Assembly (NCBI RefSeq): GCF_009827395.1
Contig: NZ_WTYX01000001.1
Coordinates: forward strand, 770,001 to 834,000
Length of the DNA stretch: 64,000 nt
Direction: 5' to 3'
Source of the DNA: Pontixanthobacter aquaemixtae
Lineage (GTDB): Bacteria > Pseudomonadota > Alphaproteobacteria > Sphingomonadales > Sphingomonadaceae
This document shows, one piece after another, positions 1 through 64,000 of this stretch. Every line of letters begins with the position of its first letter. Within the stretch, counting starts at the first letter, position 1. A model generated the notes under the pieces. That model made no database searches, was not told the DNA's origin, and saw only the letters and a program-made list of their open reading frames with translations. The position numbers were made by a program, and so were the translations under genes.

Positions 1-1
1 A

Positions 2-184
2 ATTCGACCTCATAGGTTGGTTGTTGTTGCCAGCCAACGGCTAGAACATGAGCGTAACAATTCCAATGCGATTGAACTTCGCCACACCGATATCGTGTTG
101 CGCGCCGATTGTGGGCCTTTTAAGCCGCTGCTACCGCAAGCCACCCAAACCAATGAGGTGCGCGTGCAGTGGATTACGCCTTGA
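2..184 (+). CDS. C-terminal fragment of an unidentified protein (cut by window edge)
   Basis: An open frame enters from the left edge, reads 60 codons without a stop and ends in TGA at 182-184. It overlaps the GTG start of the next gene by 16 bases, the kind of overlap seen inside operons, so I take it as the tail of a real upstream gene in the same transcript. The visible residues include LRHTDIVLRADCGPF and end VRVQWITP. I recognise no family. By position it could be another enzyme of the CoA-ester module that follows. Function unknown. Confidence 0.5.
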   Translation: MRPHRLVVVASQRLEHERNNSNAIELRHTDIVLRADCGPFKPLLPQATQTNEVRVQWITP

Positions 185-1335
185 ACGAAGAACAGCAAGA
201 GCTACGCGAGGCGGTCTTAAGGCTGTGCAGCGATTTCACCGATGAATATTGGCTGGATCGCGATGAAAGCGGTGAATTCCCCTTTGAATTCCACCGGACT
301 CTGGCCGAAGCAGGCTGGCTAGGCATTGCGATGCCGGAATCGGTTGGGGGTTCGGGACTGGGCATAACCGAAGCCGCGATCATGATGCAGGCGGTTGCGG
401 AATCCGGCGGCGGAATGACGGCCGCATCGAGCATTCATGGCCCCGTTTTCAGTCTGGAGCCAATTGCCCGCTTCGGCACGGAAGAGCAGCAACAACGCAT
501 GATCCCGCCGGTCCTCTCCGGCGAGGAGAAGATGTGCTTCGGTGTGACCGAACCCAATGTCGGTCTCGACACCACCAGGCTCAAGACGTTGGCCGTTCGC
601 GAAGAGGGCGGGTATCGCGTCAACGGTGAAAAGATCTGGATCACCAATGCGCATGTCGCCGACAAGATTATGCTGCTCGCGCGTACGACACCGCTAGAGG
701 ACGTAGAGAAGAAAACGCAGGGCCTATCCCTGTTCTATACCAGTCTCGACAAGTCCAAGGTGGAAACCCGCCTGATCCCTAAAATGGGACGACACGCAGT
801 CGGGTCGAACATGCTGTTCATCAATGATCTTTGGATCCCCGAGGAAGACAGGATTGGCGCCGAAGGTGACGGGTTCAAGATCATCCTTCAAGGCCTGAAT
901 CCGGAGCGGATTCTCCTTGGAGCCGAAGCGGTTGGGCTGGGCAGGGTGGCGATCAAACGCGCTGCGCAATATGCGCGGGAGCGGGTGGTTTTCGATCGCC
1001 CGATCGGAATGAATCAGGGCATCCAGCACCCGCTCGCCAAATGTTGGGCGCAGGTTGAAGCGGCCAATCTCATGGTCATGCAAGGGGCGGCCAAATTCGA
1101 TGCGAACGAGGAATGCGGAGTAGAGGCGAATGCGGGCAAATACCTTGCTGCTGAAGCCGGATTTGAAGCCTGTCACACCGCCATGCTAACGCTTGGCGGG
1201 ATGGGTTATGCGAAGGAATATCACCTTGAACGCTATCTGCGCGAAGTGCTGATTCCGCGAACTGCCCCAATCAGTCCGCATATGATCCTCAACTACCTCG
1301 CCGAGCGCGTGCTCGAGCTGCCTAAATCATACTGA
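169..1335 (+). CDS. Acyl-CoA dehydrogenase family protein
   Basis: FAD-dependent alpha,beta-desaturation of an acyl-CoA thioester in the cytoplasm. The 388 residues match the length of single-domain acyl-CoA dehydrogenases. The first family signature is visible as CFGVTEPNVGLDTT (near residues 125-140), and GGMGY precedes the C-terminal helix. The start is GTG, with GAGG at 155-158 ten bases upstream. Odd point: where classical enzymes carry Y-E/G-G-T-S-E with the catalytic glutamate, this one reads IPRTAPISPHMI and then ends LPKSY, so the base may lie elsewhere as in other subfamilies. It is followed by a CitE-like lyase 14 bases on. Family certain; substrate unknown. Confidence 0.9.
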   Translation: MDYALNEEQQELREAVLRLCSDFTDEYWLDRDESGEFPFEFHRTLAEAGWLGIAMPESVGGSGLGITEAAIMMQAVAESGGGMTAASSIHGPVFSLEPIARFGTEEQQQRMIPPVLSGEEKMCFGVTEPNVGLDTTRLKTLAVREEGGYRVNGEKIWITNAHVADKIMLLARTTPLEDVEKKTQGLSLFYTSLDKSKVETRLIPKMGRHAVGSNMLFINDLWIPEEDRIGAEGDGFKIILQGLNPERILLGAEAVGLGRVAIKRAAQYARERVVFDRPIGMNQGIQHPLAKCWAQVEAANLMVMQGAAKFDANEECGVEANAGKYLAAEAGFEACHTAMLTLGGMGYAKEYHLERYLREVLIPRTAPISPHMILNYLAERVLELPKSY

Positions 1336-1349
1336 GGGAGCCAGATCTG

Positions 1350-2234
1350 ATGCCGCAGGACCAATCCTTGCCAATGCGCTCCTGGCTGTTTTCGCCGGGC
1401 GACAGCGAAAAGAAGATGACCAAGGCCGCACAAGGCGCTGCCGATATCGTGATCTTCGATCTGGAAGATGCCGTTGCAACCGAGAACAAGCCGATGGCTC
1501 GCCAGATGGTGCATGATTTTCTCGTGTCGCACGCACAAGAGCGGCAACGTCTTTGGGTGCGGGTCAATCCGCTCGATGGGCCTTACACGCTAGGCGATCT
1601 TGCTGCGATAATGCCGGGAAAGCCGGGCGGGATCATGCTGCCCAAAGTGTATGGCCGGCAGGATGCAGAGGCTCTCGATCATTATTTGTCCGCGCTCGAA
1701 GTTGCCAATGGCATAGAAGAAGGCACAACGCCGGTGATCGTGCTTGTTACCGAAACGTCTGAAAGCATGTTTCACGCAGGCGATTTCAAGGGCGTGCGCC
1801 GATTGATCGCAATGACATGGGGCGCCGAAGACCTTGCGGACTCGATCGGTGCAAGCTCCAACGTCAATGAGGACGGAAGCTATTCGTTCACTTATGAATT
1901 GGCGCGCAGCATGTGTTTGCTCGGCGCTTCGAAAGCCGGAGTGGCGCCGATAGAGACTATTCAGGGCGATTTTCGCGATCTGGAAAAGCTGCGCAAACGG
2001 GCGGGAATGGTGCGGCGGGATGGCTATCGCGGGATGTTGGCGATCCACCCTGCGCAAGTCGATGTCATCAATGATGCGTTTACACCGACCGCGGAAGAGA
2101 TTGCCGAAGCCCGCGAGATTGTGGCTGTTTTTGAAGCAAATCCAGGCGTGGGTACGATCGGGTACAAGGGTGGAATGCTTGATCGCCCGCATCTGTCGCG
2201 AGCCCGGCAATTGCTTGCTCAGGTAGAGGAATAG
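1350..2234 (+). CDS. HpcH/HpaI aldolase family, CitE-like CoA-ester lyase
   Basis: Probable Mg-dependent retro-Claisen cleavage of a hydroxyacyl-CoA, as in malyl-CoA or citramalyl-CoA lyases. The 294 residues follow the family order: LFSPGD near the N-terminus, VIFDLEDAV (around residue 35), VRVNPLDGP, TWGAEDLADSIGA and the conserved AIHPAQVDVINDAF in the last quarter. The ATG follows GAGGGAG. The stop overlaps the next start by one base, so translation is probably coupled. A CoA-transferase next door recalls the ripA-ripC pairing of itaconate degradation, where RipC cleaves citramalyl-CoA to acetyl-CoA and pyruvate. That assignment is inference only; other beta-hydroxyacyl-CoAs are possible. 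Confidence 0.88.
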   Translation: MPQDQSLPMRSWLFSPGDSEKKMTKAAQGAADIVIFDLEDAVATENKPMARQMVHDFLVSHAQERQRLWVRVNPLDGPYTLGDLAAIMPGKPGGIMLPKVYGRQDAEALDHYLSALEVANGIEEGTTPVIVLVTETSESMFHAGDFKGVRRLIAMTWGAEDLADSIGASSNVNEDGSYSFTYELARSMCLLGASKAGVAPIETIQGDFRDLEKLRKRAGMVRRDGYRGMLAIHPAQVDVINDAFTPTAEEIAEAREIVAVFEANPGVGTIGYKGGMLDRPHLSRARQLLAQVEE

Positions 2235-3505
2235 TGGCTCAATCCATAGCCATCGAGCAGCTTGATCTCTCCGCAATTCTGAAGCCCGGCGATGCCATCG
2301 TCATGGGGCAGGCTTGCGGCGAGCCGACCAGCTTGCTCGAAGCGCTCATCGAACAGGGCAGCACGATTCCCGATCTAAAGCTGTTTATCGCGACCAGCTT
2401 TTCCGGCCTTTTCGATGAAAATTGCATAGATAGTTTTTCGCTGAGCAGCATGGGGGCAATCGGATTGCTCCGCAAGATGACAAAGCTGGGCGCTTTGAAA
2501 GTAATTCCGGTCCATGTCAGCCAGGTTGCCCCGCTCATCAGCGCAGGGGTAATCCCGTGCGATGTCGCTATGGTCCAGCTTAGTCCGGCGAATGCGAATG
2601 GCAATCACAGCTACGGCTTGATAAGCGACTATACCGGTGCGGCTATTGAGAAAGCGCGTATCGTCATTGCCGAGATAAATCAACAAGTACCGTTCACTTT
2701 CGGAGAAACTGTCTCGGCATCGGCGATCGACATTGCGGTTGAAGCAGATCGGGCTCCGGTAGAAGTTTCGCCAGCCAATATCGGCGAGATTGACAAACAG
2801 ATTGCGGCATTTTGTGCCGACTACATTGGTGATGGCTGCGTGCTCCAGACCGGGGTGGGCGCGGTTCCCGATGCCATTTTGCGGCAACTCCATGACCGCA
2901 AAGATCTGGGCGTTCATTCGGGAATGTTGGGTGATGGGCTGGTTGATCTGGCCGAAGCCGGTGTGCTCACAAACGCGCGCAAGGAAGTCGACGTGGGTGT
3001 GTCCATCAACGGTGCGCTGATTGGGACAAGGCGTCTGTATGACTGGGCCCACGAAAATCCGTCAATCCGGATGTGTGCAACCAGCTACACGCATGACGCC
3101 GCCGTTCTTTCGCGTCTATCCCGGCTTGTTACGATCAACTCCGCAATCGAAATCGATTTGACCGGTCAGGTAAATGCAGAACAATCAGGTCCTGCCTATC
3201 TGGGCGGCACGGGCGGTTCGGTTGATTTTGTCCGGGCAGGGGCGCGTTCTCCGGGCGGTGCTTCGATCATTGCGCTGGCTTCAACCGCGAAACAGGGATC
3301 GATCAGCAAGATCGTTCCGGCATTGTCGGGCCCGGTCACCACGGCCAGGTCCGAGGTAGATGTCATTGTAACCGAATATGGCGCGGCCGAGCTCAAGGGA
3401 AAAACTTTGGCGGAACGCGCTGACCAACTAATCGCGATTGCGCATCCGGACTATCGCGATGGCCTTGACCGAGCAGCGCACGAAATTCGCAAGAGAGGAT
3501 TTTGA
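2234..3505 (+). CDS. Acetyl-CoA hydrolase/transferase family CoA-transferase
   Basis: A 423-residue member of the family that includes 4-hydroxybutyrate CoA-transferase and RipA, which moves CoA between carboxylic acids. The family core LQTGVGAVPDAIL (residues 204-216) and DLGVHSGMLGDGL (224-236) are clear. In 4-hydroxybutyrate CoA-transferases the equivalent of the second motif reads HTEM, and as I recall its Glu is the covalent catalytic residue. Here that position is Gly230, so the chemistry should differ or use another acid; Glu62 in FDENC is a candidate. The start is GTG, overlapping the previous TAG by one base. Likely role: activating the acid that the neighbouring dehydrogenase, hydratase and lyase then process. 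Confidence 0.87.
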   Translation: MAQSIAIEQLDLSAILKPGDAIVMGQACGEPTSLLEALIEQGSTIPDLKLFIATSFSGLFDENCIDSFSLSSMGAIGLLRKMTKLGALKVIPVHVSQVAPLISAGVIPCDVAMVQLSPANANGNHSYGLISDYTGAAIEKARIVIAEINQQVPFTFGETVSASAIDIAVEADRAPVEVSPANIGEIDKQIAAFCADYIGDGCVLQTGVGAVPDAILRQLHDRKDLGVHSGMLGDGLVDLAEAGVLTNARKEVDVGVSINGALIGTRRLYDWAHENPSIRMCATSYTHDAAVLSRLSRLVTINSAIEIDLTGQVNAEQSGPAYLGGTGGSVDFVRAGARSPGGASIIALASTAKQGSISKIVPALSGPVTTARSEVDVIVTEYGAAELKGKTLAERADQLIAIAHPDYRDGLDRAAHEIRKRGF

Positions 3506-3508
3506 GAC

Positions 3509-4276
3509 ATGAGCGATGCTGTCCTGTTCGAAGCCCGCAATGACGGGATTGCTGTTCTGACAATCAACCGGCCGGACCAGCGCAATTGCCTGAGCAAGGA
3601 AGTGCGCGATGCGCTGCGTGAAAAGTGGGAGATGTTCAAGGCCGACGATAGCCTTCGTGTGGGGATCCTGACGGGTAGTGGGGAAAAGGCTTTTTGTGCC
3701 GGAGGTGATCTCAAGGAAATGGTCGAGCGCAAGTTGCGGGTTCCGCCGCGCGACATGTTTCCGGTCCCCTATGAAAATATGCGGTTGAGCAAACCGACAA
3801 TCGCGGCGGTCAACGGTATCGCATTTGCCGGCGGATGGATGATCGCGCAAGCGTGCGATCTGTGTGTTGCCAGTTCAGCAGCCAAATTCGCAATTACCGA
3901 GGTTAAAGTGGGCCGTGGGTCACCATGGGCATCGCCGCTGATCCATATGATCCCGCAGCGGATCATGATGGAGATCATTCTTACCGGGAAGCCGATCTCT
4001 GCGCAGCGGGCTTACGAAATCGGCTTGGTCAACCGGCTGGCCGATCCCGAATCTCTCATGGATTGCGCGTTGGAACTGGCGCGTGAAGTGATCGAAGGCG
4101 CCCCTCTGTCGGTAGAAGCGGGGCGTAACACCGTCATGCTGGCGACAGAGATGGGGCGGGCAGAGGCGCTTGATGCCGCATGGGAGGCTCACGAAGAGGC
4201 TTACAACAGCGATGATGCACAAGAAGGCCCGCTGGCGTTCTCACAAAAGCGAAAACCTGTCTGGAAAGGCGAATAA
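3509..4276 (+). CDS. Enoyl-CoA hydratase/isomerase (crotonase) family protein
   Basis: A 255-residue crotonase-fold enzyme, probably hydrating or isomerising an enoyl-CoA. The first oxyanion-hole motif is FCAGGDLKEM (around residues 65-75) and the second is IAFAGGWMIAQACD (around 108-121). GWM replaces the more usual GGG, which suggests a specialised acyl pocket. ITEVKVGRG follows at the place of the catalytic acidic residues. The gene starts three bases after the CoA-transferase stop and ends the rightward operon. It is convergent with the SDR at 4302, with no obvious hairpin terminator in the 25 bases between them. Confidence 0.9.
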   Translation: MSDAVLFEARNDGIAVLTINRPDQRNCLSKEVRDALREKWEMFKADDSLRVGILTGSGEKAFCAGGDLKEMVERKLRVPPRDMFPVPYENMRLSKPTIAAVNGIAFAGGWMIAQACDLCVASSAAKFAITEVKVGRGSPWASPLIHMIPQRIMMEIILTGKPISAQRAYEIGLVNRLADPESLMDCALELAREVIEGAPLSVEAGRNTVMLATEMGRAEALDAAWEAHEEAYNSDDAQEGPLAFSQKRKPVWKGE

Positions 4277-4301
4277 TTCTGTCTGCCTGGCTGCGCTGGA
4301 T

Positions 4302-5216
4302 CTATTCGCCTTTATGCGCCCACTCAAAGCTCTTGCCGAGGTGATCGGCCATTCCGCTGGGGTAGGGCGGGAATGTCCATTGCTCTGACGCGTCGCGGAT
4401 CGCGTCAATTTCACCCGCAATCTGTTCGATCGTCCAGGAAGGATGGAACACGCCTTTGCTTTCGGTAGTGAAGGCACGTGCCATGCGCCCAGCTGCCGCG
4501 ACCAGATGTTCGCCAGACAAAGCGCAATCTTCATGGCAAAGATAGGCCACCATCGGTGCAACAAGCTCGGGCTCCATAGGCGGATATGCGCTGGTATCCA
4601 GCCCGTCCGCCATTCGCGTCACCGCAGCGGGGATAATCGTGTTGGATTTGATCCCATGATCGCCGCCCTCCAGCGCGATGACATTGTTCAAACCCATCAA
4701 AGCGGCCTTTGACATTCCGTAATTTACGGTCGTCTGGCTGCCGTAAAGACCGCTGCAAGAACTGGTCATGACAATGCGGCCATATCCTGCCGATATCATG
4801 TGCGGCATCGCGGCCCTGGCTAGGTAGAACCCGCCGCGCATATGCACGTCAATTACCGCGTCAAAATCTTCCAGCGGGATCTCGTGGATCAATCCATAAC
4901 GCACATTTCCGGCGTTATGGACAAGGATGTCCAACTGCCCCCATTCGTCTATGGCGGCTGCGACCATTTCTTCCGCGCCTTCAGGAGTCGCGACTGAAGC
5001 GGTGCTGGCGATGGCCTCGCCCCCGGCGGCCCTGATCTCCGCCACGACATCCTCGGCCGGATTGGCCACGATCTCGTCACCACGCTGAGCGCTGCCATTG
5101 TCATTGACGACAATTTTCGCGCCACGTTCGGCCAGCAAAAGGGCGTATGATCGCCCGAGGCCGCGACCGGCCCCCGAAATCAAGGCTGTTCGCCCGTCGA
5201 AACGCAATTCATCCAT
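4302..5216 (-). CDS. SDR-family oxidoreductase, MFE-2/HSD17B4-like
   Basis: NAD(P)-dependent alcohol/ketone oxidoreductase of 304 residues. The cofactor loop is ISGAGRGLGRS at the N-terminus, followed by VVNDNG, which resembles the NDxGG stretch of multifunctional-enzyme-2 hydroxyacyl-CoA dehydrogenases. NAG and the catalytic YGMSK are present. The frame is open further upstream, but ATG at 5216 has GGAG just before it and begins the typical MDELRFDGRTALISG, so I choose it. Monocistronic and divergent from the Rieske gene at 5402. An oxidation of a 3-hydroxyacyl-CoA is plausible but unproven. Confidence 0.88.
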   Translation of the reverse strand: MDELRFDGRTALISGAGRGLGRSYALLLAERGAKIVVNDNGSAQRGDEIVANPAEDVVAEIRAAGGEAIASTASVATPEGAEEMVAAAIDEWGQLDILVHNAGNVRYGLIHEIPLEDFDAVIDVHMRGGFYLARAAMPHMISAGYGRIVMTSSCSGLYGSQTTVNYGMSKAALMGLNNVIALEGGDHGIKSNTIIPAAVTRMADGLDTSAYPPMEPELVAPMVAYLCHEDCALSGEHLVAAAGRMARAFTTESKGVFHPSWTIEQIAGEIDAIRDASEQWTFPPYPSGMADHLGKSFEWAHKGE

Positions 5217-5315
5217 GTGCAAGCTCCGCTGGTTCCGCACGGTTTGGCGGAATATCCAAGAGCTAGCGGGCAATTGCGCTGCGAAGCAAGCAGCAGGGCA
5301 TTTTGCCCCGCGAGT

Positions 5316-5329
5316 TTCGCCGTGGCGAT
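5316..5329. promoter_or_regulatory. WTCGC-N4-GCGAW site, Rieske/SDR divergent promoter
   Basis: TTCGC-CGTG-GCGAT. It lies 73-86 bases before the Rieske ATG and 100 bases before the SDR start, so it could serve both directions. Its right arm is also the beginning of the larger palindrome at 5325-5346. Confidence 0.6.
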
Positions 5330-5346
5330 CACCTGCGGGTGATCGC
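5325..5346. repeat. Perfect 9-bp inverted repeat in divergent promoter
   Basis: Arms GCGATCACC (5325-5333) and GGTGATCGC (5338-5346) with a 4-base TGCG spacer. It sits midway in the 185-base gap between divergently transcribed genes. A dimeric regulator site is the simplest reading; a transcribed hairpin is possible but no T-run follows. Confidence 0.6.
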
Positions 5347-5401
5347 TTGCACCTATGCTGGTGATGGCGCACTCTAGCTGATGCAATAGCTGGAGCGAGC
5401 G

Positions 5402-6757
5402 ATGAACAAGCCTTTTCCTGATAGTGAAATGCTACAAAAACCCGTGCGCGTGCCGGCCGAGGCCTATATTTCGCGCGAATACGCGGCGCAGGAGCAGGAG
5501 CGGTTGTGGCGCAAGGTTTGGCTTCAGGCGGGACGGACCGAAGATCTCAAAAAGGCCGGGGACTTCATAACTTACGAGATTGGTTCCGATTCAGTGGTTA
5601 TCGTGCTGGATGAAAGCGGGGATCTCGCCGCTTATCACAACGTTTGCCCGCATCGTGGTCGGCGGTTGGTCGATGTTCCTTCGGGTGAGCGGAACGCATG
5701 CGGAACGCGGAAAAACTTCATTTGCGGGTATCACGGCTGGACCTTTGGCCTCGATGGCGAAAACACATTTGTCGAACATGAGGAAGACTGGCAGGGCGCG
5801 CTCTGCAATGGCCGGGGCGATCTGAGCAAGGTCTGTGTCGAAAGCTGGGGCGGGTGGATATTCATCAACCTGGACCCTGAATGCGAGCCCTTGGCGGATT
5901 TCCTCGGCGTGATTCCGCAGATGCTTGAGCCCTATCAGCTCCAAAATATGCGCGCACGTTGGCGCAAGTGGATCATCTTCGACTGCAATTGGAAAGTCGC
6001 GATGGAGGCTTTTTGCGAAACGTACCATGTCGCCACCACGCATCCTGAATTCAATGCCTATGGCAAGTTTCGCGGCTGGTCGCGCAACCACGGCCTGCAT
6101 ACCAATATCGGCTATGAGGCGCCCAAGGGCATGGAGGAAGACACCGGAAAAATGCGCGTCGGGACAGAAGGGATTGACCCGCGTGCCACCACTGCGGAAA
6201 TGCAGAATTACACCTGGGAAGCGGCCAACACCAATACTACCGAAAAGCTGGTAGAGGTTGCCAACCGGTTGGTAGATGAGCTTCCCGAAGGCACATCTGC
6301 GGCTGAGGTTTCAGCATACTGGATCAAGACCGCGCGGGAAGAGGACGCTGCGCGCGGTGTTGTCTGGCCTGAGGTCGCGCCCGAACACACTGTCGAGGCA
6401 GGCACGGCATGGCAGGTTTTCCCTAACTTCCAGATCGGGCAGGGCGTCCAGAATATGCTCTGCTACCAAGCCCGGCCTTATAAGGGCGATCCCGACAAAT
6501 GCATTTTCGAAGCATCCGTCTACCAACTCTATCCCGACGGCGAAGAGCCTGAAACACAATGGGAATATACCGAGCCGGAAGATTGGCCCCCTGTGCTGCA
6601 GCAGGATTTCTCCAACATGGCCGCGGTGCAGGAAGGTATGAAAAGCGCCGGCTTCGCTGGAGCACAGCCCAACCCTTATATGGAAAGGGCGGTTGCCAGC
6701 CTGCACACAAACCTCGCGCGGTACATGGGCGCTGGTGAGCCTGTGCCCCTTGATTAA
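5402..6757 (+). CDS. Rieske non-heme iron oxygenase, alpha subunit
   Basis: Ring-hydroxylating-type oxygenase of 451 residues. The Rieske [2Fe-2S] ligands are Cys82, His84, Cys108 and His111 (CPHRG ... CGYHGW). The mononuclear iron ligands are visible in TYHVATTH (HxxxxH) with an Asp likely in VLQQDFSNM. The gap between the two Rieske pairs is 23 residues, longer than the roughly 17 usual. Paralogue of the enzyme at 30056: they share DELPEGT, VVWPE, PDKCIFE and the C-terminal PNP ... LH-N-LA pattern. No reductase gene is nearby. The next gene, 19 bases downstream, encodes an NTF2-fold protein, the same fold as oxygenase beta subunits. Confidence 0.93.
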   Translation: MNKPFPDSEMLQKPVRVPAEAYISREYAAQEQERLWRKVWLQAGRTEDLKKAGDFITYEIGSDSVVIVLDESGDLAAYHNVCPHRGRRLVDVPSGERNACGTRKNFICGYHGWTFGLDGENTFVEHEEDWQGALCNGRGDLSKVCVESWGGWIFINLDPECEPLADFLGVIPQMLEPYQLQNMRARWRKWIIFDCNWKVAMEAFCETYHVATTHPEFNAYGKFRGWSRNHGLHTNIGYEAPKGMEEDTGKMRVGTEGIDPRATTAEMQNYTWEAANTNTTEKLVEVANRLVDELPEGTSAAEVSAYWIKTAREEDAARGVVWPEVAPEHTVEAGTAWQVFPNFQIGQGVQNMLCYQARPYKGDPDKCIFEASVYQLYPDGEEPETQWEYTEPEDWPPVLQQDFSNMAAVQEGMKSAGFAGAQPNPYMERAVASLHTNLARYMGAGEPVPLD

Positions 6758-6776
6758 GGCAAGGGACGTCAGTTCG

Positions 6777-7349
6777 ATGTCAGATACGAAGATCGATGAA
6801 ATTCTGGAGACGGTCCGTTATTTGAAAGACCGGCAAGACATCCTCGACTGCATCATGCGCGAAGTGCGTGGCCGCGACCGTCACGATGAGGACCTTACCC
6901 GATCTTGCTATTGGGAAGACGGTTTTGACGAGCATGGGCCAAGCATCATGCAAGGCCCCGAATATCCCGCGCGCGCCAACGCCGGGCATGCGGCTTTTTT
7001 CTCTATGACAACGCATAACATCACCAGTCACACCTGCGAAATTGACGGGGCGACCGCGAATTGTGAGACCTATGTTGTTGGCACTTTGCTGTCGAAGGAC
7101 GGGGGAACCTGTACGTTTGCGCCGGGCCGCTACATTGATCGTTTGGAGAAACGCGAGGGCGAGTGGCGAATTCTCCATCGCCGGTGCACAGTTGATATGT
7201 CACTGGAGGGCAGTGCCGAATGGGTACACGGACCGGCGGTCAAGGGGTTCCTGAGACCGACATGGGACAAGGACGATATATCCTACAAGCGGCCAATTGC
7301 AGTCGGCTCTGACGGGCCGCGTTGGGGGGATGGCGATCCTAGCGAATGA
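6777..7349 (+). CDS. NTF2/SnoaL-like protein, possible oxygenase partner
   Basis: A 190-residue protein of the nuclear-transport-factor-2/SnoaL superfamily. The pattern DRQDILDCI ... EDLTRSCYWEDGFDEHG is typical of the SnoaL_4 group, and the C-terminal half ends in strands such as GRYIDRLEKREGEWRI. The frame is open back to 6693, but ATG 6777 starts the conserved region. It follows the Rieske alpha gene closely, so it may act as a small subunit or process the hydroxylated product; the second is just as likely because many such proteins are isomerases or cyclases. It overlaps the convergent SDR gene by 11 bases. Confidence 0.75.
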   Translation: MSDTKIDEILETVRYLKDRQDILDCIMREVRGRDRHDEDLTRSCYWEDGFDEHGPSIMQGPEYPARANAGHAAFFSMTTHNITSHTCEIDGATANCETYVVGTLLSKDGGTCTFAPGRYIDRLEKREGEWRILHRRCTVDMSLEGSAEWVHGPAVKGFLRPTWDKDDISYKRPIAVGSDGPRWGDGDPSE

Positions 7350-8214
7350 TCAGCGGATATTGCTCGCGCGGTGCCAGCTGATGCGTTTCGCGCGCGGATT
7401 GCGGCACCCGTCCTTCGGCATCGGCGACTCCGTATCGCTGGCCCAGTTCCGCGCCGATCAGGGTCTGGCCGGATAGGTCGTGCAGGCCCTTGTCTTGCAA
7501 GAGTTCCCACAACACATGCCCGGTGAAATCTGGCGTTTCCAAGCGATCAAGAAGAAAAGAGTATTTCTCTGGCTCCTGATCAATCATGTCGAGCAAGCGT
7601 TCGGTCGCGAGCCCGCCCATCCAGACAGATATTGCCGAAACGCCTGTGTCGGCCAAATCGACCGCCATGTCTGCCGCCATCTTGTCGAGCGCAGCCTTGT
7701 GGGCGCCATAGGCGGGGCCGTAACAATAATGGACCGCGCCAGGTGAAGAGGTAAAAGCGATCAGACCGCCACCTTGTTTCACCATCATTTGCGCCGCAAA
7801 CCAGCTGGCCTCGTAAGAGCTTTTGATCCCGACATCGAGCATCCTGCCGAGCGAAATAGGCTTCTCCCAGAAGTTGCCGGGGGTCGTCAGTGCATCCTGA
7901 ATAGCGCAGGCATTGTTTACGAGAAGGTCGAGTCGGCCGCTTTCGCTCTCGATCCGCTCAAACAGCGCGGCCACATCGCTTTCGACCGAGTGGTCACAGC
8001 GAACGGGAATTCCTGTGCCGCCAACCTCGGTCACTTCATTAGCGGTCTGTTCAACAGTGCCGCCGAGCCTGTTGTCGGTCGTGCCCGATGATCGGGCGGT
8101 TACGTAGACGGTGCAGCCATGCGAGCCAAGCGCGCGGGCTATTCCCCGGCCGGCACCTCTGCTTGCGCCGGTTACAAGCGCAATCGGCGGCGGACCGGAA
8201 TTGTCGGCTTTCAC
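7339..8214 (-). CDS. SDR-family oxidoreductase, DHRS1-like
   Basis: A 291-residue short-chain dehydrogenase. The dinucleotide loop is VTGASRGAGRGIARAL, the structural motif is VNNACA (NAC instead of NAG), and the catalytic pair is in YGAHK. The long C-terminal part after the active site (YGV..EGRVPQ) fits the DHRS1-like group. Its ATG overlaps the stop of the TauD gene by four bases (ATGA), so the two are probably made together. The TauD product may be the alcohol or hemiacetal substrate, which is inference. Confidence 0.88.
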   Translation of the reverse strand: MKADNSGPPPIALVTGASRGAGRGIARALGSHGCTVYVTARSSGTTDNRLGGTVEQTANEVTEVGGTGIPVRCDHSVESDVAALFERIESESGRLDLLVNNACAIQDALTTPGNFWEKPISLGRMLDVGIKSSYEASWFAAQMMVKQGGGLIAFTSSPGAVHYCYGPAYGAHKAALDKMAADMAVDLADTGVSAISVWMGGLATERLLDMIDQEPEKYSFLLDRLETPDFTGHVLWELLQDKGLHDLSGQTLIGAELGQRYGVADAEGRVPQSARETHQLAPREQYPLIIR

Positions 8215-9056
8215 GCGAAGGATTCTTCGCCCTCAAGTTTGGTTCGGACCATCAACCTGCCGCTGCTGACATCATACCACTCGGCGCGATGCATCGTGCC
8301 GGTATTGTCCCAGATGACCAAATCGCCTTCGGACCATTCGTGACTATAGGTAAATTCATCGCGTGTCGCCCATTCGCGCAGTTCGTTGAGAATGAGCCGG
8401 CTTTCCATCTGGTCTTTTCCGACAACTGTGTGCGCCGTGTTGCCCAAGACGAGCGATTTTCTGCCCGATTTGTGTTTCCAAACCAGCGGCAGTTCATTGT
8501 CGCCGATTGACTGCATCCCTTTGAGCATCGCCACCGGCGGTTCCGGGTTGTAGAAAAACAGGCTGGCCCATGCGCCGTGCCGCACCTTCAAGCCATCAAT
8601 CCGGTCCTTTTCCTCTTGCGGAAGCGCGTCATAGGCCGCGTATGTGTTGGAAAAGCCGGTGTTTCCGGTGCCTTTGGGCGATGGCTTCTTGCACGCAAGA
8701 ATCGAAGCCAGGATCGGAACATCCTGCATCGTGCCGTCAATGTGCCAGTAAAGCGAACCTTTCAGATATTCTGCAGTTGCACCGGCAATCTTCGGATCAA
8801 TCGAAATCTTTGTGACTTCCTCCGCGTCACCTTGGCGTTCCGGGGCATAGGTCCCGAGCGTCTTGGTGAAAGCGATTTGCTCTTCTTCGGTGAAGTTGAT
8901 TTTTGGAAATACCAGAACGCCGCGAGCTTCCAGCTCTTCGCGGATCGCTTCGCCCAGCTCGCCCGACAGTAGATCTTCCTTCGAGTTGAGGATTTTACTG
9001 CCAATCAGTGGACGGATTTGCTCGACTTCAATCGAAGTGTCGGTGGCTACGCTCAT
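8211..9056 (-). CDS. TauD/TfdA-family Fe(II)/2-oxoglutarate dioxygenase
   Basis: A 281-residue 2-oxoglutarate-dependent dioxygenase. The iron triad is readable as His105-x-Asp107 (WHIDG) and His256 (TMHRAEW), and the 2-oxoglutarate Arg lies in SSGRLMVRT. I choose ATG 9056, preceded by GGAG, over the upstream in-frame ATG at 9110. The enzyme oxygenates C-H bonds. Taurine use is unlikely because no sulfonate transporter genes are present, and the coupled SDR suggests hydroxylation followed by alcohol oxidation of the island's carbon substrate. A second TauD protein at 40200 is only distantly similar. Confidence 0.9.
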   Translation of the reverse strand: MSVATDTSIEVEQIRPLIGSKILNSKEDLLSGELGEAIREELEARGVLVFPKINFTEEEQIAFTKTLGTYAPERQGDAEEVTKISIDPKIAGATAEYLKGSLYWHIDGTMQDVPILASILACKKPSPKGTGNTGFSNTYAAYDALPQEEKDRIDGLKVRHGAWASLFFYNPEPPVAMLKGMQSIGDNELPLVWKHKSGRKSLVLGNTAHTVVGKDQMESRLILNELREWATRDEFTYSHEWSEGDLVIWDNTGTMHRAEWYDVSSGRLMVRTKLEGEESFA

Positions 9057-9110
9057 AGTGGTTTCTCCGCATACTACCCCAATCATACAGAAGGGGAGTT
9101 GATCATCCAA

Positions 9111-9124
9111 TTCGCACGGGCGAT
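9111..9124. promoter_or_regulatory. WTCGC-N4-GCGAW site upstream of tauD-like operon
   Basis: TTCGC-ACGG-GCGAT, 55-68 bases upstream of the TauD-type start at 9056, in the 83-base gap after the SDR at 9140. It suggests that TauD and its SDR have their own regulated promoter despite lying downstream of the P450 and SDR genes. Confidence 0.55.
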
Positions 9125-9139
9125 GTTGCGCCGTTCCTG

Positions 9140-9886
9140 TCAGGCAGAGCCCATATAGCGACCGCCATTGGTGCTCAGGGTCTGACCGGTGAGATAGCTG
9201 GAATCTTCGCTCGCAAGGAACAGGCAGGCCGAAGCGATCTCTTCAGGACGGCCGATGCGTTTCATCGGCAATGTCTTTGCATATTCGTCAATGTCGATTG
9301 GTGCCGCGCGCAGGCTGGGGGTATCGACCACACCGGGGGGAACCATATTGAACGTGACCCCGCTTGCCGCATATTCCAGCGCCAAAGCTTTGGTCATGCC
9401 CAGCACGCCGCCCTTGGAAGCAACGTAGTGGACCTGTGCAAAGCTGCCGCTTTGGGTCGAAGAAGAGGTGATGTTCACCACGCGGCCCCATTTGGCATCA
9501 AGCATCGCCTGCAGAAATTCGCGAATACAGAAAAACTGGCCCTTGGTGTTCACGTCGTTCACTTTGTCCCACTGCTCTTCGGTAATTTCAAAAAACGGGA
9601 CAAAGGGAGAAATACCGGCATTGTTCACAAGGATATTGGGATCACCGAAAGCATCACGAACTTCGGCGCCGCCCTTGGCGATTGCATCCTTGCTCGACAC
9701 GTCGACAACAGTGCCGATTGCTTCGCCGCCTTCGGCCTTGATCATCGAGACAGTCTCTTCGATCCCGTCACCGTTCATGTCCCAAACGGCGACTTTGGCG
9801 CCTTCCTTGGCAAAGCGTTGAGCAATGGCACGGCCGATTCCCGAGCCAGCGCCTGTCACAACGGCGATCTTGTCCTTAAGCTGCAT
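9140..9886 (-). CDS. SDR-family oxidoreductase (FabG-like)
   Basis: A classical 248-residue SDR: VTGAGSGIGRAIAQRF cofactor loop, WDMNGDG after the second strand (Asp favours NAD), NNAGIS, and the catalytic YVASK. It ends with the usual GQTLSTNGGRYMG. ATG 9886 is preceded by AAGGAAG, so it is preferred over the ATG at 9904. It lies 28 bases downstream of the P450 gene on the same strand, which makes oxidation of a P450-made alcohol the simplest inference. Confidence 0.9.
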   Translation of the reverse strand: MQLKDKIAVVTGAGSGIGRAIAQRFAKEGAKVAVWDMNGDGIEETVSMIKAEGGEAIGTVVDVSSKDAIAKGGAEVRDAFGDPNILVNNAGISPFVPFFEITEEQWDKVNDVNTKGQFFCIREFLQAMLDAKWGRVVNITSSSTQSGSFAQVHYVASKGGVLGMTKALALEYAASGVTFNMVPPGVVDTPSLRAAPIDIDEYAKTLPMKRIGRPEEIASACLFLASEDSSYLTGQTLSTNGGRYMGSA

Positions 9887-9914
9887 CGCTTCTTCCTTTC
9901 GCATTGGTTTGCAA

Positions 9915-11057
9915 TCAGCTTTTCCGCTGACATGTCACAACCGCATTACGCAATTCGTAGCTTTGCAACATCTCTGACCAGCCAATATCGGGGACGCGAT
10001 GTAGCGCTATGCCTGGGACAATCATCAACGCTGAAAGGAACATCCGTGTTTCGTGAAGTGCGATTTGCCAACCGGGGCAGTGATGCGCGCCATCACCGAA
10101 ACTCAGGAATTCGCCGCGTCCCTTGATCTTGGTTGCGCGGTCAGGATCCAATGCAAACGGACATTCGCCCACGGCATCGGGATCAGTATTGACCTGATGA
10201 GAACAGATCGCCAGCACTTCGCTCGCTTTGTCTTCCTGGCGCCGATAAAGAAATGCGGCAATCGGTTCGAGCCGGAGTATTTCCAGCAGGATTGCTTCCT
10301 GTTCCTTTTCATCACCGCTGACAAACCGTTGGCGCAGGGTTTCGTTCTCAAACATGTGCCATGCAGCCACGACGATGAATTCGCGGGTGGTAACCATTCC
10401 CGCTGCTGCATAGGTCATGCATTCCATCATGATGGCGCGGTCTGACAAGCCCGCAGCGATTAGGTGCGAGATGATGTCGTCTTGCGGTTCGGCGCGCCGG
10501 GCGCGAATTGTCGGCCTAACATCATTCCAGTAAAAATCGATCTGGTTGAAGAATTTGCGCGTATTGACAATGAACCGGCTTGCAAAGTCAAACTTGTGAT
10601 AGATCGCCGCGGCAAGCGAGGTCGACAACCGTTTCGCCATTTTCTGACGATCGGTTACTGTCAGGCCGACAATATCCGCGGCGACCGCAACTGCTAGATC
10701 GAAGCTCATCAAGTCGATCCGGCCTTCGCCCGATTGCCGAAGCTGGTCGATTTGTTCCTTGGTGACTTCGTTTATGATCGCGGTGTAGCGCGTCTTGATC
10801 GCTTTGGGGGTGAAGAATTTCGCAATATCGGCGCGCTTCTTCTTGTGATCGGGCCCGTCCAGGAAAAACACCGGTGTACTGGCAGGATCGCTGGTGTCGA
10901 AAAACTCGGCTCCGCCCCCGGCTTGAACCAATTCCTTGTTCCGCAGGATCTCGCGTGCCTTGGTGTAGGAAGTTACCGAGCGCGAGTTTGCCCGGGGTTT
11001 TGCCCGCTGATGTACAACGGATGCGGTTTTGCGATCATCGCGCAGATTGGTCTCCAT
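9915..11057 (-). CDS. Cytochrome P450
   Basis: A soluble bacterial P450 of 380 residues, slightly short for the family. The heme loop is FLSFGDGAHHCPGW with Cys327 as thiolate ligand, and ExxR is EILR. The I-helix reads AAGMVTT: the Thr of the usual acid-alcohol pair is kept but the preceding acid is replaced by Val. The start at 11057 has GGGAGGA upstream; an upstream in-frame ATG lacks one. It has no adjacent ferredoxin, unlike the P450 at 58369, and may share that one. It is divergent from the acyl-CoA synthetase at 11246 and is the first gene of the leftward set. Confidence 0.92.
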   Translation of the reverse strand: METNLRDDRKTASVVHQRAKPRANSRSVTSYTKAREILRNKELVQAGGGAEFFDTSDPASTPVFFLDGPDHKKKRADIAKFFTPKAIKTRYTAIINEVTKEQIDQLRQSGEGRIDLMSFDLAVAVAADIVGLTVTDRQKMAKRLSTSLAAAIYHKFDFASRFIVNTRKFFNQIDFYWNDVRPTIRARRAEPQDDIISHLIAAGLSDRAIMMECMTYAAAGMVTTREFIVVAAWHMFENETLRQRFVSGDEKEQEAILLEILRLEPIAAFLYRRQEDKASEVLAICSHQVNTDPDAVGECPFALDPDRATKIKGRGEFLSFGDGAHHCPGWQIALHETRMFLSALMIVPGIALHRVPDIGWSEMLQSYELRNAVVTCQRKS

Positions 11058-11145
11058 GCGGGTCCTCCCATGACTTGCATCGGGCTGACGGATCGTAATG
11101 GCAAAACCGTCTGGAGTCGCCCGAGGCAGCATTCACCAGCCGCAA

Positions 11146-11159
11146 ATCGCCGTGGCGAT
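11146..11159. promoter_or_regulatory. WTCGC-N4-GCGAW site between P450 and acyl-CoA synthetase
   Basis: ATCGC-CGTG-GCGAT, a perfect copy, 87-100 bases before the synthetase start and 89-102 before the P450 start. An extended -10-like TGCTATGAT (hexamer at 11192-11197) lies downstream on the plus strand, which would put the site centre near -50. Confidence 0.6.
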
Positions 11160-11245
11160 GCAAGCGCAGCTGGAGGCGCCAAGTGTTGTGCTATGATCGA
11201 ATGTGCCGTTGATGTGCATCTGACCCGATAGACAGGAGACGGAAA

Positions 11246-12835
11246 TTGGAACGCCGCATGGCAGGAAAGTGGTCGGTGCGCGACGACAGGTCGCTTTCCG
11301 GAAAGGCGCGTGCCGCAGGCCATTGGGTTGATTCTACGATCGCTGACGCGCTCGAAGAACTCGCCCAGGCAGATGGAAACCGGACGCTGCTCGTTGATGG
11401 TGCAGTGCGACTGAACGCATCCGAACTGTGGGCGCGTTCGCAGCGGCTGGCGGCATATTTGCAGTCAAAATATGATCGCGGATCGGTTGTTTCATTCATG
11501 CTGCCAAATTGGCACGAAGCCGCCATTGTTTATTTGGGTGCTACGCTTGCCGGAATGGTCGCGAACCCGATCCTTCCCTCGCTTCGTGATCACGATTTGC
11601 GCTTTATCCTCGCGGATGCAGAAACCAGCATTGTTTTCATTCCCGTCGAATTTCGCGGTTTCTCATATGCGGACATGTTGCGCCGCGTAGCAGGCGAATT
11701 GAAGGGCCCAACGGATGTTGTCACCGTGAGAGGATCGGTTGACGGTTTTGATAATTTCGAGACCGTATCAACAACGAAAGCCGCAAGAGATCGCGTCGAT
11801 CTGGATGCCGATGATGTGCGGATGATCATGTATACTTCGGGCACAACAGGGCGCCCCAAGGGCGTCTTGCACACGCACAACACGATCCACGCGCTTATTC
11901 GCCAGATTGGCGAGCATTGGCTGGTTGATCGCGGGGACAAGTTCCTCGTCCCTTCGCCGGTCAGTCATATTGGCGGGTCGATATATGCTTTTGAGTCCCC
12001 ACTGCTGCTTGGAACGACAGCCGTCCTGATGGACCAGTGGGATGCGAATGCGGCCGTCCCACTCATGCTTTCGGAAAAGATCACGCATATGGCGGGGGCG
12101 ACGCCGTTTCTGCAGCACCTTCTCGCCGCGGCTCGCGACCAGAAAACGCGGCTGCCTGACCTGAAGGTTTTCATTTGCGGGGGCGCATCGGTTCCTCCGT
12201 CCTTGATCAGGGAGGCAAATGACTATTTCGACAAGGCCCGCGTGTCGCGCGTCTATGGCTCAACCGAGGTGCCGGTGACCACCGTTGGCGCGCTGGATGC
12301 GCCTGCCATGCCTGAGGCGGCCGAAACCGATGGAAAGCCGGGTATTGCCGAGGTCCGTTTGGGAGAGGCGTCGGAGATCTGCGCATATGGGCCGCAAATG
12401 CTTCTGGGATATGCCCATCCTGAAGATGAGCAGGTAGCCTTTGACGAGCAAGGCTTTTACCGCACGGGTGATCAGGGCCGGATGACCGACAGCGGCGCCG
12501 TTGTGGTCACCGGACGGATCAAGGATCTGATCATCCGCAATGGTGAGAACATCGCGCCGAAGGAAATCGAAGACCTCTTGCTCGGACTGGAGGAGATTGA
12601 GGAAGTGGCCATTGTCGGCATTCCCGATGAGCGGACCGGTGAACGGGCCTGTGCAGTGATAGTACCTGCGGCTGGCGCGCAGCCCGATGTCACTTTGTTG
12701 GGCGAATTTCTTGCCGGCTTTGGGGTGGCAAAATTCAAATATCCCGAACGTGTCGATTTGCGCGCGAACCTGCCCAAGAACGAAGCGGGAAAAGTGTTGA
12801 AGCATGTATTGCGCAATGAACTGGCAGGCGGTTGA
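11246..12835 (+). CDS. AMP-dependent acyl-CoA synthetase/ligase
   Basis: ATP-dependent activation of a carboxylic acid to its CoA thioester through an acyl-adenylate. The 529 residues carry the P-loop MYTSGTTGRPKG (around residue 190), the YGSTE motif and the hinge YRTGDQGR, and end with the catalytic-lysine motif LPKNEAGKVLK. I start at TTG 11246, seven bases after AGGAG; ATG 11258 is the alternative but sits far from that site. First gene of a rightward operon with a Rieske oxygenase, SDR and secreted esterase, and divergent from the P450. Confidence 0.92.
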   Translation: MERRMAGKWSVRDDRSLSGKARAAGHWVDSTIADALEELAQADGNRTLLVDGAVRLNASELWARSQRLAAYLQSKYDRGSVVSFMLPNWHEAAIVYLGATLAGMVANPILPSLRDHDLRFILADAETSIVFIPVEFRGFSYADMLRRVAGELKGPTDVVTVRGSVDGFDNFETVSTTKAARDRVDLDADDVRMIMYTSGTTGRPKGVLHTHNTIHALIRQIGEHWLVDRGDKFLVPSPVSHIGGSIYAFESPLLLGTTAVLMDQWDANAAVPLMLSEKITHMAGATPFLQHLLAAARDQKTRLPDLKVFICGGASVPPSLIREANDYFDKARVSRVYGSTEVPVTTVGALDAPAMPEAAETDGKPGIAEVRLGEASEICAYGPQMLLGYAHPEDEQVAFDEQGFYRTGDQGRMTDSGAVVVTGRIKDLIIRNGENIAPKEIEDLLLGLEEIEEVAIVGIPDERTGERACAVIVPAAGAQPDVTLLGEFLAGFGVAKFKYPERVDLRANLPKNEAGKVLKHVLRNELAGG

Positions 12836-12935
12836 ACGCTGCATCGCTGGTGCGCTTTCTGGGGCAGGGACTTGCAGCCGCCGCCCAGCAGGGTAGCTCT
12901 GGTATCAACGATTGAATGGCGCGAGAGGACTAACC

Positions 12936-14339
12936 ATGGCCGAGGCCGACCCAAGCAAAAGTTTCGACATTCCTTATCTGGTCGAAAATCCCGAACGCAT
13001 CCCGTCAAAACGTTACTATGACGAGGAATTCTACAAGGCCGAGAATGAGCGCCTGTGGCCGCATGTTTGGCAAATGGCGACACGTCTAGAAGTGATCGAG
13101 AATGTCGGTGACTGGATCGAATATTCGAACCTTGGGCGATCCGTCATCGTTGTCCGGGCCAAAGATGGGGTGAAAGCCTATCACAATGCATGCCGCCACC
13201 GCGGGGTGCCGATCGCGTCTCCTGGCGGCCACGGCAATTGCAAATCGCAGGGGTTTATCTGCCCATTTCACGGCTGGCGTTGGAATCTCGATGGCGAGAA
13301 CACCTTCGTTTACGGGAAGCATTTTTTCAGTGAGGAGCAGCTCGATCATGCTGATCTGGCCTTGCGTCCCTGCCGTGTCGAAACCGCTATCGGCTGCGCA
13401 TTCATCAATTTCGATGACGACGCGCCATCGCTGCGTGACAGTATCGGTCCACTGATCGACGATCTTGAAGCGCGCGGAATGCACAAACAGCGCGCCGAGT
13501 GGTGGTATGCGACCAAACTCCCTGCAAATTGGAAGACTGCGATGGAGGCCTTCATGGAAGGCTACCACGTGATGCGTACGCACCCACAGCTTCAGCAGAA
13601 GCTTCCGCAACTCTACAACACGCTTTACGGGATGGATACCGGCGGCATTGGCTTGCCAATCAATCCCAACCTTTCCGTCGGCGAGAATGTGAAGGCGCAG
13701 TATGAGCACATGATCCTGCTGAACGAAGGTATGGCAGGTATGATGCATCAGAAAGAGATTGAAATCGCGGGGCAGCTGCTCGAAGTCGATCTTCCCGAAG
13801 ATCCGGCTGAAGCAATCCCGATGTGGTACGGGATAGTGCAGCATCAGGTCGTCGAGGCGCTAAGAGCGCGCGGAGAAGACCTTCCCGATCTCAATGCGGT
13901 CGCAGTGAGCAATCCGATCCAGGCGGTAGAATTCCTCTTCCCGCATTATTTTGTGCTGCCAATCATGAGCTCGGCTTCGGCATACCGTATTCGCCCGCTA
14001 GGGCCCGAGGAATGCCTGTTTGAACTCTGGTCGCTCACCAATTTCGCCGAAAGCGACAATCATAACCCGGTGACTGAGCCTACTGTTTTGCCATATGATA
14101 GCGAAGATTTCCCGACTATTCCAAGGCAGGATTACTCGAACATTCCGATCCAGCAGCAAGGACTGCACGCAGAAGGTTTCGATTTCATGCGCTTGGGCGG
14201 TGGTGTCGAGGGACTGATCAGCAATTACAATCGTGTGATCGACGGTCATCTGACGGGCGTCGAAAGCGAAAAGCTGTCTCAAGCAACGCATAAGCTCGCA
14301 CATAATTTTGATGGCCAGATTCACGAGTTCGAATTTTGA
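12936..14339 (+). CDS. Rieske non-heme iron oxygenase, alpha subunit
   Basis: Second of three Rieske oxygenases here, 467 residues. Rieske ligands are Cys86, His88, Cys109 and His112 (CRHRG ... CPFHGW) with a 20-residue loop, closer to normal than its two paralogues. The catalytic iron site is GYHVMRTH with a likely Asp in PRQDYSNI. ATG 12936 has AGAGG seven bases upstream; the in-frame ATG at 12912 lacks a good site. An imperfect copy of the island palindrome (ATCGC-TGGT-GCGCT, 12843-12856) lies in the 100-base gap before it, so an internal promoter is possible. Substrate unknown. Confidence 0.92.
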   Translation: MAEADPSKSFDIPYLVENPERIPSKRYYDEEFYKAENERLWPHVWQMATRLEVIENVGDWIEYSNLGRSVIVVRAKDGVKAYHNACRHRGVPIASPGGHGNCKSQGFICPFHGWRWNLDGENTFVYGKHFFSEEQLDHADLALRPCRVETAIGCAFINFDDDAPSLRDSIGPLIDDLEARGMHKQRAEWWYATKLPANWKTAMEAFMEGYHVMRTHPQLQQKLPQLYNTLYGMDTGGIGLPINPNLSVGENVKAQYEHMILLNEGMAGMMHQKEIEIAGQLLEVDLPEDPAEAIPMWYGIVQHQVVEALRARGEDLPDLNAVAVSNPIQAVEFLFPHYFVLPIMSSASAYRIRPLGPEECLFELWSLTNFAESDNHNPVTEPTVLPYDSEDFPTIPRQDYSNIPIQQQGLHAEGFDFMRLGGGVEGLISNYNRVIDGHLTGVESEKLSQATHKLAHNFDGQIHEFEF

Positions 14340-15118
14340 TTGTGCGGACCGCGATTATAACTGGTGCCGGTAGCGGCATCGGGCTGGCGACGGCCAAGAT
14401 GCTGCACGAAGCTGGCCACGCAATTGTGGGTGTGGGCCGGAGCGAAGACAAACTTGCCTCCCTAAGCGAAGCTCTCGGCACAACCGATCGGCTAGCGACA
14501 CTGGCGATCGATGTGACCGCTCAGGATGGTCCGCAGCAGATCGTCGACACGGCGCTTCAAACTTTCGGCAGCGTAGACGTGCTGATCAACAATGCCGGTC
14601 TCGGTAGCCCGACACCTTTGCACGAGACCGACGATGAAACGCTCGACCGGTTTCTCGATGTGATGCTGCGTGCGCCGTTCCGCCTTTGCCGCGAGGCGAT
14701 CGGGCATATGGGCGAGGGCGGGGTGATCATCAATGTGACCAGCACCTTTGCGATGATTGGCGGAAAGCGTGGTGGTCCATACTCTGCGGCAAAAGGTGGA
14801 TTGCGATCACTCACCGAACACATGGCTGCCGAATATGGTCCGCAGGGCATCCGCTGCAATAATGTCGCGCCCGGCGTCACCATGACCGATATGGTCCGCC
14901 ACCGTTTAGAAGACGAGACATTCAAGCGGGTGAATGTGGAAACCACACCATACCCGCGCCTCGCGGAGCCAGAAGATGTCGCATCGGTCATCGCTTTCCT
15001 GTGCTCACCGGGCGGTGAGATGATCAACGGGCAATCGATTGTCGTTGATGGCGGTTGGACGCGAACCAAATATCTCTCCCCGCGCGCGCTCACGTCGCAG
15101 TGGAGCGACCCTGAATAA
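14336..15118 (+). CDS. SDR-family oxidoreductase
   Basis: A classical SDR of 260 residues: ITGAGSGIGLATAKML, INNAGLG, catalytic YSAAK, and the C-terminal NGQSIVVDGGWTR. The first usable codon is TTG at 14336, overlapping the Rieske stop by four bases; GTG at 14342 is an alternative and also follows immediately. Tight coupling to the oxygenase suggests it is the dehydrogenase of the oxygenated product (for example a diol or alcohol). The stop lies 16 bases before the esterase start. Confidence 0.88.
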   Translation: MIVRTAIITGAGSGIGLATAKMLHEAGHAIVGVGRSEDKLASLSEALGTTDRLATLAIDVTAQDGPQQIVDTALQTFGSVDVLINNAGLGSPTPLHETDDETLDRFLDVMLRAPFRLCREAIGHMGEGGVIINVTSTFAMIGGKRGGPYSAAKGGLRSLTEHMAAEYGPQGIRCNNVAPGVTMTDMVRHRLEDETFKRVNVETTPYPRLAEPEDVASVIAFLCSPGGEMINGQSIVVDGGWTRTKYLSPRALTSQWSDPE

Positions 15119-15134
15119 AACCGGAGAAGTGCCC

Positions 15135-16229
15135 ATGTCCCTGATACGTCCGATACTTACTCTTGCCGCACTATCGACCGCAGTTGCCTCGCATGCGCAG
15201 GAAAATCGCCCCCCAATGCTGCCGGTGGAAACCCTTGGCGAGGTACAGGAAGACGGCACGGTTACGGTCGGCAGTTTTGACCTGCCGCCCTCGGTCTATC
15301 TGAGCGAGGAAGCGAAGGCGTCACTCCCGCGCAAAGCCAGTGATCCGATGGCGGTGCTTGGCATGATCCTCAATGCGCCCGACCCGTCTGCGGTGCGGCC
15401 TCTGGCGGCGAAAAGCATGGCGCCAATGCATGCAAAGATGGCTGAAACCTACGGCGTCCGGATGGAAGAAGGCGTATTGGGCGGGGTGCCGGTGGTCTGG
15501 GCGATTCCGAAGGGACTCGAAAGCATCTCCGACGCAGATCGCGTGATGATCAACTTTCCCGGTGGCGGCTTCATTGCCGGAACCGCTGGCGGAACCGGAA
15601 TGACCGAAAGTATCCCGATTGCAGGGCTGACCGGCGTTCCGATTGTTTCGATAAGTTATAGGCAAGCGCCCGAGCACAAATTCCCAGCGGCCAGCGAAGA
15701 TTCGGCGGCGGTGTATCGCACATTGCTCGAACAGTTTGATCCAAAGAAAATAGCAATTTTTGGTTGCTCGGCTGGCGGGGCGCTCGCTGCACAATCGGTT
15801 GCATGGTATGTGAAAGAGGAGCTTCCGCTTCCTGCGGCCGTCGGTATCTTTTGTGCATCGGCGGACGGGTTCCGGGGGGGTGATTCCACCCATTACGCCC
15901 GGCCTTTTCAGGGCCTTGGCGGTGAAGGGCTGGTGACGCCATATTTCGAAGGCATCGACATGTCCGACCCGCTCATTTCGCAAGTGGAAGATCCCGAATT
16001 GCTCGCCAAGTTTCCACCCACTTTGCTGATCACCGGAACGCGGGCCTTTGAATTGAGCGCCGCGGTGAACACCCATCGTGAATTGACGAAGGCAGGGGTT
16101 GATGCCGACCTGCATATCTGGGACGGGCTGGGGCACGCGTTCTTCTACAATCCGGCCCTTCCGGAATCGCGCGAGGCGTATCGGGTTATGGCCGATTTCT
16201 TCACAGAACAACTCGGAATTGAGAAATGA
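15135..16229 (+). CDS. Secreted alpha/beta-hydrolase (HSL-like esterase), altered oxyanion motif
   Basis: A 364-residue alpha/beta-hydrolase with a Sec signal peptide (hydrophobic residues 5-18, likely cut near SHA-Q at 21). The nucleophile elbow is GCSAGG with Ser212, and the His is in GLGHAFFYNP. Where the hormone-sensitive-lipase group has HGGG, this protein reads FPGGGF (141-146), so the His is Pro. Start chosen for GGAGAAG. Clear paralogue of the protein at 17547 (shared LPPSV, GCSAGGAL, FPPTL, YNPALPESR), which keeps HGG. Likely a periplasmic esterase for uptake of ester substrates. Its stop overlaps the next start (ATGA). Confidence 0.88.
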   Translation: MSLIRPILTLAALSTAVASHAQENRPPMLPVETLGEVQEDGTVTVGSFDLPPSVYLSEEAKASLPRKASDPMAVLGMILNAPDPSAVRPLAAKSMAPMHAKMAETYGVRMEEGVLGGVPVVWAIPKGLESISDADRVMINFPGGGFIAGTAGGTGMTESIPIAGLTGVPIVSISYRQAPEHKFPAASEDSAAVYRTLLEQFDPKKIAIFGCSAGGALAAQSVAWYVKEELPLPAAVGIFCASADGFRGGDSTHYARPFQGLGGEGLVTPYFEGIDMSDPLISQVEDPELLAKFPPTLLITGTRAFELSAAVNTHRELTKAGVDADLHIWDGLGHAFFYNPALPESREAYRVMADFFTEQLGIEK

Positions 16230-16789
16230 GCAGGCTTTACGGTCCGGCGATTCATCAAGCCTTTGTCTTTCCCGATTTCGACGCTGCCCTTGAACGGTTT
16301 TCGGCAGGCGGGATCGGCCCGTTCTGGACCATGGAAAGCGGCGGGATGGGAATTTATCGCGGCGAGGAACACCCGCTGTCGATGGATGTCGCGTTCTTCT
16401 ATTCCGGCGACACCTGCTTCGAGATACTCTCGCCGCATGGGGATCAAAAATCTGCTTATGGTGAATTTCTTGAACGCAATCCCGCCGGCGGATTGCATCA
16501 TATCGCCTATTATTCGGAAGATTTTGACACGACCTTGTCGAGAAGTGCAGAGGCGGGCAAACCATTGACGATCGTTCAGGAATTCAGGCTTCCCGGATCC
16601 GACGAAATGGTGGAGATTTACTGCGAGCCTACGGACGCAAAAAATCCGATACTCTTCCAATTCGTGAGGCACGGCCCCTTTGATGCATGGTTTGAGGCAA
16701 TGCATAGAGAGGCTGCAAATTGGGACGGAAGCGATCCCATTCGCGACGCACGCGTTTCGATGGCAGCGGCCATGCAGCAAAGATCGTAA
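16226..16789 (+). CDS. VOC-superfamily protein (glyoxalase-like)
   Basis: A 187-residue vicinal-oxygen-chelate protein with two beta-alpha-beta-beta-beta modules. HQAFVFPDFDAALERF opens the first and GLHHIAYYSEDFD the second; the His and Glu residues of the metal site are probably His10, FEIL and LHH. Members include epimerases, dioxygenases and glyoxalases. It is translationally coupled to the esterase gene and precedes the NRDE gene. It might be a CoA-ester epimerase or an extradiol-type enzyme; sequence alone does not decide. Confidence 0.75.
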   Translation: MSRLYGPAIHQAFVFPDFDAALERFSAGGIGPFWTMESGGMGIYRGEEHPLSMDVAFFYSGDTCFEILSPHGDQKSAYGEFLERNPAGGLHHIAYYSEDFDTTLSRSAEAGKPLTIVQEFRLPGSDEMVEIYCEPTDAKNPILFQFVRHGPFDAWFEAMHREAANWDGSDPIRDARVSMAAAMQQRS

Positions 16790-16796
16790 GCCGCCA

Positions 16797-17531
16797 ATGT
16801 GTGTGGCCGCGCTTGCATGGCAAGTCAGCGAGAAATTTCCGCTAGTAGCCATTGGCAATCGCGATGAGTTTCACGATCGCCCGACCACCGCGCTTTCGCG
16901 TTGGGAAGATGATGCCGGGATAATCGCTGGCAGAGACGAAGGGGCCGGAGGAACCTGGCTCGGTGTTAGCAAGCTTGGGCAGTTCGTCTTGCTTACCAAT
17001 TTTCGTGACCCCGAAAACGTCACGATCGGGCCTGTCTCGCGCGGGAAGTTGGTGGAGCAGATTCTTCGCGGAGAGGAGCCCAAGCAGATTGAGGACATGA
17101 ATGCGTTCAATGTCGTGCAGGCCAACCTTTCGCGCGCCCGATTTCTTTCCAACCGGGGCAAGGCGCAATGGCAGGAACTGTCTTCGGGAATTCACGGCGT
17201 ATCAAACGGGCCATTGGACCGGCCATGGCCAAAGACACTCCAGTTGGGCGGGGTTTTGGAACGATGGATTGAGGAGGGGACTGGCGAGATCGAACCGCTG
17301 TTCACTGCCTTGCGGGCAGAAACGCCCGAGCCATCAGCAGAGCAACCGATCGATGCGCCTCAACCCGAATATGCTCCTGTGTTTATCCGCAATCCCGTTT
17401 ACGGAACGCGCAGCAGCAGCGTGGTGATCGTAAACAACGATGGCCGCGGACTGATTGCCGAACGCAGTTTCGACGCCAGCGCCGCGGTAACCGGCGAGAA
17501 GAAAGTGGAATTTACCTGGCCGCAAGTGTGA
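16797..17531 (+). CDS. NRDE-family (TANGO2-like) protein
   Basis: A 244-residue member of the NRDE family, named for the Asn-Arg-Asp-Glu motif, seen here in IGNRDEFHDRPT. The protein starts MCVAALAW, so Cys2 is available as an N-terminal nucleophile-type residue, and GGTWLGVS and LTNFRDP follow in family order. The frame is open upstream, but ATG 16797 is the family start. The eukaryotic homologue TANGO2 is linked to heme and CoA/lipid metabolism; a bacterial role is not settled. It closes the rightward operon and is convergent with the esterase at 17547. Confidence 0.82.
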   Translation: MCVAALAWQVSEKFPLVAIGNRDEFHDRPTTALSRWEDDAGIIAGRDEGAGGTWLGVSKLGQFVLLTNFRDPENVTIGPVSRGKLVEQILRGEEPKQIEDMNAFNVVQANLSRARFLSNRGKAQWQELSSGIHGVSNGPLDRPWPKTLQLGGVLERWIEEGTGEIEPLFTALRAETPEPSAEQPIDAPQPEYAPVFIRNPVYGTRSSSVVIVNNDGRGLIAERSFDASAAVTGEKKVEFTWPQV

Positions 17532-17546
17532 GGCGGCGGCGCAGCC

Positions 17547-18623
17547 CTAGTCCAAATGTTTGCGGAAATGCGCGACCGTTGCGGCATAGGCATCGCGCGA
17601 TTCGGGCAAGGCAGGATTGTATTGGTAGCAATGCCCCATTGCTTCCCCAACGATTAGGGTAGACTCCACTCCTTCGCGAAGCAGCGCACTATTGGTGACA
17701 ATGGCGGGGCTGAGATCCATCGCACGCGTGCCGGTTGTGACAAGGGTCGGCGGAAATTGTGCGATGACATCCGTGTGCAGGGCGGGTGAAACCACGCTGT
17801 CCTTCATGTCCACTCCGTCGAAATAACCAAGTGTCAAATCCGCAGCCAGTTTGCCTTCGGCATCCGGGCCAGGAAAGCTGCCATCAATATTGGCCGCGAT
17901 ATAGGCTGAATCGCCCGATTGAAAACGGACGGCACCGGCGCCGAATATTCCGGCAGCCCCCATTTGCGGTAGGTTGTTTTGCGGGAGATAGGCGGCGAGC
18001 TGGGCGGTCAGTGCACCACCTGCAGAGCAGCCGAACACGCCAATTTTGGCCGCGTCATATTCCTTGAGCAATTCCTGGTACACCGCTGCTGCATCCTTCA
18101 CACCGGCCGGGTGCGAAAATTCTGGCGCCTTGCGGTAATTGACGCTCACAACGCGGTAGCCGCCCAGCACAGCAATCGGTAGGGATTCGATTAGCGAGCA
18201 GCTTTCCCAGCACACGTTGAAAGCACCACCGTGCAAATTGATCAGCGTGCGCTCCGGATCAAATTCGCCTTTTGCAGGTGTGATAATCCGCACGGGTACG
18301 CCGCCAATTGTCGTTTCTTCGACAAGCGCTGGATAAAGCGCTGTCATTTGATCTACACGAGGCTGAAGCATTCGCGCCAAAGTTGCGCGGCGCGCGCCGA
18401 TCTCGGGATTTTGACCTGTGGTCATTTCGCTGACAGGAATTCGGCCGCGCATCTCCTGCGCTGCCCGCGCTTCCTCGCTGGCCAGCACCGAAGGCGGCAA
18501 TTCGAATTCGGGGACCGAAACGGTACCGTCTACGTCAAAGCTTGGGCGGGCAGGGGCATCTTGTGCCATCAATGCAGAGCCGAAACCTAGCAGAGCGATT
18601 CCTGAAAGTGCTGCAACTCGCAT
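17547..18623 (-). CDS. Secreted alpha/beta-hydrolase (HSL-like esterase)
   Basis: A 358-residue paralogue of the protein at 15135. Signal peptide in residues 1-20 (MA-Q cleavage likely). Oxyanion motif HGGAF at 131-135, nucleophile Ser200 in GCSAGG, and catalytic His in AMGHCYQYNP. It keeps the HGG that the paralogue has lost, so it is the better candidate for an ordinary esterase. ATG 18623 has GAGGGG upstream; ATG 18662 would push the signal peptide inside. Last gene of the leftward operon that starts with the acyl-CoA synthetase at 22203. Periplasmic release of an acid that the ligase then activates is a reasonable inference. Confidence 0.9.
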   Translation of the reverse strand: MRVAALSGIALLGFGSALMAQDAPARPSFDVDGTVSVPEFELPPSVLASEEARAAQEMRGRIPVSEMTTGQNPEIGARRATLARMLQPRVDQMTALYPALVEETTIGGVPVRIITPAKGEFDPERTLINLHGGAFNVCWESCSLIESLPIAVLGGYRVVSVNYRKAPEFSHPAGVKDAAAVYQELLKEYDAAKIGVFGCSAGGALTAQLAAYLPQNNLPQMGAAGIFGAGAVRFQSGDSAYIAANIDGSFPGPDAEGKLAADLTLGYFDGVDMKDSVVSPALHTDVIAQFPPTLVTTGTRAMDLSPAIVTNSALLREGVESTLIVGEAMGHCYQYNPALPESRDAYAATVAHFRKHLD

Positions 18624-18648
18624 ATCGGCAATTCCCCTCTTGGCTATT

Positions 18649-19458
18649 TTATCCGGCAGCAATCTCGCCCGATTGACTATCCTTTTCGGACGGCCGGCTT
18701 TTCAGCTTTTCCCAGTCGGCGTCATATTTTTTCCGCTTGGTCCCGCAAATATGGTCCCAGATCGTCGTGTAGCCGCCAAAATTATAGTTGAAATATTTGT
18801 GGTGCTGATCGTGGAATGTGGCTGTGATGAACCACTTTGTTGCCCAGCTGCGGTTCCACCAGCGCGGGAACAACTCGTAACCGGAATGGACATACAGCCC
18901 CATAATGATGTTGGTGGGGCCAATCAGGAACATTGCCTGTTCGCTGATCGGCAGCGCGAACAATGTCGCGGTGGTGATGAAGATCGGTACGAATCCGCCA
19001 TTGATGAAGCTTTCAAGCGGGTTGACCGATATTGTCGTCAGCAGATTTGGCGAAGTCGACAGATGATGCAGCTTATGAACATAGGTATAGAACGGCTCTT
19101 TGTGCATCCAGCGATGAAACCAGTAAAACCACGTGTCGAACAGCAGGAAATAGGCAGCGAATTCGAGCACCACGACCCACCAGGGGACGGGCGTGGGATC
19201 GATCACGGCAAAGCCGCTATCCTGCAGCCATGTTGTGGTCAGGCCCAGGATCGTGCCCGAAATCGCCACGTTGATGACACCGTACAGTGCCTCCATCCGG
19301 AACCGGTGCCATTTGAACCCTCTTGGCTGGATTTTGCGGGCCTTGAAGAAGCCTGTGAGAAGGCCGGCGACCAAACCCGCAATGATGAACAGCCCGAACC
19401 ATAATTGGAGCGACCGTTCGCCGTTGAAAAGCGAGTCAAAGAGAACAGAACCATCCAT
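18649..19458 (-). CDS. Sterol desaturase/fatty acid hydroxylase-family membrane enzyme
   Basis: A membrane di-iron hydroxylase of 269 residues. The eight-histidine pattern is present as HRWMH, HKLHH and HDQHH, and hydrophobic segments lie around residues 17-38, 60-78, 92-110 and 145-175. Such enzymes hydroxylate or desaturate sterols, fatty acids, carotenoids or other lipids at the inner membrane with electrons from a ferredoxin or cytochrome. It sits in an operon with an esterase, a hotdog dehydratase and a CoA ligase, pointing to a hydrophobic substrate rather than to lipid biosynthesis; this is inference. Confidence 0.9.
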   Translation of the reverse strand: MDGSVLFDSLFNGERSLQLWFGLFIIAGLVAGLLTGFFKARKIQPRGFKWHRFRMEALYGVINVAISGTILGLTTTWLQDSGFAVIDPTPVPWWVVVLEFAAYFLLFDTWFYWFHRWMHKEPFYTYVHKLHHLSTSPNLLTTISVNPLESFINGGFVPIFITTATLFALPISEQAMFLIGPTNIIMGLYVHSGYELFPRWWNRSWATKWFITATFHDQHHKYFNYNFGGYTTIWDHICGTKRKKYDADWEKLKSRPSEKDSQSGEIAAG

Positions 19459-19471
19459 TTGAACGTATCCT

Positions 19472-20623
19472 TTAGCCCTTGCTTGGCAGTTCAGCCACTG
19501 CGGTTCCTAGCGCGCTCAGCTCTCCGCGATGGGTCTCTGCGCGTTGCTGGATCTCGACATATTTCTTGCCGCCATCTTCGAACTTGCGGATTACCTGCCC
19601 GTCGATGAAAATCACGTCGCCATCGGGATTGTGGCGGCGGATCTGGCTTTTCGATTTGTGCAGGAAGCCATCATCGCCGATCCAGTTGGTGACATGGTGG
19701 GTCAGCCAGCTGTGGCGCTCTGGTCCGTAATCATATGCGCCAGGTGTTCCGACTTCGCGCGCAAAATCATCATCCCAGTGGACCCGTTCGGGAACATCAC
19801 GCACACCGAACTTATTTGGAATGCCGAGGCCAGGATGCGCATCGATCAGCTGGAAGTGTAGCTTGTTGGTGCGGATATACAGGCCGCCCCAGCCTTGGGC
19901 GTAGCCGATAAATCCGGTGACCGTCATCGGCCCCTTCATCATTCGCGGCAGCTCGTCGCCTTCCTGCACGTCTTCCCAATAGCGCGGCGTGGCGCCGCGA
20001 ATTTCTTCGTTGCGGTACAGATCGAACCATTCCTGCATCTGTTCGTCAGTGAGCTTTTCACTCGCTGCTTCGTGACTTGCCCGCGCTTCGGTATACTTGG
20101 TGCCTCGTTCGCGAGCCTCGTCCCGGTCGGTGCGGAAAACATAGCTGTCGCATTCGGCCACGTGATCACCGTGCTGGTTGAAGAAATCGACGTGGTAGAT
20201 CTGTTGGTACGCGCGCCCGGCAAAGCGGGTCTGGTGTTCGATCAGGTCTTTGAGATGGGATTCGGTGCTGATCGTGTCGTTGCGCAAGACTGGCTTGTGC
20301 CAGGTCCAGTCGGCACCGGCCCACATCGCATGGACGCCCGGCAATCCGCCACAATAGCCCGAAACAATACGGTCGGTCGAAAACAGGAAGCTCGGAAGCG
20401 CCACGATCGTTCCATATTTGGTCTTGGCTGCATATTCAGGATCGCACCACAATGGATTGTCATCGCCGATTCCGTGGGCGTAGTGGCGAATACCGTCTCG
20501 TGTGGCCTCGTAATTCCACGGCTCAACCGTGTTCTCGATCTTTACACCGATCCGCTTGCGAAGATCGGCCAGGCCTTCTTCGGTGATCTTGGGAAATCGC
20601 TGCTCTTTTGCCTGAGTGGCCAT
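19472..20623 (-). CDS. Large MaoC-like (FAS1-type) double-hotdog acyl dehydratase
   Basis: A 383-residue protein with an N-terminal FAS1-type hotdog (residues about 15-165, including YAHGIGDDNPLW) and a second hotdog in the C-terminal half (MKGPMTVTGFIGYAQGW). Most MaoC hydratases have one or two shorter hotdogs; this long form recurs in proteobacterial CoA pathways. Expected reaction: hydration or dehydration of an enoyl/3-hydroxyacyl-CoA, although the active Asp-x4-His of MaoC is not obvious by eye. It lies between a CoA ligase and the di-iron hydroxylase. Same architecture as the protein at 41077, though that one is divergent. Confidence 0.78.
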   Translation of the reverse strand: MATQAKEQRFPKITEEGLADLRKRIGVKIENTVEPWNYEATRDGIRHYAHGIGDDNPLWCDPEYAAKTKYGTIVALPSFLFSTDRIVSGYCGGLPGVHAMWAGADWTWHKPVLRNDTISTESHLKDLIEHQTRFAGRAYQQIYHVDFFNQHGDHVAECDSYVFRTDRDEARERGTKYTEARASHEAASEKLTDEQMQEWFDLYRNEEIRGATPRYWEDVQEGDELPRMMKGPMTVTGFIGYAQGWGGLYIRTNKLHFQLIDAHPGLGIPNKFGVRDVPERVHWDDDFAREVGTPGAYDYGPERHSWLTHHVTNWIGDDGFLHKSKSQIRRHNPDGDVIFIDGQVIRKFEDGGKKYVEIQQRAETHRGELSALGTAVAELPSKG

Positions 20624-20643
20624 GATTGTGGTTCTCCTTGAAA

Positions 20644-22203
20644 TTATGCTGCTGCAAGTGCCGCTTCGCGATCACGAAGAACCTTGCGATTGACCTTGCC
20701 GGCCGGCGTTTTGGGAAGTTCGTCGACGAATTCGACGATCCGTGGAAATTCATGCTGCGCCAGTCGAGTGCGCGTGAAATCTTGCAATTCGCGAACAAAT
20801 TCGTCCGATCTTGCGCGACTGCTGATGACGAAGGCCTTGACCACAAGTCCGCGTTTTTCATCGGGCGAACCGATCACCGCGCATTCGAGCACATCGTCAT
20901 GTTTGAGCATGGTGTTTTCGATCTCGACCGCGCTCATCGTCCAACCAGCCGAAATGATCACATCATCGGCCCGGCCGCAGTGATAGAAGTAGCCGTCTTC
21001 ATCAATCTTCGCGCGGTCTTTGGTCGAAAGCCAGCCATCCTTTCGCTTGAGCATCAGCTCGCCAACCTCACCCGGATCGGTAGCTGTGCCGTCTGCGCGC
21101 TGCACTTCGAGCGCGAGTCCCGGAATAGGCTTGCCGAGCGAGCCTGGCTTTACCGCGAAATCCTTGGCACCCGGATAATTGACCAGCACAACGCCGATTT
21201 CGGTCGTGCCATACATCGAACAAGCATCGACCGCGAAAGTCTCGTCAATCCAGTCCAGCGTGTCGGGGTCAATCGGTTCGCCGGTGTAAGAAAGCTTTCC
21301 GATGGCAAACCGGAACTGGCCCGATTGTCCGGTATTCTTCATCATCCGGTAATGCGTTGCAGCAGCCGACATGTTGGTAATGCCGAAATCCTGCAGCGCC
21401 TGCATCAATCGGGCCGCATCAAACTTCCCACGCCCCATCGTTCCCGTGGTCACACCCAGTCCCAGCGGGGCGAGGGTGCCGTGCCAAAGGCCATGCCCCC
21501 ATGCCGGCGAAGAAGGGCAGAAGAACTCGTCGCCCGGCCGGATGCCGGTTCCATAGAGAGCGGCAAACATTAGCGTCACGAGCGAACGGTGAGTGTGTTT
21601 TACGGCTTCTGGCAATTCGCGCGTGGTGCCGCTGGTATATTGGAAGCAGGCGAGGTCATCGCCTTTGGTTTTGGCTTCATACTCGGTGGGATATTCCGCG
21701 AGCGAGCCGATCAACGTATCATTGGCAACAACAATCCGCGGGCCTTCGACCGATCGGGCGAGCTCAGCCTTCTCGTCGCTCGTCAGGAGCACCGCTGGCT
21801 TACAGTCATCAACTCTCAACCTCAACGCGTCGGGCCCGAACAGGGTGAACAGCGGAACGGAGATCGCGCCGTGCAGCATCGCGCCAAACAGGCAGACATA
21901 AAACGGCAAAGAGGGTTCGAGCATGAAGGCGATACGATCACCCTTGCTAACACCATTGGCATCCAGCCAATGGGCGAATTGTGCGGCGCCGGACGCAATT
22001 TCATCAAAGCTCAGAATTTCGTTTTCGCCGTCAGCATGTGCGATCCGGACCGCGGGACGGCCCGAACCATCGGCGTGACGCAGCATCGCTTCTGCAGCGA
22101 TATTGAAGCCTTGCTTGTCGCCATCGAACAGCTCCCACAGCGCAGCGGAAGACGCGTGTTCCTGTGCGTCTGCATAGCTGGTGAAGCTGCTGAGATTGGT
22201 CAC
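20644..22203 (-). CDS. AMP-dependent acyl-CoA synthetase (medium-chain-like)
   Basis: A 519-residue ligase. YTSGTTRELPEAVKHTH is the P-loop; the canonical Gly and Lys of SGTTGxPK are replaced by Arg and Glu, a variant I believe occurs in a subgroup of medium-chain ligases. MYGTTEIG, YFYHCGRADDVI and the catalytic LPKTPAGKVNRK near the C-terminus are intact, so activity is likely. It begins the leftward operon to 17547 and is divergent from iclR; GGAGAAGGG precedes its start. Regulation by the adjacent IclR protein is likely. Confidence 0.9.
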   Translation of the reverse strand: MTNLSSFTSYADAQEHASSAALWELFDGDKQGFNIAAEAMLRHADGSGRPAVRIAHADGENEILSFDEIASGAAQFAHWLDANGVSKGDRIAFMLEPSLPFYVCLFGAMLHGAISVPLFTLFGPDALRLRVDDCKPAVLLTSDEKAELARSVEGPRIVVANDTLIGSLAEYPTEYEAKTKGDDLACFQYTSGTTRELPEAVKHTHRSLVTLMFAALYGTGIRPGDEFFCPSSPAWGHGLWHGTLAPLGLGVTTGTMGRGKFDAARLMQALQDFGITNMSAAATHYRMMKNTGQSGQFRFAIGKLSYTGEPIDPDTLDWIDETFAVDACSMYGTTEIGVVLVNYPGAKDFAVKPGSLGKPIPGLALEVQRADGTATDPGEVGELMLKRKDGWLSTKDRAKIDEDGYFYHCGRADDVIISAGWTMSAVEIENTMLKHDDVLECAVIGSPDEKRGLVVKAFVISSRARSDEFVRELQDFTRTRLAQHEFPRIVEFVDELPKTPAGKVNRKVLRDREAALAAA

Positions 22204-22226
22204 TTGGTTTCCCTTCTCCGGTCGAT

Positions 22227-22242
22227 TCGGCGCGAGTGCCGA
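22227..22242. promoter_or_regulatory. Small inverted repeat upstream of acyl-CoA synthetase
   Basis: TCGGC-N6-GCCGA between the synthetase start and the IclR-type repeats. It is short and could be chance. Recorded because it lies where a promoter or operator for the leftward operon would be. Confidence 0.25.
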
Positions 22243-22271
22243 TTAAATGCCATAAAGCCCTTGCTATTGCA

Positions 22272-22302
22272 AATATCGAATGATATTCAATATATCGAAT
22301 GA
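22272..22302. promoter_or_regulatory. Candidate IclR operator overlapping the iclR start codon
   Basis: Direct repeat ATATCGAATGA at 22273-22283 and 22292-22302, 19 bp apart. Between them are two interlocking inverted repeats: AATATC-N4-GATATT (22272-22287) and GATAT-N5-ATATC (22282-22296). The second direct repeat includes the iclR ATG. A regulator bound here would block its own start and could control the divergent ligase operon, as IclR proteins often do. Confidence 0.65.
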
Positions 22303-23090
22303 ATGAAGCTGCGTCCTCTACTCCCCCATCCAAAGGAAAAGCCCCGGCCATTGCCCGCGCGGTCGCCATATTGCGCTTGCTTGGGCGCAGCGAAAAACCT
22401 CTTGGAGTTCAGGCGATTGCCCGCGAACTTGAGCTGGTTCCAAGCACGTGCCTTTACGTTCTTCGCGCACTGGTTGAAGAACAGCTTGTCGCGGTTGATC
22501 CGAACTCCAAGCTTTACCGGCTTGATGCGGGGGTGCTGTCACTCGCCAGGGGGTGGCTGAAGCAAGATCGCTTCGCCGACATCGTGCAGCCAGAACTTGA
22601 TTTGTTGGCGCAGCAGTCCGGTGTCAGCACCATGGCGGTCCAGATTGTCGGACTTGATCACATCATTGTGATCGGAACGGCGCAAGGAAGTGCCAGTTTC
22701 CAACTGTCCGCTCATATCGGCAGCCGCTTTCCGGCCCTGATTAGCGCAACCGGACGGTGCATTGCAGCGTTTGCCGATGTTTCCGTTGCCAGCTTGCAGG
22801 AACGCTTTTCGGAGCTGCGCTGGGATAACCCGCCGACATTTGAACAATGGCTCACCCAGATTGGCGAGACCCGGACGCGGGGCTTTGCCGTGGATGACGG
22901 TTTCTACATGGCGGGCGCGACCGTGCTTGCCGCACCGGTGTTCTCGCAGCCGGGCAGCGCGCCGGGGCACGCACTTGTCGCTTTGGGTATGGAGGGCAAT
23001 GTTCGCGATGCCGGAGTGGATATGATTGGCGAAGCCTTGCGAAAATCTGCGGCTGTACTTTCATCCCGGCTTGAAAGCACGGGCGGCTGA
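22299..23090 (+). CDS. IclR-family transcriptional regulator
   Basis: A 263-residue regulator. An N-terminal winged helix (about residues 17-80, including VAILRLLGRSEKPLGVQAIARELELVPSTCL read in parts) is followed by the IclR effector domain (VQIVGLDHIIVIGTAQ, FPALISATGRCIAAF). The ATG has no ribosome-binding site and is the first in-frame start after TGA at 22281, so a leaderless transcript is possible. It is divergent from the ligase/dehydratase/hydroxylase/esterase operon, which it probably controls in response to an aromatic or acyl ligand. Confidence 0.9.
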   Translation: MNEAASSTPPSKGKAPAIARAVAILRLLGRSEKPLGVQAIARELELVPSTCLYVLRALVEEQLVAVDPNSKLYRLDAGVLSLARGWLKQDRFADIVQPELDLLAQQSGVSTMAVQIVGLDHIIVIGTAQGSASFQLSAHIGSRFPALISATGRCIAAFADVSVASLQERFSELRWDNPPTFEQWLTQIGETRTRGFAVDDGFYMAGATVLAAPVFSQPGSAPGHALVALGMEGNVRDAGVDMIGEALRKSAAVLSSRLESTGG

Positions 23091-23094
23091 TTGC

Positions 23095-23108
23095 TTCGCG
23101 TCTGCGAT
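23095..23108. promoter_or_regulatory. WTCGC-N4-GCGAW site upstream of NTF2-like gene
   Basis: TTCGC-GTCT-GCGAT, 80-93 bases before the start at 23188 and just after the iclR stop. A -10-like TATAGT lies at 23146-23151. Confidence 0.55.
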
Positions 23109-23187
23109 AAATACGCAGGCACGGCGCTATTTCTGCGCGGGACTCTATAGTCGATGAACATCTGAGTATTGAGAGAAGGATCAGGCG

Positions 23188-23682
23188 ATGGATGACTTCA
23201 CAGTTGCAGCCGTAGGGATTGGCCAACTTCACGCGCGGTTTGTCGACGCTGTTTTCCGTCAGGATATTCGCCAATTTGCCGATTGCTTTGCGAAAGAAGG
23301 CGTCTGGAAAATCGGCGGCCGGGTCATGGAAGGGCGCGAAACCATTTTCGAGCTCACCGGCCCAATGCTGTCCTATTGCGAACGCATCCAGCTGGTTGCC
23401 CTCCAGCCGTTGCTTGATCTTACCGATGAAGGTGCGGTCGGCCGGCAGCAGATGATCGAATTTTCAAAGATGAAAGACGGTTCGGGCGCCATGACAATCG
23501 GCGTCTATCATGACCGCTATGTCTTGGAAGAGGGGCAGTGGCGCTTTGCAAAACGTCACTGGAGTTTCAAATATCGTGGTCCGCATGATTTCTCTGGCGG
23601 TTTTGCCGACACGCCAGACTATGGCGCATTCCCCAGCGGTCCGGCGGACGACGAAGAAACCTATATTCGCCCGCCAGATTGA
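23188..23682 (+). CDS. NTF2/SnoaL-like protein
   Basis: A 164-residue NTF2-fold protein (FVDAVFRQDIRQFADCFAKEGVW, then strand-rich GVYHDRYVLEEGQWRFAKRHW, each shown here only as parts of the fold pattern). Members are isomerases, dehydratases, cyclases or accessory subunits. The gene stands alone between iclR and the convergent mmsA gene with its own upstream palindrome, so it is not simply an appendage of either. No specific activity can be assigned. Confidence 0.75.
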   Translation: MDDFTVAAVGIGQLHARFVDAVFRQDIRQFADCFAKEGVWKIGGRVMEGRETIFELTGPMLSYCERIQLVALQPLLDLTDEGAVGRQQMIEFSKMKDGSGAMTIGVYHDRYVLEEGQWRFAKRHWSFKYRGPHDFSGGFADTPDYGAFPSGPADDEETYIRPPD

Positions 23683-23688
23683 GAATTC

Positions 23689-25182
23689 TCAGCCCATCGT
23701 CGGGATAACGAAGGCATTGCTTCCATCGCCACCGCCATCGGGCCAGCGCTGGGTCACTTTCTTGACCTTTGTCCAGAAACGCAGACCCTCCATTCCGTAC
23801 TGGTCGGTGTCCCCGAAGCCCGAGCGTTTCCAGCCGCCAAAACTGTGATAGCTGACCGGGACTGGGATCGGCACATTCACGCCAACCATCCCGACATTGA
23901 CCCGTGAGGCGAATTCGCGGGCCGCATGGCCATTGCGCGTGAAAATGGCGACGCCGTTACCGTATTGGTGATCGGAGGGAAGGCGGACTGCTTCATCGAA
24001 ATCCTTGGCGCGGACAATTTGCAGCACCGGGCCGAAAATCTCTTCCTGATAGCTTTTCATTTGCGGTGTCACCCGGTCAATCAGGGTGGGGCCGACGAAA
24101 AAGCCTTTCTCATGGCCTTGCAAGCTGAACCCGCGACCGTTGATCACGATCTCGCCGCCTTCTTCTTCGGCAGTGCTGATCCAGCGTTCGATATTCGCCT
24201 TATGCTCTGGCGTTACCACCGGGCCGTAATGGGCGTCCGGATCGGTTGATACACCAACACGAAGGGCATTGATCGCCGGGATCAGCTTTTCCTTGAGGCG
24301 TTCTGCGGTGTCTTCACCCACCGGCACCACAACCGGCAGCGCCATGCAGCGTTCACCGGCCGATCCAAAGGCCGCTCCCATAAGGTCACCCACCGCCTGA
24401 TCGAGGTCGGCATCTGGCATGATGATTCCATGGTTTTTCGCGCCGCCCATCGCCTGCACCCGCTTGCCTGCCGCAACACCGCGTTCATAGACATAATGCG
24501 CAATGTCTGATGATCCGACAAAGCTGACCCCGGCAATATCCGGGTGATCGAGAATTGCGTCGACCATTTCCTTGTCGCCATGCACAACCTGAAGCAGCCC
24601 TTCCGGGGCCCCCGCTTCGACAAACAATTCTGCGAGCCGAACGGGAACGCTGGGATCGCGTTCGGAAGGTTTCAGGATAAACGCGTTGCCTGCCGCAATT
24701 GCCATTCCGAACATCCACATCGGGATCATCGCCGGAAAGTTGAACGGTGTGATACCTGCACCAATCCCCAACGGTTGCCGCATCGAATAGACATCAATGC
24801 CCGGGCCAGCGCCTTGCGTATATTCGCCCTTCAAAGCTTCCGGAATTCCGCAGGCAAACTCGATAACTTCAAGGCCGCGCTGGACGTCACCCTTCGCGTC
24901 CTCGACAACCTTGCCGTGTTCGCTTGCAAGAAGTTCGGCCAGTTCCTGCATGTTTTCTTCGAGCAGTTGCTTGAACCGGAACATCACGCGTGCGCGGCGC
25001 TGCGGATTGGTTGCAGCCCATTCGGGTTGGACATTCTTGGCGGTTTTAACGGCTTGCTCCAGCAGAGCGGCATCACCCAGTCCGACTTCGGCTTGGACTT
25101 CTCCGGTAGAGGGATTCCATACTTGATGTTTGCGAGCAGGGGAAGGGCTTTCACCCACGATGAAATGATCGATCTGGCGCAT
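23689..25182 (-). CDS. mmsA: Methylmalonate-semialdehyde dehydrogenase (CoA-acylating)
   Basis: A 497-residue aldehyde dehydrogenase of the MmsA subgroup, which converts methylmalonate or malonate semialdehyde plus CoA and NAD to propionyl- or acetyl-CoA and CO2. The nucleophile is Cys279 in SAGERC. The usual ELGGK glutamate is replaced by AMGGAKNH (245-251), a hallmark of this CoA-dependent group, and PFNFPAMIP matches it. As the last gene of the 33347-23689 run it would funnel a C3-C4 semialdehyde fragment into central metabolism. Its presence in a catabolic operon suggests branched or propionate-yielding side chains. Confidence 0.93.
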   Translation of the reverse strand: MRQIDHFIVGESPSPARKHQVWNPSTGEVQAEVGLGDAALLEQAVKTAKNVQPEWAATNPQRRARVMFRFKQLLEENMQELAELLASEHGKVVEDAKGDVQRGLEVIEFACGIPEALKGEYTQGAGPGIDVYSMRQPLGIGAGITPFNFPAMIPMWMFGMAIAAGNAFILKPSERDPSVPVRLAELFVEAGAPEGLLQVVHGDKEMVDAILDHPDIAGVSFVGSSDIAHYVYERGVAAGKRVQAMGGAKNHGIIMPDADLDQAVGDLMGAAFGSAGERCMALPVVVPVGEDTAERLKEKLIPAINALRVGVSTDPDAHYGPVVTPEHKANIERWISTAEEEGGEIVINGRGFSLQGHEKGFFVGPTLIDRVTPQMKSYQEEIFGPVLQIVRAKDFDEAVRLPSDHQYGNGVAIFTRNGHAAREFASRVNVGMVGVNVPIPVPVSYHSFGGWKRSGFGDTDQYGMEGLRFWTKVKKVTQRWPDGGGDGSNAFVIPTMG

Positions 25183-25213
25183 GGTTGTTCCGATTGTTTA
25201 ACTGTTGAACTTG

Positions 25214-26812
25214 TTACTGGACGGGTGCGAGAGAGAGCACGCTGCCTTCAGCATCGCCGGACACGTAGATCGTGCCATCCGCGGCAACGGCAATTCCGGC
25301 AAAGGATTCCATGGGACCCGAAAGATTTCCAACCCCGCCGAGAATCTTCGGGGTCACACCCGGGGGTGCTTTTACCGGCAGATTGCTGGCGATTGTCTGA
25401 CGATCCGATCCGTCGAGGGCCGCGCTGACAAGCGATCTGTCGCCTACATCGAGTATGAATAGCCGATCGGCATGGATGGCAATTCCCTGCGGTTCGCGCA
25501 GACCGTCAATCACCGTTTCGGTTGCACCGCCTTTAATCGATACGACGCGGCCCGCACGGTTCTCGGATACGAAAACCTTTCCGCCACTACTGACAGCAAC
25601 ACCCATTGGCCTATCAAGGCCACTGGCCAGTTCCTCTACGGAACCATTTGTTGCATGAAGTACGCGGCCAGCGGCGCCATCTGCGAAAATTGCCGAACCG
25701 TCCTGAGCCCGCGTTACACCGAAAAGAACTTCGAAACCTTCCGCCACCACTTCGCTTTCCTGTGATGCAAGGTTCCATCGCATCACTTGTCCGCCTGCGT
25801 TGGTTGTCAACCATTGGCCGGGGCCATCGGCTGCGACACCACGGGCAAAACCCGGATAGCCGGGATAGAACAGAAATCCGATTGTCTGGCGCGTTCCGTC
25901 GGGGTCAACAAGATAGCTATACGCACCATCGGCGATAAACAGAGATCCGTCTTCGCCGAGAGCAAGGCCCATCGGCCATTGCAGCCCATCGGGCACAAGG
26001 TTCTTGGTTGTCCCGTCCGAGAGCACCTCGTTGACTTGTCCGGAGATGCTCGAGACAAACAGCCGGTCGCCCACGAAAGTGCAATTGTCGAGGCCAGGAG
26101 CCACTGTGGCGAGCACTTCGCGTTCACCGGTTTGTGGATCAATCCTCAAAACGTCTCCGCTCGCGACTTGGGTCGAAACGATCCGGCCCTTGCTATCGAA
26201 CTTCACCGAATCCGGCACGCCCAGATCGCCGGCGACGACTTCGTGATCGCCTCCCTGCAAATCGATCCGCCAGATCTCGTTGACCGCCATCATCGGCATG
26301 TAGAGCTTGCCGTCGGGGCCCACCGTAAAGGCATTCGGCATTGGCGCATTTTCGAGAATGAGACGCTCGGCACCGGTATCCTTGTCCAACTCCATTACCC
26401 GCCCATCGGGTCGGCATTCGCCTGCGATTAGGCGTCCCTCATGCATCGTGATTGGATTGGCGACAGGCATTGCGCCGTTGACGACTCGGTACGCACCGTC
26501 AGCAGAAAGCATGCTGACTTTGCCCAGAGTCACCTCGGTGATGAACATGTTGCCGTGTTCGTCAAAAACGAGGTCATCGGGAGCGGTAACGGGGCCATCT
26601 ATGGCGCAAATTGTCTCGACCGCGCCGCTGTCAGGATCAATCGCGCTTATAGAGCTGCCTGGCACCTGCGCGACGTAAATCCGCCCGTCAGGACCGGTGC
26701 GCAAACCATTGGCTCCATGCAACCGGCTTGGGTGGCTGACCCTAGAAAGGGTCCAGCCTTCAGCGACATTTGCTGACGGGATAGTATCCAGGCGACCTCG
26801 CGATAGTGACAT
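25214..26812 (-). CDS. SMP-30/gluconolactonase-like beta-propeller protein
   Basis: A 532-residue protein built of repeated propeller blades: GANGLRTGPDGRIYVAQ, APDDLVFDEHGNMFITE, GLALGEDGSLFIADG, RPMGVAVSSGGKVFVSE and later copies. Its length would allow one large or two consecutive propellers, against about 300 residues in ordinary SMP-30 lactonases. No signal peptide is evident, so it is probably cytoplasmic. Next to a Baeyer-Villiger enzyme, a lactonase role is attractive, but NHL-type propellers also bind rather than cleave. The metal-ligand residues were not identified by eye. Confidence 0.8.
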   Translation of the reverse strand: MSLSRGRLDTIPSANVAEGWTLSRVSHPSRLHGANGLRTGPDGRIYVAQVPGSSISAIDPDSGAVETICAIDGPVTAPDDLVFDEHGNMFITEVTLGKVSMLSADGAYRVVNGAMPVANPITMHEGRLIAGECRPDGRVMELDKDTGAERLILENAPMPNAFTVGPDGKLYMPMMAVNEIWRIDLQGGDHEVVAGDLGVPDSVKFDSKGRIVSTQVASGDVLRIDPQTGEREVLATVAPGLDNCTFVGDRLFVSSISGQVNEVLSDGTTKNLVPDGLQWPMGLALGEDGSLFIADGAYSYLVDPDGTRQTIGFLFYPGYPGFARGVAADGPGQWLTTNAGGQVMRWNLASQESEVVAEGFEVLFGVTRAQDGSAIFADGAAGRVLHATNGSVEELASGLDRPMGVAVSSGGKVFVSENRAGRVVSIKGGATETVIDGLREPQGIAIHADRLFILDVGDRSLVSAALDGSDRQTIASNLPVKAPPGVTPKILGGVGNLSGPMESFAGIAVAADGTIYVSGDAEGSVLSLAPVQ

Positions 26813-26829
26813 TGGTTCGTGCCTCTTCC

Positions 26830-28245
26830 TCAGCCGTGACCGACAATAGCTTTGGTTTCGAGATATTCCTCAAAGCCGTGCGCACCCCATTCGCGGCCAT
26901 TGCCGCTGCGCTTGTAACCGCCGAACGGGGCGTTGAAGTCAAATCCACCGTTGACGTAAATTGCGCCGGCACGGATTTTCTTCGCGATAGAGCGGCAGGC
27001 CTCGATATCTTCGCCATTCACGTATCCCGCCAAGCCGAAATCGGTGTCGTTGGCGATTTCGACAGCGCTTTCGATGTCGTCGTAGCCAATCATGACCAGC
27101 ACCGGCCCGAAGATCTCCTCGCGCGCGACAACCTTGTCGTTGCTTGTGGCAAATACCGTTGGTTTAACGAAGAAGCCTTTTTCGAGGCCATCAGGGCGCC
27201 CGGGGCCGCCCGCTACGAGTTCGGCCCCTTCTGCAATTCCCTTCTCGATATAGTCCTGCACTGTCCGGTACTGCTCTTCGGAAACAACCGGACCCATCGC
27301 CGCATTGCCGCGCGGATCGCCAACTTCAACGCTCTCAGCCGCCGCCTTGGCCAGAGCTTTGGCTTCATCCATCCGCGATGACGGGACAAGCAGGCGCGAT
27401 CCGGCGCTGCAGGTCTGCCCCGAATTGACCATCATGCCCGTCGTCGCGCCGGTGACATGTTCCGCCATCGACGCGTCGTCCAGAACGATGAACGGGCTTT
27501 TTCCGCCCAGCTCAAGGCAAACGCGCTTGACCGTGTCGGCCGCATCCTTGCTGATCTGGACACCAACGCTTTCCGACCCGGTGAAAGAGATCATATCAAT
27601 ACCGGGGTGCTTGGAGATGGCACTGCCGATGACAGATCCCTTGCCCTGCACCATATTGAAGACGCCCTTGGGAACCCCGGCTGCATCGAGAATTTCGGCG
27701 AGTATTTGCGCGGAATAGGCGGCCAGTTGTGGCGGCTTGAGAACGATCGTGCAGCCAGTGGCGAGGGCAGGGAATACCTTTACCGTCACTTGGTTTATTG
27801 GCCAGTTCCACGGCGTGATCATGCCGCAAACCCCGATGGGTTCCTTCACGATCAGGGTGTCGCCCTGTTGCTCCTCAAAAACGTAGTTTTCCAGGCTTGC
27901 GATCGCGGTGTCGAGGTGACCCGTACCAAGGAAGGTATGGAAACCGGAGGCAAGCGAAGCTGGCGCGCCCATCTCTTCGGTGATCGCAGCGGCGAGTTCG
28001 CCTTGCCGTTTGTCATATTCCGCCTTGATCGCCCGGAGCAGATCGAGCCTCTCTTCGCGTGAAGTCTGCGAATAAGAGGCGAATGCGCGGCGAGCTGCCT
28101 TGACCGCCAGATCAACATCCTCGGCTGTGCCCAATGCAATGCGGCCAGAGACTTCCTCTGTTGCAGGATCGATCAGGTCGACGGTTCCTTCGCTTTGCGG
28201 GTCAACCCATTCGCCATCGATGTAGAATTTCAGATATTCGCGCAT
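26830..28245 (-). CDS. NAD(P)-dependent aldehyde dehydrogenase
   Basis: A 471-residue aldehyde dehydrogenase with complete catalytic residues: Glu245 in LELGGKS and Cys279 in NSGQTCSAG, preceded by TPWNWPINQ and FTGSESVG. It oxidises an aldehyde to an acid. The gene lies between the beta-propeller and the ThDP enzyme. If the ThDP enzyme is a lyase releasing an aldehyde, this would be the next step; that order is inference. A second ordinary aldehyde dehydrogenase at 52211 belongs to another operon. Confidence 0.92.
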   Translation of the reverse strand: MREYLKFYIDGEWVDPQSEGTVDLIDPATEEVSGRIALGTAEDVDLAVKAARRAFASYSQTSREERLDLLRAIKAEYDKRQGELAAAITEEMGAPASLASGFHTFLGTGHLDTAIASLENYVFEEQQGDTLIVKEPIGVCGMITPWNWPINQVTVKVFPALATGCTIVLKPPQLAAYSAQILAEILDAAGVPKGVFNMVQGKGSVIGSAISKHPGIDMISFTGSESVGVQISKDAADTVKRVCLELGGKSPFIVLDDASMAEHVTGATTGMMVNSGQTCSAGSRLLVPSSRMDEAKALAKAAAESVEVGDPRGNAAMGPVVSEEQYRTVQDYIEKGIAEGAELVAGGPGRPDGLEKGFFVKPTVFATSNDKVVAREEIFGPVLVMIGYDDIESAVEIANDTDFGLAGYVNGEDIEACRSIAKKIRAGAIYVNGGFDFNAPFGGYKRSGNGREWGAHGFEEYLETKAIVGHG

Positions 28246-28271
28246 TGCTCTCTCCTGCCGGTTAGCGGCTA

Positions 28272-30059
28272 TTATTGGGTGCCCTCGGCATACCAGGTCC
28301 GGAATTTGTCATACTTGGGCATTTCTTCCGAATTGGCCTTGGGATCGATAGGAACATGAATCACGGTCGGCCCGCCGCGCTTGTATGCGCGTTCAATCGC
28401 AGGCCCGATCTCGTCTGCTGTTGCGCAAAATTCACCGTGAGCTCCCAGACCTTCGGCAATTTTGTCAAACCGGACCTTGTCGCTCCAATGCGTTCCGGTC
28501 TCTTCGGTCCCGGGACCAAAGGTGCGCTTGTAGACGCCGACTTCCAGCCCCCACTGGAAATCGACGCCTACCACACAAACGAGCGGAAGATTGCGGCGGA
28601 CCGCAACTTCCAACTCGGCGATGTGGAACAGGAAGGAGGAATCTGATGTAACCAGCATTCCCGGCCGAGTTCTGCCGGTTTCAGCCTGATCGGCGAGCAT
28701 GGCTCCGGTGGCGTAGGGTAGGCCAGTGCCGATATGGCCGTAATTCTGGTTCCAGATGACATCGTTGGGCTTGCACTGGTTATAGGTCCAGCCGAACACC
28801 ACCGACGCACCGCCGTCGCGGATCATGATGCCGTCTTCGGGAAAGGCTTTGGTTGCCTCGACAATGAACCGGCTGGTGTGAACCGCTACGTTGCCGGTCC
28901 CATCGCTTTTGGTAAGTGTCTCTTCCGCGAGTTCGTCGAGCTCTGCCTGGCCGTCATGCATGAACTTCTCAAGATCGGCGGTGTCCCCAGACCAATCACC
29001 AAGCGCGCGGGTAAGCTGCGGCACGACTGCGCGAACATCGCCAACCAGCGGCACGTCAATCGGACGATTGACCCCGATGGCAGTGGGGTCCTGCTGCACA
29101 TAAATCCATTTGCGATTGGCTTCGCCTTCATACCAGTGACGCCAGCGGCCGAAGTGAACCGGCTCGCCCAATTCTGTGCCAAGGGCCACGACAACATCGC
29201 ATTTCTCGACCGCCTCGATAGAGGCATCGGAAAATACATATTGGAACGTACGATCTTCGATTCCCTTGATGTAGCTCGTCCCGCCGGAAGTCTGTACCAC
29301 CGGACAGTTCATTTTGAGCGCGAGTTCCTTGACCGCTTCGCCAGATTTGGTCGTGTGAACCGCATGGCCGACCAGAAGAACAGGGTTCTTGGCATTCTTG
29401 ATCAGTTCGGCTGCCTCGGCAATCCGATCACCGTCGGCCCCTTGCTGGGTTAGCCGGTACCGCGCCGGCGGCAGAATGTCGGGTGCATCAAGCTCTTCGA
29501 GGATAACATTGCTGGGATATTCGACATAGGTTGGCCCCGGCGTGCCTGACATCGCGACGCGGATCGCCTCTCGAATAACTTCGTCTGTTTGGTCAGCATA
29601 TTCGATCGCGCCCGAATATTTGACCGAATCCTCGATCATCGGTTCTTGTCGAACGAACTGGATCCGCCCCCGCCGGACGCGGCGTTCGGTTACCCGCGCG
29701 CGCTGCCCGCCAAGGAAGATGACCGGTGAATTTTCCACTTTGCAGCATTGGATTGCCGGCATCATGTTGGCGAGGCCGGGGCCAAGCGTTCCGAAACATA
29801 ATGCGGGTTTGCCGGTGATGCGGCTTGCAGCCTCTGCCATGAATCCGGCTGCTGCTTCATGATGGGGTGAAACAACGGTCCAGCCGCGCCGCTCTGCCTC
29901 AAGGCACATATGGACGAAGTTTGGATCGGGGATACCGAACAAAGTCTTGATGCCTTCCGCCTCGAACAGGTCGAGAATGCGCTTGTATACAGGCGTACCG
30001 CCTTCCTTTGTTGAAAGGTCGGATGTGGCCGTTTTCGGTTTGTCGTCTGCGTAGCTCAT
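28272..30059 (-). CDS. Thiamine-diphosphate enzyme (acetolactate synthase/2-hydroxyacyl-CoA lyase-like)
   Basis: A 595-residue three-domain ThDP enzyme. The Pyr-domain glutamate is Glu68 in SPHHEAAAGFMAEAA, and LGPGLANMMPAI follows. In the PP domain the expected GDG ... N metal/pyrophosphate motif is changed: SDS at 472-474 and Asp500 at the place of the Asn, with the normal 27-residue spacing from Asp473. It therefore probably still binds ThDP but is atypical. Relatives include acetolactate synthase, oxalyl-CoA decarboxylase and 2-hydroxyacyl-CoA lyase; the CoA-rich setting favours a lyase or decarboxylase. The start overlaps the Rieske stop (ATGA). Confidence 0.85.
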   Translation of the reverse strand: MSYADDKPKTATSDLSTKEGGTPVYKRILDLFEAEGIKTLFGIPDPNFVHMCLEAERRGWTVVSPHHEAAAGFMAEAASRITGKPALCFGTLGPGLANMMPAIQCCKVENSPVIFLGGQRARVTERRVRRGRIQFVRQEPMIEDSVKYSGAIEYADQTDEVIREAIRVAMSGTPGPTYVEYPSNVILEELDAPDILPPARYRLTQQGADGDRIAEAAELIKNAKNPVLLVGHAVHTTKSGEAVKELALKMNCPVVQTSGGTSYIKGIEDRTFQYVFSDASIEAVEKCDVVVALGTELGEPVHFGRWRHWYEGEANRKWIYVQQDPTAIGVNRPIDVPLVGDVRAVVPQLTRALGDWSGDTADLEKFMHDGQAELDELAEETLTKSDGTGNVAVHTSRFIVEATKAFPEDGIMIRDGGASVVFGWTYNQCKPNDVIWNQNYGHIGTGLPYATGAMLADQAETGRTRPGMLVTSDSSFLFHIAELEVAVRRNLPLVCVVGVDFQWGLEVGVYKRTFGPGTEETGTHWSDKVRFDKIAEGLGAHGEFCATADEIGPAIERAYKRGGPTVIHVPIDPKANSEEMPKYDKFRTWYAEGTQ

Positions 30060-31471
30060 TGTTCGATTTTCCTTACTCCGCCGCGCCCCATGAAATTGGC
30101 CAGGTTGCGGTGCAGATTGATGACTTTTTGTTCTTGATGCGGATTGGGCAGGGGGCCCCTGAAACCGCTGGATTTCATACCTTTGTGGACGAATTCCATG
30201 TTATCGAAATCCTGCTGGAGGACAGTGCCCCAGTTTTCGGCATTGGGCTCGGCATAGACCCACTCGGTCTCGGGTTCTTCCCCATCAGGGAACCGTTCAA
30301 GTGCGTAGCTTTCGAATATGCATTTGTCGGGATCATCGCCGTAGGGGCGAACACGGTAGCAAAGAGCGTATGTCGCGCCGTGCAGGATATTCTGGTTGGG
30401 AAACAGCCCCCAGGCGAGGCCGGATTCTTTCTGGATATCAGCAGGAATTTCGGGCCAGACAACGCCGCGCTTGGCGTCATCCTTTTTGGCTGATGCGATC
30501 CAATGCGCCACGACATCGCCCGGCGGCGTGCCTTCGGGTAGCTCGTCGACCAAACGGCTTGCTGCATTGACCAGTGTTTCGGTCGAAGCGGCGTAATTTA
30601 CCGTCTCGTAATTTTCCTTGATCAGCTGGTATGTCGAAACACGTGGGTCGAGGCCCGCTTTGCCGGAGCGCGTTGTGCCGCCGCTGGTCTCTGTCGCGAA
30701 ATCTTCTTCGCGGACATCGTATCCCGAAACCGAATGCAGGCCGAATTGTTTGGAATAGGCATAGTAGTCACCATAGGCGAGGAGCTGCGTATGCGTTCCC
30801 GCAACGTGATAGGGTTCAAGGAAAGCTTCGATCGCAACTTTCCAATTGCACTCATAGATCGCCCATTGGCGCCACTTGTAGCGCATCTTGGACATCTCGT
30901 GCGCTTCCAGAACTTCGCCCGCGAAACCCATCCATTCCGCAAGCGGAACGGCATCGGGATCCATGTTGATGTAGATGAAGCCCCCCCAGGTATCGACCTG
31001 CACTTCTGACAGGCATGTCATTTCGGCGGTCAGCTTGTTGTCCCAGTCCTGTGGGTCGAGAATAAAAGTGTTGTTGCCGTCAGTATCAAACGTCCATCCG
31101 TGGAAACCGCAGATGAAGCTTTTGCGATTGTTCCCCCGAACGTCGTGCACTTGCCCGGGAAGCATATCGGGTACGCTAACCAGTTGGCGGCCCCGATGAG
31201 GGCAGACATTGTGAAAAGCCTTCAGGCTGCCATCATCCTTTCGCAGAACGATAACGCTTTCATCCGCGACATTATAAGTTAGCCAGTCACCCGGATTTGG
31301 CAGGTCTTCCTCGCGTTCGACCATTTGCCAGATTTTTGGCCAGAGCAGGCGCTTTTCATCGTCCAGATAGTCGCGCGATTGGAACGCTTCGAGCGGGTAA
31401 GTGACTAGCTCTTCGCGATCCATTACTTCGGGCGCGATGTTCGGCGTTGCTCGATGCTTGCTGTTGCTCAT
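30056..31471 (-). CDS. Rieske non-heme iron oxygenase, alpha subunit
   Basis: Third Rieske oxygenase, 471 residues. Ligands are Cys90, His92, Cys121 and His124. The intervening loop is 28 residues, well above the roughly 17 typical, and contains PDMLPGQVHDVRGNN. The iron centre is PYHVAGTH with Asp in LQQDFDNM. The frame is open far upstream, but ATG 31471 starts the homologous region. Clear paralogue of the enzyme at 5402. It is flanked by a BVMO and a ThDP enzyme in one run of genes, so it may catalyse a monooxygenation or dealkylation rather than arene dihydroxylation. No beta subunit is adjacent. Confidence 0.92.
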   Translation of the reverse strand: MSNSKHRATPNIAPEVMDREELVTYPLEAFQSRDYLDDEKRLLWPKIWQMVEREEDLPNPGDWLTYNVADESVIVLRKDDGSLKAFHNVCPHRGRQLVSVPDMLPGQVHDVRGNNRKSFICGFHGWTFDTDGNNTFILDPQDWDNKLTAEMTCLSEVQVDTWGGFIYINMDPDAVPLAEWMGFAGEVLEAHEMSKMRYKWRQWAIYECNWKVAIEAFLEPYHVAGTHTQLLAYGDYYAYSKQFGLHSVSGYDVREEDFATETSGGTTRSGKAGLDPRVSTYQLIKENYETVNYAASTETLVNAASRLVDELPEGTPPGDVVAHWIASAKKDDAKRGVVWPEIPADIQKESGLAWGLFPNQNILHGATYALCYRVRPYGDDPDKCIFESYALERFPDGEEPETEWVYAEPNAENWGTVLQQDFDNMEFVHKGMKSSGFRGPLPNPHQEQKVINLHRNLANFMGRGGVRKIEQ

Positions 31472-31499
31472 ATCCGGTTCCGTTGATCCTCGCCCATCG

Positions 31500-33347
31500 T
31501 CAGCTTTGTGTCTCGGGAAGGCGGACATCCATTCCTTCCAGCTGACCGGCATCGCGCCAATCGGCGAGCATTTTCGTGAAATCATGCCAGCCACCGCCCC
31601 ATTGGCGGAATAGACCCCATTCATGCGTGTCCGCGCCTTCGTTCGAAAAATAGCTAGGCGGGCAAATATTGAGCAGATCATCGTTTGAAATCTGCGTTGC
31701 CTTGAAGTGATCGGTGTATGACCGCATCGCTTCTTCGGTCGGTTCAACCGCGACAGCGCCTTTTTCAAGCGCTTCGGCGATAACATAGGCGATATGTTCG
31801 CCTTGGCGGCCAAACTGTTCTGTTACGGAGGCGTTGAGACCGCCCTGAATGTAGCCGATGTAGAACTGGTTCGGGAAACCATGCGTCATCGTGCCGTGCA
31901 GTGTCTGCGGCCCGTTTCGCCAATGGTCGTATAGCGATTTGCCTTCGCGGCCTTCGATTCTGTCGATGCCCCAACGCCTTTCGAGCGCGCTGGTGACCTC
32001 GAACCCGCTGGCGAAGATGATGCAGTCAGCCTCATACTCTTCGCCGTTTGCGACAAATCCCTTCTCGGTAATCTTCTGCAGACCTTTGGTGTCGGCGACA
32101 TCGATCAGCTCGACATTCTTCCGGTTAAAGGCAGGGTAAAAAGCATCGCTCGACAGCGGCCGTTTGCACATGAAATTGTAATAGGGCTTGAGTGCCTCTG
32201 CGACTTCGCCGTCTTCCACCAGTTCGTCGACCCGGCGGCGCATACGCTCCATGACGCGGTGATCCATTTCCATCCGCCGCGCGAGAAATTCTTCTTCGGA
32301 AATTTCCGGCCAACCTTCTTGCTCAAGCCGCGCCTTCATGTTCCGGTTGATCTCGGTCCAGAAATCGCAGACCAGATCTTCATCATCGGGGCCATAGGCT
32401 TCCATTGCGCCGCGATGGAAATTGTCCTGCCGCTCTTTCTGCCAGCCCGGGCTGAGGCTTGCTAGCCAGCTTGTATCGGTTGGCGGATTGGGCCGCGCAT
32501 CGACGCAGGACGGTGTGCGCTGGACGACATAAAGATGCTGCGCACTTTCAGCCAGAAAGGGGACCGCCTGAATCGCTGTTGCCCCGGTTCCCACCAGCGC
32601 CACTTTCTTGTCGCTCAGCTTCTCAAGCGTGGGATCGCCATATTTCCCGCCGGTATAGTCATAGTCCCAGCGGGCAGTGTGGAAAATTTTCCCTTTGAAG
32701 CTTTCGATACCTTCAATCGCGGGAAGTTTTGGCATGTTGAGCACGCCATTGGCCATGACCACAAACCGGGCCTTGATATTATCGCCGCGATTGGTCCCGA
32801 CATGCCAGCGCTGGAGATCTTCGTCCCACACCAGCGATGTGATCATGGTATGGAACAGGGCCTTGTCGGCAAATCCGAACTGCTCGGCTATCTGCCGCGC
32901 ATACCCCTGGATTTCCCAGCCATCGGCGAACTTCTTCGACGGCATAAAACCGGTTTCTTCCAGCAGCGGAAGATAGCAGTAACTTTCATTGTCACATTGA
33001 ATTCCGGGATACTGGTTCCAGTACCAAACGCCGCCAAAATCCCCCGCCGTGTCGACGCAGCGGAAGTCCGTCACGCCTTGCTTGGTCAGGTAATAGGACG
33101 CAAGTACGCCGCCCCATCCAGCGCCCAGAATGACGACATCGATTTCATCGCTGATTGGTTCGCGGGGCGTTATTTCCTTGTGCGGGTCGCTTACAAAGCT
33201 CGAGACCGCGCCGCCGGATGGCTGGACATATTGCTTGCCGCCCGCGCGCTTCAGCCTGCGCTCTCGTTCCAGAGCATAGCGTTCCTGCAGCGCAGCAATG
33301 TCGATCTCGTCGACTGGCGGCACGTTGCTGGGCTTGCAAGATGTCAT
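31500..33347 (-). CDS. Flavin-dependent Baeyer-Villiger-type monooxygenase
   Basis: A 615-residue class B flavoprotein. FAD Rossmann GAGWGG (75-80), NADPH Rossmann GTGATA (253-258), and the Baeyer-Villiger fingerprint FxGxxxHxxxW exactly as FKGKIFHTARW at 217-227. These enzymes insert oxygen next to a ketone to give an ester or lactone. ATG 33347 follows GGGAGAG and is preferred over ATG 33368. The long N-terminal stretch (1-68) before the FAD motif resembles cyclododecanone or steroid-type BVMOs rather than the cyclohexanone type. First gene of the six-gene leftward run, with a shared palindrome in its promoter. Confidence 0.93.
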   Translation of the reverse strand: MTSCKPSNVPPVDEIDIAALQERYALERERRLKRAGGKQYVQPSGGAVSSFVSDPHKEITPREPISDEIDVVILGAGWGGVLASYYLTKQGVTDFRCVDTAGDFGGVWYWNQYPGIQCDNESYCYLPLLEETGFMPSKKFADGWEIQGYARQIAEQFGFADKALFHTMITSLVWDEDLQRWHVGTNRGDNIKARFVVMANGVLNMPKLPAIEGIESFKGKIFHTARWDYDYTGGKYGDPTLEKLSDKKVALVGTGATAIQAVPFLAESAQHLYVVQRTPSCVDARPNPPTDTSWLASLSPGWQKERQDNFHRGAMEAYGPDDEDLVCDFWTEINRNMKARLEQEGWPEISEEEFLARRMEMDHRVMERMRRRVDELVEDGEVAEALKPYYNFMCKRPLSSDAFYPAFNRKNVELIDVADTKGLQKITEKGFVANGEEYEADCIIFASGFEVTSALERRWGIDRIEGREGKSLYDHWRNGPQTLHGTMTHGFPNQFYIGYIQGGLNASVTEQFGRQGEHIAYVIAEALEKGAVAVEPTEEAMRSYTDHFKATQISNDDLLNICPPSYFSNEGADTHEWGLFRQWGGGWHDFTKMLADWRDAGQLEGMDVRLPETQS

Positions 33348-33450
33348 GGGCTCTCCCTTTATGGCCATTTGTTGGTGACCTTAATCAACAGCCGTGTCGA
33401 TTCCAGAGCCAATGCCTTATTCCTAACTCTTATCGCCACGGCGGTGTCGC

Positions 33451-33464
33451 ATCGCTGGTGCGAT
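33451..33464. promoter_or_regulatory. WTCGC-N4-GCGAW site, BVMO/SDR divergent promoter
   Basis: ATCGC-TGGT-GCGAT, about 104 bases before the BVMO start and 94 before the SDR start. A degenerate copy (ATCGC-CACG-GCGGT, 33432-33445) lies exactly 19 bp away, the same spacing as the two perfect copies at 51348 and 51367. Confidence 0.6.
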
Positions 33465-33557
33465 TGCTTTGGCGCTTGCCCGCACTGTGCATTTCAAATT
33501 TCCGGTGCACGCTGCATGCTTGCTTGATCAAAGGCGGATTGCGGAGGGCGAGGCCAA

Positions 33558-34316
33558 ATGAAATGCGGAGATATGAGCGGACGTGTCGCTCTTGTGACCG
33601 GGGCAGGGTCAGGGCTGGGCAAGGCGAGCGCTGCCTGTCTGGCCAGAGCAGGAGCGAAACTGTGCATCGTCGATATCAATGAAACGCGGCTGCGCGAAAC
33701 CGAGAAGGAGCTTTCAGCGAACTCTCCAGATGTGCTTGCAATCCATGCCGATCTGTCTGGCGCAGAGGCATGCAGAGCGGCAGTGGAGTCATGCGTATCG
33801 CATTTTGGCCGGCTTGATGCGCTCTGCCATGTGGCGGGGCTGATTCGCTTCGACCACACGCCGCAGATGAGCGAAAGCGATTACCATCTGATCCAGAACG
33901 TCAACCTGGCGGGCGCCTTCTTTCTTTCGCAGGCGGCGATCCCGCATTTGCTGAAAGTCGATGGCGCAATCGTAAATGTCGCATCCTCTGCGGCCTTTAT
34001 TGGTGAGGCATATGCTGCGGCATATTGTGCGAGCAAAGCCGGGCTGGTCGGAATGACCAAGGCAATGGCAATGGAATATATGCACGAGCCGATCCGGATT
34101 AATGCAGTTGCGCCGGGTGGAATGCATACCAACATCGCCGAAGATATTGTTTGGCCGTCGGGAATGGACAGAAGTCTGGTCGACCGCTTTGCGGGGTTAA
34201 GGGGCCTTGTCGATGTCGATGATGTGGCCGACATGATCGCTCATCTGGCGTCGCCAGATGGCAAAGGCTTTCATGGAAATTGTGTCGTCATCGATAGAGG
34301 CGTCACCGCCGGATAG
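33558..34316 (+). CDS. SDR-family oxidoreductase
   Basis: A 252-residue SDR: VTGAGSGLGKASA, Asp in IVDINE (NAD preference), catalytic YCASK. The structural NNAG motif reads CHVAGLI, an unusual substitution of the second Asn by Val. ATG 33558 is preceded by GGAGGG and CGAGG; a second ATG at 33573 is possible. It is divergent from the BVMO, so it could supply the ketone the BVMO oxidises. It stands alone, 185 bases ahead of the TonB-receptor gene. Confidence 0.88.
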   Translation: MKCGDMSGRVALVTGAGSGLGKASAACLARAGAKLCIVDINETRLRETEKELSANSPDVLAIHADLSGAEACRAAVESCVSHFGRLDALCHVAGLIRFDHTPQMSESDYHLIQNVNLAGAFFLSQAAIPHLLKVDGAIVNVASSAAFIGEAYAAAYCASKAGLVGMTKAMAMEYMHEPIRINAVAPGGMHTNIAEDIVWPSGMDRSLVDRFAGLRGLVDVDDVADMIAHLASPDGKGFHGNCVVIDRGVTAG

Positions 34317-34501
34317 GGCCGTTGATCGTGCAACAGGGACCAGTAAGTTTAACCGAAAAGGGGCGTATCGCTCCGGCGTTATTGAGCGCCCGAGTCTGGA
34401 ACTTTGCACAACAGTTGATCAACAGTGGTGTGCACTAACTGCACCGGTGTGGGCGTGAGCCTGCTTAGATATGGTGCGGGAGTAACACGGGAGAGTTGGA
34501 A

Positions 34502-37246
34502 ATGAGGTTCGCTTCTAAGTTTAAGTTAGACGTTCGTTCGGCGTTGATGACAGGTGGTGCGGCGATCGCGCTGGCCAGCACTTCGGCGGCGCATGCGCAG
34601 GATGCCGATTCGGGCGAAGAAGCTGTTGAAGGCAGCGATGCTAACAACGATGAAGACATTGTCGTTATCGGGACTTTGATCCGCGGTATCGAAGTTGCCG
34701 GTTCGCAACCGATTTTGGTCTCGCAAGAAGATCTGGTCGAGCGCGGGGCGACCACGACCAACGAGCTGCTTTCTCTCGTTCCGCAGATTACAAACACCTT
34801 TAACGGCCGGTTTGAAGGTGATCCGCGCGGGGTCCGCGCAGGTATCTCGATCAACCGTCCAAACCTTCGCAACCTTCCGAACTTTAACAACGCCTCGGGT
34901 GGTACCACGCTGGTCCTAATGGATGGTCACCGGATTACCCCGGTCGGCGTTGGTCAAGCGTCGATTGATGCCGACGTTATCCCTGCCGCGGTTCTCGCTG
35001 GAATTGATGTCACAACCGATGGCGGCTCATCGCTCTATGGCGCTGACGCTGTGGCCGGTGTTATCAATTTCCGCACAATGCGCAGCTTTGACGGGGTCAA
35101 GGTTGACGCCAACTATGCGCTTGGTGCGACGCTCAAGGAATATGAGCAATATGACGGTTCGATCACCGTTGGTAAGGATTGGGGTACGGGTAACGCCTAT
35201 TTCAATGTCGGCTATTACAATCGCGACATTATCCTGAACGGCGATACCGACTTTGCCAATGGTCTCGTTTTTGACCCGACGACTGGCGTCGGTGCGCCCA
35301 TCGGTACGGAATGCCGCTCTCCGGTAGGCGTTCAGGTTGGCTACTTCTTCTTTGGTGCCGGTTATACAACCAACCCGGCTGCACCCGGGGCAGGCCCGCG
35401 TGCGGTCGGCACGCCGTGCGATCAGGTCGTTGAAGGAACCTATCAGCCCAAACAGGAGCGGACCAATTTCTTTGGATCGTTTACGCAAGAACTGTCTGAC
35501 AAGCTGGAAATGCGGGTCACCGGTTACTGGGTGGATCGCGACACTGAAATTCGCAACTATCCGCTTGGCTACACCACGCGTCCGGCGACATTTGTTCCGC
35601 CGGCGGTGAACCCGCCAATCGGATCGGTCATCCTTATCGATGGCGGCACAGGCTTTTCGTTTGGTCCACATGCGTCATATGTCGACCGTCCAGTAGAAAT
35701 CGGTCTCGAAACCTGGGGCATCACACCCACTTTCAAATATGATATTGGTGCCTCTTGGCAGCTCAACACCGTTTTCCACTATGGTGAATCGATCAACACT
35801 CAGGTGTTTCCCGACGTCAATCGGGTTGCTGCCCAGGCTGCTGTAGATAGCGGCGCTTTGGATCCGCAGAACGTTGCGGCTGCGAGCCCTGATGTTATCG
35901 CCAATATCCTGGATTTCGAGAATGCCCAGCGTACCCGGCATTCACTGTTTGTCGGGCGCGCGATTGCTGATGGCCCCTTGATCGAGCTGCCCGCAGGCCC
36001 TGTGTCTGCAGCGATCGGTGTGGAATACCAGTCGCCAATTGCACGGGTTCAACAGGCCTTCGGATCGGTGGGATCGGTGAACAGCACCGCTCCTATCAAA
36101 GCCAGCCGCGAAACGATCTCGGTGTTTGGCGAATTGTCTGTGCCGGTTACCGATTTTCTGACCATCGCCGGTTCGCTGCGTTACGATGATTACAGCGATT
36201 TTGGTTCGACCACCAATCCAAGCATCGGCTTCACTTTCGAACCGACTGACTGGATCCAGATCTTCGGCAACTTCAACACTTCGTTCAATGCGCCGACACC
36301 GCTGGATTCGCTGCCGCTTTCCTTGGGCCGTATCGGCGGCTTCGTCTACGATCTGGATCCAGGTCTGACGAACCCGTCATCAGTTCGACCTGATGACCCG
36401 CTTGGCCGGGACAATGGTTTGGGCACCCTTTCGCTGTTGCTGGAAGGTCCGGGTAACGGCTTGCGTCCACAAACGGCGCAGAGCTGGGCAGTAGGGTTCG
36501 AAGCAACCCCGACACCCGGGTTCAGATTTGGCGGCGAATATTACAGCATCGATTTCGACGATGTGCTGGGTGTGGTCGATGTGACCAATATCAGCACCTA
36601 CACTCTGTTCCCGCAGTTCTATTACTACAATTCGGATGTTGACGGGCCGGGGGGCGTGTATGACGCGCTGGTATCCCAGCTTGCCAACGAGGATGTCATT
36701 CGCGCCACCATCCCGGCGGGCGATGTCGCGCTGCTCGTAGATCGCCGGATCAACAATCTGAACTCCGCCAAACTGGAAGGTATCGATTTCCACGCGAATT
36801 TCGACACCACAACCGGTCTGGGCGAGGTGTCGCTGGGTGTGGCAGGTAACGTGCAGCTGAAAGCTGACTTGATTGCCAGCGGCGTTCTGCAAGACAATCT
36901 CGGCCTCAACGCTCCAGAGTTCGTCGCGACCGCATTTACAGGTCTCAGAAGCGGAGGGTTCTCTGGCAAGTTGACCGTCAACTACTCGGGCAAATTTACC
37001 GATGGTGGCTTCGACTTCCAAAACAATCCGGTCACGATTGATCCGTATGTCACTGCCAACCTGTTCCTGTCCTATTCGATTGATGATGGCGCAGGTCCGC
37101 TCAATGGCACTACATTCCGTCTGAACGTCGACAATATCTTCGATGAACAGCCGGACTATATCATGCGCAACAGCAATAACTTCCTGTCGTACAATGGCTT
37201 CTCGCTTGGCACCGTAGTCCGCTTCGGTATCAGCAAGGAATTCTAG
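34502..37246 (+). CDS. TonB-dependent outer-membrane receptor
   Basis: A 914-residue outer-membrane transporter. A signal peptide (AHA-Q near residue 33) is followed by an acidic linker, the TonB box EDIVVIGT, a plug domain (about 60-180: LLSLVPQI, VLMDGHRITPVG, YGADAVAGVINF) and a 22-strand-type barrel ending in Phe (FGISKEF). ATG 34502 is favoured; TTG 34496 lies two codons earlier. The plug resembles the group used for plant polymers, steroids and other organics rather than siderophores. It is the only importer in the window and so the likely entry port. Its promoter has an imperfect island palindrome (ATCGC-TCCG-GCGTT, 34367-34380). Confidence 0.93.
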   Translation: MRFASKFKLDVRSALMTGGAAIALASTSAAHAQDADSGEEAVEGSDANNDEDIVVIGTLIRGIEVAGSQPILVSQEDLVERGATTTNELLSLVPQITNTFNGRFEGDPRGVRAGISINRPNLRNLPNFNNASGGTTLVLMDGHRITPVGVGQASIDADVIPAAVLAGIDVTTDGGSSLYGADAVAGVINFRTMRSFDGVKVDANYALGATLKEYEQYDGSITVGKDWGTGNAYFNVGYYNRDIILNGDTDFANGLVFDPTTGVGAPIGTECRSPVGVQVGYFFFGAGYTTNPAAPGAGPRAVGTPCDQVVEGTYQPKQERTNFFGSFTQELSDKLEMRVTGYWVDRDTEIRNYPLGYTTRPATFVPPAVNPPIGSVILIDGGTGFSFGPHASYVDRPVEIGLETWGITPTFKYDIGASWQLNTVFHYGESINTQVFPDVNRVAAQAAVDSGALDPQNVAAASPDVIANILDFENAQRTRHSLFVGRAIADGPLIELPAGPVSAAIGVEYQSPIARVQQAFGSVGSVNSTAPIKASRETISVFGELSVPVTDFLTIAGSLRYDDYSDFGSTTNPSIGFTFEPTDWIQIFGNFNTSFNAPTPLDSLPLSLGRIGGFVYDLDPGLTNPSSVRPDDPLGRDNGLGTLSLLLEGPGNGLRPQTAQSWAVGFEATPTPGFRFGGEYYSIDFDDVLGVVDVTNISTYTLFPQFYYYNSDVDGPGGVYDALVSQLANEDVIRATIPAGDVALLVDRRINNLNSAKLEGIDFHANFDTTTGLGEVSLGVAGNVQLKADLIASGVLQDNLGLNAPEFVATAFTGLRSGGFSGKLTVNYSGKFTDGGFDFQNNPVTIDPYVTANLFLSYSIDDGAGPLNGTTFRLNVDNIFDEQPDYIMRNSNNFLSYNGFSLGTVVRFGISKEF

Positions 37247-37286
37247 ACGGAAGAAACTGCCTTTTGTGGCATTCTCTCCAAACTTC

Positions 37287-37323
37287 GGGCGGGGAACTTT
37301 CGAGTTCTCCGCCCAATTTTTTT
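37287..37323 (+). terminator. Rho-independent terminator after the TonB receptor
   Basis: A 12-bp stem, GGGCGGGGAACT with AGTTCTCCGCCC (one G-T pair), closes a TTCG loop and is followed by AA and seven T residues. It starts 41 bases after the receptor stop and separates it from the CMD operon. Confidence 0.9.
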
Positions 37324-37351
37324 GCCCGACGCTCGCTCGCCCCGCGCTCCT

Positions 37352-37365
37352 ATCGCGCAAGCGAT
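37352..37365. promoter_or_regulatory. WTCGC-N4-GCGAW site upstream of CMD/sulfotransferase operon
   Basis: ATCGC-GCAA-GCGAT, 100-113 bases before the CMD-family start at 37465 and just after the terminator, so it can only concern the downstream operon. Confidence 0.6.
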
Positions 37366-37464
37366 GCATTGTGGCGCCAAGCAATAGATCACCTCAAACC
37401 CGATCAAAATCTGATAGGCCGTGACGGATAGTCGCTTTGCAAGGTGAACAGGAGGAAATCGCGC

Positions 37465-38121
37465 ATGACCGATGATACCAAAATACGGATTGGGCACCTT
37501 CCGCGCGAAGAGTGGACCGATGATGCGCGCGAAGTTTTCGCCTTTTGGGGCGAGCCGAATGCATGGGAAGAAGGGTCAAAGACCAACATCATGATGGTGA
37601 TGGGCAACCATCCTCCGCTGGGCAAAGTGTTCAACATCTGGGGGAAGCATTTCCTCATGGAAAACACGTTGAGCACGCGGCAATTGGAAATCCTGGTACT
37701 GCGCGTGTCTGTTCGCGCGAAATCGATATACGAATGGCATAACCATGTCGGCTACGCCATGAATGCAGGTATCTCGCTGGAAGAGATCGCGGCAATCCGC
37801 GACTATCCCGAAGGTGGCGATTGGTCAGAAGAGGAAGGCGCGCTGATCCGCGCTGTCGATGAGCTGGTCGACCAACACAAGATCAGCGACGCTACCTGGG
37901 CGACACTGTCGAAGACGCTCAGCACCCAGCAACTGATGGATACGATCTTCACTATCGGGCACTATGTCATGACAAGCTGGGCGATCTCTTCGATGGGAGT
38001 TCCTGTCGAAGGCGGGGCTGACGTTATCGGGTTCGATCTCAAGACCGCATCGGGGAAGACGCCAGGCGGTACTTTCAAGCCTGGCGAGACCGACGATTGG
38101 GTCGATAGCCGCGGCTATTGA
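37465..38121 (+). CDS. Carboxymuconolactone decarboxylase (CMD)-family protein
   Basis: A 218-residue CMD/AhpD-fold protein. The helical core is MENTLSTRQLEILVLRV ... YEWHNHVGYAMNAG, where Glu and His of EWHNH are the usual proton-shuttle residues. It lacks the CxxC of peroxidase-type AhpD, so a decarboxylase, lactonase or unknown cofactor-free role is more likely. GGAGG precedes ATG 37465. It heads a three-gene operon with a sulfotransferase and an SDR. Confidence 0.85.
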   Translation: MTDDTKIRIGHLPREEWTDDAREVFAFWGEPNAWEEGSKTNIMMVMGNHPPLGKVFNIWGKHFLMENTLSTRQLEILVLRVSVRAKSIYEWHNHVGYAMNAGISLEEIAAIRDYPEGGDWSEEEGALIRAVDELVDQHKISDATWATLSKTLSTQQLMDTIFTIGHYVMTSWAISSMGVPVEGGADVIGFDLKTASGKTPGGTFKPGETDDWVDSRGY

Positions 38122-38207
38122 GGAAAGTTCACCCCCATACACTTTTGCATGTGCCGGTGCTTTCGCGACCATTCAACGAAACCTGCCGAGCTGAAGGAAG
38201 AAAATAG

Positions 38208-39356
38208 ATGATCAAAGCTGAAGAACTGCTCGCAGCCGCCCGGGGTGCTTCCGGGCACGAAGATCTGGGAGATGACAGCATCCTGGAACCGTTCAATCTG
38301 CTGGTGGATTCGCTCAATAGCGAAGCCGGATTGACCGAAATGGGTGAGATGATCATTGGCCGCACTATTACGGGCTATCTGACCAACCGGCTCAATGTGG
38401 TCGATTGGATCAAGCAGAATCCCGAAATACTCGAAACCAGGATCGAAAAGCCCACATTTGTTTTTGGGCTTCCCCGAACGGGAACGACGCTGACCATAAA
38501 CCTTCTCAATGAAGATCCCGCACGGCGTTGTTTCCTGCGCTGGGAAGCGTTTAATTCGGTGCCTCCGCCAAAGCCTGAAGAGCTGCATTCAGGCCCGCGT
38601 TACGAAGCTGCCCAGGCGCAAATCGATGCGTCATTGAAGGCGATGCCGCATATCTCAGCGATCCACCACGAGGATGGAGATTCGCCCAGCGAGTGCCAGT
38701 TCTCCATGGCACCAAGCTTCTGCGCGCAAGTGTATGACTCGCAATTTCATATGCCGAGCTACCACAAATGGTTTCTCTACGAAGCCGATTATCGTCCCGC
38801 CTTCCGTTACATGAAGCAGCTAATGCAGTTGCTGTCGTCTGAAACCGGCGGTCACTGGACGCTCAAAAACCCATGGCATCCGCTCTATCTCGATGCGCTG
38901 CACGAAACATTCAATGACGCGCAATTGGTGATGACTCACAGAGACCCCGCCGAAGTCGTGGGGTCGGCCTGCAGTCTGATCTGGAACGTGCGCAAGATTT
39001 ACGCCGCTGAAGTGGATCGTGAACAGCTGGGTAGGGATGTGATCGAGACTTTCGATCTGATGATCAAACGTCAAAACGATTTCCGTGCCAAGCATGGGGC
39101 GGATGCGATCTATGACATCCAATATGCCGATCAGGTTGGTGACCCGATTGGAACAATGGAACGGCTTTACGATCATTTCGGAACCGATCTTTCGGAAAGC
39201 GCTCTTGCCGCAATGCGCGGCTATCTCGAAGCCAAGCCAAAAGACCGGTTCGGCAAACACGTTTATTCGCTGGAAGATTACGGCATGGACAAGGCCTTCG
39301 TGCGCGATCATTTCGCGGAGTATATTTCGGACTTTGATATCCAATTGAAGGATTGA
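38208..39356 (+). CDS. Sulfotransferase-family protein (PAPS-dependent)
   Basis: A 382-residue cytosolic sulfotransferase. The 5-prime phosphosulfate loop is GLPRTGTT at 87-94 and the 3-prime phosphate motif is THRDPAEVVGSACSL in the second half. It would transfer a sulfuryl group from PAPS to a hydroxyl (or, in some family members, an amine). No glycolipid, Nod-factor or capsule gene is nearby; instead it lies between a CMD protein and an SDR, so the acceptor is probably a small alcohol or acid of the catabolic route. PAPS supply genes are in the window (61463-64000), as is a sulfatase (46311). Confidence 0.88.
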   Translation: MIKAEELLAAARGASGHEDLGDDSILEPFNLLVDSLNSEAGLTEMGEMIIGRTITGYLTNRLNVVDWIKQNPEILETRIEKPTFVFGLPRTGTTLTINLLNEDPARRCFLRWEAFNSVPPPKPEELHSGPRYEAAQAQIDASLKAMPHISAIHHEDGDSPSECQFSMAPSFCAQVYDSQFHMPSYHKWFLYEADYRPAFRYMKQLMQLLSSETGGHWTLKNPWHPLYLDALHETFNDAQLVMTHRDPAEVVGSACSLIWNVRKIYAAEVDREQLGRDVIETFDLMIKRQNDFRAKHGADAIYDIQYADQVGDPIGTMERLYDHFGTDLSESALAAMRGYLEAKPKDRFGKHVYSLEDYGMDKAFVRDHFAEYISDFDIQLKD

Positions 39357-39359
39357 GCA

Positions 39360-40172
39360 ATGGACCTCCAGCTTTCCGGAACAGTCGCCATTGTGACCGG
39401 TGCCACTGCCAATATCGGCCGTGCAATTGCGCTTGATCTGGCCGCAGAGGGCGCAAAGATTATCGCAGTGGGGAGGGATGGCGAAGCTGGCGGCCGGCTG
39501 GTCGAGGAAATGCTCGATCGCGGTGCCGGAGCTGCGGAATTTGTCGCCGCCGACATGCTCGACCGTGCATCACCGGAGATCATCCGGAATGCTGCCGAAG
39601 CCCACGGGCCAGTCGATGTATTGATCAACAATGTTGGCGGAAATGTTGCCGGTGGCCATTTCGCTCAGTCAGACCCCGACAGCTGGGACGGCGATATCGA
39701 TCTCAGCTTCAAGACCACTCTACGGATGACCCGGGAAATTCTGCCGGGAATGATCGAGCGGGGGCGGGGTCGGATCGTCAATATCGGTTCTACTGCGGGC
39801 ATAGTCGGCGACTTCAATCTTCCGGTCTATTCCGCTTCCAAATCGGCAGTGCACGGTTTTACCAAGATTCTTGCCAAAGAGGTCGGCTCTAGTGGGATCA
39901 CCGTCAATTGTGTCGCGCCCTATGCGACCATTCCGACCGAAGCGGCAGCGCTTAGCGCAGGCAGCCGGTTCAACCCTGAACGCAAATTCTTTGACAAGCT
40001 GTTTGCCGGTTCGAGCGATGAAGATGCCGCCAAGCGAATGCGGCCAACCGTTCTGCCAAAGCCTTTCGCCGCGCCCGAGGAAGTTTCCGGGCTTGTGGTC
40101 TTCCTCGCTTCGCACCGCGCCAGCTTTATCACGGGCCAAATTTACCCGGTAGATGGCGGCGCACTGCTGTAG
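39360..40172 (+). CDS. SDR-family oxidoreductase
   Basis: A 270-residue SDR starting three bases after the sulfotransferase stop. The cofactor loop is VTGATANIGRAIA (the last Gly of the pattern kept, the middle one replaced by Ala-Asn), and INNVGGN stands at the NNAG position. Catalytic YSASK is intact. About 20 extra residues before the C-terminal GQIYPVDGGALL set it apart from the other SDRs here. Convergent with the TauD gene at 40200. Confidence 0.87.
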   Translation: MDLQLSGTVAIVTGATANIGRAIALDLAAEGAKIIAVGRDGEAGGRLVEEMLDRGAGAAEFVAADMLDRASPEIIRNAAEAHGPVDVLINNVGGNVAGGHFAQSDPDSWDGDIDLSFKTTLRMTREILPGMIERGRGRIVNIGSTAGIVGDFNLPVYSASKSAVHGFTKILAKEVGSSGITVNCVAPYATIPTEAAALSAGSRFNPERKFFDKLFAGSSDEDAAKRMRPTVLPKPFAAPEEVSGLVVFLASHRASFITGQIYPVDGGALL

Positions 40173-40199
40173 CTGCAGTACGCGGCTGTAGTCAGCAGG

Positions 40200-41057
40200 T
40201 CAGGCAGCGGCCCTGATCTTTTCCGTCCCTTCAAGAGTCAGGCGGTGCATTACGCGCCCGGCGTCCTTGTCGTAGGGATAGGAACGGTGCAACAGGCCCG
40301 GGTTGTTGAACATGACCAGGTCGCCCTTCTTCCACTTGTGGCGATAGGTGAACCGGTCCTGCGTTGCCCAATCATAAAGCTCGTCGAGAATAGCACGGCC
40401 TTCATCATCGGACATGCCGGTAATCCGGTCGGCGGTCGAGCCAATCAGCATGGACACACGTCCGCCTGATTGTTGCCACACCAGCGGCCTGAAGGTGTCG
40501 GGCCAGATCGAATCCCAACGCGCGTAATCTTCTTCGGTCGGTGCGTCATACAGGCGGCTTGCGACCGCTTTCATACAGTGAACCACTTCGAGCTTCTTGA
40601 GTTGCTCTTTGCGCTCTTCGGGCAACGCCTCCCAAGCGGCATAAAGGCTCGCAAATCCGGTATCACCGCCTTCGCTTGGCGGGCTTTCGCATTTCAGCAT
40701 CGTGCTCTTGCCGGGGGTATCGTAAATGATACCGTCCATGTGCCACCAGTCGTTGCCCTTGACGAATTCGATCTGGGTCTTGTCGTCCTTGTCCAAAGAG
40801 ATGCGGTAAACACCCTGTTCGCTGCCAAGATGTTCATCCTTGGCGACGTCATAGAGTTCCTGGACATCACCCATCGCAGCATTGAGCGCGATGTAGGTTT
40901 CGTCGCTCATATTGATCTCAGGGAAAACGAGAACGTTGTACTCGCTCAAAGCTTCAAGGATGCGCTCGGGAACCCCGTCGTCGAGGACATCATCCAGGTC
41001 CACCCGCACATAAGCACCAATGGACGGTGTAATCGGGTCGAATTTCACTTTGGACAT
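40200..41057 (-). CDS. TauD/TfdA-family Fe(II)/2-oxoglutarate dioxygenase
   Basis: A 285-residue dioxygenase with iron ligands His106, Asp108 (WWHMDG) and His257 (LLHRSYP), and the 2-oxoglutarate Arg in DAGRVMHR. It lies 19 bases downstream of a double-hotdog dehydratase on the same strand. As with the enzyme at 8211, the setting argues for C-H hydroxylation or ether cleavage of an organic acid or CoA-route intermediate rather than taurine use. Similarity to that enzyme is limited to the motif regions. Confidence 0.9.
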   Translation of the reverse strand: MSKVKFDPITPSIGAYVRVDLDDVLDDGVPERILEALSEYNVLVFPEINMSDETYIALNAAMGDVQELYDVAKDEHLGSEQGVYRISLDKDDKTQIEFVKGNDWWHMDGIIYDTPGKSTMLKCESPPSEGGDTGFASLYAAWEALPEERKEQLKKLEVVHCMKAVASRLYDAPTEEDYARWDSIWPDTFRPLVWQQSGGRVSMLIGSTADRITGMSDDEGRAILDELYDWATQDRFTYRHKWKKGDLVMFNNPGLLHRSYPYDKDAGRVMHRLTLEGTEKIRAAA

Positions 41058-41076
41058 GATGTCATCCTCCTGAATG

Positions 41077-42255
41077 TCACTCCGGCTTCTTGAGCAGCTC
41101 GATCTCGGCCTTTGCTGTGGCGAGGGTTGCGCCCAGCTGGTTCTTCATTGCGCAGTCGACAGCGACCATGTGCCGTCCGTCATCGTCTACATATTTGTCC
41201 AGGATATTGCCGGTCATGATGGTGATATCGCCGGTCAGTGCCGGGCTGCGATAATTGGCAACCGAGTGCCGGACCAGGCCCCATTCGCTGGCCCAACCGG
41301 CGAAGTAATCGGTGATCCAGGCGCCCATTGATGCACCATATCCGTAGCCGCGCGGCATGCCGATGTAACGGGCCCAGCGTGGGAACAAATGCCCCCGCGA
41401 GGGGCCGATATAGGCACCATCGGTGTTTTCGGGATTGATCCGTTCTTCGGTCGGATCCTGTTCCGGCCCGGCCATAGGTCCCACAAATCCCAGTTCTTCC
41501 ATGTCCAAATCGGTCCGCCGATGGGCGCCGCCCCACTGGGTAAAAGTGTAAGCGCGCCATTCAGTGGTGAAACTGACGATGGAATGCGGCCCGAATACCC
41601 TTTCCGGCAAAGCAGTGCCGGTGACGACATCGTCCCAATACCGCGCCGAATGGCCCAGATCGTGCAACATTTTGATCCACTCGAACTTGCGCGTTTCGAG
41701 CTCTTCCAGATCGTCATCGCTCCAAACCGGGTCTTCATGTCCTTCGGTCGTGTCGGATTGGCTCGCCTCGCCGGCCTCTTGATTATACCGGATCGAAGTC
41801 GAGCGTTGCTTGGCGATCAGGTCACCATCCTGATTGTAATAGAAATTGTCGCCCCTCTGGAAACAGGTGGGGCCAGCGAATGATGTGTCTTTGACTACGT
41901 AATCGTAGGGGATGCGTTCGTTCCAGATGCGATCACCGCTGACGATCCGCGGCCCGTAAAACCACCACTCATCACCGCCGAAAAGCATGTGCGAGTTGGG
42001 GATGTGCCCGATGCATGATGGCGCCGAACCATGCCCGTCATCCATGGTGACCGGGAAGCTTTGCGGCGCGACCAGCTGCCCGTGCCGACCTTCCATTGCA
42101 AAGGCGGAATCATAATGAAGGCGATTGGGGTAATGCATCGCCTGCGCCCATCGCCTGATATCGGTGTTCGCGACAGGTTCCACCATTCTGGCTGGCTGCA
42201 TCGGCTTTCCGATGAAGTTGTCGAGATCCGAACAATCCAGTTTCGGTGTAGCCAA
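41077..42255 (-). CDS. Large MaoC-like double-hotdog protein
   Basis: A protein of 392 residues (394 if TTG 42261 is used) with two hotdog-like halves: an N-terminal FAS1-type segment with YGPRIVSGDRIW, and a C-terminal one with YGASMGAWITDYFAGWASEWG and LTGDITIMTG. No ATG is available; TTG 42255 sits about eight bases after AGAGGA and TTG 42261 only about two, so I prefer 42255. Likely an enoyl-CoA hydratase/dehydratase or a thioester-binding relative. It is upstream of, and probably coupled to, the TauD dioxygenase, and divergent from TetR. Confidence 0.72.
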   Translation of the reverse strand: MATPKLDCSDLDNFIGKPMQPARMVEPVANTDIRRWAQAMHYPNRLHYDSAFAMEGRHGQLVAPQSFPVTMDDGHGSAPSCIGHIPNSHMLFGGDEWWFYGPRIVSGDRIWNERIPYDYVVKDTSFAGPTCFQRGDNFYYNQDGDLIAKQRSTSIRYNQEAGEASQSDTTEGHEDPVWSDDDLEELETRKFEWIKMLHDLGHSARYWDDVVTGTALPERVFGPHSIVSFTTEWRAYTFTQWGGAHRRTDLDMEELGFVGPMAGPEQDPTEERINPENTDGAYIGPSRGHLFPRWARYIGMPRGYGYGASMGAWITDYFAGWASEWGLVRHSVANYRSPALTGDITIMTGNILDKYVDDDGRHMVAVDCAMKNQLGATLATAKAEIELLKKPE

Positions 42256-42342
42256 TTTCAATTCCTCTCGCGATGTGACAGAGGAATCTCATGGCGCAGT
42301 TGGAAACCCTCGCCAAGGACTTGCGGAATGGACTCGGATTAT

Positions 42343-42356
42343 ATCGCCGCTGCGAC
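42343..42356. promoter_or_regulatory. WTCGC-N4-GCGAW site 1, hotdog/TetR divergent promoter
   Basis: ATCGC-CGCT-GCGAC (last base off consensus), 109-122 bases before the TetR start and 88 bases before the hotdog start. Confidence 0.5.
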
Positions 42357-42379
42357 GCTGCTGGCTATCAAGCAGAACA

Positions 42380-42393
42380 TTCGCACTGGCGAT
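42380..42393. promoter_or_regulatory. WTCGC-N4-GCGAW site 2, hotdog/TetR divergent promoter
   Basis: TTCGC-ACTG-GCGAT, 72-85 bases before the TetR start and 37 bp from site 1. Two sites in the promoter of a regulator gene make autoregulation by this TetR protein a natural hypothesis. Confidence 0.6.
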
Positions 42394-42464
42394 GTATACT
42401 TGACTGTGATTGAATCGCTGTCTTGGACAGGTCATGGGTAAAGCCAAGTAAAGGGATTGGGAAT

Positions 42465-43154
42465 ATGACACGACAAGGTAAACGGCGCGCTCGCGATCCA
42501 ATCGCAACCCGTGCTGACATTCTCGATGCCGCATTGACGCTTCTGGCCAAGGATGGCCTAGAGGCAGTGAGCCTTTCCGGAGTGGCGACACAGGCCGGTG
42601 TTAACCGGGGGACCGCCTATCAACATTTTGAAACGCGGGAGAGCCTCCTGGCGGCCGCCTTGCAACTGGTTTCAGAACGTATGTTCGAAGCGGTGTTCGG
42701 AGATTCGAACATTCTGGCGGAACGCGATGTCCGCAAGGTGGACATGGTCGAAACCACCGAAAATCTTGCAATATTCGCGATGGAAAATACCGAGCTCTGC
42801 CGGATCTGGCTGCTCCAATTGCTGGCGATGCCCGATCCGTCGCGCGATCCGTTCTGGCGCGAATACTCAGGCTCCATCGCACGCTTTGCCGAAACCGACC
42901 TCGCTAAACCGGGTATCGATGTTGATGTCTGGTCGCTGATTTCGCTTGCTGGCCAGTTTCTCTGGCCCGTCTGGTCGCGATCGCAGGCGAGAAGCGAGGA
43001 AGAGAAAGAGCAGCTGGTGCAGCGCTTTACCAATGAAATGCTGCGTCTCTCGGTCCACGGCGCTGTCGATCCGGAAAAGAACCCGAGCGTAATGGCGCGG
43101 CTCGCCTGGTCCAAAGGCAGGGGCGATCGCGAGAAGCGCAAAGCGACAAACTGA
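42465..43154 (+). CDS. TetR-family transcriptional regulator
   Basis: A 229-residue TetR regulator. The N-terminal HTH is in ILDAALTLLAKDGLEAVSLSGVA ... GTAYQHFETRESLL (read in parts), and the rest is the helical ligand domain. ATG 42465 is preferred over 42423. It heads a long rightward gene set (reductase, CoA ligase, NTF2, sulfatase, SDR, phosphoesterase) and is divergent from the hotdog/TauD pair. Two copies of the island palindrome lie in its promoter, so it is a leading candidate for the protein that binds them. Confidence 0.9.
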   Translation: MTRQGKRRARDPIATRADILDAALTLLAKDGLEAVSLSGVATQAGVNRGTAYQHFETRESLLAAALQLVSERMFEAVFGDSNILAERDVRKVDMVETTENLAIFAMENTELCRIWLLQLLAMPDPSRDPFWREYSGSIARFAETDLAKPGIDVDVWSLISLAGQFLWPVWSRSQARSEEEKEQLVQRFTNEMLRLSVHGAVDPEKNPSVMARLAWSKGRGDREKRKATN

Positions 43155-43179
43155 TTACAATTAAAAGGACGATCCCAAT

Positions 43180-44163
43180 ATGTTCAATGCTATCCTCATC
43201 GAGAAAGAGGACGAAACCCAGTCGGTAAAACTGACGCAGGTTGATGAGGCCCAGCTTCCCGAAGGTGATGTCACGATCGACGTTGCCTATTCTACGCTCA
43301 ACTACAAAGACGGGCTGGCGATAACAGGTTCGTCGCCTGTGGTGCGCAATTTTCCAATGGTGCCCGGCATCGACCTTGCAGGCACCGTTCGCGAAAGTTC
43401 GAACAGCGAATGGAAAGCGGGCGACAAGGTGGTCCTCAATGGATGGGGTGTTGGTGAAGTCCACTGGGGCGGCCTCGCGCAGGTTGCGCGCCTCAAGGGT
43501 GAATGGCTGGTTCCGCTTCCGGCTGCCTTCAGCGAAAAGCAAGCCATGGCGATCGGGACGGCGGGATATACGGCGGCTCTGTGCGTTGACGCGCTGGTCA
43601 ATGGCGGTGTTGAGCCTGGTCAGGGAGAGATCCTTGTAACCGGTGCAACAGGCGGTGTTGGTAGTGTCGCAGTGGCCCTTTTGAAGAAAGCCGGCTTCGA
43701 AGTCGTTGGTTCGACAGGAAAGGCTTCAGAGGCGGACTATCTGGAGAAGCTGGGCGCTTCGAGTGTGATTGACCGGGCGGAGCTTTCCGAACGGGGCAAG
43801 CCGCTTCAGCGCGAGCGCTGGGCGGGCGTCGTCGATACTGTCGGCTCTTTCACTCTTGCAAACGCATGTGCGCAAACGAAATATGGCGGTGCGGTTGCGG
43901 CCTGCGGTTTGGCGCAGGGGCCTGATTTCAACACCACGGTGATGCCATTCATCTTGCGCGGAGTGCGGCTGCTGGGCGTTGACAGCGTGATGGCGCCGCG
44001 GCCCTTGCGGCTTGCCGCTTGGGAGCGGCTCGGCAAAGATCTCGATCCCGCGCTGCTTGAGGTTATTGCCGAGGAGATTTCCCTCGAGGATGCCGTTTCA
44101 ACCGCTTCCGACCTTCTCGAAGGCAAGGTTCGCGGGCGTGTTGTGGTTGATGTGAACAGCTAA
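43180..44163 (+). CDS. acuI: AcuI/YhdH-type NADPH-dependent acryloyl-CoA reductase-like MDR protein
   Basis: A 327-residue medium-chain reductase of the YhdH/AcuI group: [38 protein letters not shown] and the NADPH motif [14 protein letters not shown] all match it. No zinc-ligand set is seen, as expected. AcuI reduces acryloyl-CoA to propionyl-CoA. Together with mmsA this fits disposal of a C3 fragment, but other enoyl-CoA or enone substrates are possible. It lies 25 bases after tetR and 20 before a CoA ligase. The symbol rests on family resemblance only. Confidence 0.82.
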
Positions 44164-44183
44164 GCTGGCGGGAGATCGGGCCG

Positions 44184-45878
44184 GTGGCGCAAAACAAGTC
44201 GATTATCACCGGTCCGCCGCTGGAAGAAGAACCAGGTCTGGGCGATCTGACTCTTTCGGGTTGGTTTCGCCATGTCACCCGGCAAGGCGGCGATTCAGAG
44301 GCTCTGGTTTATTACGAAGGCGGGCTTGAGACCGGCGATCGTACCAGCTGGACATATGCCGATATGTGGGATCGTGCCAACGAAATTGCGCGAGCGCTGG
44401 TCGCGTGCGGTATAGGCAAGGGTGAACGGGTTGGCATCCTGATGACCAACCGGCCGGAGTTTATCTCTGCGACGTTTGGTGCTGCTTTGGCCGGGGCCGT
44501 TGCAACCACATTCAGTACCTTTTCTACCGCAGCCGAGATGGAGCATTTGCTCGCCGCATCTGGCGTTTCGATCCTGCTGTTGGAACGTAAAGTTCTCAAG
44601 AAGGATTTTGCGGAGATGATGGCCGGTTTCGATGCGGCAATAGCCGACGGGAAACCAACCAGCTTCCAGTCTGAGAAATTCCCCTTCCTGCGCCACATTG
44701 CCTGTATCGGCGAGCCTTTGGGCGCGATTGAAACGCTTGACCAATTTATTGTGCGCGGGGGTGACACGCCGCAGAACATTGTCGATGCCAGGGCGGCAAG
44801 CGTGACTCCCGCCGATCCCGGCGTTCTGTTCTTTTCTTCCGGTTCGACGGCAATGCCCAAGGGCGTGCTTTCGGCGCATCGCGGGGTTACCTTGCAGCTG
44901 TGGCGTTGGCCCCGCTGGTATCAGGTTGAACCAGGTGAAGCACGGACATGGTCGGCCAACGGATTTTTCTGGTCAGGCAATTTCTCGATGGCGTTTGGCG
45001 GGGCGCTGACGTCTGGCGGCAGCCTTGTTTTGCAATCCACATTCGATGCCGCTGAAGCACTGGCCTTGATCGAGCGCGAAAAGGCCACGCAGGTGCTGGC
45101 ATGGCCGCATCAATATGGGCAGCTGGTCGCCGCGCCGAATTGGGATGTGGTAGATCTCTCGTCATTGAAATATGTCGATTGCAAATGCGCCATGGCTGAT
45201 CACCCCACGATCGATAGCTCATGGCGAGAGCCCTATGCCGCCTTTGGCAATACGGAGACTTTTACGCTCATTTCCGCCTTTCCCGCCAACACGCCTGAGG
45301 ATGTCATTTCGGGTAGCGTGGGCAAGGCTTGTCACGGCAATCGTATCAAAATTGTCGATCCGGTCAGCGGAGAGACGGTGCCGGTCGGCGAGAAAGGTGA
45401 GATCGTCGTCAAAGGGCCAACGCTGATGCTTGGTTATATCGGCGTACCAAATGATATGGTGCTGGATGGTGAAGGCTATCTGCATACCGGCGATGGCGGC
45501 CATATTGACGAAGAAGGCCGATTGTACTGGCATGGCCGGTTGAGCGATATCATCAAGACAGGCGGCGCCAATGTATCGCCGGTCGAAGTCGATACGCTTC
45601 TCAAAACGATGACCGGTGTCAAAGCGGTCCAGACGGTTGGCGTGGGCGATGATATGTTGGGTGAACTGGTCGTCTCCTGCATCGTGGCGCAGGATGGTGC
45701 AGATATCGACGAGCAGTCGGTCAAAGCATTCGCCAAGGAAAAACTCGCCAGCTTCAAAGTGCCGCGCCGGGTCTTGTTCTTTGCCGAACAGGAGCTTTCG
45801 CTGACCGGATCAGCCAAGATCAAGACCGCTGACCTGCGCGAGCTTGCGACCAAAAAACTGGCGGGAGATTCAGTGTGA
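44184..45878 (+). CDS. AMP-dependent acyl-CoA synthetase/ligase
   Basis: A 564-residue ligase starting at GTG, eight bases after GGGAG. P-loop FFSSGSTAMPKGVLSAHRG (Ala-Met instead of Gly), adenine motif FGNTETFTL, hinge HTGDGGHIDEEG, and C-terminal LTGSAKIKTADL where the catalytic Lys normally stands. Third ligase in the window and not close to the other two by eye. Its stop overlaps the NTF2-like start (GTGA). Substrate unknown. Confidence 0.9.
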   Translation: MAQNKSIITGPPLEEEPGLGDLTLSGWFRHVTRQGGDSEALVYYEGGLETGDRTSWTYADMWDRANEIARALVACGIGKGERVGILMTNRPEFISATFGAALAGAVATTFSTFSTAAEMEHLLAASGVSILLLERKVLKKDFAEMMAGFDAAIADGKPTSFQSEKFPFLRHIACIGEPLGAIETLDQFIVRGGDTPQNIVDARAASVTPADPGVLFFSSGSTAMPKGVLSAHRGVTLQLWRWPRWYQVEPGEARTWSANGFFWSGNFSMAFGGALTSGGSLVLQSTFDAAEALALIEREKATQVLAWPHQYGQLVAAPNWDVVDLSSLKYVDCKCAMADHPTIDSSWREPYAAFGNTETFTLISAFPANTPEDVISGSVGKACHGNRIKIVDPVSGETVPVGEKGEIVVKGPTLMLGYIGVPNDMVLDGEGYLHTGDGGHIDEEGRLYWHGRLSDIIKTGGANVSPVEVDTLLKTMTGVKAVQTVGVGDDMLGELVVSCIVAQDGADIDEQSVKAFAKEKLASFKVPRRVLFFAEQELSLTGSAKIKTADLRELATKKLAGDSV

Positions 45879-46279
45879 GCAATGATGCAACAGCGATCGC
45901 CAATCTGAAAGCGCGCTATTGTCTGGCGGCTGACACCTCGACCAACGACGAGTCCGAGGCGCGGGCAATGTTTGACGGTGTTTTTACCGATGATTTTGTC
46001 GGCGATTATGGCTTCGGGACAATGGAAGGACCGCAAGCCATTACCGACTTTATGTGCAAGGCCATTTCGGCTGGCAGCGAATGGATGATCCACATGCTCG
46101 GTTCGCCGCGGATCGTGGTTGATGGCAATTCGGCGACAGGCGATTGGACCATCCACGTGGAATCGCGCCGGCGCGAAGGCGCGGGGTTGATGACAGTGGT
46201 CGGTCGGTACTCGGACACGTTCCGGAAAACGTCACAAGGATGGAAAATCGCGAGCATCACGTTCCAGCGATACGAATAA
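45875..46279 (+). CDS. NTF2/SnoaL-like protein
   Basis: A 134-residue SnoaL-like domain protein: NLKARYCLAADT at the first helix and GRYSDTFRKTSQGWKIASI in the final strands, typical of the SnoaL_4 group. It starts with GTG inside the ligase stop (GTGA), so expression is coupled. Possibly an isomerase or dehydratase acting near the CoA-activated intermediate; there is no direct evidence. Confidence 0.8.
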   Translation: MSNDATAIANLKARYCLAADTSTNDESEARAMFDGVFTDDFVGDYGFGTMEGPQAITDFMCKAISAGSEWMIHMLGSPRIVVDGNSATGDWTIHVESRRREGAGLMTVVGRYSDTFRKTSQGWKIASITFQRYE

Positions 46280-46310
46280 TTGCCGGGCCGCCAGTGGGAA
46301 GGGGACCTCA

Positions 46311-48632
46311 ATGAACGTCAGAGGAGTGATCCTGGCCGTGTTCGCTGCAACAGCGCTTGCGGGCACCGCGGTAGCCCAGGGAGGCCGTGAGATCCTGCCC
46401 ATTCCCGATGGCGAGTTTCGCGGACGGATCGCGGAACATGTCAATGATTCGGAGCCAGATTTCGGGAATGCGGTAAAAGCACCTGCGGGCGCGCCGAACA
46501 TTCTGCTTTTCATGAGCGACGATGTCGGTTTTGCGATGGCGGGCACATTTGGTGGTCCGGTACCCACGCCGAATTTTGATCGGCTGGCCCGCAAGGGCCT
46601 CCGCTTCAACCGGTTCCACACAACCGGAATCTGCTCGCCCAGTCGCGCAGCCCTTTTGACCGGGCGCAATCACCACAATGCAGGGGTCGGTTACCTCGCA
46701 GATCTCCCCAACGGCTATCCCGGCTATAGCGGGCGCATTCACCGGTCGACCGCGTCAATTGCCCAAGTTCTCACGCTAAACGGTTACAGCACTGCGATGT
46801 TCGGCAAACATCACAATACACCCACGCAAGAGAGGACGGAGGCTGGCCCGTTCGACAATTGGCCCACAGGTCTGGGATTTGAGTATTTCTTTGGCTTTGT
46901 CGGGGGCGATATCGATCAGTTCAGCCCCAATCTCTATCGCGGAATCCAGCGTGTCGATCCCGATGAAGCGCCCGACACTATCTTGGAAAAGCGTTTGGCA
47001 GATGATGCCATTCGCTGGATTCACAACCAGAAAGCCGGCGCGCCTGATAAGCCTTTCATGATCTATCTTTCACCCGGTTCAACGCATGCCCCGCATCAGG
47101 CACCGGCGGAAGTCGTTGCACGGTTCAGTGGCAAGTTTGATCATGGCTGGGATGAGGAGCGCAAGCGGATTTTTGCGCGCCAGAAGTCTGCAGGAATCAT
47201 TCCCGCTTCGGCAACGCTCACACCGCGTCCGGAACAAATGCCTGCCTGGGATACACTTACCGACGGTCAGCGACGCTTCGCAGCACGATCGATGGAAGCA
47301 GCGGCGGCGCAAATGGCCTATCAGGACGAACAATTGGGCCGGATCGTCGACGAACTCGACAGGATGGGCGAACTTGAAAAAACGCTAATCGCGATCGTTA
47401 GCGGCGATAACGGTGCGAGCGCCGAAGGCGGCCCCAGCGGCACTCTGAACGAGATGCGCAACATCAGCTTCCATGCCGAACCGGATGATTGGCTTCAGGC
47501 AAATATTGACGAAATCGGTGGTCCCGGGGCGCACGGAAATTATCCTGTCATGTGGGCCTGGGCGATGAACACGCCCTACCGCTGGACCAAACAATATGGC
47601 TCCATGTTGGGCGGGATCCGCAACCCCTTGATCCTCAGCTGGGGCAATCGCGCTTCACAACCGGGCTCGGTATGCGGGCGATTTGGCCATGTGATCGATC
47701 TATACCCAACAATCCTCGACGCAGCAGATTTGCCAGTGCCGGTCAGTGTGCTTGGCACCAAGCAAAAATCTGTCGACGGGGAAAGCCTGCTCTCTAGCTT
47801 CGACATGTGCGAGCCGGACAAACCGCGCACGCAATATTTCGAAGTCGGCGGCAAGGTTGGCCTGTATCACAATGGCTGGTTCCTATCCGGTGATGACGGC
47901 CGGGTAGGGTGGAAGGATGTACCACCGGAAGGCGATCGTCCGACGATCAAATGGACGCTGTATGATCTGCGCAAAGACTTCTCCCAAGGCACGGATGTTT
48001 CGCAGCAGCACACCGCAAAACTCGCGGAAATGCAGTCTCTGTGGGGTGATATAGCCCGCGCCAACAATGTATTTCCGCTTGATCACCGTTTCGCCCGGGC
48101 CCGTGGAAGTGCACTGCATCGGCCAAGCGGCCGGTCGGTATTTGAATTTTGGGGCAAGGATGTCTCGCTGCCCGGCAACGTCGAGCCGATGCTGCTTGCC
48201 CGAAGCTTTACCGTAACCGCGACTATCGCGCCCGAGAGCCCCGATGCCTCGGGAGTAATCCTGGCAATTGGCAGCCGGTTCGGAGGGTGGAGCCTCTATC
48301 TCGATAAGGGACGGCCCGCATTCCATTGGGCGCGATCGCGGATGGAATGGGAAAACCAGTCTGGCATCGCATCCCGCCCGCTGCCAGCAGATGCAGAAGA
48401 ATTGACGATGCGCTTCGTCACTGGCCGGCCTGGTGGCCCTGCCACGGTGATCATCACATCGGCTGAAGACGAATATTTGCGCGTCGAATTGCCGGTCAAT
48501 GTTTTCACAGTCGCTGGCGGAAGCGAGACGCTGGATATCGGGCGCGATCTGGGCGTCACGGTCACAGAATACCGGACCGCGCGCGGCGCGTTCGAAGGTG
48601 AAATTCCCCATATAGAGGTGAGATATGACTGA
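46311..48632 (+). CDS. Periplasmic arylsulfatase-type sulfatase
   Basis: A 773-residue type I sulfatase with a signal peptide (AVA-Q near residue 22). Sulfatase signature CSPSRAALLTGR with Cys108 as the residue converted to formylglycine; the metal site starts at SDD (69-71) and later SGDNGAS. It is about 200 residues longer than short arylsulfatases and has a C-terminal beta-rich extension after about 570. It hydrolyses a sulfate ester in the periplasm. The formylglycine-generating enzyme it needs is not in the window. It is followed, with an 8-base overlap, by an SDR, so the freed alcohol may be the next substrate. Confidence 0.93.
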   Translation: MNVRGVILAVFAATALAGTAVAQGGREILPIPDGEFRGRIAEHVNDSEPDFGNAVKAPAGAPNILLFMSDDVGFAMAGTFGGPVPTPNFDRLARKGLRFNRFHTTGICSPSRAALLTGRNHHNAGVGYLADLPNGYPGYSGRIHRSTASIAQVLTLNGYSTAMFGKHHNTPTQERTEAGPFDNWPTGLGFEYFFGFVGGDIDQFSPNLYRGIQRVDPDEAPDTILEKRLADDAIRWIHNQKAGAPDKPFMIYLSPGSTHAPHQAPAEVVARFSGKFDHGWDEERKRIFARQKSAGIIPASATLTPRPEQMPAWDTLTDGQRRFAARSMEAAAAQMAYQDEQLGRIVDELDRMGELEKTLIAIVSGDNGASAEGGPSGTLNEMRNISFHAEPDDWLQANIDEIGGPGAHGNYPVMWAWAMNTPYRWTKQYGSMLGGIRNPLILSWGNRASQPGSVCGRFGHVIDLYPTILDAADLPVPVSVLGTKQKSVDGESLLSSFDMCEPDKPRTQYFEVGGKVGLYHNGWFLSGDDGRVGWKDVPPEGDRPTIKWTLYDLRKDFSQGTDVSQQHTAKLAEMQSLWGDIARANNVFPLDHRFARARGSALHRPSGRSVFEFWGKDVSLPGNVEPMLLARSFTVTATIAPESPDASGVILAIGSRFGGWSLYLDKGRPAFHWARSRMEWENQSGIASRPLPADAEELTMRFVTGRPGGPATVIITSAEDEYLRVELPVNVFTVAGGSETLDIGRDLGVTVTEYRTARGAFEGEIPHIEVRYD

Positions 48633-49395
48633 CATGCCAAACAGGTTTTCGGGCAAAGTTGTTGTTGTAACAGGCGGTGCGGCCGGGCTTGGACGGGCAT
48701 TTGCGCTCGCCTTTGCAAGGGAAGGGGCGCATCTCGTTCTGGTCGATATCGACGAGGCAGGGATGAGGGAAACGACACGGCTGGTCGAACAGGCCGGGGG
48801 CACTGCTTCGTCGCATCGCTGCGATCTATCGCGCGAGGATGAAATTGGATCGGCTGCAGATGCAATTCTGGCAGAGCGCGACCATGTCGATGTTCTGATC
48901 AACAATGCGGGATTGCACGCTGGACAGATTGCGCGCGATTTCTTCGATGTCGGGCTGGAAAAATGGCAGCACTATTTCGCAGTCAATTGTTTTGCACCTG
49001 CGCTTCTCGCTGAAAAGCTGCGCTCTGGCCTCGCAAACGCCAAGGGAGTGATTATCAACCAATCTTCGATGGCCAGCTATGTCCCTGCAACCGCTTACGG
49101 GATCACCAAGGCTACGCTCAATGCGTTTACCTTCGCGATGGCAAACCAGTATGCCGGTGATGGTGTGAGAGCGGTCGCAATTGCGCCGGGCCTGATGGCC
49201 ACCGAAGCAGCGCAGGAAGGCGTCGAAGATGCCAATTGGGAACGGCTGAAATCAATGCAACAAGTTGGGCGGCAGGGCACTCCCGAAGACATAGCCAATC
49301 TTGGCGTATTTCTGGCTTCGGATGAAGGAAGCTTCATCAACAACCAAGTCTATCTTTGCGATGGCGGAAACTCCTTGAGAGGCTGGAGAGGGTAG
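48625..49395 (+). CDS. SDR-family oxidoreductase
   Basis: A 256-residue SDR: VTGGAAGLGRAFALAF, LVDIDEAG (NAD type), INNAGLH, catalytic YGITK, end NNQVYLCDGGNSL. The ATG lies inside the sulfatase gene and overlaps its end by eight bases. The sulfatase works outside the cytoplasm and this enzyme inside, so coupling implies import of the desulfated product. It is followed by a lipoprotein phosphoesterase two bases after its stop. Confidence 0.88.
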   Translation: MTDMPNRFSGKVVVVTGGAAGLGRAFALAFAREGAHLVLVDIDEAGMRETTRLVEQAGGTASSHRCDLSREDEIGSAADAILAERDHVDVLINNAGLHAGQIARDFFDVGLEKWQHYFAVNCFAPALLAEKLRSGLANAKGVIINQSSMASYVPATAYGITKATLNAFTFAMANQYAGDGVRAVAIAPGLMATEAAQEGVEDANWERLKSMQQVGRQGTPEDIANLGVFLASDEGSFINNQVYLCDGGNSLRGWRG

Positions 49396-49397
49396 CA

Positions 49398-50357
49398 ATG
49401 CCGTTATTCCGAACCATTCTTGGCATTGCGTGCCTGTCAGTCCTGATGGGCTGCGCGTCGGTGCCGGATGGCGCGATACTTGCTGAAGAACCGGCCAGCG
49501 GCGCTCAGGAAAAGACGCTTCGTATCGCTGTCATCGGGGACCGGACCGGAGGGCACCGGCCGGGCGTGTTTAGCAACGCGATGGGCAAGCTTGAACTGAT
49601 GGACCCGGACATAGTGCTATCGGTTGGCGATCAGATCGAAGGATATGTCGCAGACGAAACAGAAATCCGCCGCCAGTGGGATGAAGTCGAGCAAATACTG
49701 GAACCTTTTGGTGACCGCTTTCACGCGGTCCCGGGCAATCATGATTATGCCAATGACGTTCAAGCGCGCATCTGGCGCGAGAGGCGCGGCCCACCTTTCT
49801 GGAGCTTCGTTCAGGATGGAGTGCTGTTTGTCGGGTTGTCGACCGAAGACCCGCCTGTCAAGCTACCCGACTATGCGATAGAGGGGCACCGGCGGTTGCA
49901 GGAGGCAATGCGGCGTGACCCATCGGCTACACAGCAACGGATACTGGATGCGTCGCGGGCGCGGACCGACAATCCCAAACCGGGAGAAGTTGCGATCAGC
50001 GATGAGCAGGTGAACTTTGTTCGCCAAACACTTGAGAAATATCCGGATTCGCGATGGACTTTTCTCATCATGCACAAGCCGGCGTGGAACTATAACAACG
50101 CCAATTTTGCACGGATCGAACAATTGCTTGCAGGGCGGTCATTCACCGCAATCGCGGGGCACGAACATTACTATGGATATGACCGAAGGGGGGAGCGTGA
50201 CTTCCTTACCTTGTCAACAACCGGCGGCGTCTGGCTGAAGGACGGTCCCGGCCGTGTCGACCACATATTGTGGGTGACCTTGCGCGATGGCAAACCGGGT
50301 TTTGCCAATATCAGGATTGACGGTATCTTTCCCAAATCCGGGCCGATCGCCGACTGA
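49398..50357 (+). CDS. Lipoprotein metallophosphoesterase
   Basis: A 319-residue calcineurin-like phosphoesterase. A lipobox LMGC (16-19) marks Cys19 for lipidation, so it is membrane anchored outside the cytoplasm. Metal motifs in order: AVIGDRTGG, LSVGDQIEG, PGNHDY, and GHEHYYG near the end. ATG 49398 follows GGAGAGGG. Such enzymes hydrolyse phosphomonoesters or diesters. It is unusual at the end of a sulfatase/SDR operon and could handle a phosphorylated form of the substrate or phosphate scavenging. Confidence 0.88.
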   Translation: MPLFRTILGIACLSVLMGCASVPDGAILAEEPASGAQEKTLRIAVIGDRTGGHRPGVFSNAMGKLELMDPDIVLSVGDQIEGYVADETEIRRQWDEVEQILEPFGDRFHAVPGNHDYANDVQARIWRERRGPPFWSFVQDGVLFVGLSTEDPPVKLPDYAIEGHRRLQEAMRRDPSATQQRILDASRARTDNPKPGEVAISDEQVNFVRQTLEKYPDSRWTFLIMHKPAWNYNNANFARIEQLLAGRSFTAIAGHEHYYGYDRRGERDFLTLSTTGGVWLKDGPGRVDHILWVTLRDGKPGFANIRIDGIFPKSGPIAD

Positions 50358-50555
50358 TCTCATGGCACATTCTGCCTGACATCAAAATGTGAGTTCAGGA
50401 GGTGTTCGCGGACTGGTGCCGGTGTTTTCGCCGGCTTCGCTTTCCGCAAAATGGCTCGAATACTTCGCCCCGATGATGGAAAAGCGCGGCGTGTCGTTTT
50501 TCGTTTTGGTCATGCTCCACCGATGTTAACGCATTGGCCATCGGGAGAATTTCAC

Positions 50556-51335
50556 ATGGCGTTATTTACCACCATCCATTTGCATAACGTAGCTGACGCG
50601 AAGGAGGAGGCTTACGCACAATGGTTTGATGGCGATCACCAGGCTGATCTCGCTCGCCTGCGCGGGTTCAAGAGTGCGGACCGTTACGAGATTACACAAG
50701 AGCAAATCATGCCGGATATCGCCCAACCGTGGCGTTTCATGAGCGTATACGAATTCGATTATCAATCGCCCGAAATCGATTTGCCTGCGCTCGGCCCGCT
50801 ATTGGCCGAATCCCGTGACAGTGGCCTAATCGATGATACAGACCAGTCAGAACGCATTTACAGCTACCGGATGTATTCGGACTGGGTGTTCAGCGGAAAC
50901 TATCAGTCCGATCAGCCATTTTCGGGCGTGTCGATCATTCTGGCAAACTTTGTTGCCGGCCGTGAAGCAGAGTATCACGAATGGTACGATAATGTGCACG
51001 CGCCGGAAGTAACAAAAGTGCCCGGCAAAGTGGGCATGAAGCGCGGAAGATTGTCTGACATACAGGTTGAGCCGCGCCGATATTGCCCAGGCAGCGAGCT
51101 CGTTTTCTGCGCGCAGCAAACCGATGATCTTTTGTTCACGGTAAAGGACTTCAGCGCCCGCGCGCGCGGCGTCAGCCCATCGGGAATAGCATTTCAGGAA
51201 CGATCAACGGCAGGATCCTTTGCGCGCACCGTTCACTACTTTCGCAGGATCAGTGGAGGCGCTTTCTGGAAAGGCGGGGTGGCTTATTATGGCGACCTTT
51301 CGGTGTATCCCGCTGACTTTGCGAGACCCGCCTAG
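50556..51335 (+). CDS. EthD-like double ferredoxin-fold (dimeric alpha/beta-barrel) protein
   Basis: A 259-residue protein that appears to hold two alpha/beta-barrel-type halves: residues about 1-95 (EEAYAQWFDGDHQADLARL) and about 120-225 (AEYHEWYDNVHAPEVTKVPG). The xxYxxWYxxxHxPE pattern is characteristic of EthD-type proteins, which accompany P450 or ring-cleavage systems and may act as isomerases or decarboxylases. ATG 50556 has GGGAGAA; the upstream open stretch looks non-coding. No member of this group at this locus can be given a reaction. Confidence 0.7.
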   Translation: MALFTTIHLHNVADAKEEAYAQWFDGDHQADLARLRGFKSADRYEITQEQIMPDIAQPWRFMSVYEFDYQSPEIDLPALGPLLAESRDSGLIDDTDQSERIYSYRMYSDWVFSGNYQSDQPFSGVSIILANFVAGREAEYHEWYDNVHAPEVTKVPGKVGMKRGRLSDIQVEPRRYCPGSELVFCAQQTDDLLFTVKDFSARARGVSPSGIAFQERSTAGSFARTVHYFRRISGGAFWKGGVAYYGDLSVYPADFARPA

Positions 51336-51347
51336 AAAGCGCCAAGC

Positions 51348-51361
51348 ATCGCGCCTGCGAT
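51348..51361. promoter_or_regulatory. WTCGC-N4-GCGAW site, first of tandem pair
   Basis: ATCGC-GCCT-GCGAT, 84-97 bases upstream of the SDR start at 51445. It forms the first unit of the 19-bp tandem repeat below. Confidence 0.6.
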
Positions 51362-51366
51362 CATAC

Positions 51367-51380
51367 ATCGCGCCTGCGAT
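51367..51380. promoter_or_regulatory. WTCGC-N4-GCGAW site, second of tandem pair
   Basis: ATCGC-GCCT-GCGAT, 65-78 bases upstream of the SDR start. It controls, presumably, the SDR/aldehyde dehydrogenase/TetR operon. Confidence 0.6.
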
Positions 51381-51444
51381 CATACATTACGGGCATTGGC
51401 ATATGTCCGATGAGCAAGCCTAAACTGGCTTTAAAGAGGAATTT

Positions 51445-52209
51445 ATGACCAAGACAATTGCAATTACAGGTGGTGGCGAAGGACTGGGGCGTGTGCTTGC
51501 CAGACGTTTCGCGGCAGATGGTGACCGTGTCATCTTGCTTGGGCGGACTTTTGCCAAGGTGGAAGCTGTCGCAGAAGAACTGGGCGAGCCGCATTTCGCC
51601 GTCCAATGCGATGTTACCGATCCCGATTCAGTACGAAGCGCATTCAAAACTATCGGCGAAAAATGCGACCGGCTGGATGTGCTGGTCAATAACGCCGCAT
51701 CTTACGAGCCATTTGAGCTTTCGGACGTGACCGACAGCCAACTTGCCGCCACGATCAATACGAATCTGGCTGGACCGATCCTGTGCGCACGCGAAGCGCT
51801 GCCATTGCTGCAGGGCGGGGGGCATGTGGTCAATGTCAGTAGCGAAAGTGTCCGTCTGAAATTCGCGATGCAATGGCTCTACACGGCGACGAAGGCCGCT
51901 CTCGAAGTGTGCTCGGAAATGTGGACTCGCGAATTGGAGCCGCAAGGTGTTCGGTCGACAGTCGTCCAATGCGGGCAAATGTTCGATGAATCAAAGACCG
52001 GTTCGACATGGCCGATGGAAGTCGCCATCAAATTCATGGAAGAAAACATGAAAGTAGGCATCGATGTCCGAAATCGTCCATTGTCGCACTTCAAATCGGT
52101 AGCCGAAGTGTTCCGCGCGGTGATCGATACCCCGCCGGATGTTCACCTCGGAATCGTGACAATCAGTGGAAACCGCCCGAGCGACGGTCAAACAAAGGGA
52201 AACAGCTGA
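51445..52209 (+). CDS. SDR-family oxidoreductase
   Basis: A 254-residue SDR: ITGGGEGLGRVLARRF, VNNAASY (NAA for NAG), catalytic YTATK. The C-terminal part (EVAIKFMEENMKVGIDVRN) is less typical and lacks the usual final VDGG strand. AGAGGA lies upstream of the ATG. First gene of an operon with an aldehyde dehydrogenase (next ATG two bases after the stop) and a TetR gene, suggesting alcohol-aldehyde-acid oxidation under its own regulator. Confidence 0.87.
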   Translation: MTKTIAITGGGEGLGRVLARRFAADGDRVILLGRTFAKVEAVAEELGEPHFAVQCDVTDPDSVRSAFKTIGEKCDRLDVLVNNAASYEPFELSDVTDSQLAATINTNLAGPILCAREALPLLQGGGHVVNVSSESVRLKFAMQWLYTATKAALEVCSEMWTRELEPQGVRSTVVQCGQMFDESKTGSTWPMEVAIKFMEENMKVGIDVRNRPLSHFKSVAEVFRAVIDTPPDVHLGIVTISGNRPSDGQTKGNS

Positions 52210-52210
52210 G

Positions 52211-53674
52211 ATGATCCTGCGCGACGCCAATTTGTATATTGATGGACAATCCCGTGCCGCAGAAGGCGGGAAGACCTTTGATGTAATCGGCCCATGGACG
52301 GGCGAAGTGGTCGGCAAAGCAGCCGATGCTTCGGCATCCGATGTCGATGCTGCTATCTCTGCTGCACGCCGCGCATTTGACGAGACCGACTGGTCGACCA
52401 ATGCCGAACAACGCGTTGCACTGGTCACACGGCTGCGAGAGCTTTTTGAAGAAAACCGCGATCGCCTCGCCGAACTGGCCAGAGTCGAAGCGGGCGCCGC
52501 AATGGGTGCGGTGGGCCGTGCGCATGTCGATATGGCGCTGGACGGTTGGGACGACAATCTGGCGCTTTTCCCGCAAGTCGAATGGGAAAAGGACTATGGC
52601 ACGCGCGAGGGCTACGGATTTACCAGCCGCCGTAAGGCGGTGCGTGAAGCAATCGGCGTGGTCGGGGCCATCACGCCTTGGAATGTCCCGCTTTATGTAA
52701 ATGTCGGCAAAGTGGTCGCAGCCTTGCTTGCTGGCTGCACGGTTATCCTGAAGCCCGCGCCGGATACCCCGGGTATGGGCGCGATCTTTGGCGAGCTGGC
52801 AGAGCAAGCAGGCTTCCCGCCCGGAGTTCTCAATGTCGTGTTCGGAAGCGATCCGGCGCTCGCCGGCGAGATGCTGGTAACCGATCCCCGCGTCGATCTC
52901 ATCAGCTTCACCGGATCAACCGGTGTCGGCAAACGGATTATGGAACAGGGCGCGGCGACGCTGAAACGGGTGTTCCTCGAACTGGGCGGCAAGTCGGCCA
53001 AAATAGTGCTGGAAGACGCGTCTGAATTCGCAACGGAAATCGCGCATTCGATGTTGGTCTTTCATGCCGGGCAGGGCTGCGCAGTCCAATCGCGCCTGCT
53101 GGTTCACAAAAGCCGCTACGAAGAAGCCAAGCAAATCCTCGCGCATGCCTATGCCGGTTTCGGCGATAGTTGGGGTGAGTTCGACAATCCCCAACACATC
53201 ATGGGGCCGGTTGTTTCGCAGCGACAGATGGAGCGCGTCTTGTCCTATATCGAGCTGGGCCAGGAAGAGGGCGCGACATTGTTGGCCGGCGGCAAGGCCC
53301 GCCCGGACAAGGGTGATGGCTTCTTCATCGAGCCCACCGTTTTCGTCGATGTCGACAATGAAATGCGGATTGCACAGGAAGAAATTTTCGGACCTGTTCT
53401 TGTCGTGATACCTTTCGAAGACGATGATGATGCGGTACGGATCGCCAACGAAAGCGATTATGGCTTGTCTGGCGGGGTTGCATCAGACGACTTTGATCGG
53501 GCAATGGCAATCGCCAAACGGGTCCGGACCGGATCCATGAGCGTGAATGGCGGCATGTGTATTGCCGGCGATATTCCGTTCGGAGGGTATAAGGCGAGCG
53601 GCATGGGCCGCGAATGGGGGGTTGAAGGGATCGAAGAGTTCCTTGAAACCAAATTGATCGCTTGGCGTGAATAG
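52211..53674 (+). CDS. NAD(P)-dependent aldehyde dehydrogenase
   Basis: A 487-residue aldehyde dehydrogenase with Glu257 in LELGGKS and the nucleophile Cys290 in HAGQGCAVQ; TPWNVPLYVNV and FTGSTGVGK are in place. The frame opens 15 codons earlier within the SDR gene, but ATG 52211 is the conserved start. HAGQGC is a pattern shared with several terpenoid and aromatic aldehyde dehydrogenases. It lies between an SDR and a TetR gene and probably oxidises the aldehyde made by the SDR. Confidence 0.92.
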   Translation: MILRDANLYIDGQSRAAEGGKTFDVIGPWTGEVVGKAADASASDVDAAISAARRAFDETDWSTNAEQRVALVTRLRELFEENRDRLAELARVEAGAAMGAVGRAHVDMALDGWDDNLALFPQVEWEKDYGTREGYGFTSRRKAVREAIGVVGAITPWNVPLYVNVGKVVAALLAGCTVILKPAPDTPGMGAIFGELAEQAGFPPGVLNVVFGSDPALAGEMLVTDPRVDLISFTGSTGVGKRIMEQGAATLKRVFLELGGKSAKIVLEDASEFATEIAHSMLVFHAGQGCAVQSRLLVHKSRYEEAKQILAHAYAGFGDSWGEFDNPQHIMGPVVSQRQMERVLSYIELGQEEGATLLAGGKARPDKGDGFFIEPTVFVDVDNEMRIAQEEIFGPVLVVIPFEDDDDAVRIANESDYGLSGGVASDDFDRAMAIAKRVRTGSMSVNGGMCIAGDIPFGGYKASGMGREWGVEGIEEFLETKLIAWRE

Positions 53675-53676
53675 GG

Positions 53677-54399
53677 ATGGAACTGGGGTTGAACCAAGAG
53701 CAGAACAGAGTGCGTGTCGCGCTTGACCGCGCTCAACGTGCAAAAGTGGTTCACAACCTGCAGGGGCAAAAGCTTGGCCGTAAAGGCCAAATTACCCGCG
53801 CCAAGATTATCGCTGCCGCGCAAGAATTAATCGCGGAAAGCGATGACCCCAATATCTCGCTAAGCGCTGTGGCCCGCGTGGTCGGCATCGGGATGACTTC
53901 GCTCTATAATTACTTCGCTGACCTGTCAGAGCTGGTGCTCGCTCTGCTGGAATTGGCGATGGAAGATGCTGACGAGGCCTACATCCATCATTTGTCCGAG
54001 CGGTGGAGCGATGAAACCCTGGCGGAGGATTGCCGCAAATTTGTGACCAACTTCGCCGAGTTCTGGGCGAGAAACGCAAATCTTTTGCATGTCCGCAATT
54101 ACCTTGCCGACCAGCGAAACCAGCAGATGATCCACCACCGTGTTCTTGCGGCGAAACAGGTTGGCCTGCTGCTTACCATGCAAATGGATACGGAGCCCGA
54201 TGGGCGCGACTCCATGACCCAAGGGATGGCTACGGCGCTTTACATCGCGATTGAACGGGTGTCCTCGGTGCTTAACAACGGTGATCTGCCTGCGGATGTC
54301 GACGGAAGCTTCAGGCCGAAGAGCACATTCCTGCTCGAAGCGCAGTCGCATCTTCTGGAAATGGGCTTGCGCTCGATGAGAGAGCAGAACCGCGGCTAG
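53677..54399 (+). CDS. TetR-family transcriptional regulator
   Basis: A 240-residue TetR protein with an unusually long N-terminal arm (about 38 residues, basic: RAQRAKVVHNLQGQKLGRKG in part) before the HTH ITRAKIIAAAQELI ... GMTSLYNYFADLSELV. The ATG follows two bases after the aldehyde dehydrogenase stop, with only a weak ribosome site. Being last in an operon that carries two palindromes in its promoter makes it an alternative candidate for the island-wide regulator. Convergent with the hydratase at 54406. Confidence 0.87.
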   Translation: MELGLNQEQNRVRVALDRAQRAKVVHNLQGQKLGRKGQITRAKIIAAAQELIAESDDPNISLSAVARVVGIGMTSLYNYFADLSELVLALLELAMEDADEAYIHHLSERWSDETLAEDCRKFVTNFAEFWARNANLLHVRNYLADQRNQQMIHHRVLAAKQVGLLLTMQMDTEPDGRDSMTQGMATALYIAIERVSSVLNNGDLPADVDGSFRPKSTFLLEAQSHLLEMGLRSMREQNRG

Positions 54400-54405
54400 C
54401 GCGGA

Positions 54406-55206
54406 TCAAGACTTCTTGTTGCCCAGCTTGGCAATGTAATCGTCGATCCGTTTGCGATAGGCCGGGTTCAGCATCAGCGCGCTGTTGGCCATTCGCTCTA
54501 CATGCCGCCCCTGTTCACGGCCCAGATCGGCAGCAAGCTCAATCGCGATTTTGGCTGCACCCATTTGTTCCGGATCGCTCTTGGTCAAATGGCGGCAAAA
54601 ATCGAGGGATGCTTCCTCAAACCCGTCATCTGGTGTGACATCGTGCACCAGGCCCATGATCAACGCCTTTTGCGCATCTGCTTTCTTGTTGCCCATAATC
54701 AGCCAACGTGCCCAATGGGGGCCGCACAGGCGCGTCAACCGGCTTACCCCGTTGGAGGCCGGAAGAACGCCGAACAGCCCTTCCGGAAACGAAAATTCGG
54801 CGTTTTCGGATGCGAGGCGGAAATCGCACGAGAGCGCAAGTTCAAGCCCGCCGCCCACGCAGGTCGAATGGATAGCGCAGACGATCGGCTTTTCGATATG
54901 TTCCATCTCGTCATAGATGCGGTGCATACCATGCAGTCCGATCCTGTGATTTTCCCTGATCTCGGTCGCCGTTTGCGGGCGAGGGCGGTCGGAACTTCCT
55001 TTGAGATCCGCGCCAGAGCAGAAAAAGCGCCCCGTTGCGCGAACCAGCAGGACTCTGAGTGCAGGATCGTCCCTGAAACGGATCAGGGCCTGTTCGAACA
55101 GCTCCATGGTCTCGCCCGAAAGCGCATTGAGCTTGTCGGGGCGGTTCAATGTCGCGATCAGGATGCCATCGCGTTCTTCGGTCAGCAGATGCGGTTCGTC
55201 ACTCAT
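54406..55206 (-). CDS. Enoyl-CoA hydratase/isomerase (crotonase) family protein
   Basis: A 266-residue crotonase. Oxyanion-hole motifs are FFCSGADLKG (about 64-73) and CVGGGLELALSCD (about 112-124). The acidic active-site region reads FSFPEGLFGVLPASNG, with one Glu kept. ATG 55206 is chosen; upstream residues to 55242 lie in the intergenic gap. It follows the fused acyl-CoA dehydrogenase 10 bases downstream, so a dehydrogenation-hydration pair is the obvious inference. Confidence 0.9.
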   Translation of the reverse strand: MSDEPHLLTEERDGILIATLNRPDKLNALSGETMELFEQALIRFRDDPALRVLLVRATGRFFCSGADLKGSSDRPRPQTATEIRENHRIGLHGMHRIYDEMEHIEKPIVCAIHSTCVGGGLELALSCDFRLASENAEFSFPEGLFGVLPASNGVSRLTRLCGPHWARWLIMGNKKADAQKALIMGLVHDVTPDDGFEEASLDFCRHLTKSDPEQMGAAKIAIELAADLGREQGRHVERMANSALMLNPAYRKRIDDYIAKLGNKKS

Positions 55207-55216
55207 AGATATAACC

Positions 55217-57424
55217 CTAGGCCCGGGTCCGCGGCAGGCCAAGTCCCCGTTCGGCGATCATTGATCGGTGCACTTCGCTTGTACCGCCATAGATCTTTGT
55301 CCCGTGGGCGTGGCGGTAGGACTGGTTGATAAGCGCAGCAGCGCCTTTGCGTTTGGTCAGCGATAATGGCGCGGTAAGGTTCATTAGATCGCGCGCATCA
55401 TCCATAAATCGTTCGGACGAAAACATTTTGGCCATCGGGCCGTATGCCAGATTGGGTTTCTTCTCGACACCGGCCCATGTTGCGCGATGTTCAAACAACA
55501 GGGACACTGCCACGTTGGCCCGCGCCTTCATAAGGCGCTGCTGTGCATCAAGGGTTTCGATCAGTTTCTGCCCCATACCGGTATCGATTTCGCTGCAAAG
55601 CTCTTCGGCAGCTTCGACAGTATGTAGCATAGGGTTGGAAAACCCTCCGCCATGCTCGAGCTCGAGTGCAAGCGACATCGTGCGGACACCGCCATCCACC
55701 TCGCCAAGCCGCCAGCTGTCGGGGATCTTGACGTTATCGTAGAAGGTTATGTTGGTCCGTTCGTCCTGGAAAGTGTGGACTGGCTGGATGGTCACGCCTT
55801 CCGCTTTCAGCGGGACAATGAACATCGTCAGCCCCTTGTGTTTCGGGACTTCCGTGTTGGTGCGTGTCAGCATCAAGACATAGTCAGACAGGTTCGCCCC
55901 GCTGGTGAACATCTTGGTGCCGTCGATACGCCACCCATTGCCATCGGGAGTAGCGCGTGTTTGGGCAGCGAAAACATCTGAACCGGCCCCGGGTTCGGAA
56001 TAGCCGAGGCTGGCGATTGAATCCCCTGACATGATTTTTGAAAGGACTTCTTCCTTCAATTCGTCCGAGCCGGCGCGTGAGATCATCAGGCCGACCATTT
56101 CGGCAACGCCCGCCGCTGGATTGTTGTAGCCGTGACGATCGAATGTCCGTCGTGCCGCAGCCTTGGCGTAAGGGCCTATGCCGCGCCCGCCGAGTTCAGG
56201 GCTGGAGAGAAACATCAGCTTCGCCTCGATCAGCTTCTTGTGAAGCTCCGGAACCCAACCTTCCCAACTGTAGTGGAATTTTTCACGCATTTCAGGCGTG
56301 ACATTGGCGTCCATGAAGGCGTCGATTTCGGCCATCACGTTGCGGGCTTCCTCGCCAATATCAAATTCGATTGGCAGGTCGCCCACATCGGGCAGGTACA
56401 CGCTTGTCTTGCCATAATGGCGCGTGGCCGCTTCGCCGAGAAGCAATTGAGGATCGCCCCAGACCAAGGGCCATGAGCGGGCGCGCAATGTGTAAAGGTA
56501 GATGTCATATTCGGTGGTCAGGCCATAGCCGCCAAAAGTCTGGAGCGATTGGCTGACGGCCTTTCCGGCTGCGTCGATATTCCACCACAAACACGTCGAA
56601 ACTTGCGCCGCTGCATCGGTTTCGTTGTCGGCAATGGCGCGCATTGCCTTCCATGCAAGCAGCTTGCCGCCATCGACTTCGCAAAGTCGGTCCGCGAGCG
56701 GATGGCTGATCGCCTGAAATTGGCCGATCAGTTGGCCGAATTGCTTGCGTTCGCTGGCATATTCAGCCGCCATTTTGAGCGCCTGCCGACCGAGGCCGGC
56801 GAGCGCGACCGAAGTCAGCAGTTTCCATTCTTCGATGGTGGCTTCGAAAAGCGCGGCTGCTTCGGGCCCCGAGGCAAGCGGGGTCGATTTTGCCGACGCC
56901 AGATCGACTTCGGCCAAGCTGTCCGATGCGAGATTCTTTTCCGCAGGGCGTGCCTCGCTTGGTACTTCGTACAGGACAACCTCGTCGCCGCGACGCCCGA
57001 TGACGATCTCGGCGACTGTACCGCCTGCAACAAATTGTGATGGACGCGAAGCCGTGTCGTGCAAAGCTACCGAAGCCACGGTTCCACCCGATACAACGTT
57101 TGCCAGACAGTCCGCCGCATTGTCTGTCCCCAGCATTGCTATCAATCGCGCGGCCAGGAGGGTTTCAGCGATAGGTCCAAAAGGCAGTTTCCGCCCGACT
57201 TCTTCCATCAGAACAGCGGCATCGAAAGTGCCGAGGCCGAGACCGTCCTGTTCCTCTGGCACGCGGAGAAGAAATGCGCCCAGTTCCGCAAGGCCGGCCC
57301 AAACCTCCTTGTCAAAACCGGATTTCTCGGACTCGCGCAGGCGTTCGGGTGTGCACTTGTCATCAAGCAGCCGCGCGAAGCTCTCGCGCATCATTTCCTG
57401 ATCTTCGGTCAAATCGAAGTTCAT
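55217..57424 (-). CDS. Two-domain fused acyl-CoA dehydrogenase
   Basis: A 735-residue protein made of two acyl-CoA dehydrogenase units. Unit 1 (about 1-345) starts MNFDLTEDQEMMRESF and has QFQAISHPLADRL and FGGYGLTTEY. Unit 2 (about 355-735) has LGYSEPGAGSD, YGPMAKMFSSERF and ends YGGTSEVHRSMIAERGLGLP. Normal family length is about 380, so this is a real fusion. Steroid-degrading actinobacteria use alpha2-beta2 heteromers of two separate acyl-CoA dehydrogenases for bulky ring-bearing acyl-CoAs; this chain looks like such a pair joined. It is followed by a hydratase and preceded, four bases away, by an SDR. Confidence 0.92.
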   Translation of the reverse strand: MNFDLTEDQEMMRESFARLLDDKCTPERLRESEKSGFDKEVWAGLAELGAFLLRVPEEQDGLGLGTFDAAVLMEEVGRKLPFGPIAETLLAARLIAMLGTDNAADCLANVVSGGTVASVALHDTASRPSQFVAGGTVAEIVIGRRGDEVVLYEVPSEARPAEKNLASDSLAEVDLASAKSTPLASGPEAAALFEATIEEWKLLTSVALAGLGRQALKMAAEYASERKQFGQLIGQFQAISHPLADRLCEVDGGKLLAWKAMRAIADNETDAAAQVSTCLWWNIDAAGKAVSQSLQTFGGYGLTTEYDIYLYTLRARSWPLVWGDPQLLLGEAATRHYGKTSVYLPDVGDLPIEFDIGEEARNVMAEIDAFMDANVTPEMREKFHYSWEGWVPELHKKLIEAKLMFLSSPELGGRGIGPYAKAAARRTFDRHGYNNPAAGVAEMVGLMISRAGSDELKEEVLSKIMSGDSIASLGYSEPGAGSDVFAAQTRATPDGNGWRIDGTKMFTSGANLSDYVLMLTRTNTEVPKHKGLTMFIVPLKAEGVTIQPVHTFQDERTNITFYDNVKIPDSWRLGEVDGGVRTMSLALELEHGGGFSNPMLHTVEAAEELCSEIDTGMGQKLIETLDAQQRLMKARANVAVSLLFEHRATWAGVEKKPNLAYGPMAKMFSSERFMDDARDLMNLTAPLSLTKRKGAAALINQSYRHAHGTKIYGGTSEVHRSMIAERGLGLPRTRA

Positions 57425-57428
57425 AATA

Positions 57429-58256
57429 TTACTCCGACTTTCTTCCTCGCCTCATCATCTTGCTGATATCGACTTGGCCGGTGGCCAAACCGCCCATGAA
57501 ACCACCATCGACCGGGAAGACGACGCTGTTTACGACAGAGGCAAGATCGCTGTTTATGAGGACCAGTCCGCCGGCTTGCTCCTCTGCAGTGGTGTATCGG
57601 CCGAGCGGTTCCGCAGCCGCGTCAACGACGTCCTTGCCCGATGCCTCGTGAAACTGCTTCATCATCGGCGTTTCGGTTGGCGAGGGGAGAGTGCAATTCA
57701 TACGGATCCCCTGCTTGATCAGGCGCGCGCCCATGAATTGGGTCCAGACGATCACGTTCTCTTTTGAGAAAGAGTAACCTTCGTTGACCGTTTCCATATT
57801 GGCTTCGCACCATTCTACCGCAGCATCCCAGCCTTGGGTTGTCACGAATTCCATATTGGTGGGGATGCGCCGGCTCCATCCCAGCCCGCCGGTCGATGCG
57901 ATGTTGGCAATTGCGCCTCCGTCAGCCATCAAGGGCAGAACCTGTTCGGTCAGATGGCGCAGGCCGATGAAATTGACTTTCATGATGTCCATCGCCGGAA
58001 ACCCGGTCGGCAAACCTGCGCAGTTGAACAGCGAATCCACCTTGCCACCGATCGCGCTTACGCCGGCTTCGATTGATGCCGGATCGCGCAGGTCAATCTG
58101 GTTGAAGGAGGCTAGCGGAAGATCGCATTCCTTGAAGTCCAAGCCATGGACTTCTGCGCCGAGCTCGCCGAGCATCTTGGCCGTAGCATGGCCCATACCG
58201 GAATAGCACCCGGTCACGACAACCCGTTTGCCCTTGTAACCCAAAATGTCGGTCAT
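57429..58256 (-). CDS. SDR-family oxidoreductase, 3-alpha-HSD-like
   Basis: A 275-residue SDR: VTGCYSGMGHATAKML, FNCAGLPTG (CAG for NAG), catalytic YSFSK, end FPVDGGFMGG. The missing second acidic strand and the short central part, together with CAGL and TETPM, resemble 3-alpha-hydroxysteroid dehydrogenase/carbonyl reductase of Comamonas; that is a family resemblance, not proof of a steroid substrate. First gene of the SDR/fused dehydrogenase/hydratase operon, with a perfect palindrome about 90 bases upstream. Confidence 0.87.
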   Translation of the reverse strand: MTDILGYKGKRVVVTGCYSGMGHATAKMLGELGAEVHGLDFKECDLPLASFNQIDLRDPASIEAGVSAIGGKVDSLFNCAGLPTGFPAMDIMKVNFIGLRHLTEQVLPLMADGGAIANIASTGGLGWSRRIPTNMEFVTTQGWDAAVEWCEANMETVNEGYSFSKENVIVWTQFMGARLIKQGIRMNCTLPSPTETPMMKQFHEASGKDVVDAAAEPLGRYTTAEEQAGGLVLINSDLASVVNSVVFPVDGGFMGGLATGQVDISKMMRRGRKSE

Positions 58257-58344
58257 TTACGCACTCCTTCTGGCCAGAACCATTGACCGCTGATGCCAAA
58301 CTGATCGCAGTCAGCCCAGCAACGATCAATGCCCGGAACGCCAA

Positions 58345-58358
58345 ATCGCGGGCGCGAT
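58345..58358. promoter_or_regulatory. WTCGC-N4-GCGAW site upstream of SDR/fused-ACAD operon
   Basis: ATCGC-GGGC-GCGAT, 89-102 bases upstream of the SDR start at 58256 and 10 bases beyond the P450 stop. It marks an independent promoter for the 58256-54406 operon. Confidence 0.6.
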
Positions 58359-58368
58359 ATGCTCTAAT

Positions 58369-59616
58369 TCACCAAACGAGCGGAAGTTCGTGCGGGCCGA
58401 TAACGCCGCCCATCTTGTATTCGACCTGTGTTCCCGGCTTTGCCTTGAAACGGGGAATGCGTTTGAGCCATTCTTGCAAAGCGATTTTGACTTCCAGCCG
58501 GGCCAAATGAGCCCCCATGCAGCTGTGTACGCCAACTGTGAAAGCGAGGATGATCTTCTTCGGCCGATGGAAATCGACCTTGGTCGGGTCGGGAAAGACG
58601 TCCGGATCATAGTTGCAGGCGGGTAGAATGCTGGTGACTTTATCACCCTTCTTCATCTGCACCCCACGCAGTTCGATATCCTGCTTCACGGTTCGCCCGG
58701 AGAAAGTGACCGAGAACACCCGAAGCAGCTCTTCGACCTGCGCGTTGATATTGTCCGGATCGTCGATGATTTCCTGACATTTATCCGGGTTTTCAGCGAG
58801 ATAATTCCAGATGTTGTTCAGCGTCGCGAAGACCGTATCCAGCCCGGCAATGAACAGGAATATAACAAATCCGAACTTCTCTTTCGCAGAGATAGGCCGA
58901 TCATCGATCTTGGCGTGGACAATCTTGCTGACCAGCCCGTCATCGGGATTGGCTTCTTTTTCTGCAATTTGACCCTGCAGATATTCGGTAATCTTGGCCA
59001 TTGTTGCGGCCATCACTTCGCGGTCATTTGAATGCAGAAGATCGACCGACCATTCAACAAACGTATCGCACATATCGCGCGGCAAGCCCATCAGGTCGAG
59101 GAACACCAAGACCGGCAATGGACGGCCGAACTGTTCGGGGAAATCGCACTCTCCCTGATCGATGAAATCATCGATCAGTTCATTGGCCAGGTTTCTGATC
59201 CTGTCTTCCCAACCCAGCACTGCCTTTGGCGAGATGTACGGGTCAACGATGTTGCGATACTTCCGGTGATCAGGCGGATCGAATTCGATCGGAATGAAGT
59301 TGAAATAGTCTTCTGGATTGCGGGGGAAGGGGGTTGCATCCTCGGTGCTAAAATATTCGGCGTGCCGAAGTGCGAACAGCGCGTCCTCATGCTTGGTCAG
59401 GACCCACGCGTTCCCAAAGGGCGTAACGTCATAGAAGATCGGTGGAAACCGGTCATGCATGGCCGGAAAGAACTTGTAGGGATCGGCGAGGAATTCGGGG
59501 CCGTAAATAATGCCCGATTGCCGGATCAAGTCATGGGGGACGTGGTCGGGCACCTGATCCATCCCGATCCGGCGGGTTACCTTTGGCGGCGTCGGGTTGG
59601 TAGGATCAAATTTCAT
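58369..59616 (-). CDS. Cytochrome P450
   Basis: A 415-residue soluble P450. I-helix IAGLDTVFATLNN has the full AGxDT acid-alcohol pair, ExxR is ELLR, and the heme loop is FTVGVHSCMG with Cys366; the usual Gly after Phe is Thr. The N-terminal and substrate-recognition style (PIEFDPPDHRKYRNI) resembles terpene- or steroid-oxidising bacterial P450s. It lies 23 bases downstream of a [2Fe-2S] ferredoxin gene, its probable electron donor. The sequence does not reveal the substrate. Confidence 0.94.
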   Translation of the reverse strand: MKFDPTNPTPPKVTRRIGMDQVPDHVPHDLIRQSGIIYGPEFLADPYKFFPAMHDRFPPIFYDVTPFGNAWVLTKHEDALFALRHAEYFSTEDATPFPRNPEDYFNFIPIEFDPPDHRKYRNIVDPYISPKAVLGWEDRIRNLANELIDDFIDQGECDFPEQFGRPLPVLVFLDLMGLPRDMCDTFVEWSVDLLHSNDREVMAATMAKITEYLQGQIAEKEANPDDGLVSKIVHAKIDDRPISAKEKFGFVIFLFIAGLDTVFATLNNIWNYLAENPDKCQEIIDDPDNINAQVEELLRVFSVTFSGRTVKQDIELRGVQMKKGDKVTSILPACNYDPDVFPDPTKVDFHRPKKIILAFTVGVHSCMGAHLARLEVKIALQEWLKRIPRFKAKPGTQVEYKMGGVIGPHELPLVW

Positions 59617-59639
59617 TGTTCGAGGTCCTCTGGCCGGAG

Positions 59640-59966
59640 TTAATATTGCGCTTCTGGAAGGTGGACGACAAGTCCATCAAGATCGTCGGTGAGTTCAATC
59701 TGGCAAGACAATCTGCTGGTCGGCCTGGTGTCGCTCGCGGTCATTTCAAGCATATCGCGCTCGTCCTGCGAAGTTGGCGTACCCGCTTGGTCGGCCCATG
59801 CATCATCGACATAACAATGGCAGGTCGCACAGGCGAGACCGCCCCCGCATTCGGCAACGATGCCTTCAACCCCGTTGTCCAGCGCGCCGCGCATCACGGA
59901 ATCGCCGTTCTCAATATCAGCGGACTGGCTTTCGCCAGTGTGGGAAACATAAGTGACCTTCGGCAT
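59640..59966 (-). CDS. [2Fe-2S] ferredoxin (adrenodoxin/putidaredoxin type)
   Basis: A 108-residue vertebrate-type ferredoxin. Cluster ligands Cys40, Cys46, Cys49 and Cys88 (ECGGGLACATC and SCQI); an extra Cys51 follows. Start at 59966 after GAGAGGA. It precedes and is surely co-transcribed with the P450, and may also serve the second P450 or the Rieske enzymes because no other carrier and no ferredoxin reductase gene is in the window. Divergent from a TetR gene, across a palindrome-rich gap. Confidence 0.93.
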   Translation of the reverse strand: MPKVTYVSHTGESQSADIENGDSVMRGALDNGVEGIVAECGGGLACATCHCYVDDAWADQAGTPTSQDERDMLEMTASDTRPTSRLSCQIELTDDLDGLVVHLPEAQY

Positions 59967-59987
59967 AAATCCTCTCGTGCGAGCCAT

Positions 59988-60026
59988 GAGAACAGCGTTC
60001 TCGTAATTTCTGTTCTATCGTGATAG
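59988..60026. promoter_or_regulatory. Overlapping palindromes, ferredoxin/TetR divergent promoter
   Basis: GAGAAC-AGC-GTTCTC (59988-60002), AGAACAG ... CTGTTCT (59989-59995 with 60010-60016) and CTATC-GT-GATAG (60015-60026) sit in the 97-base divergent gap. None matches the island palindrome. A TetR operator for the adjacent regulator is the likely role. Confidence 0.65.
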
Positions 60027-60063
60027 ACGGGAAAGGAAAGAGCGAAACCGTAGGAGGTGAGCT

Positions 60064-60714
60064 GTGCATGACATAGATATCGCCTCGGCGGAGCAACTCC
60101 CGGCTGTCGCAGACAAGCGTGCGGCGATTGTTGCAGCGGCGAACGATCTGTTGCTGGAGCGCGGTCTCGATGGTCTGACGATCCGTGCGGTTCTTTCCCG
60201 CACAGGGCTGGCGCGCCGGGCATTCTATGATCTTTTCGCGACCAAGGATGATCTGGTGCTGGCGCTGTTCGAGGCATCGCTATCCGATGCTGCCGCGCTG
60301 ATGAAGAAAACGGGTCGCGAGCTGGATGGGCCCGTCGACCGGCTTGACCTGATCATCCGGACGATTTCGGTTCGCGGCGCGGTGGAGGTCGAAGGCACCA
60401 GCCCGCAAAGAGATCGGCGCGGCGCGGCCTTCAGCCGCGAACATATGCGGCTTGCGCAGGAACGCCCGGCCGAATTGCGACGCGCGACCAAACCTTTGAT
60501 CGACCTGATCATGCAGGTTGTGCAAGAGGGGATCGGCGAGGGGCAATGGCACAGCGCAGACCCTTCGCGATCTGCGCGTTTCATCTATAATTTGGTTTCA
60601 ACGACTGTGCAGACCGAATTGCTTGATCCCGGAAACACGGCATCAGACCGCGCGGAACGGGAAAAATTGGCAGACCAATTGGTCGCGTTTTGTGTAAAGT
60701 CGCTATCGCGCTAG
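60064..60714 (+). CDS. TetR-family transcriptional regulator
   Basis: A 216-residue TetR protein: HTH in AIVAAANDLLLERGLDGLTI ... GLARRAFYDLFATKDDLV (in parts), then a helical ligand domain. GTG start at 60064, about seven bases after GGAGG. It is divergent from the ferredoxin-P450 pair and separated by palindromes of its own type, so it probably represses that pair rather than the whole island. Its stop overlaps the cysQ stop by a few bases. Confidence 0.9.
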   Translation: MHDIDIASAEQLPAVADKRAAIVAAANDLLLERGLDGLTIRAVLSRTGLARRAFYDLFATKDDLVLALFEASLSDAAALMKKTGRELDGPVDRLDLIIRTISVRGAVEVEGTSPQRDRRGAAFSREHMRLAQERPAELRRATKPLIDLIMQVVQEGIGEGQWHSADPSRSARFIYNLVSTTVQTELLDPGNTASDRAEREKLADQLVAFCVKSLSR

Positions 60715-61466
60715 GCGTGGATGTCCTGCACTTCGGCAAGCACTTGCTCTGCCAATTCAGGACGGCAAATCAGAAGATCGGGCATGTAAACATCGCGCTG
60801 GTTGTACACCAGCGGCGAGCCGTCAATGCGGGAACAGTGCAATCCGTGGGCCAGCGCGACTGCGACGGGGGCGCAGCTGTCCCATTCATACTGCCCGCCC
60901 GAATGGAGATAGATTTCCGCCTCACCGCGCACGATGGCCATCGCTTTGGCGCCGGCGCTACCCATTTCCACCAATTCACCGCCAATGCGTTTGGCCACTT
61001 CCACTGCTTCTTTGGCAGGACGTGTCCGGCTCACCACCAGTCGCGGAACATTGGCAGCTTCGGCCAAAGGCGCGGGTTGATCGGTGCGCAGGACCAGATC
61101 CAGTCCGGGCAGAGCGACCGCGCCAATCTCCGCCATTCCGCCGATGGATAATGCCACATGCACGGCCCAGTCTGTTCGCGCTTCCCCGTACTCGCGCGTC
61201 CCGTCGACAGGGTCGATGATCCAGGTTCGCTCCTTGGACAAGCGCTCTTCGGTATCCTTGCTCTCTTCTGACAACAGGCCGTCATCTGGACGCAAATGCT
61301 GCAAGGCATGGATCAGAAACTGGTTCGCGGTCTGATCGCCCGCCTTACCCAGCGCCTTTCCTTCGATCAGTCCGGATTTCCGGACGTCGATCAACAATTG
61401 GCCCGCAGCTTGAGCCAGGGCGGCGGCGAGAGCGGCATCGCTCATGGTGCTTGGATCATCAGTCAT
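60711..61466 (-). CDS. cysQ: 3'(2'),5'-bisphosphate nucleotidase
   Basis: A 251-residue FIG-superfamily phosphatase that removes the 3-prime phosphate from PAP (and PAPS), preventing PAP build-up after sulfate transfer or reduction. Metal motifs: EES in GLLSEES, DPVDGT in [11 protein letters not shown], and [11 protein letters not shown]. The ATG overlaps the cysNC stop by four bases, so it belongs to the sulfate-activation operon. ATG 61445 is a possible shorter start. Its placement also supports use of PAPS by the sulfotransferase at 38208. Confidence 0.92.
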
Positions 61467-63370
61467 TTGAGCGGCGTAATCTTGCGGACGATGAATTCTG
61501 CCGCTTCGGCGGGAGACATTTCGACCGTGTTGACTGTGATGTCCGCATTTTCAGGCGGTTCATAGGGGCTATCGATCCCCGTAAAGTTCTTGAGCTGCCC
61601 ATCGCGCGCTTTCTTGTAGAGCCCTTTTACATCGCGTTCTTCGGCAACTTCGAGAGGGGTGTCGACAAAGATTTCGATGAACTCGCCATCGGGCAACATG
61701 TCGCGCACCATCTGGCGCTCTGCACGGAAGGGGCTGATGAAAGCAGTGAGCACTATCAGGCCCGCATCCGCCATCAGCTTGGTGACTTCGCCGATACGAC
61801 GGATATTCTCGATCCGGTCGGCATCGGTAAAACCAAGATCCTTGTTCAGCCCATGGCGGACATTGTCACCGTCGAGAAGGAACGTGTGCCGGTTCATCAG
61901 GTTGAGAGCTTTTTCGACTTCATTGGCAATGGTCGATTTGCCCGATCCGGAAAGCCCGGTGAACCACAAAACCAGCGGTTTCTGGTTCTTCAGACTTGCA
62001 TGCTCTTCCCGTGTGACCGCGGTTGGCTGCCAATGGACGTTCTGCGCGCGCCGCAAGCTGAAATGTAGCATTCCTGCGCCAACCGTGCGATTGGAAATTT
62101 TGTCGATCAGGATGAAACCGCCGAGCGCGCGATTTTCGCTGTAGGGTTCGAAAATCACCGGTTTGTCAGTGGTTACCTCGGCAACGCCGATCGCGTTGAG
62201 ATCAAGCGTCTTTGCCGCCAGATGTTCCAACGTGTTGACATTGATTTCGTATTTCGGCTCCGCAATCGTTGCTGAAACTGTCTGGCTAGCCAGCTTCATC
62301 TGGTAGGCACGCCCCGGAAGCATTGCTTCATCATCCAGCCAGACGATCGTGGCTTCAAACTGGTCGGACACTTCGGGTGGGGCATCCGCCGCCGCGATCA
62401 CATCACCCCTTGAACAATCGACTTCATCGTCCAGACAAATGGTCACCGATTGACCTGCCTGTGCTTCGTCCAGGTCTCCGTCGAATGTGGTGATGGATTT
62501 GACCGTGCTTGTCTTGCCCGATGGGAGAACCCGCACGGGATCGCCGGGTTTCACAGCCCCGGTAGCGATCAATCCGGAAAACCCGCGAAAGTCGAGATTC
62601 GGGCGGTTCACCCACTGAACCGGCATGCTCAGCGGCAATTCGGCGTCATGTGCTGCATTGATCTCTACCGCTTCCAAATGGGCAACAAGCGGCGGCCCTT
62701 TGTACCAGGGAGTGTTGGCCGAGGGAGCGGTGATATTATCGCCCTTGAAGCCGGAAATCGGCATGGCAGTAAAATCGGTAATCCCGATTTCATCGGCAAA
62801 GGCAGCATAATCGGCAACAATGGTGTCGTATTTGTCCTGATCGTAATCGATCAGGTCCATCTTGTTCACTGCCAGCACAATGTTTCGAATGCCCAGCTTC
62901 TGGCAAAGGAAGCTGTGCCGCCTGGTCTGGACGAGCACGCCCTTGCGCGCATCCACAAGGATTACCGCCAGATCAGCAGTGGACGCGCCAGTCACCATGT
63001 TGCGGGTATATTGTTCATGCCCCGGGCAATCCGCGACGATGAATTTGCGATTCTCTGTCGCGAAAAAGCGATAGGCTACGTCAATCGTGATACCTTGTTC
63101 ACGTTCAGCGGCCAGACCATCGACCAGCAACGCAAAGTCGATTTCCTGTCCCTGCGTTCCCACTTTCTTGCTGTCGGTTTCGAGTGCCGCCAACTGGTCC
63201 TCGAAAATCATCTTGGAATCGTAGAGCAGCCGGCCGATCAGCGTCGATTTGCCGTCATCCACACTTCCGCAAGTAATGAACCGCAGCATGGTCTTGTGCT
63301 GATGCTTTTCGAGATAAGCGTCGATATCCTCAGCAATGAGGTCTTCGGTTTTGTAAATTTCGCTCGACAT
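61463..63370 (-). CDS. cysNC: Bifunctional sulfate adenylyltransferase large subunit/APS kinase
   Basis: A 635-residue fusion. Residues about 20-440 are the CysN GTPase ([15 protein letters not shown]-loop, [16 protein letters not shown]), which drives ATP sulfurylase with CysD. Residues about 445-635 are APS kinase CysC ([17 protein letters not shown]-loop, [11 protein letters not shown]). Together with CysD it turns sulfate, ATP and GTP into PAPS in the cytoplasm. It overlaps cysD by one base and cysQ by four. CysN-CysC fusions are common in alphaproteobacteria. Confidence 0.96.
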
Positions 63371-64000
63371 CAGAAGTAGCCCTCCTGCTTCTTCTTCTCC
63401 ATCGACGCGTCTCCCGAATCCTTGTCGATTACCCGCCCTTGCCGTTCAGAAGTTGTCGTCAAAAGCATTTCCTGAATAATTTCGGGCAGCGTCGCGGCTT
63501 CGCTCTCTACCGCTCCGGTAAGCGGGAAGCAGCCGAGTGTTCGGAAGCGGATGGACCGTTCGGTGATCTCGGGGCGGTGGCCCAGAACTTTCTCCAGACG
63601 GTCGATATCGTCCGCCATGAACAGCCCGCCTTCATACTCGAACGTTGGACGTTTGGCCGAATAATAGAGCGGGACAATCTCGATATTTTCGAGATGGATG
63701 TATTGCCAGATGTCGAGCTCGGTCCAATTCGACATCGGAAAAACGCGAATGCTCTCGCCCTTCTTTTTGCGAGCATTGTAGAGATTCCACAGCTCAGGCC
63801 GCTGGTTTTTGGGGTCCCAGCCATGGCTGGCGGTGCGGAAAGAGAACACGCGCTCTTTCGCCCGGCTTTTTTCTTCGTCGCGCCGCGCTCCCCCGAAAGC
63901 CGCATCGAAGCCGTATTTGTCCAATGCCTGCTTCAACCCCTGGGTCTTCCACATATCGGTATGGAGCGGACCGTGGTCGAAGGGATTTATTCCTGCTTCC
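63370..64000 (-). CDS. cysD: Sulfate adenylyltransferase small subunit (5-prime end outside window)
   Basis: The C-terminal 210 residues of CysD, the ATP-PPi synthetase-type subunit that forms adenylyl sulfate. The frame stays open to the window edge, beginning [10 protein letters not shown]; familiar stretches are [22 protein letters not shown] (in parts), RIFP-type [17 protein letters not shown] and [11 protein letters not shown]. The ATG at 63954 is internal. It starts the cysD-cysNC-cysQ operon. Confidence 0.95.

Follow-up and report, generated by a model that had tools for sequence, protein, structure and literature searches.

What reads a short inverted repeat, TCGC-N4-GCGA, that recurs between the genes of a catabolic island of Pontixanthobacter aquaemixtae, and do its copies mark the operons of one regulon? 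A sequence-only reading of the window, by which we mean the whole stretch of 64,000 nucleotides analysed here, had listed eleven intergenic copies, nearly all in the longer form WTCGC-N4-GCGAW, and took them for a regulon, possibly under one of two TetR proteins (genes at 42465 and 53677, here TetR1 and TetR2) or under a Crp/Fnr-like protein encoded elsewhere.

The palindrome in the window

All eleven coordinates are correct, the numbering starting at the outer W, and ten of the sites do fit WTCGC-N4-GCGAW (Table 1); the near-matches that had been pointed out at 12843, at 34367 and, beside the 33451 site, at 33432 exist as well, each with one core mismatch. The window holds 13 copies of the core, of which 12 are in noncoding DNA, amounting to 3,458 bp when gene starts are assigned by hand, and the list of intergenic sites, right in every entry, omits the core site at 59824, which has no outer W and separates a P450 gene from the gene of a third TetR regulator (TetR3, 60064), itself absent from the earlier reading. 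Another core copy absent from that list, at 27983, lies within an aldehyde dehydrogenase gene. With hand-chosen starts, 14 of 15 site/gene pairings place the palindrome 54-103 bp from the start codon, and the remaining one places it at 133 bp.

Dinucleotide shuffles of the window give an expectation of 1.27 copies of WTCGC-N4-GCGAW (maximum 5), where 10 are observed, and of 4.16 copies of the core (sd 2.04, maximum 9), where 13 are observed, so that the earlier estimate of one or two occurrences per 64 kb is sound for the 14-mer and too low for the 8-base core. Among the 31 palindromes of the 4-N4-4 type in the hand-assigned noncoding DNA the TCGC arm accounts for 12, all other arms occurring once each. 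Under a crude automatic gene mask 9 of the 13 core sites are intergenic, and in a window scan with the automatic mask, covering 256 arms and 13 spacers, TCGC-N4-GCGA comes first (9 against 0.5 expected). The statement that the N4 spacers differ and that no repeat was copied has to be amended, as 51348 and 51367 form a tandem duplication of 19 bp and have identical N4, and the sites 5316 and 11146 share N4 = CGTG, but N4 and flanks do diverge in relatives.

Table 1. Putative operators, near-matches, other sequence elements and regulator genes of the window
Feature	Position	Strand	Location	Remark
Putative operator TTCGCCGTGGCGAT	5316..5329		divergent gap SDR(-)/Rieske oxygenase(+)	99 and 72 bp to starts
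Putative operator TTCGCACGGGCGAT	9111..9124		upstream of TauD-like dioxygenase 8211 (-)	54 bp to start
Putative operator ATCGCCGTGGCGAT	11146..11159		between P450 9915(-) and CoA ligase 11246(+)	85 and 98 bp to starts
Near-match ATCGCTGGTGCGCT	12843..12856		ligase-Rieske gap	one core mismatch
IclR-type conserved element GAATGATATTCAATATATCGAAT	22278..22300	+	IclR-ligase2 gap	conserved
IclR regulator	22299..23090	+		judged not binder; conserved element in gap with ligase 20644
Putative operator TTCGCGTCTGCGAT	23095..23108		directly 3' of IclR gene, before SnoaL-like 23188(+)	79 bp to start
TetR1-type operator match TCAACAGCCGTGTCGA	33385..33400	+	just before BVMO	one mismatch to TCAACA-N4-TGTTGA
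Near-match ATCGCCACGGCGGT	33432..33445		19 bp ahead of 33451 site	one core mismatch
Putative operator ATCGCTGGTGCGAT	33451..33464		between BVMO 31500(-) and SDR 33558(+)	WTCGC-N4-GCGAW match
Near-match ATCGCTCCGGCGTT	34367..34380		before TonB receptor 34496(+)	one core mismatch
TetR1-type operator match TCAACAGTGGTGTGCA	34419..34434	+	before TonB receptor	two mismatches
Putative operator ATCGCGCAAGCGAT	37352..37365		upstream of CMD/sulfotransferase operon 37444(+)	99 bp to start
Putative operator ATCGCCGCTGCGAC	42343..42356		MaoC-like 41077(-)/TetR1(+) gap	pair member 1 (37 bp apart); 96 bp to MaoC start
Putative operator TTCGCACTGGCGAT	42380..42393		same gap	pair member 2; 71 bp before TetR1
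TetR1, TetR regulator	42465..43154	+		judged not binder; relatives carry different palindrome
Putative operator ATCGCGCCTGCGAT	51348..51361		upstream of SDR 51445-ALDH 52166-TetR2 53677	copy 1 of 19-bp tandem duplication; best-conserved location
Putative operator ATCGCGCCTGCGAT	51367..51380		same gap	copy 2 of tandem duplication; 64 bp before SDR 51445
TetR2, TetR-like regulator	53677..54399	+	in presumed operon headed by 51348/51367	best binder candidate
Putative operator ATCGCGGGCGCGAT	58345..58358		upstream of SDR 57429-fused ACAD-ECH operon (-)	WTCGC-N4-GCGAW match
TetR3, third TetR regulator	60064..60714	+		judged not binder; no TetR3 found in site-bearing G051 and G171

Conservation at the promoters of relatives

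Loss of all sites from orthologous promoters, which the sequence-only reading had named as evidence against a regulon, is not what we see. Upstream of SDR51445 and its relatives, 37 of 56 distinct regions carry the perfect motif, against 0.22 expected under first-order resampling, and 52 are within one core mismatch, against 15.4 expected; in this set, regions that shared their last 120 bases were counted once, shorter regions were skipped, and adjacency of ALDH or TetR2 was not required. In the fetched DNA the ALDH gene comes next in 54 of the 56, and TetR2 also in 46, and 30 of the 46 regions upstream of SDR-ALDH-TetR2 carry the perfect motif, which puts the site on the candidate regulator's own operon. 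Of the four regions with no match, three (L095, L207 and L208) leave no gap ahead of their SDR gene and the fourth (L077) has ATCGT-N4-ACGAT.

Across 34 divergent representatives, compared without L095, L207 and L208, identity is 92% in the arms, 39% in N4 and 32% in the flanks; the SDR51445 promoter alignment also leaves out L069 besides these three, and the consensus of the motif is ATCGY-N4-RCGAT. Over a set of 54 loci, almost all of them from sphingomonads, ATCG-N6-CGAT takes rank 1 of 3,328 patterns (44 intergenic copies, 9.0 expected) and TCGC-N4-GCGA rank 2 (43, with 8.8 expected). Where the operons are scattered, as in genome G172, copies stand before SDR51445-ALDH-TetR2, SDR57429, ECH2 and, with one mismatch, the fused ACAD. 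A site is found between SDR 57429 and P450 in G051, G168 and G021, and upstream of TetR1 in G168 and G021; the BVMO gene has a perfect site just before it in G051 and no perfect site before it in G021.

The motif is under selection at orthologous promoters, and its spacer and flanks drift. Because dozens of relatives have kept it at these promoters, it is very probably the binding site of one dedicated regulator, and the earlier suggestion of one regulon across the operons of the island is well supported by phylogenetic footprinting.

Distribution in the genome and extent of the island

The genome contains 70 copies of WTCGC-N4-GCGAW and 28 of a reversed control pattern, and the window, which is 2.1% of the genome, has 10 of the 70. 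Among the 38 sites that we examined of the 60 outside the window, 3 are intergenic, and 2 of these 3 flank the island. An equal density in coding DNA or throughout the genome had also been proposed as evidence against a regulon; the sites are not equally dense in coding DNA, nor, over these 38 of 60 outside sites, elsewhere in the genome, and with the same coverage the intergenic copies of the genome are largely confined to the island. The third outside intergenic site, C1:1627323, is off the island, before a transaldolase-like gene.

The regulon apparently extends past the window, covering some 93 kb of contig C1 (about 742.9 to 836.2 kb), and as an operator code the motif suggests an island larger than the window. 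By our reading of the flanking annotation there are KstD-like genes in the flanks of the island, and the BVMO of the window has PtlE as its nearest model, with a score under the cut-off of that model; these resemblances suggest a steroid or a terpenoid as the catabolic substrate.

Candidate regulators

The regulator is most likely a TetR-type protein encoded within the island. We consider it probable that the palindrome serves as operator for a single dedicated regulator which co-controls the island operons, with TetR2 (53677) as its putative binder. Of the two TetR proteins named in the sequence-only reading, TetR2 is the best candidate, and TetR1, whose relatives have another palindrome, is not retained.

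The TetR2 gene belongs to the presumed operon whose site is the best conserved. Its window product scores 20.9 bits with Pfam TetR_N (E 3e-4), under the cut-off of 24; TetR_N matches 12 of the 14 members of the TetR2 alignment at E<=0.01, the best at 3.3e-9; no NCBIfam cut-off is reached by the window protein, the best model, FabR, giving 31.1 bits where 151 are required. TetR2 has an N-terminal arm whose invariant residues read NLxGQxLGxKGxxTR. We scored 80 loci as 53 with TetR2 (L088 on the result of a separate search), 24 without it (six of these, L096, L108, L111, L115, L117 and L119, via a negative sister locus of the same named organism), 2 weak and 1 unknown; the ratio of intergenic to coding motif density is 11.7 in the 53 and 1.5 in the 24, a co-occurrence that is confounded with lineage, since most loci without TetR2 are not sphingomonads. 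Individual genomes point the same way: TetR2 occurs together with the site in G171 and with a one-mismatch site in G025, TetR1 being found in neither genome, whereas G027 has TetR1, no TetR2 was found in it, and there is no WTCGC-N4-GCGAW near its TetR1-MDR-ligase genes. There are exceptions. In L059 (Novosphingobium sp. HII-3) sites are present and TetR2 was not found, possibly because it is missing from the draft, as the contig ends 3.9 kb past TetR1; L113 (Steroidobacter) has one perfect intergenic site, and TetR2 was not found; L102 and L104 have TetR2 and no intergenic site within their 20 kb.

That the binder is instead IclR (22299), TetR3 (60064) or another regulator appears unlikely. 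In their favour, IclR is present in 16 of the 19 genomes checked, G171 included, the genomes without IclR carry only one-mismatch sites or none that is clear, and TetR3 is present in 15 of the 19, but the IclR-ligase2 gap has a conserved element of its own, and because of this element in its promoter we judge IclR an unlikely binder of the palindrome. The perfect motif is in 0 of 8 ligase2 and 0 of 7 IclR upstream regions, one-mismatch forms being present in 6 and 1 of them, respectively. Three genomes, G025, G764 and G766, gave no IclR match, and one-mismatch sites are present in two of them, G025 and G766. TetR3 is judged not to be the binder: no copy turned up in G051 or G171, where the sites are perfect, or in G025 or G766, where they have one mismatch.

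It is also quite unlikely that the regulon is real and its binder a Crp/Fnr-family activator encoded elsewhere. The motif has the build that is typical for sites of Fnr, NnrR and CooA, 14 bp of twofold symmetry around a central N4, in relatives it stands upstream of a -35-like box, as sites of activators do, and the genome has 7 HTH_Crp_2 matches above the cut-off. None of these 7 is in or near the island, however, none of the 10 matches listed falls within it (the nearest on C1 is at 563 kb), and no gene of this family was found in the island. The Crp/Fnr consensus cores are TTGAT-N4-ATCAA or TGTGA-N6-TCACA, from which the observed ATCGY-N4-RCGAT departs, as it does from TTGCG; moreover, the motif is unlike the site of a global regulator, because its intergenic copies, over 38 of the 60 outside sites, are largely confined to the island.

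TetR1 as the binder, autoregulated through 42343 and 42380, is a very unlikely reading. In its favour, two TCGC sites lie directly before TetR1 in the window, 15 of 80 loci have a perfect TCGC site no more than 450 bp ahead of TetR1, and the palindrome of its relatives, TCAACA-N4-TGTTGA, was not found before TetR1 of the window or of G027 (more than four mismatches). Against it, a core-perfect site within 200 bp is found in only 7 of 80 TetR1 upstream regions, while 20 of 84 have TCAACA-N4-TGTTGA with at most two mismatches (0.2 expected), in sphingomonads and gammaproteobacteria alike, this set including one genome twice (L021, L095) and near-identical strains. TetR1 was not found in G171, with a perfect site, or in G025, with a one-mismatch site; G027 has it and lacks the motif, as do nearly all relatives from the gammaproteobacteria, L113 being the exception, and its recognition-helix region, NRGTAYQHF, is unchanged in those gammaproteobacterial relatives that lack the motif. 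We judge TetR1 unlikely because its relatives share the other palindrome, though none was found before TetR1 of the window itself. In 26 other, non-sphingomonad loci, which include L092, labelled Novosphingobium, a CAAC-N3-GTTG signal resembles the TetR1-type palindrome. Two-mismatch matches to TCAACA-N4-TGTTGA at 2727 and 43598 of the window fall inside genes.

The view that there is no operator, and that base composition or the copying of a repeat explains what we see, can point to the 57% G+C of the window and to the true tandem duplication 51348/51367, and is hardly credible given that the reversed control is far rarer in the genome, has 0 intergenic copies in 80 loci, and that conserved arms between diverging spacers and flanks contradict it. 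With another palindrome in the relatives of TetR1 and an own element in the IclR promoter, TetR2 is left as the candidate.

Promoter geometry and a proposed mechanism

A -35-like box is clear 3' of the site in relatives, in 27 of 51 promoters at +11 to +13 and in 20 of 30 at +17 to +18; the 13 promoters of the window show only 4 matches to such a box. A TA---T box at +23 is present in 10 of 51 SDR51445 promoters and in no other promoter set tested, and a promoter scan of 51300-51460 found nothing. The idea of a sigma-54 promoter directly 3' of the palindrome was dropped, the spacing not being constant when the alignment was inspected by eye. Because a -35-like box often lies 11-18 bases 3' of the site in relatives, the evidence leans towards activation; a site upstream of -35 would be unusual for a TetR repressor.

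We propose that one TetR2 dimer may bind each palindrome, that TetR2 would regulate its own operon through 51348 and 51367, and that an intermediate of the pathway could be the switch to which it responds. As the one dedicated regulator TetR2 would co-control the SDR, Rieske, P450, BVMO, TauD, sulfotransferase, fused ACAD and ALDH operons, acting as an activator or, alternatively, by repression, perhaps aided by the tandem sites, and the host range of such a regulon would be Sphingomonadaceae and close kin. More tentatively, and as a possibility on which we would not yet lean, many sphingomonads may have layered control, with TetR2 at ATCGY-N4-RCGAT, TetR1 at TCAACA-N4-TGTTGA and IclR at TATTCAATATATCGAAT, TetR2 being an activator just upstream of -35 and single central sites serving divergent promoters.

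If true, the activator geometry would be an unusual mode of action for a TetR protein. The motif may serve as a candidate operator code for what would be a large catabolic regulon of sphingomonads (TetR2 was found in the genomes of 53 of the 80 fetched loci), and may be used to flag the operons of one pathway where the genes are scattered.

Comparison with known systems

In the open-licence literature we found no description of the motif string or of a matching cluster or regulon. The operator of PsrA/FadP differs in sequence from the island motif, and that of KstR/KstR2 differs from it as well. PsrA and FadP are listed as TetR regulators of fatty acid degradation in Proteobacteria, and the likeness lies in a regulon that covers a whole pathway, has a short operator at many operons and was worked out by comparative genomics (PMC5343134); unlike theirs, the pathway of the window is not plain fatty acid degradation. 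In mycobacteria, KstR and KstR2 are reported to be dedicated TetR proteins over cholesterol utilization genes (PMC3068626), but they belong to another phylum, and the TetR2 profile matches KstR chains over some 55 N-terminal positions only (E ~2e-4). EdcR of Caenibius tardaugens is described as a TetR repressor for the estradiol cluster; its proposed operator is a palindrome, TnnCnnTACnAnTnGTAnnGnnA, and it controls two operons plus edcR and edcT from a site overlapping the -10 box (PMC8700777). The arms of TnnCnnTACnAnTnGTAnnGnnA, as given there, are unlike the island motif in sequence and length, but in EdcR, as we propose for TetR2, a sphingomonad TetR regulator governs a catabolic cluster, a steroid one in the case of EdcR, through what is proposed to be a palindromic operator (PMC8700777).

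Occurrence of the palindrome in the island

All eleven copies of TCGC-N4-GCGA listed by the sequence-only reading were recovered, and the 8-base core occurs 13 times in the window against 4.16 expected (largest number in shuffles, 9), or 10 times with an outer A/T (WTCGC-N4-GCGAW, the perfect motif) against 1.27 expected (largest 5). Once gene starts had been set by hand, noncoding DNA amounted to 3,458 bp and contained 12 of the 13 core sites; among its 31 palindromes of the 4-N4-4 type the arm TCGC appears in 12, and each other arm once. Under a crude automatic gene mask, in which the longest ORFs were taken first, 9 of the 13 core sites were noncoding, and the motif ranked top among 256 arms and 13 spacer lengths in a palindrome scan of the window. 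Of 15 pairings of a site with a start codon, 14 show a distance of 54-103 bp and the other one of 133 bp.

In the whole genome (2.98 Mb) the perfect motif was counted 70 times versus 28 for a reversed control, and the stronger form ATCGC-N4-GCGAT 20 times versus 3, six of the 20 being inside the window. Three intergenic sites were found among the 38 examined, with the crude mask, of the 60 outside the window (see table; C1 is contig NZ_WTYX01000001.1, of which the window covers 770001-834000). C1:758467, also flanking the window, probably belongs with the intergenic ones, because the Rieske frame over it appears over-extended. Judging from the intergenic flanking sites, the regulon seems to span about 743 to 836 kb and, with 38 of the 60 outside sites examined, to be largely restricted to the island. 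Similar genes continue beyond both window ends (L245, L246 and L247; C1:730-770 kb and 834-850 kb), where the genes, with names assigned by our own reading, include more Rieske, ThDP, ACAD and KstD-like ones, DUF1552/DUF1592-like ones, a LysR and one more each of TetR and IclR.

Sites and elements in the window and on contig C1
Feature	Position	Context
Putative operator pair in perfect 19-bp tandem duplication	51348-51385
Core match GTCGCACAGGCGAG, without outer A/T, absent from the sequence-only list	59824-59837	P450b-TetR3 gap
TCAACA-type palindrome match	33385-33400	before BVMO
TCAACA-type palindrome match	34419-34434	before TonB receptor
A+T-rich conserved element TATTCAATATATCGAAT	22278-22300	divergent ligase2-IclR gap
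P450b and TetR3, side by side	58369-60714
Intergenic site	C1:742888	76 bp before predicted gene; flanks window
Intergenic site	C1:836188	53 bp before predicted gene; flanks window
Intergenic site outside island	C1:1627323	before transaldolase-like gene; misfit to regulon

Conservation in relatives

A search with TetR1 (42465) gave five relatives among 198 other genomes of the family, which includes Sphingobium and Sphingomonas, and scanning named genomes yielded 80 loci from Novosphingobium, Sphingobium, Sphingomonas and others, gammaproteobacteria (e.g. Solimonas, Steroidobacter) and some unplaced MAGs among them. In an unbiased scan of 54 of these loci, nearly all sphingomonad, ATCG-N6-CGAT ranked first of 3,328 palindromic patterns (44 intergenic, 9.0 expected) and TCGC-N4-GCGA second (43 intergenic, 8.8 expected); in the remaining 26 the motif was not among the best eight.

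The best-conserved location is upstream of SDR51445-ALDH52166-TetR53677, genes named by window position. Relatives of SDR51445 have the perfect motif in 37 of 56 distinct upstream regions against 0.22 expected, 65-122 bp before the gene; 52 of the 56 match within one core mismatch, and with 15.4 expected by chance such matches carry little weight alone. An ALDH gene comes next in 54 of the regions and TetR2 (TetR53677) too in 46, most of the others ending earlier in the fetched DNA, and 30 of these 46 have the perfect motif. Among the four regions without a match, L095, L207 and L208 have an EthD gene running directly into the SDR gene, so that no promoter is expected there, whereas L077 carries ATCGT-N4-ACGAT, a symmetric variant. 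Across 34 representatives whose flanks are less than 60% identical, identity was 0.92 in the arms, 0.39 in N4 (22 different) and 0.32 in the flanks; as several sites carry ATCGT-N4 or N4-ACGAT, the consensus becomes ATCGY-N4-RCGAT.

Other promoters agree with the motif, most tellingly in G172, where the pathway genes are scattered and four operon heads each have a site: SDR51445-ALDH-TetR2, SDR57429, ECH2 and, with one mismatch, the fused ACAD. Elsewhere, SDR57429 and a P450 gene have a site between them (G051, G168, G021), the fused ACAD is preceded by one in L064 and L069, and BVMO by one in G051 but not in G021. Many loci have a site ahead of TetR1 or in the TetR1-MDR interval, and in 20 of 61 regions a core-perfect one is no more than 200 bp from MDR. 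The pair before the fused ACAD in L069 is 37 bp apart, exactly as at 42343/42380 in the window. One genome, G757, has two TetR2 genes (L197, L198), each on DNA with an SDR51445 relative preceded by a perfect site with a different N4; in L198 no ALDH gene was found adjoining the SDR.

Candidate regulators

TetR2 is located in the operon with the best-conserved site and, being left over after TetR1, IclR and TetR3, is the candidate binder on sequence grounds. It matches in 12 of 199 family-sample genomes, the window's own included (five of the 12 weakly), in none of 288 others sampled in the class or 298 in the phylum, and in L090, a MAG labelled Rhodospirillaceae. In 53 loci from genomes with TetR2 the perfect motif is intergenic 37 times and coding 56 times (density ratio 11.7), against 2 and 19 (1.5) in 24 loci from genomes where TetR2 was not found (Fisher p = 0.01, relatedness not corrected for). 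Within the family, TetR2 and a site (one-mismatch in G025) are present in G171 and G025, where TetR1 was not found; G027 has TetR1, no TetR2, and no perfect motif around TetR1-MDR-ligase. Against this co-occurrence, the 24 loci belong mostly to other lineages, L059 (Novosphingobium sp. HII-3) has sites and L113 one perfect intergenic site with TetR2 not found, and L102 and L104 have TetR2 yet no intergenic site within 20 kb.

Of the two TetR proteins proposed earlier, 53677 is the likelier and 42465 (TetR1) is judged improbable. Binding of the motif by TetR1 would agree with a perfect site within 450 bp upstream of it in 15 of 80 loci; however, its relatives carry TCAACA-N4-TGTTGA, within two mismatches in 20 of 84 upstream regions (0.2 expected from shuffling) and within three in 46 (3.9 expected), both among sphingomonads and among gammaproteobacteria (e.g. 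L051, L059, L079, L118). This palindrome is probably the TetR1 operator; within four mismatches it was not found before TetR1 of the window or of G027. Our confidence in TetR2 as the binder is slightly lowered by the lack of this palindrome before the window's own TetR1 and by L113 as a second exception. IclR, nearly as widespread as TetR2 (16 of 19 genomes checked), could also be considered as the binder, but its gap with the divergent ligase 20644 (ligase2) has a conserved TATTCAATATATCGAAT-type element and no perfect motif. This element, which nine sequences share (eight genomes, as L095 equals L040; L042, L043, L053, L102 and L104 also have it), is probably the operator of IclR itself. Binding by TetR3 is made unlikely by genomes in which TetR3 was not found (G025, G051, G171, G766); P450b and TetR3, adjacent in L086 and L118 (Novosphingobium piscinae, Solimonas terrae) as in the window, suggest a separate regulatory pair.

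Mode of action and known systems

A TTG[ACT]C box begins 11-13 bases past the palindrome in 27 of 51 SDR51445 promoters and 17-18 bases past it in 20 of 30 MDR promoters, counts which are not independent because the promoters are related. If it is a −35 box, the centre of the site would be at around −54 or −60, a position like that of an activator. The window has only four such boxes within 70 bases of 13 oriented sites, at scattered offsets, and a scan of 51300-51460 gave no sigma-70-type promoter. We lean to activation by the regulator, at little better than an even chance.

TetR2 reaches no NCBIfam cut-off, and for the nearest solved structures the match is chiefly across the N-terminal HTH region. 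The motif, in the spellings tried, was not found in the openly licensed literature searched. TetR genes are mentioned for the bile-salt and progesterone clusters of C. tardaugens, and the portions of text available on them contain no TCGC-type motif (PMC12882949, PMC12239570). The operator proposed for EdcR, as given in the available part of its description (PMC8700777), differs from the island motif. We file the regulon as a new one of a familiar type.
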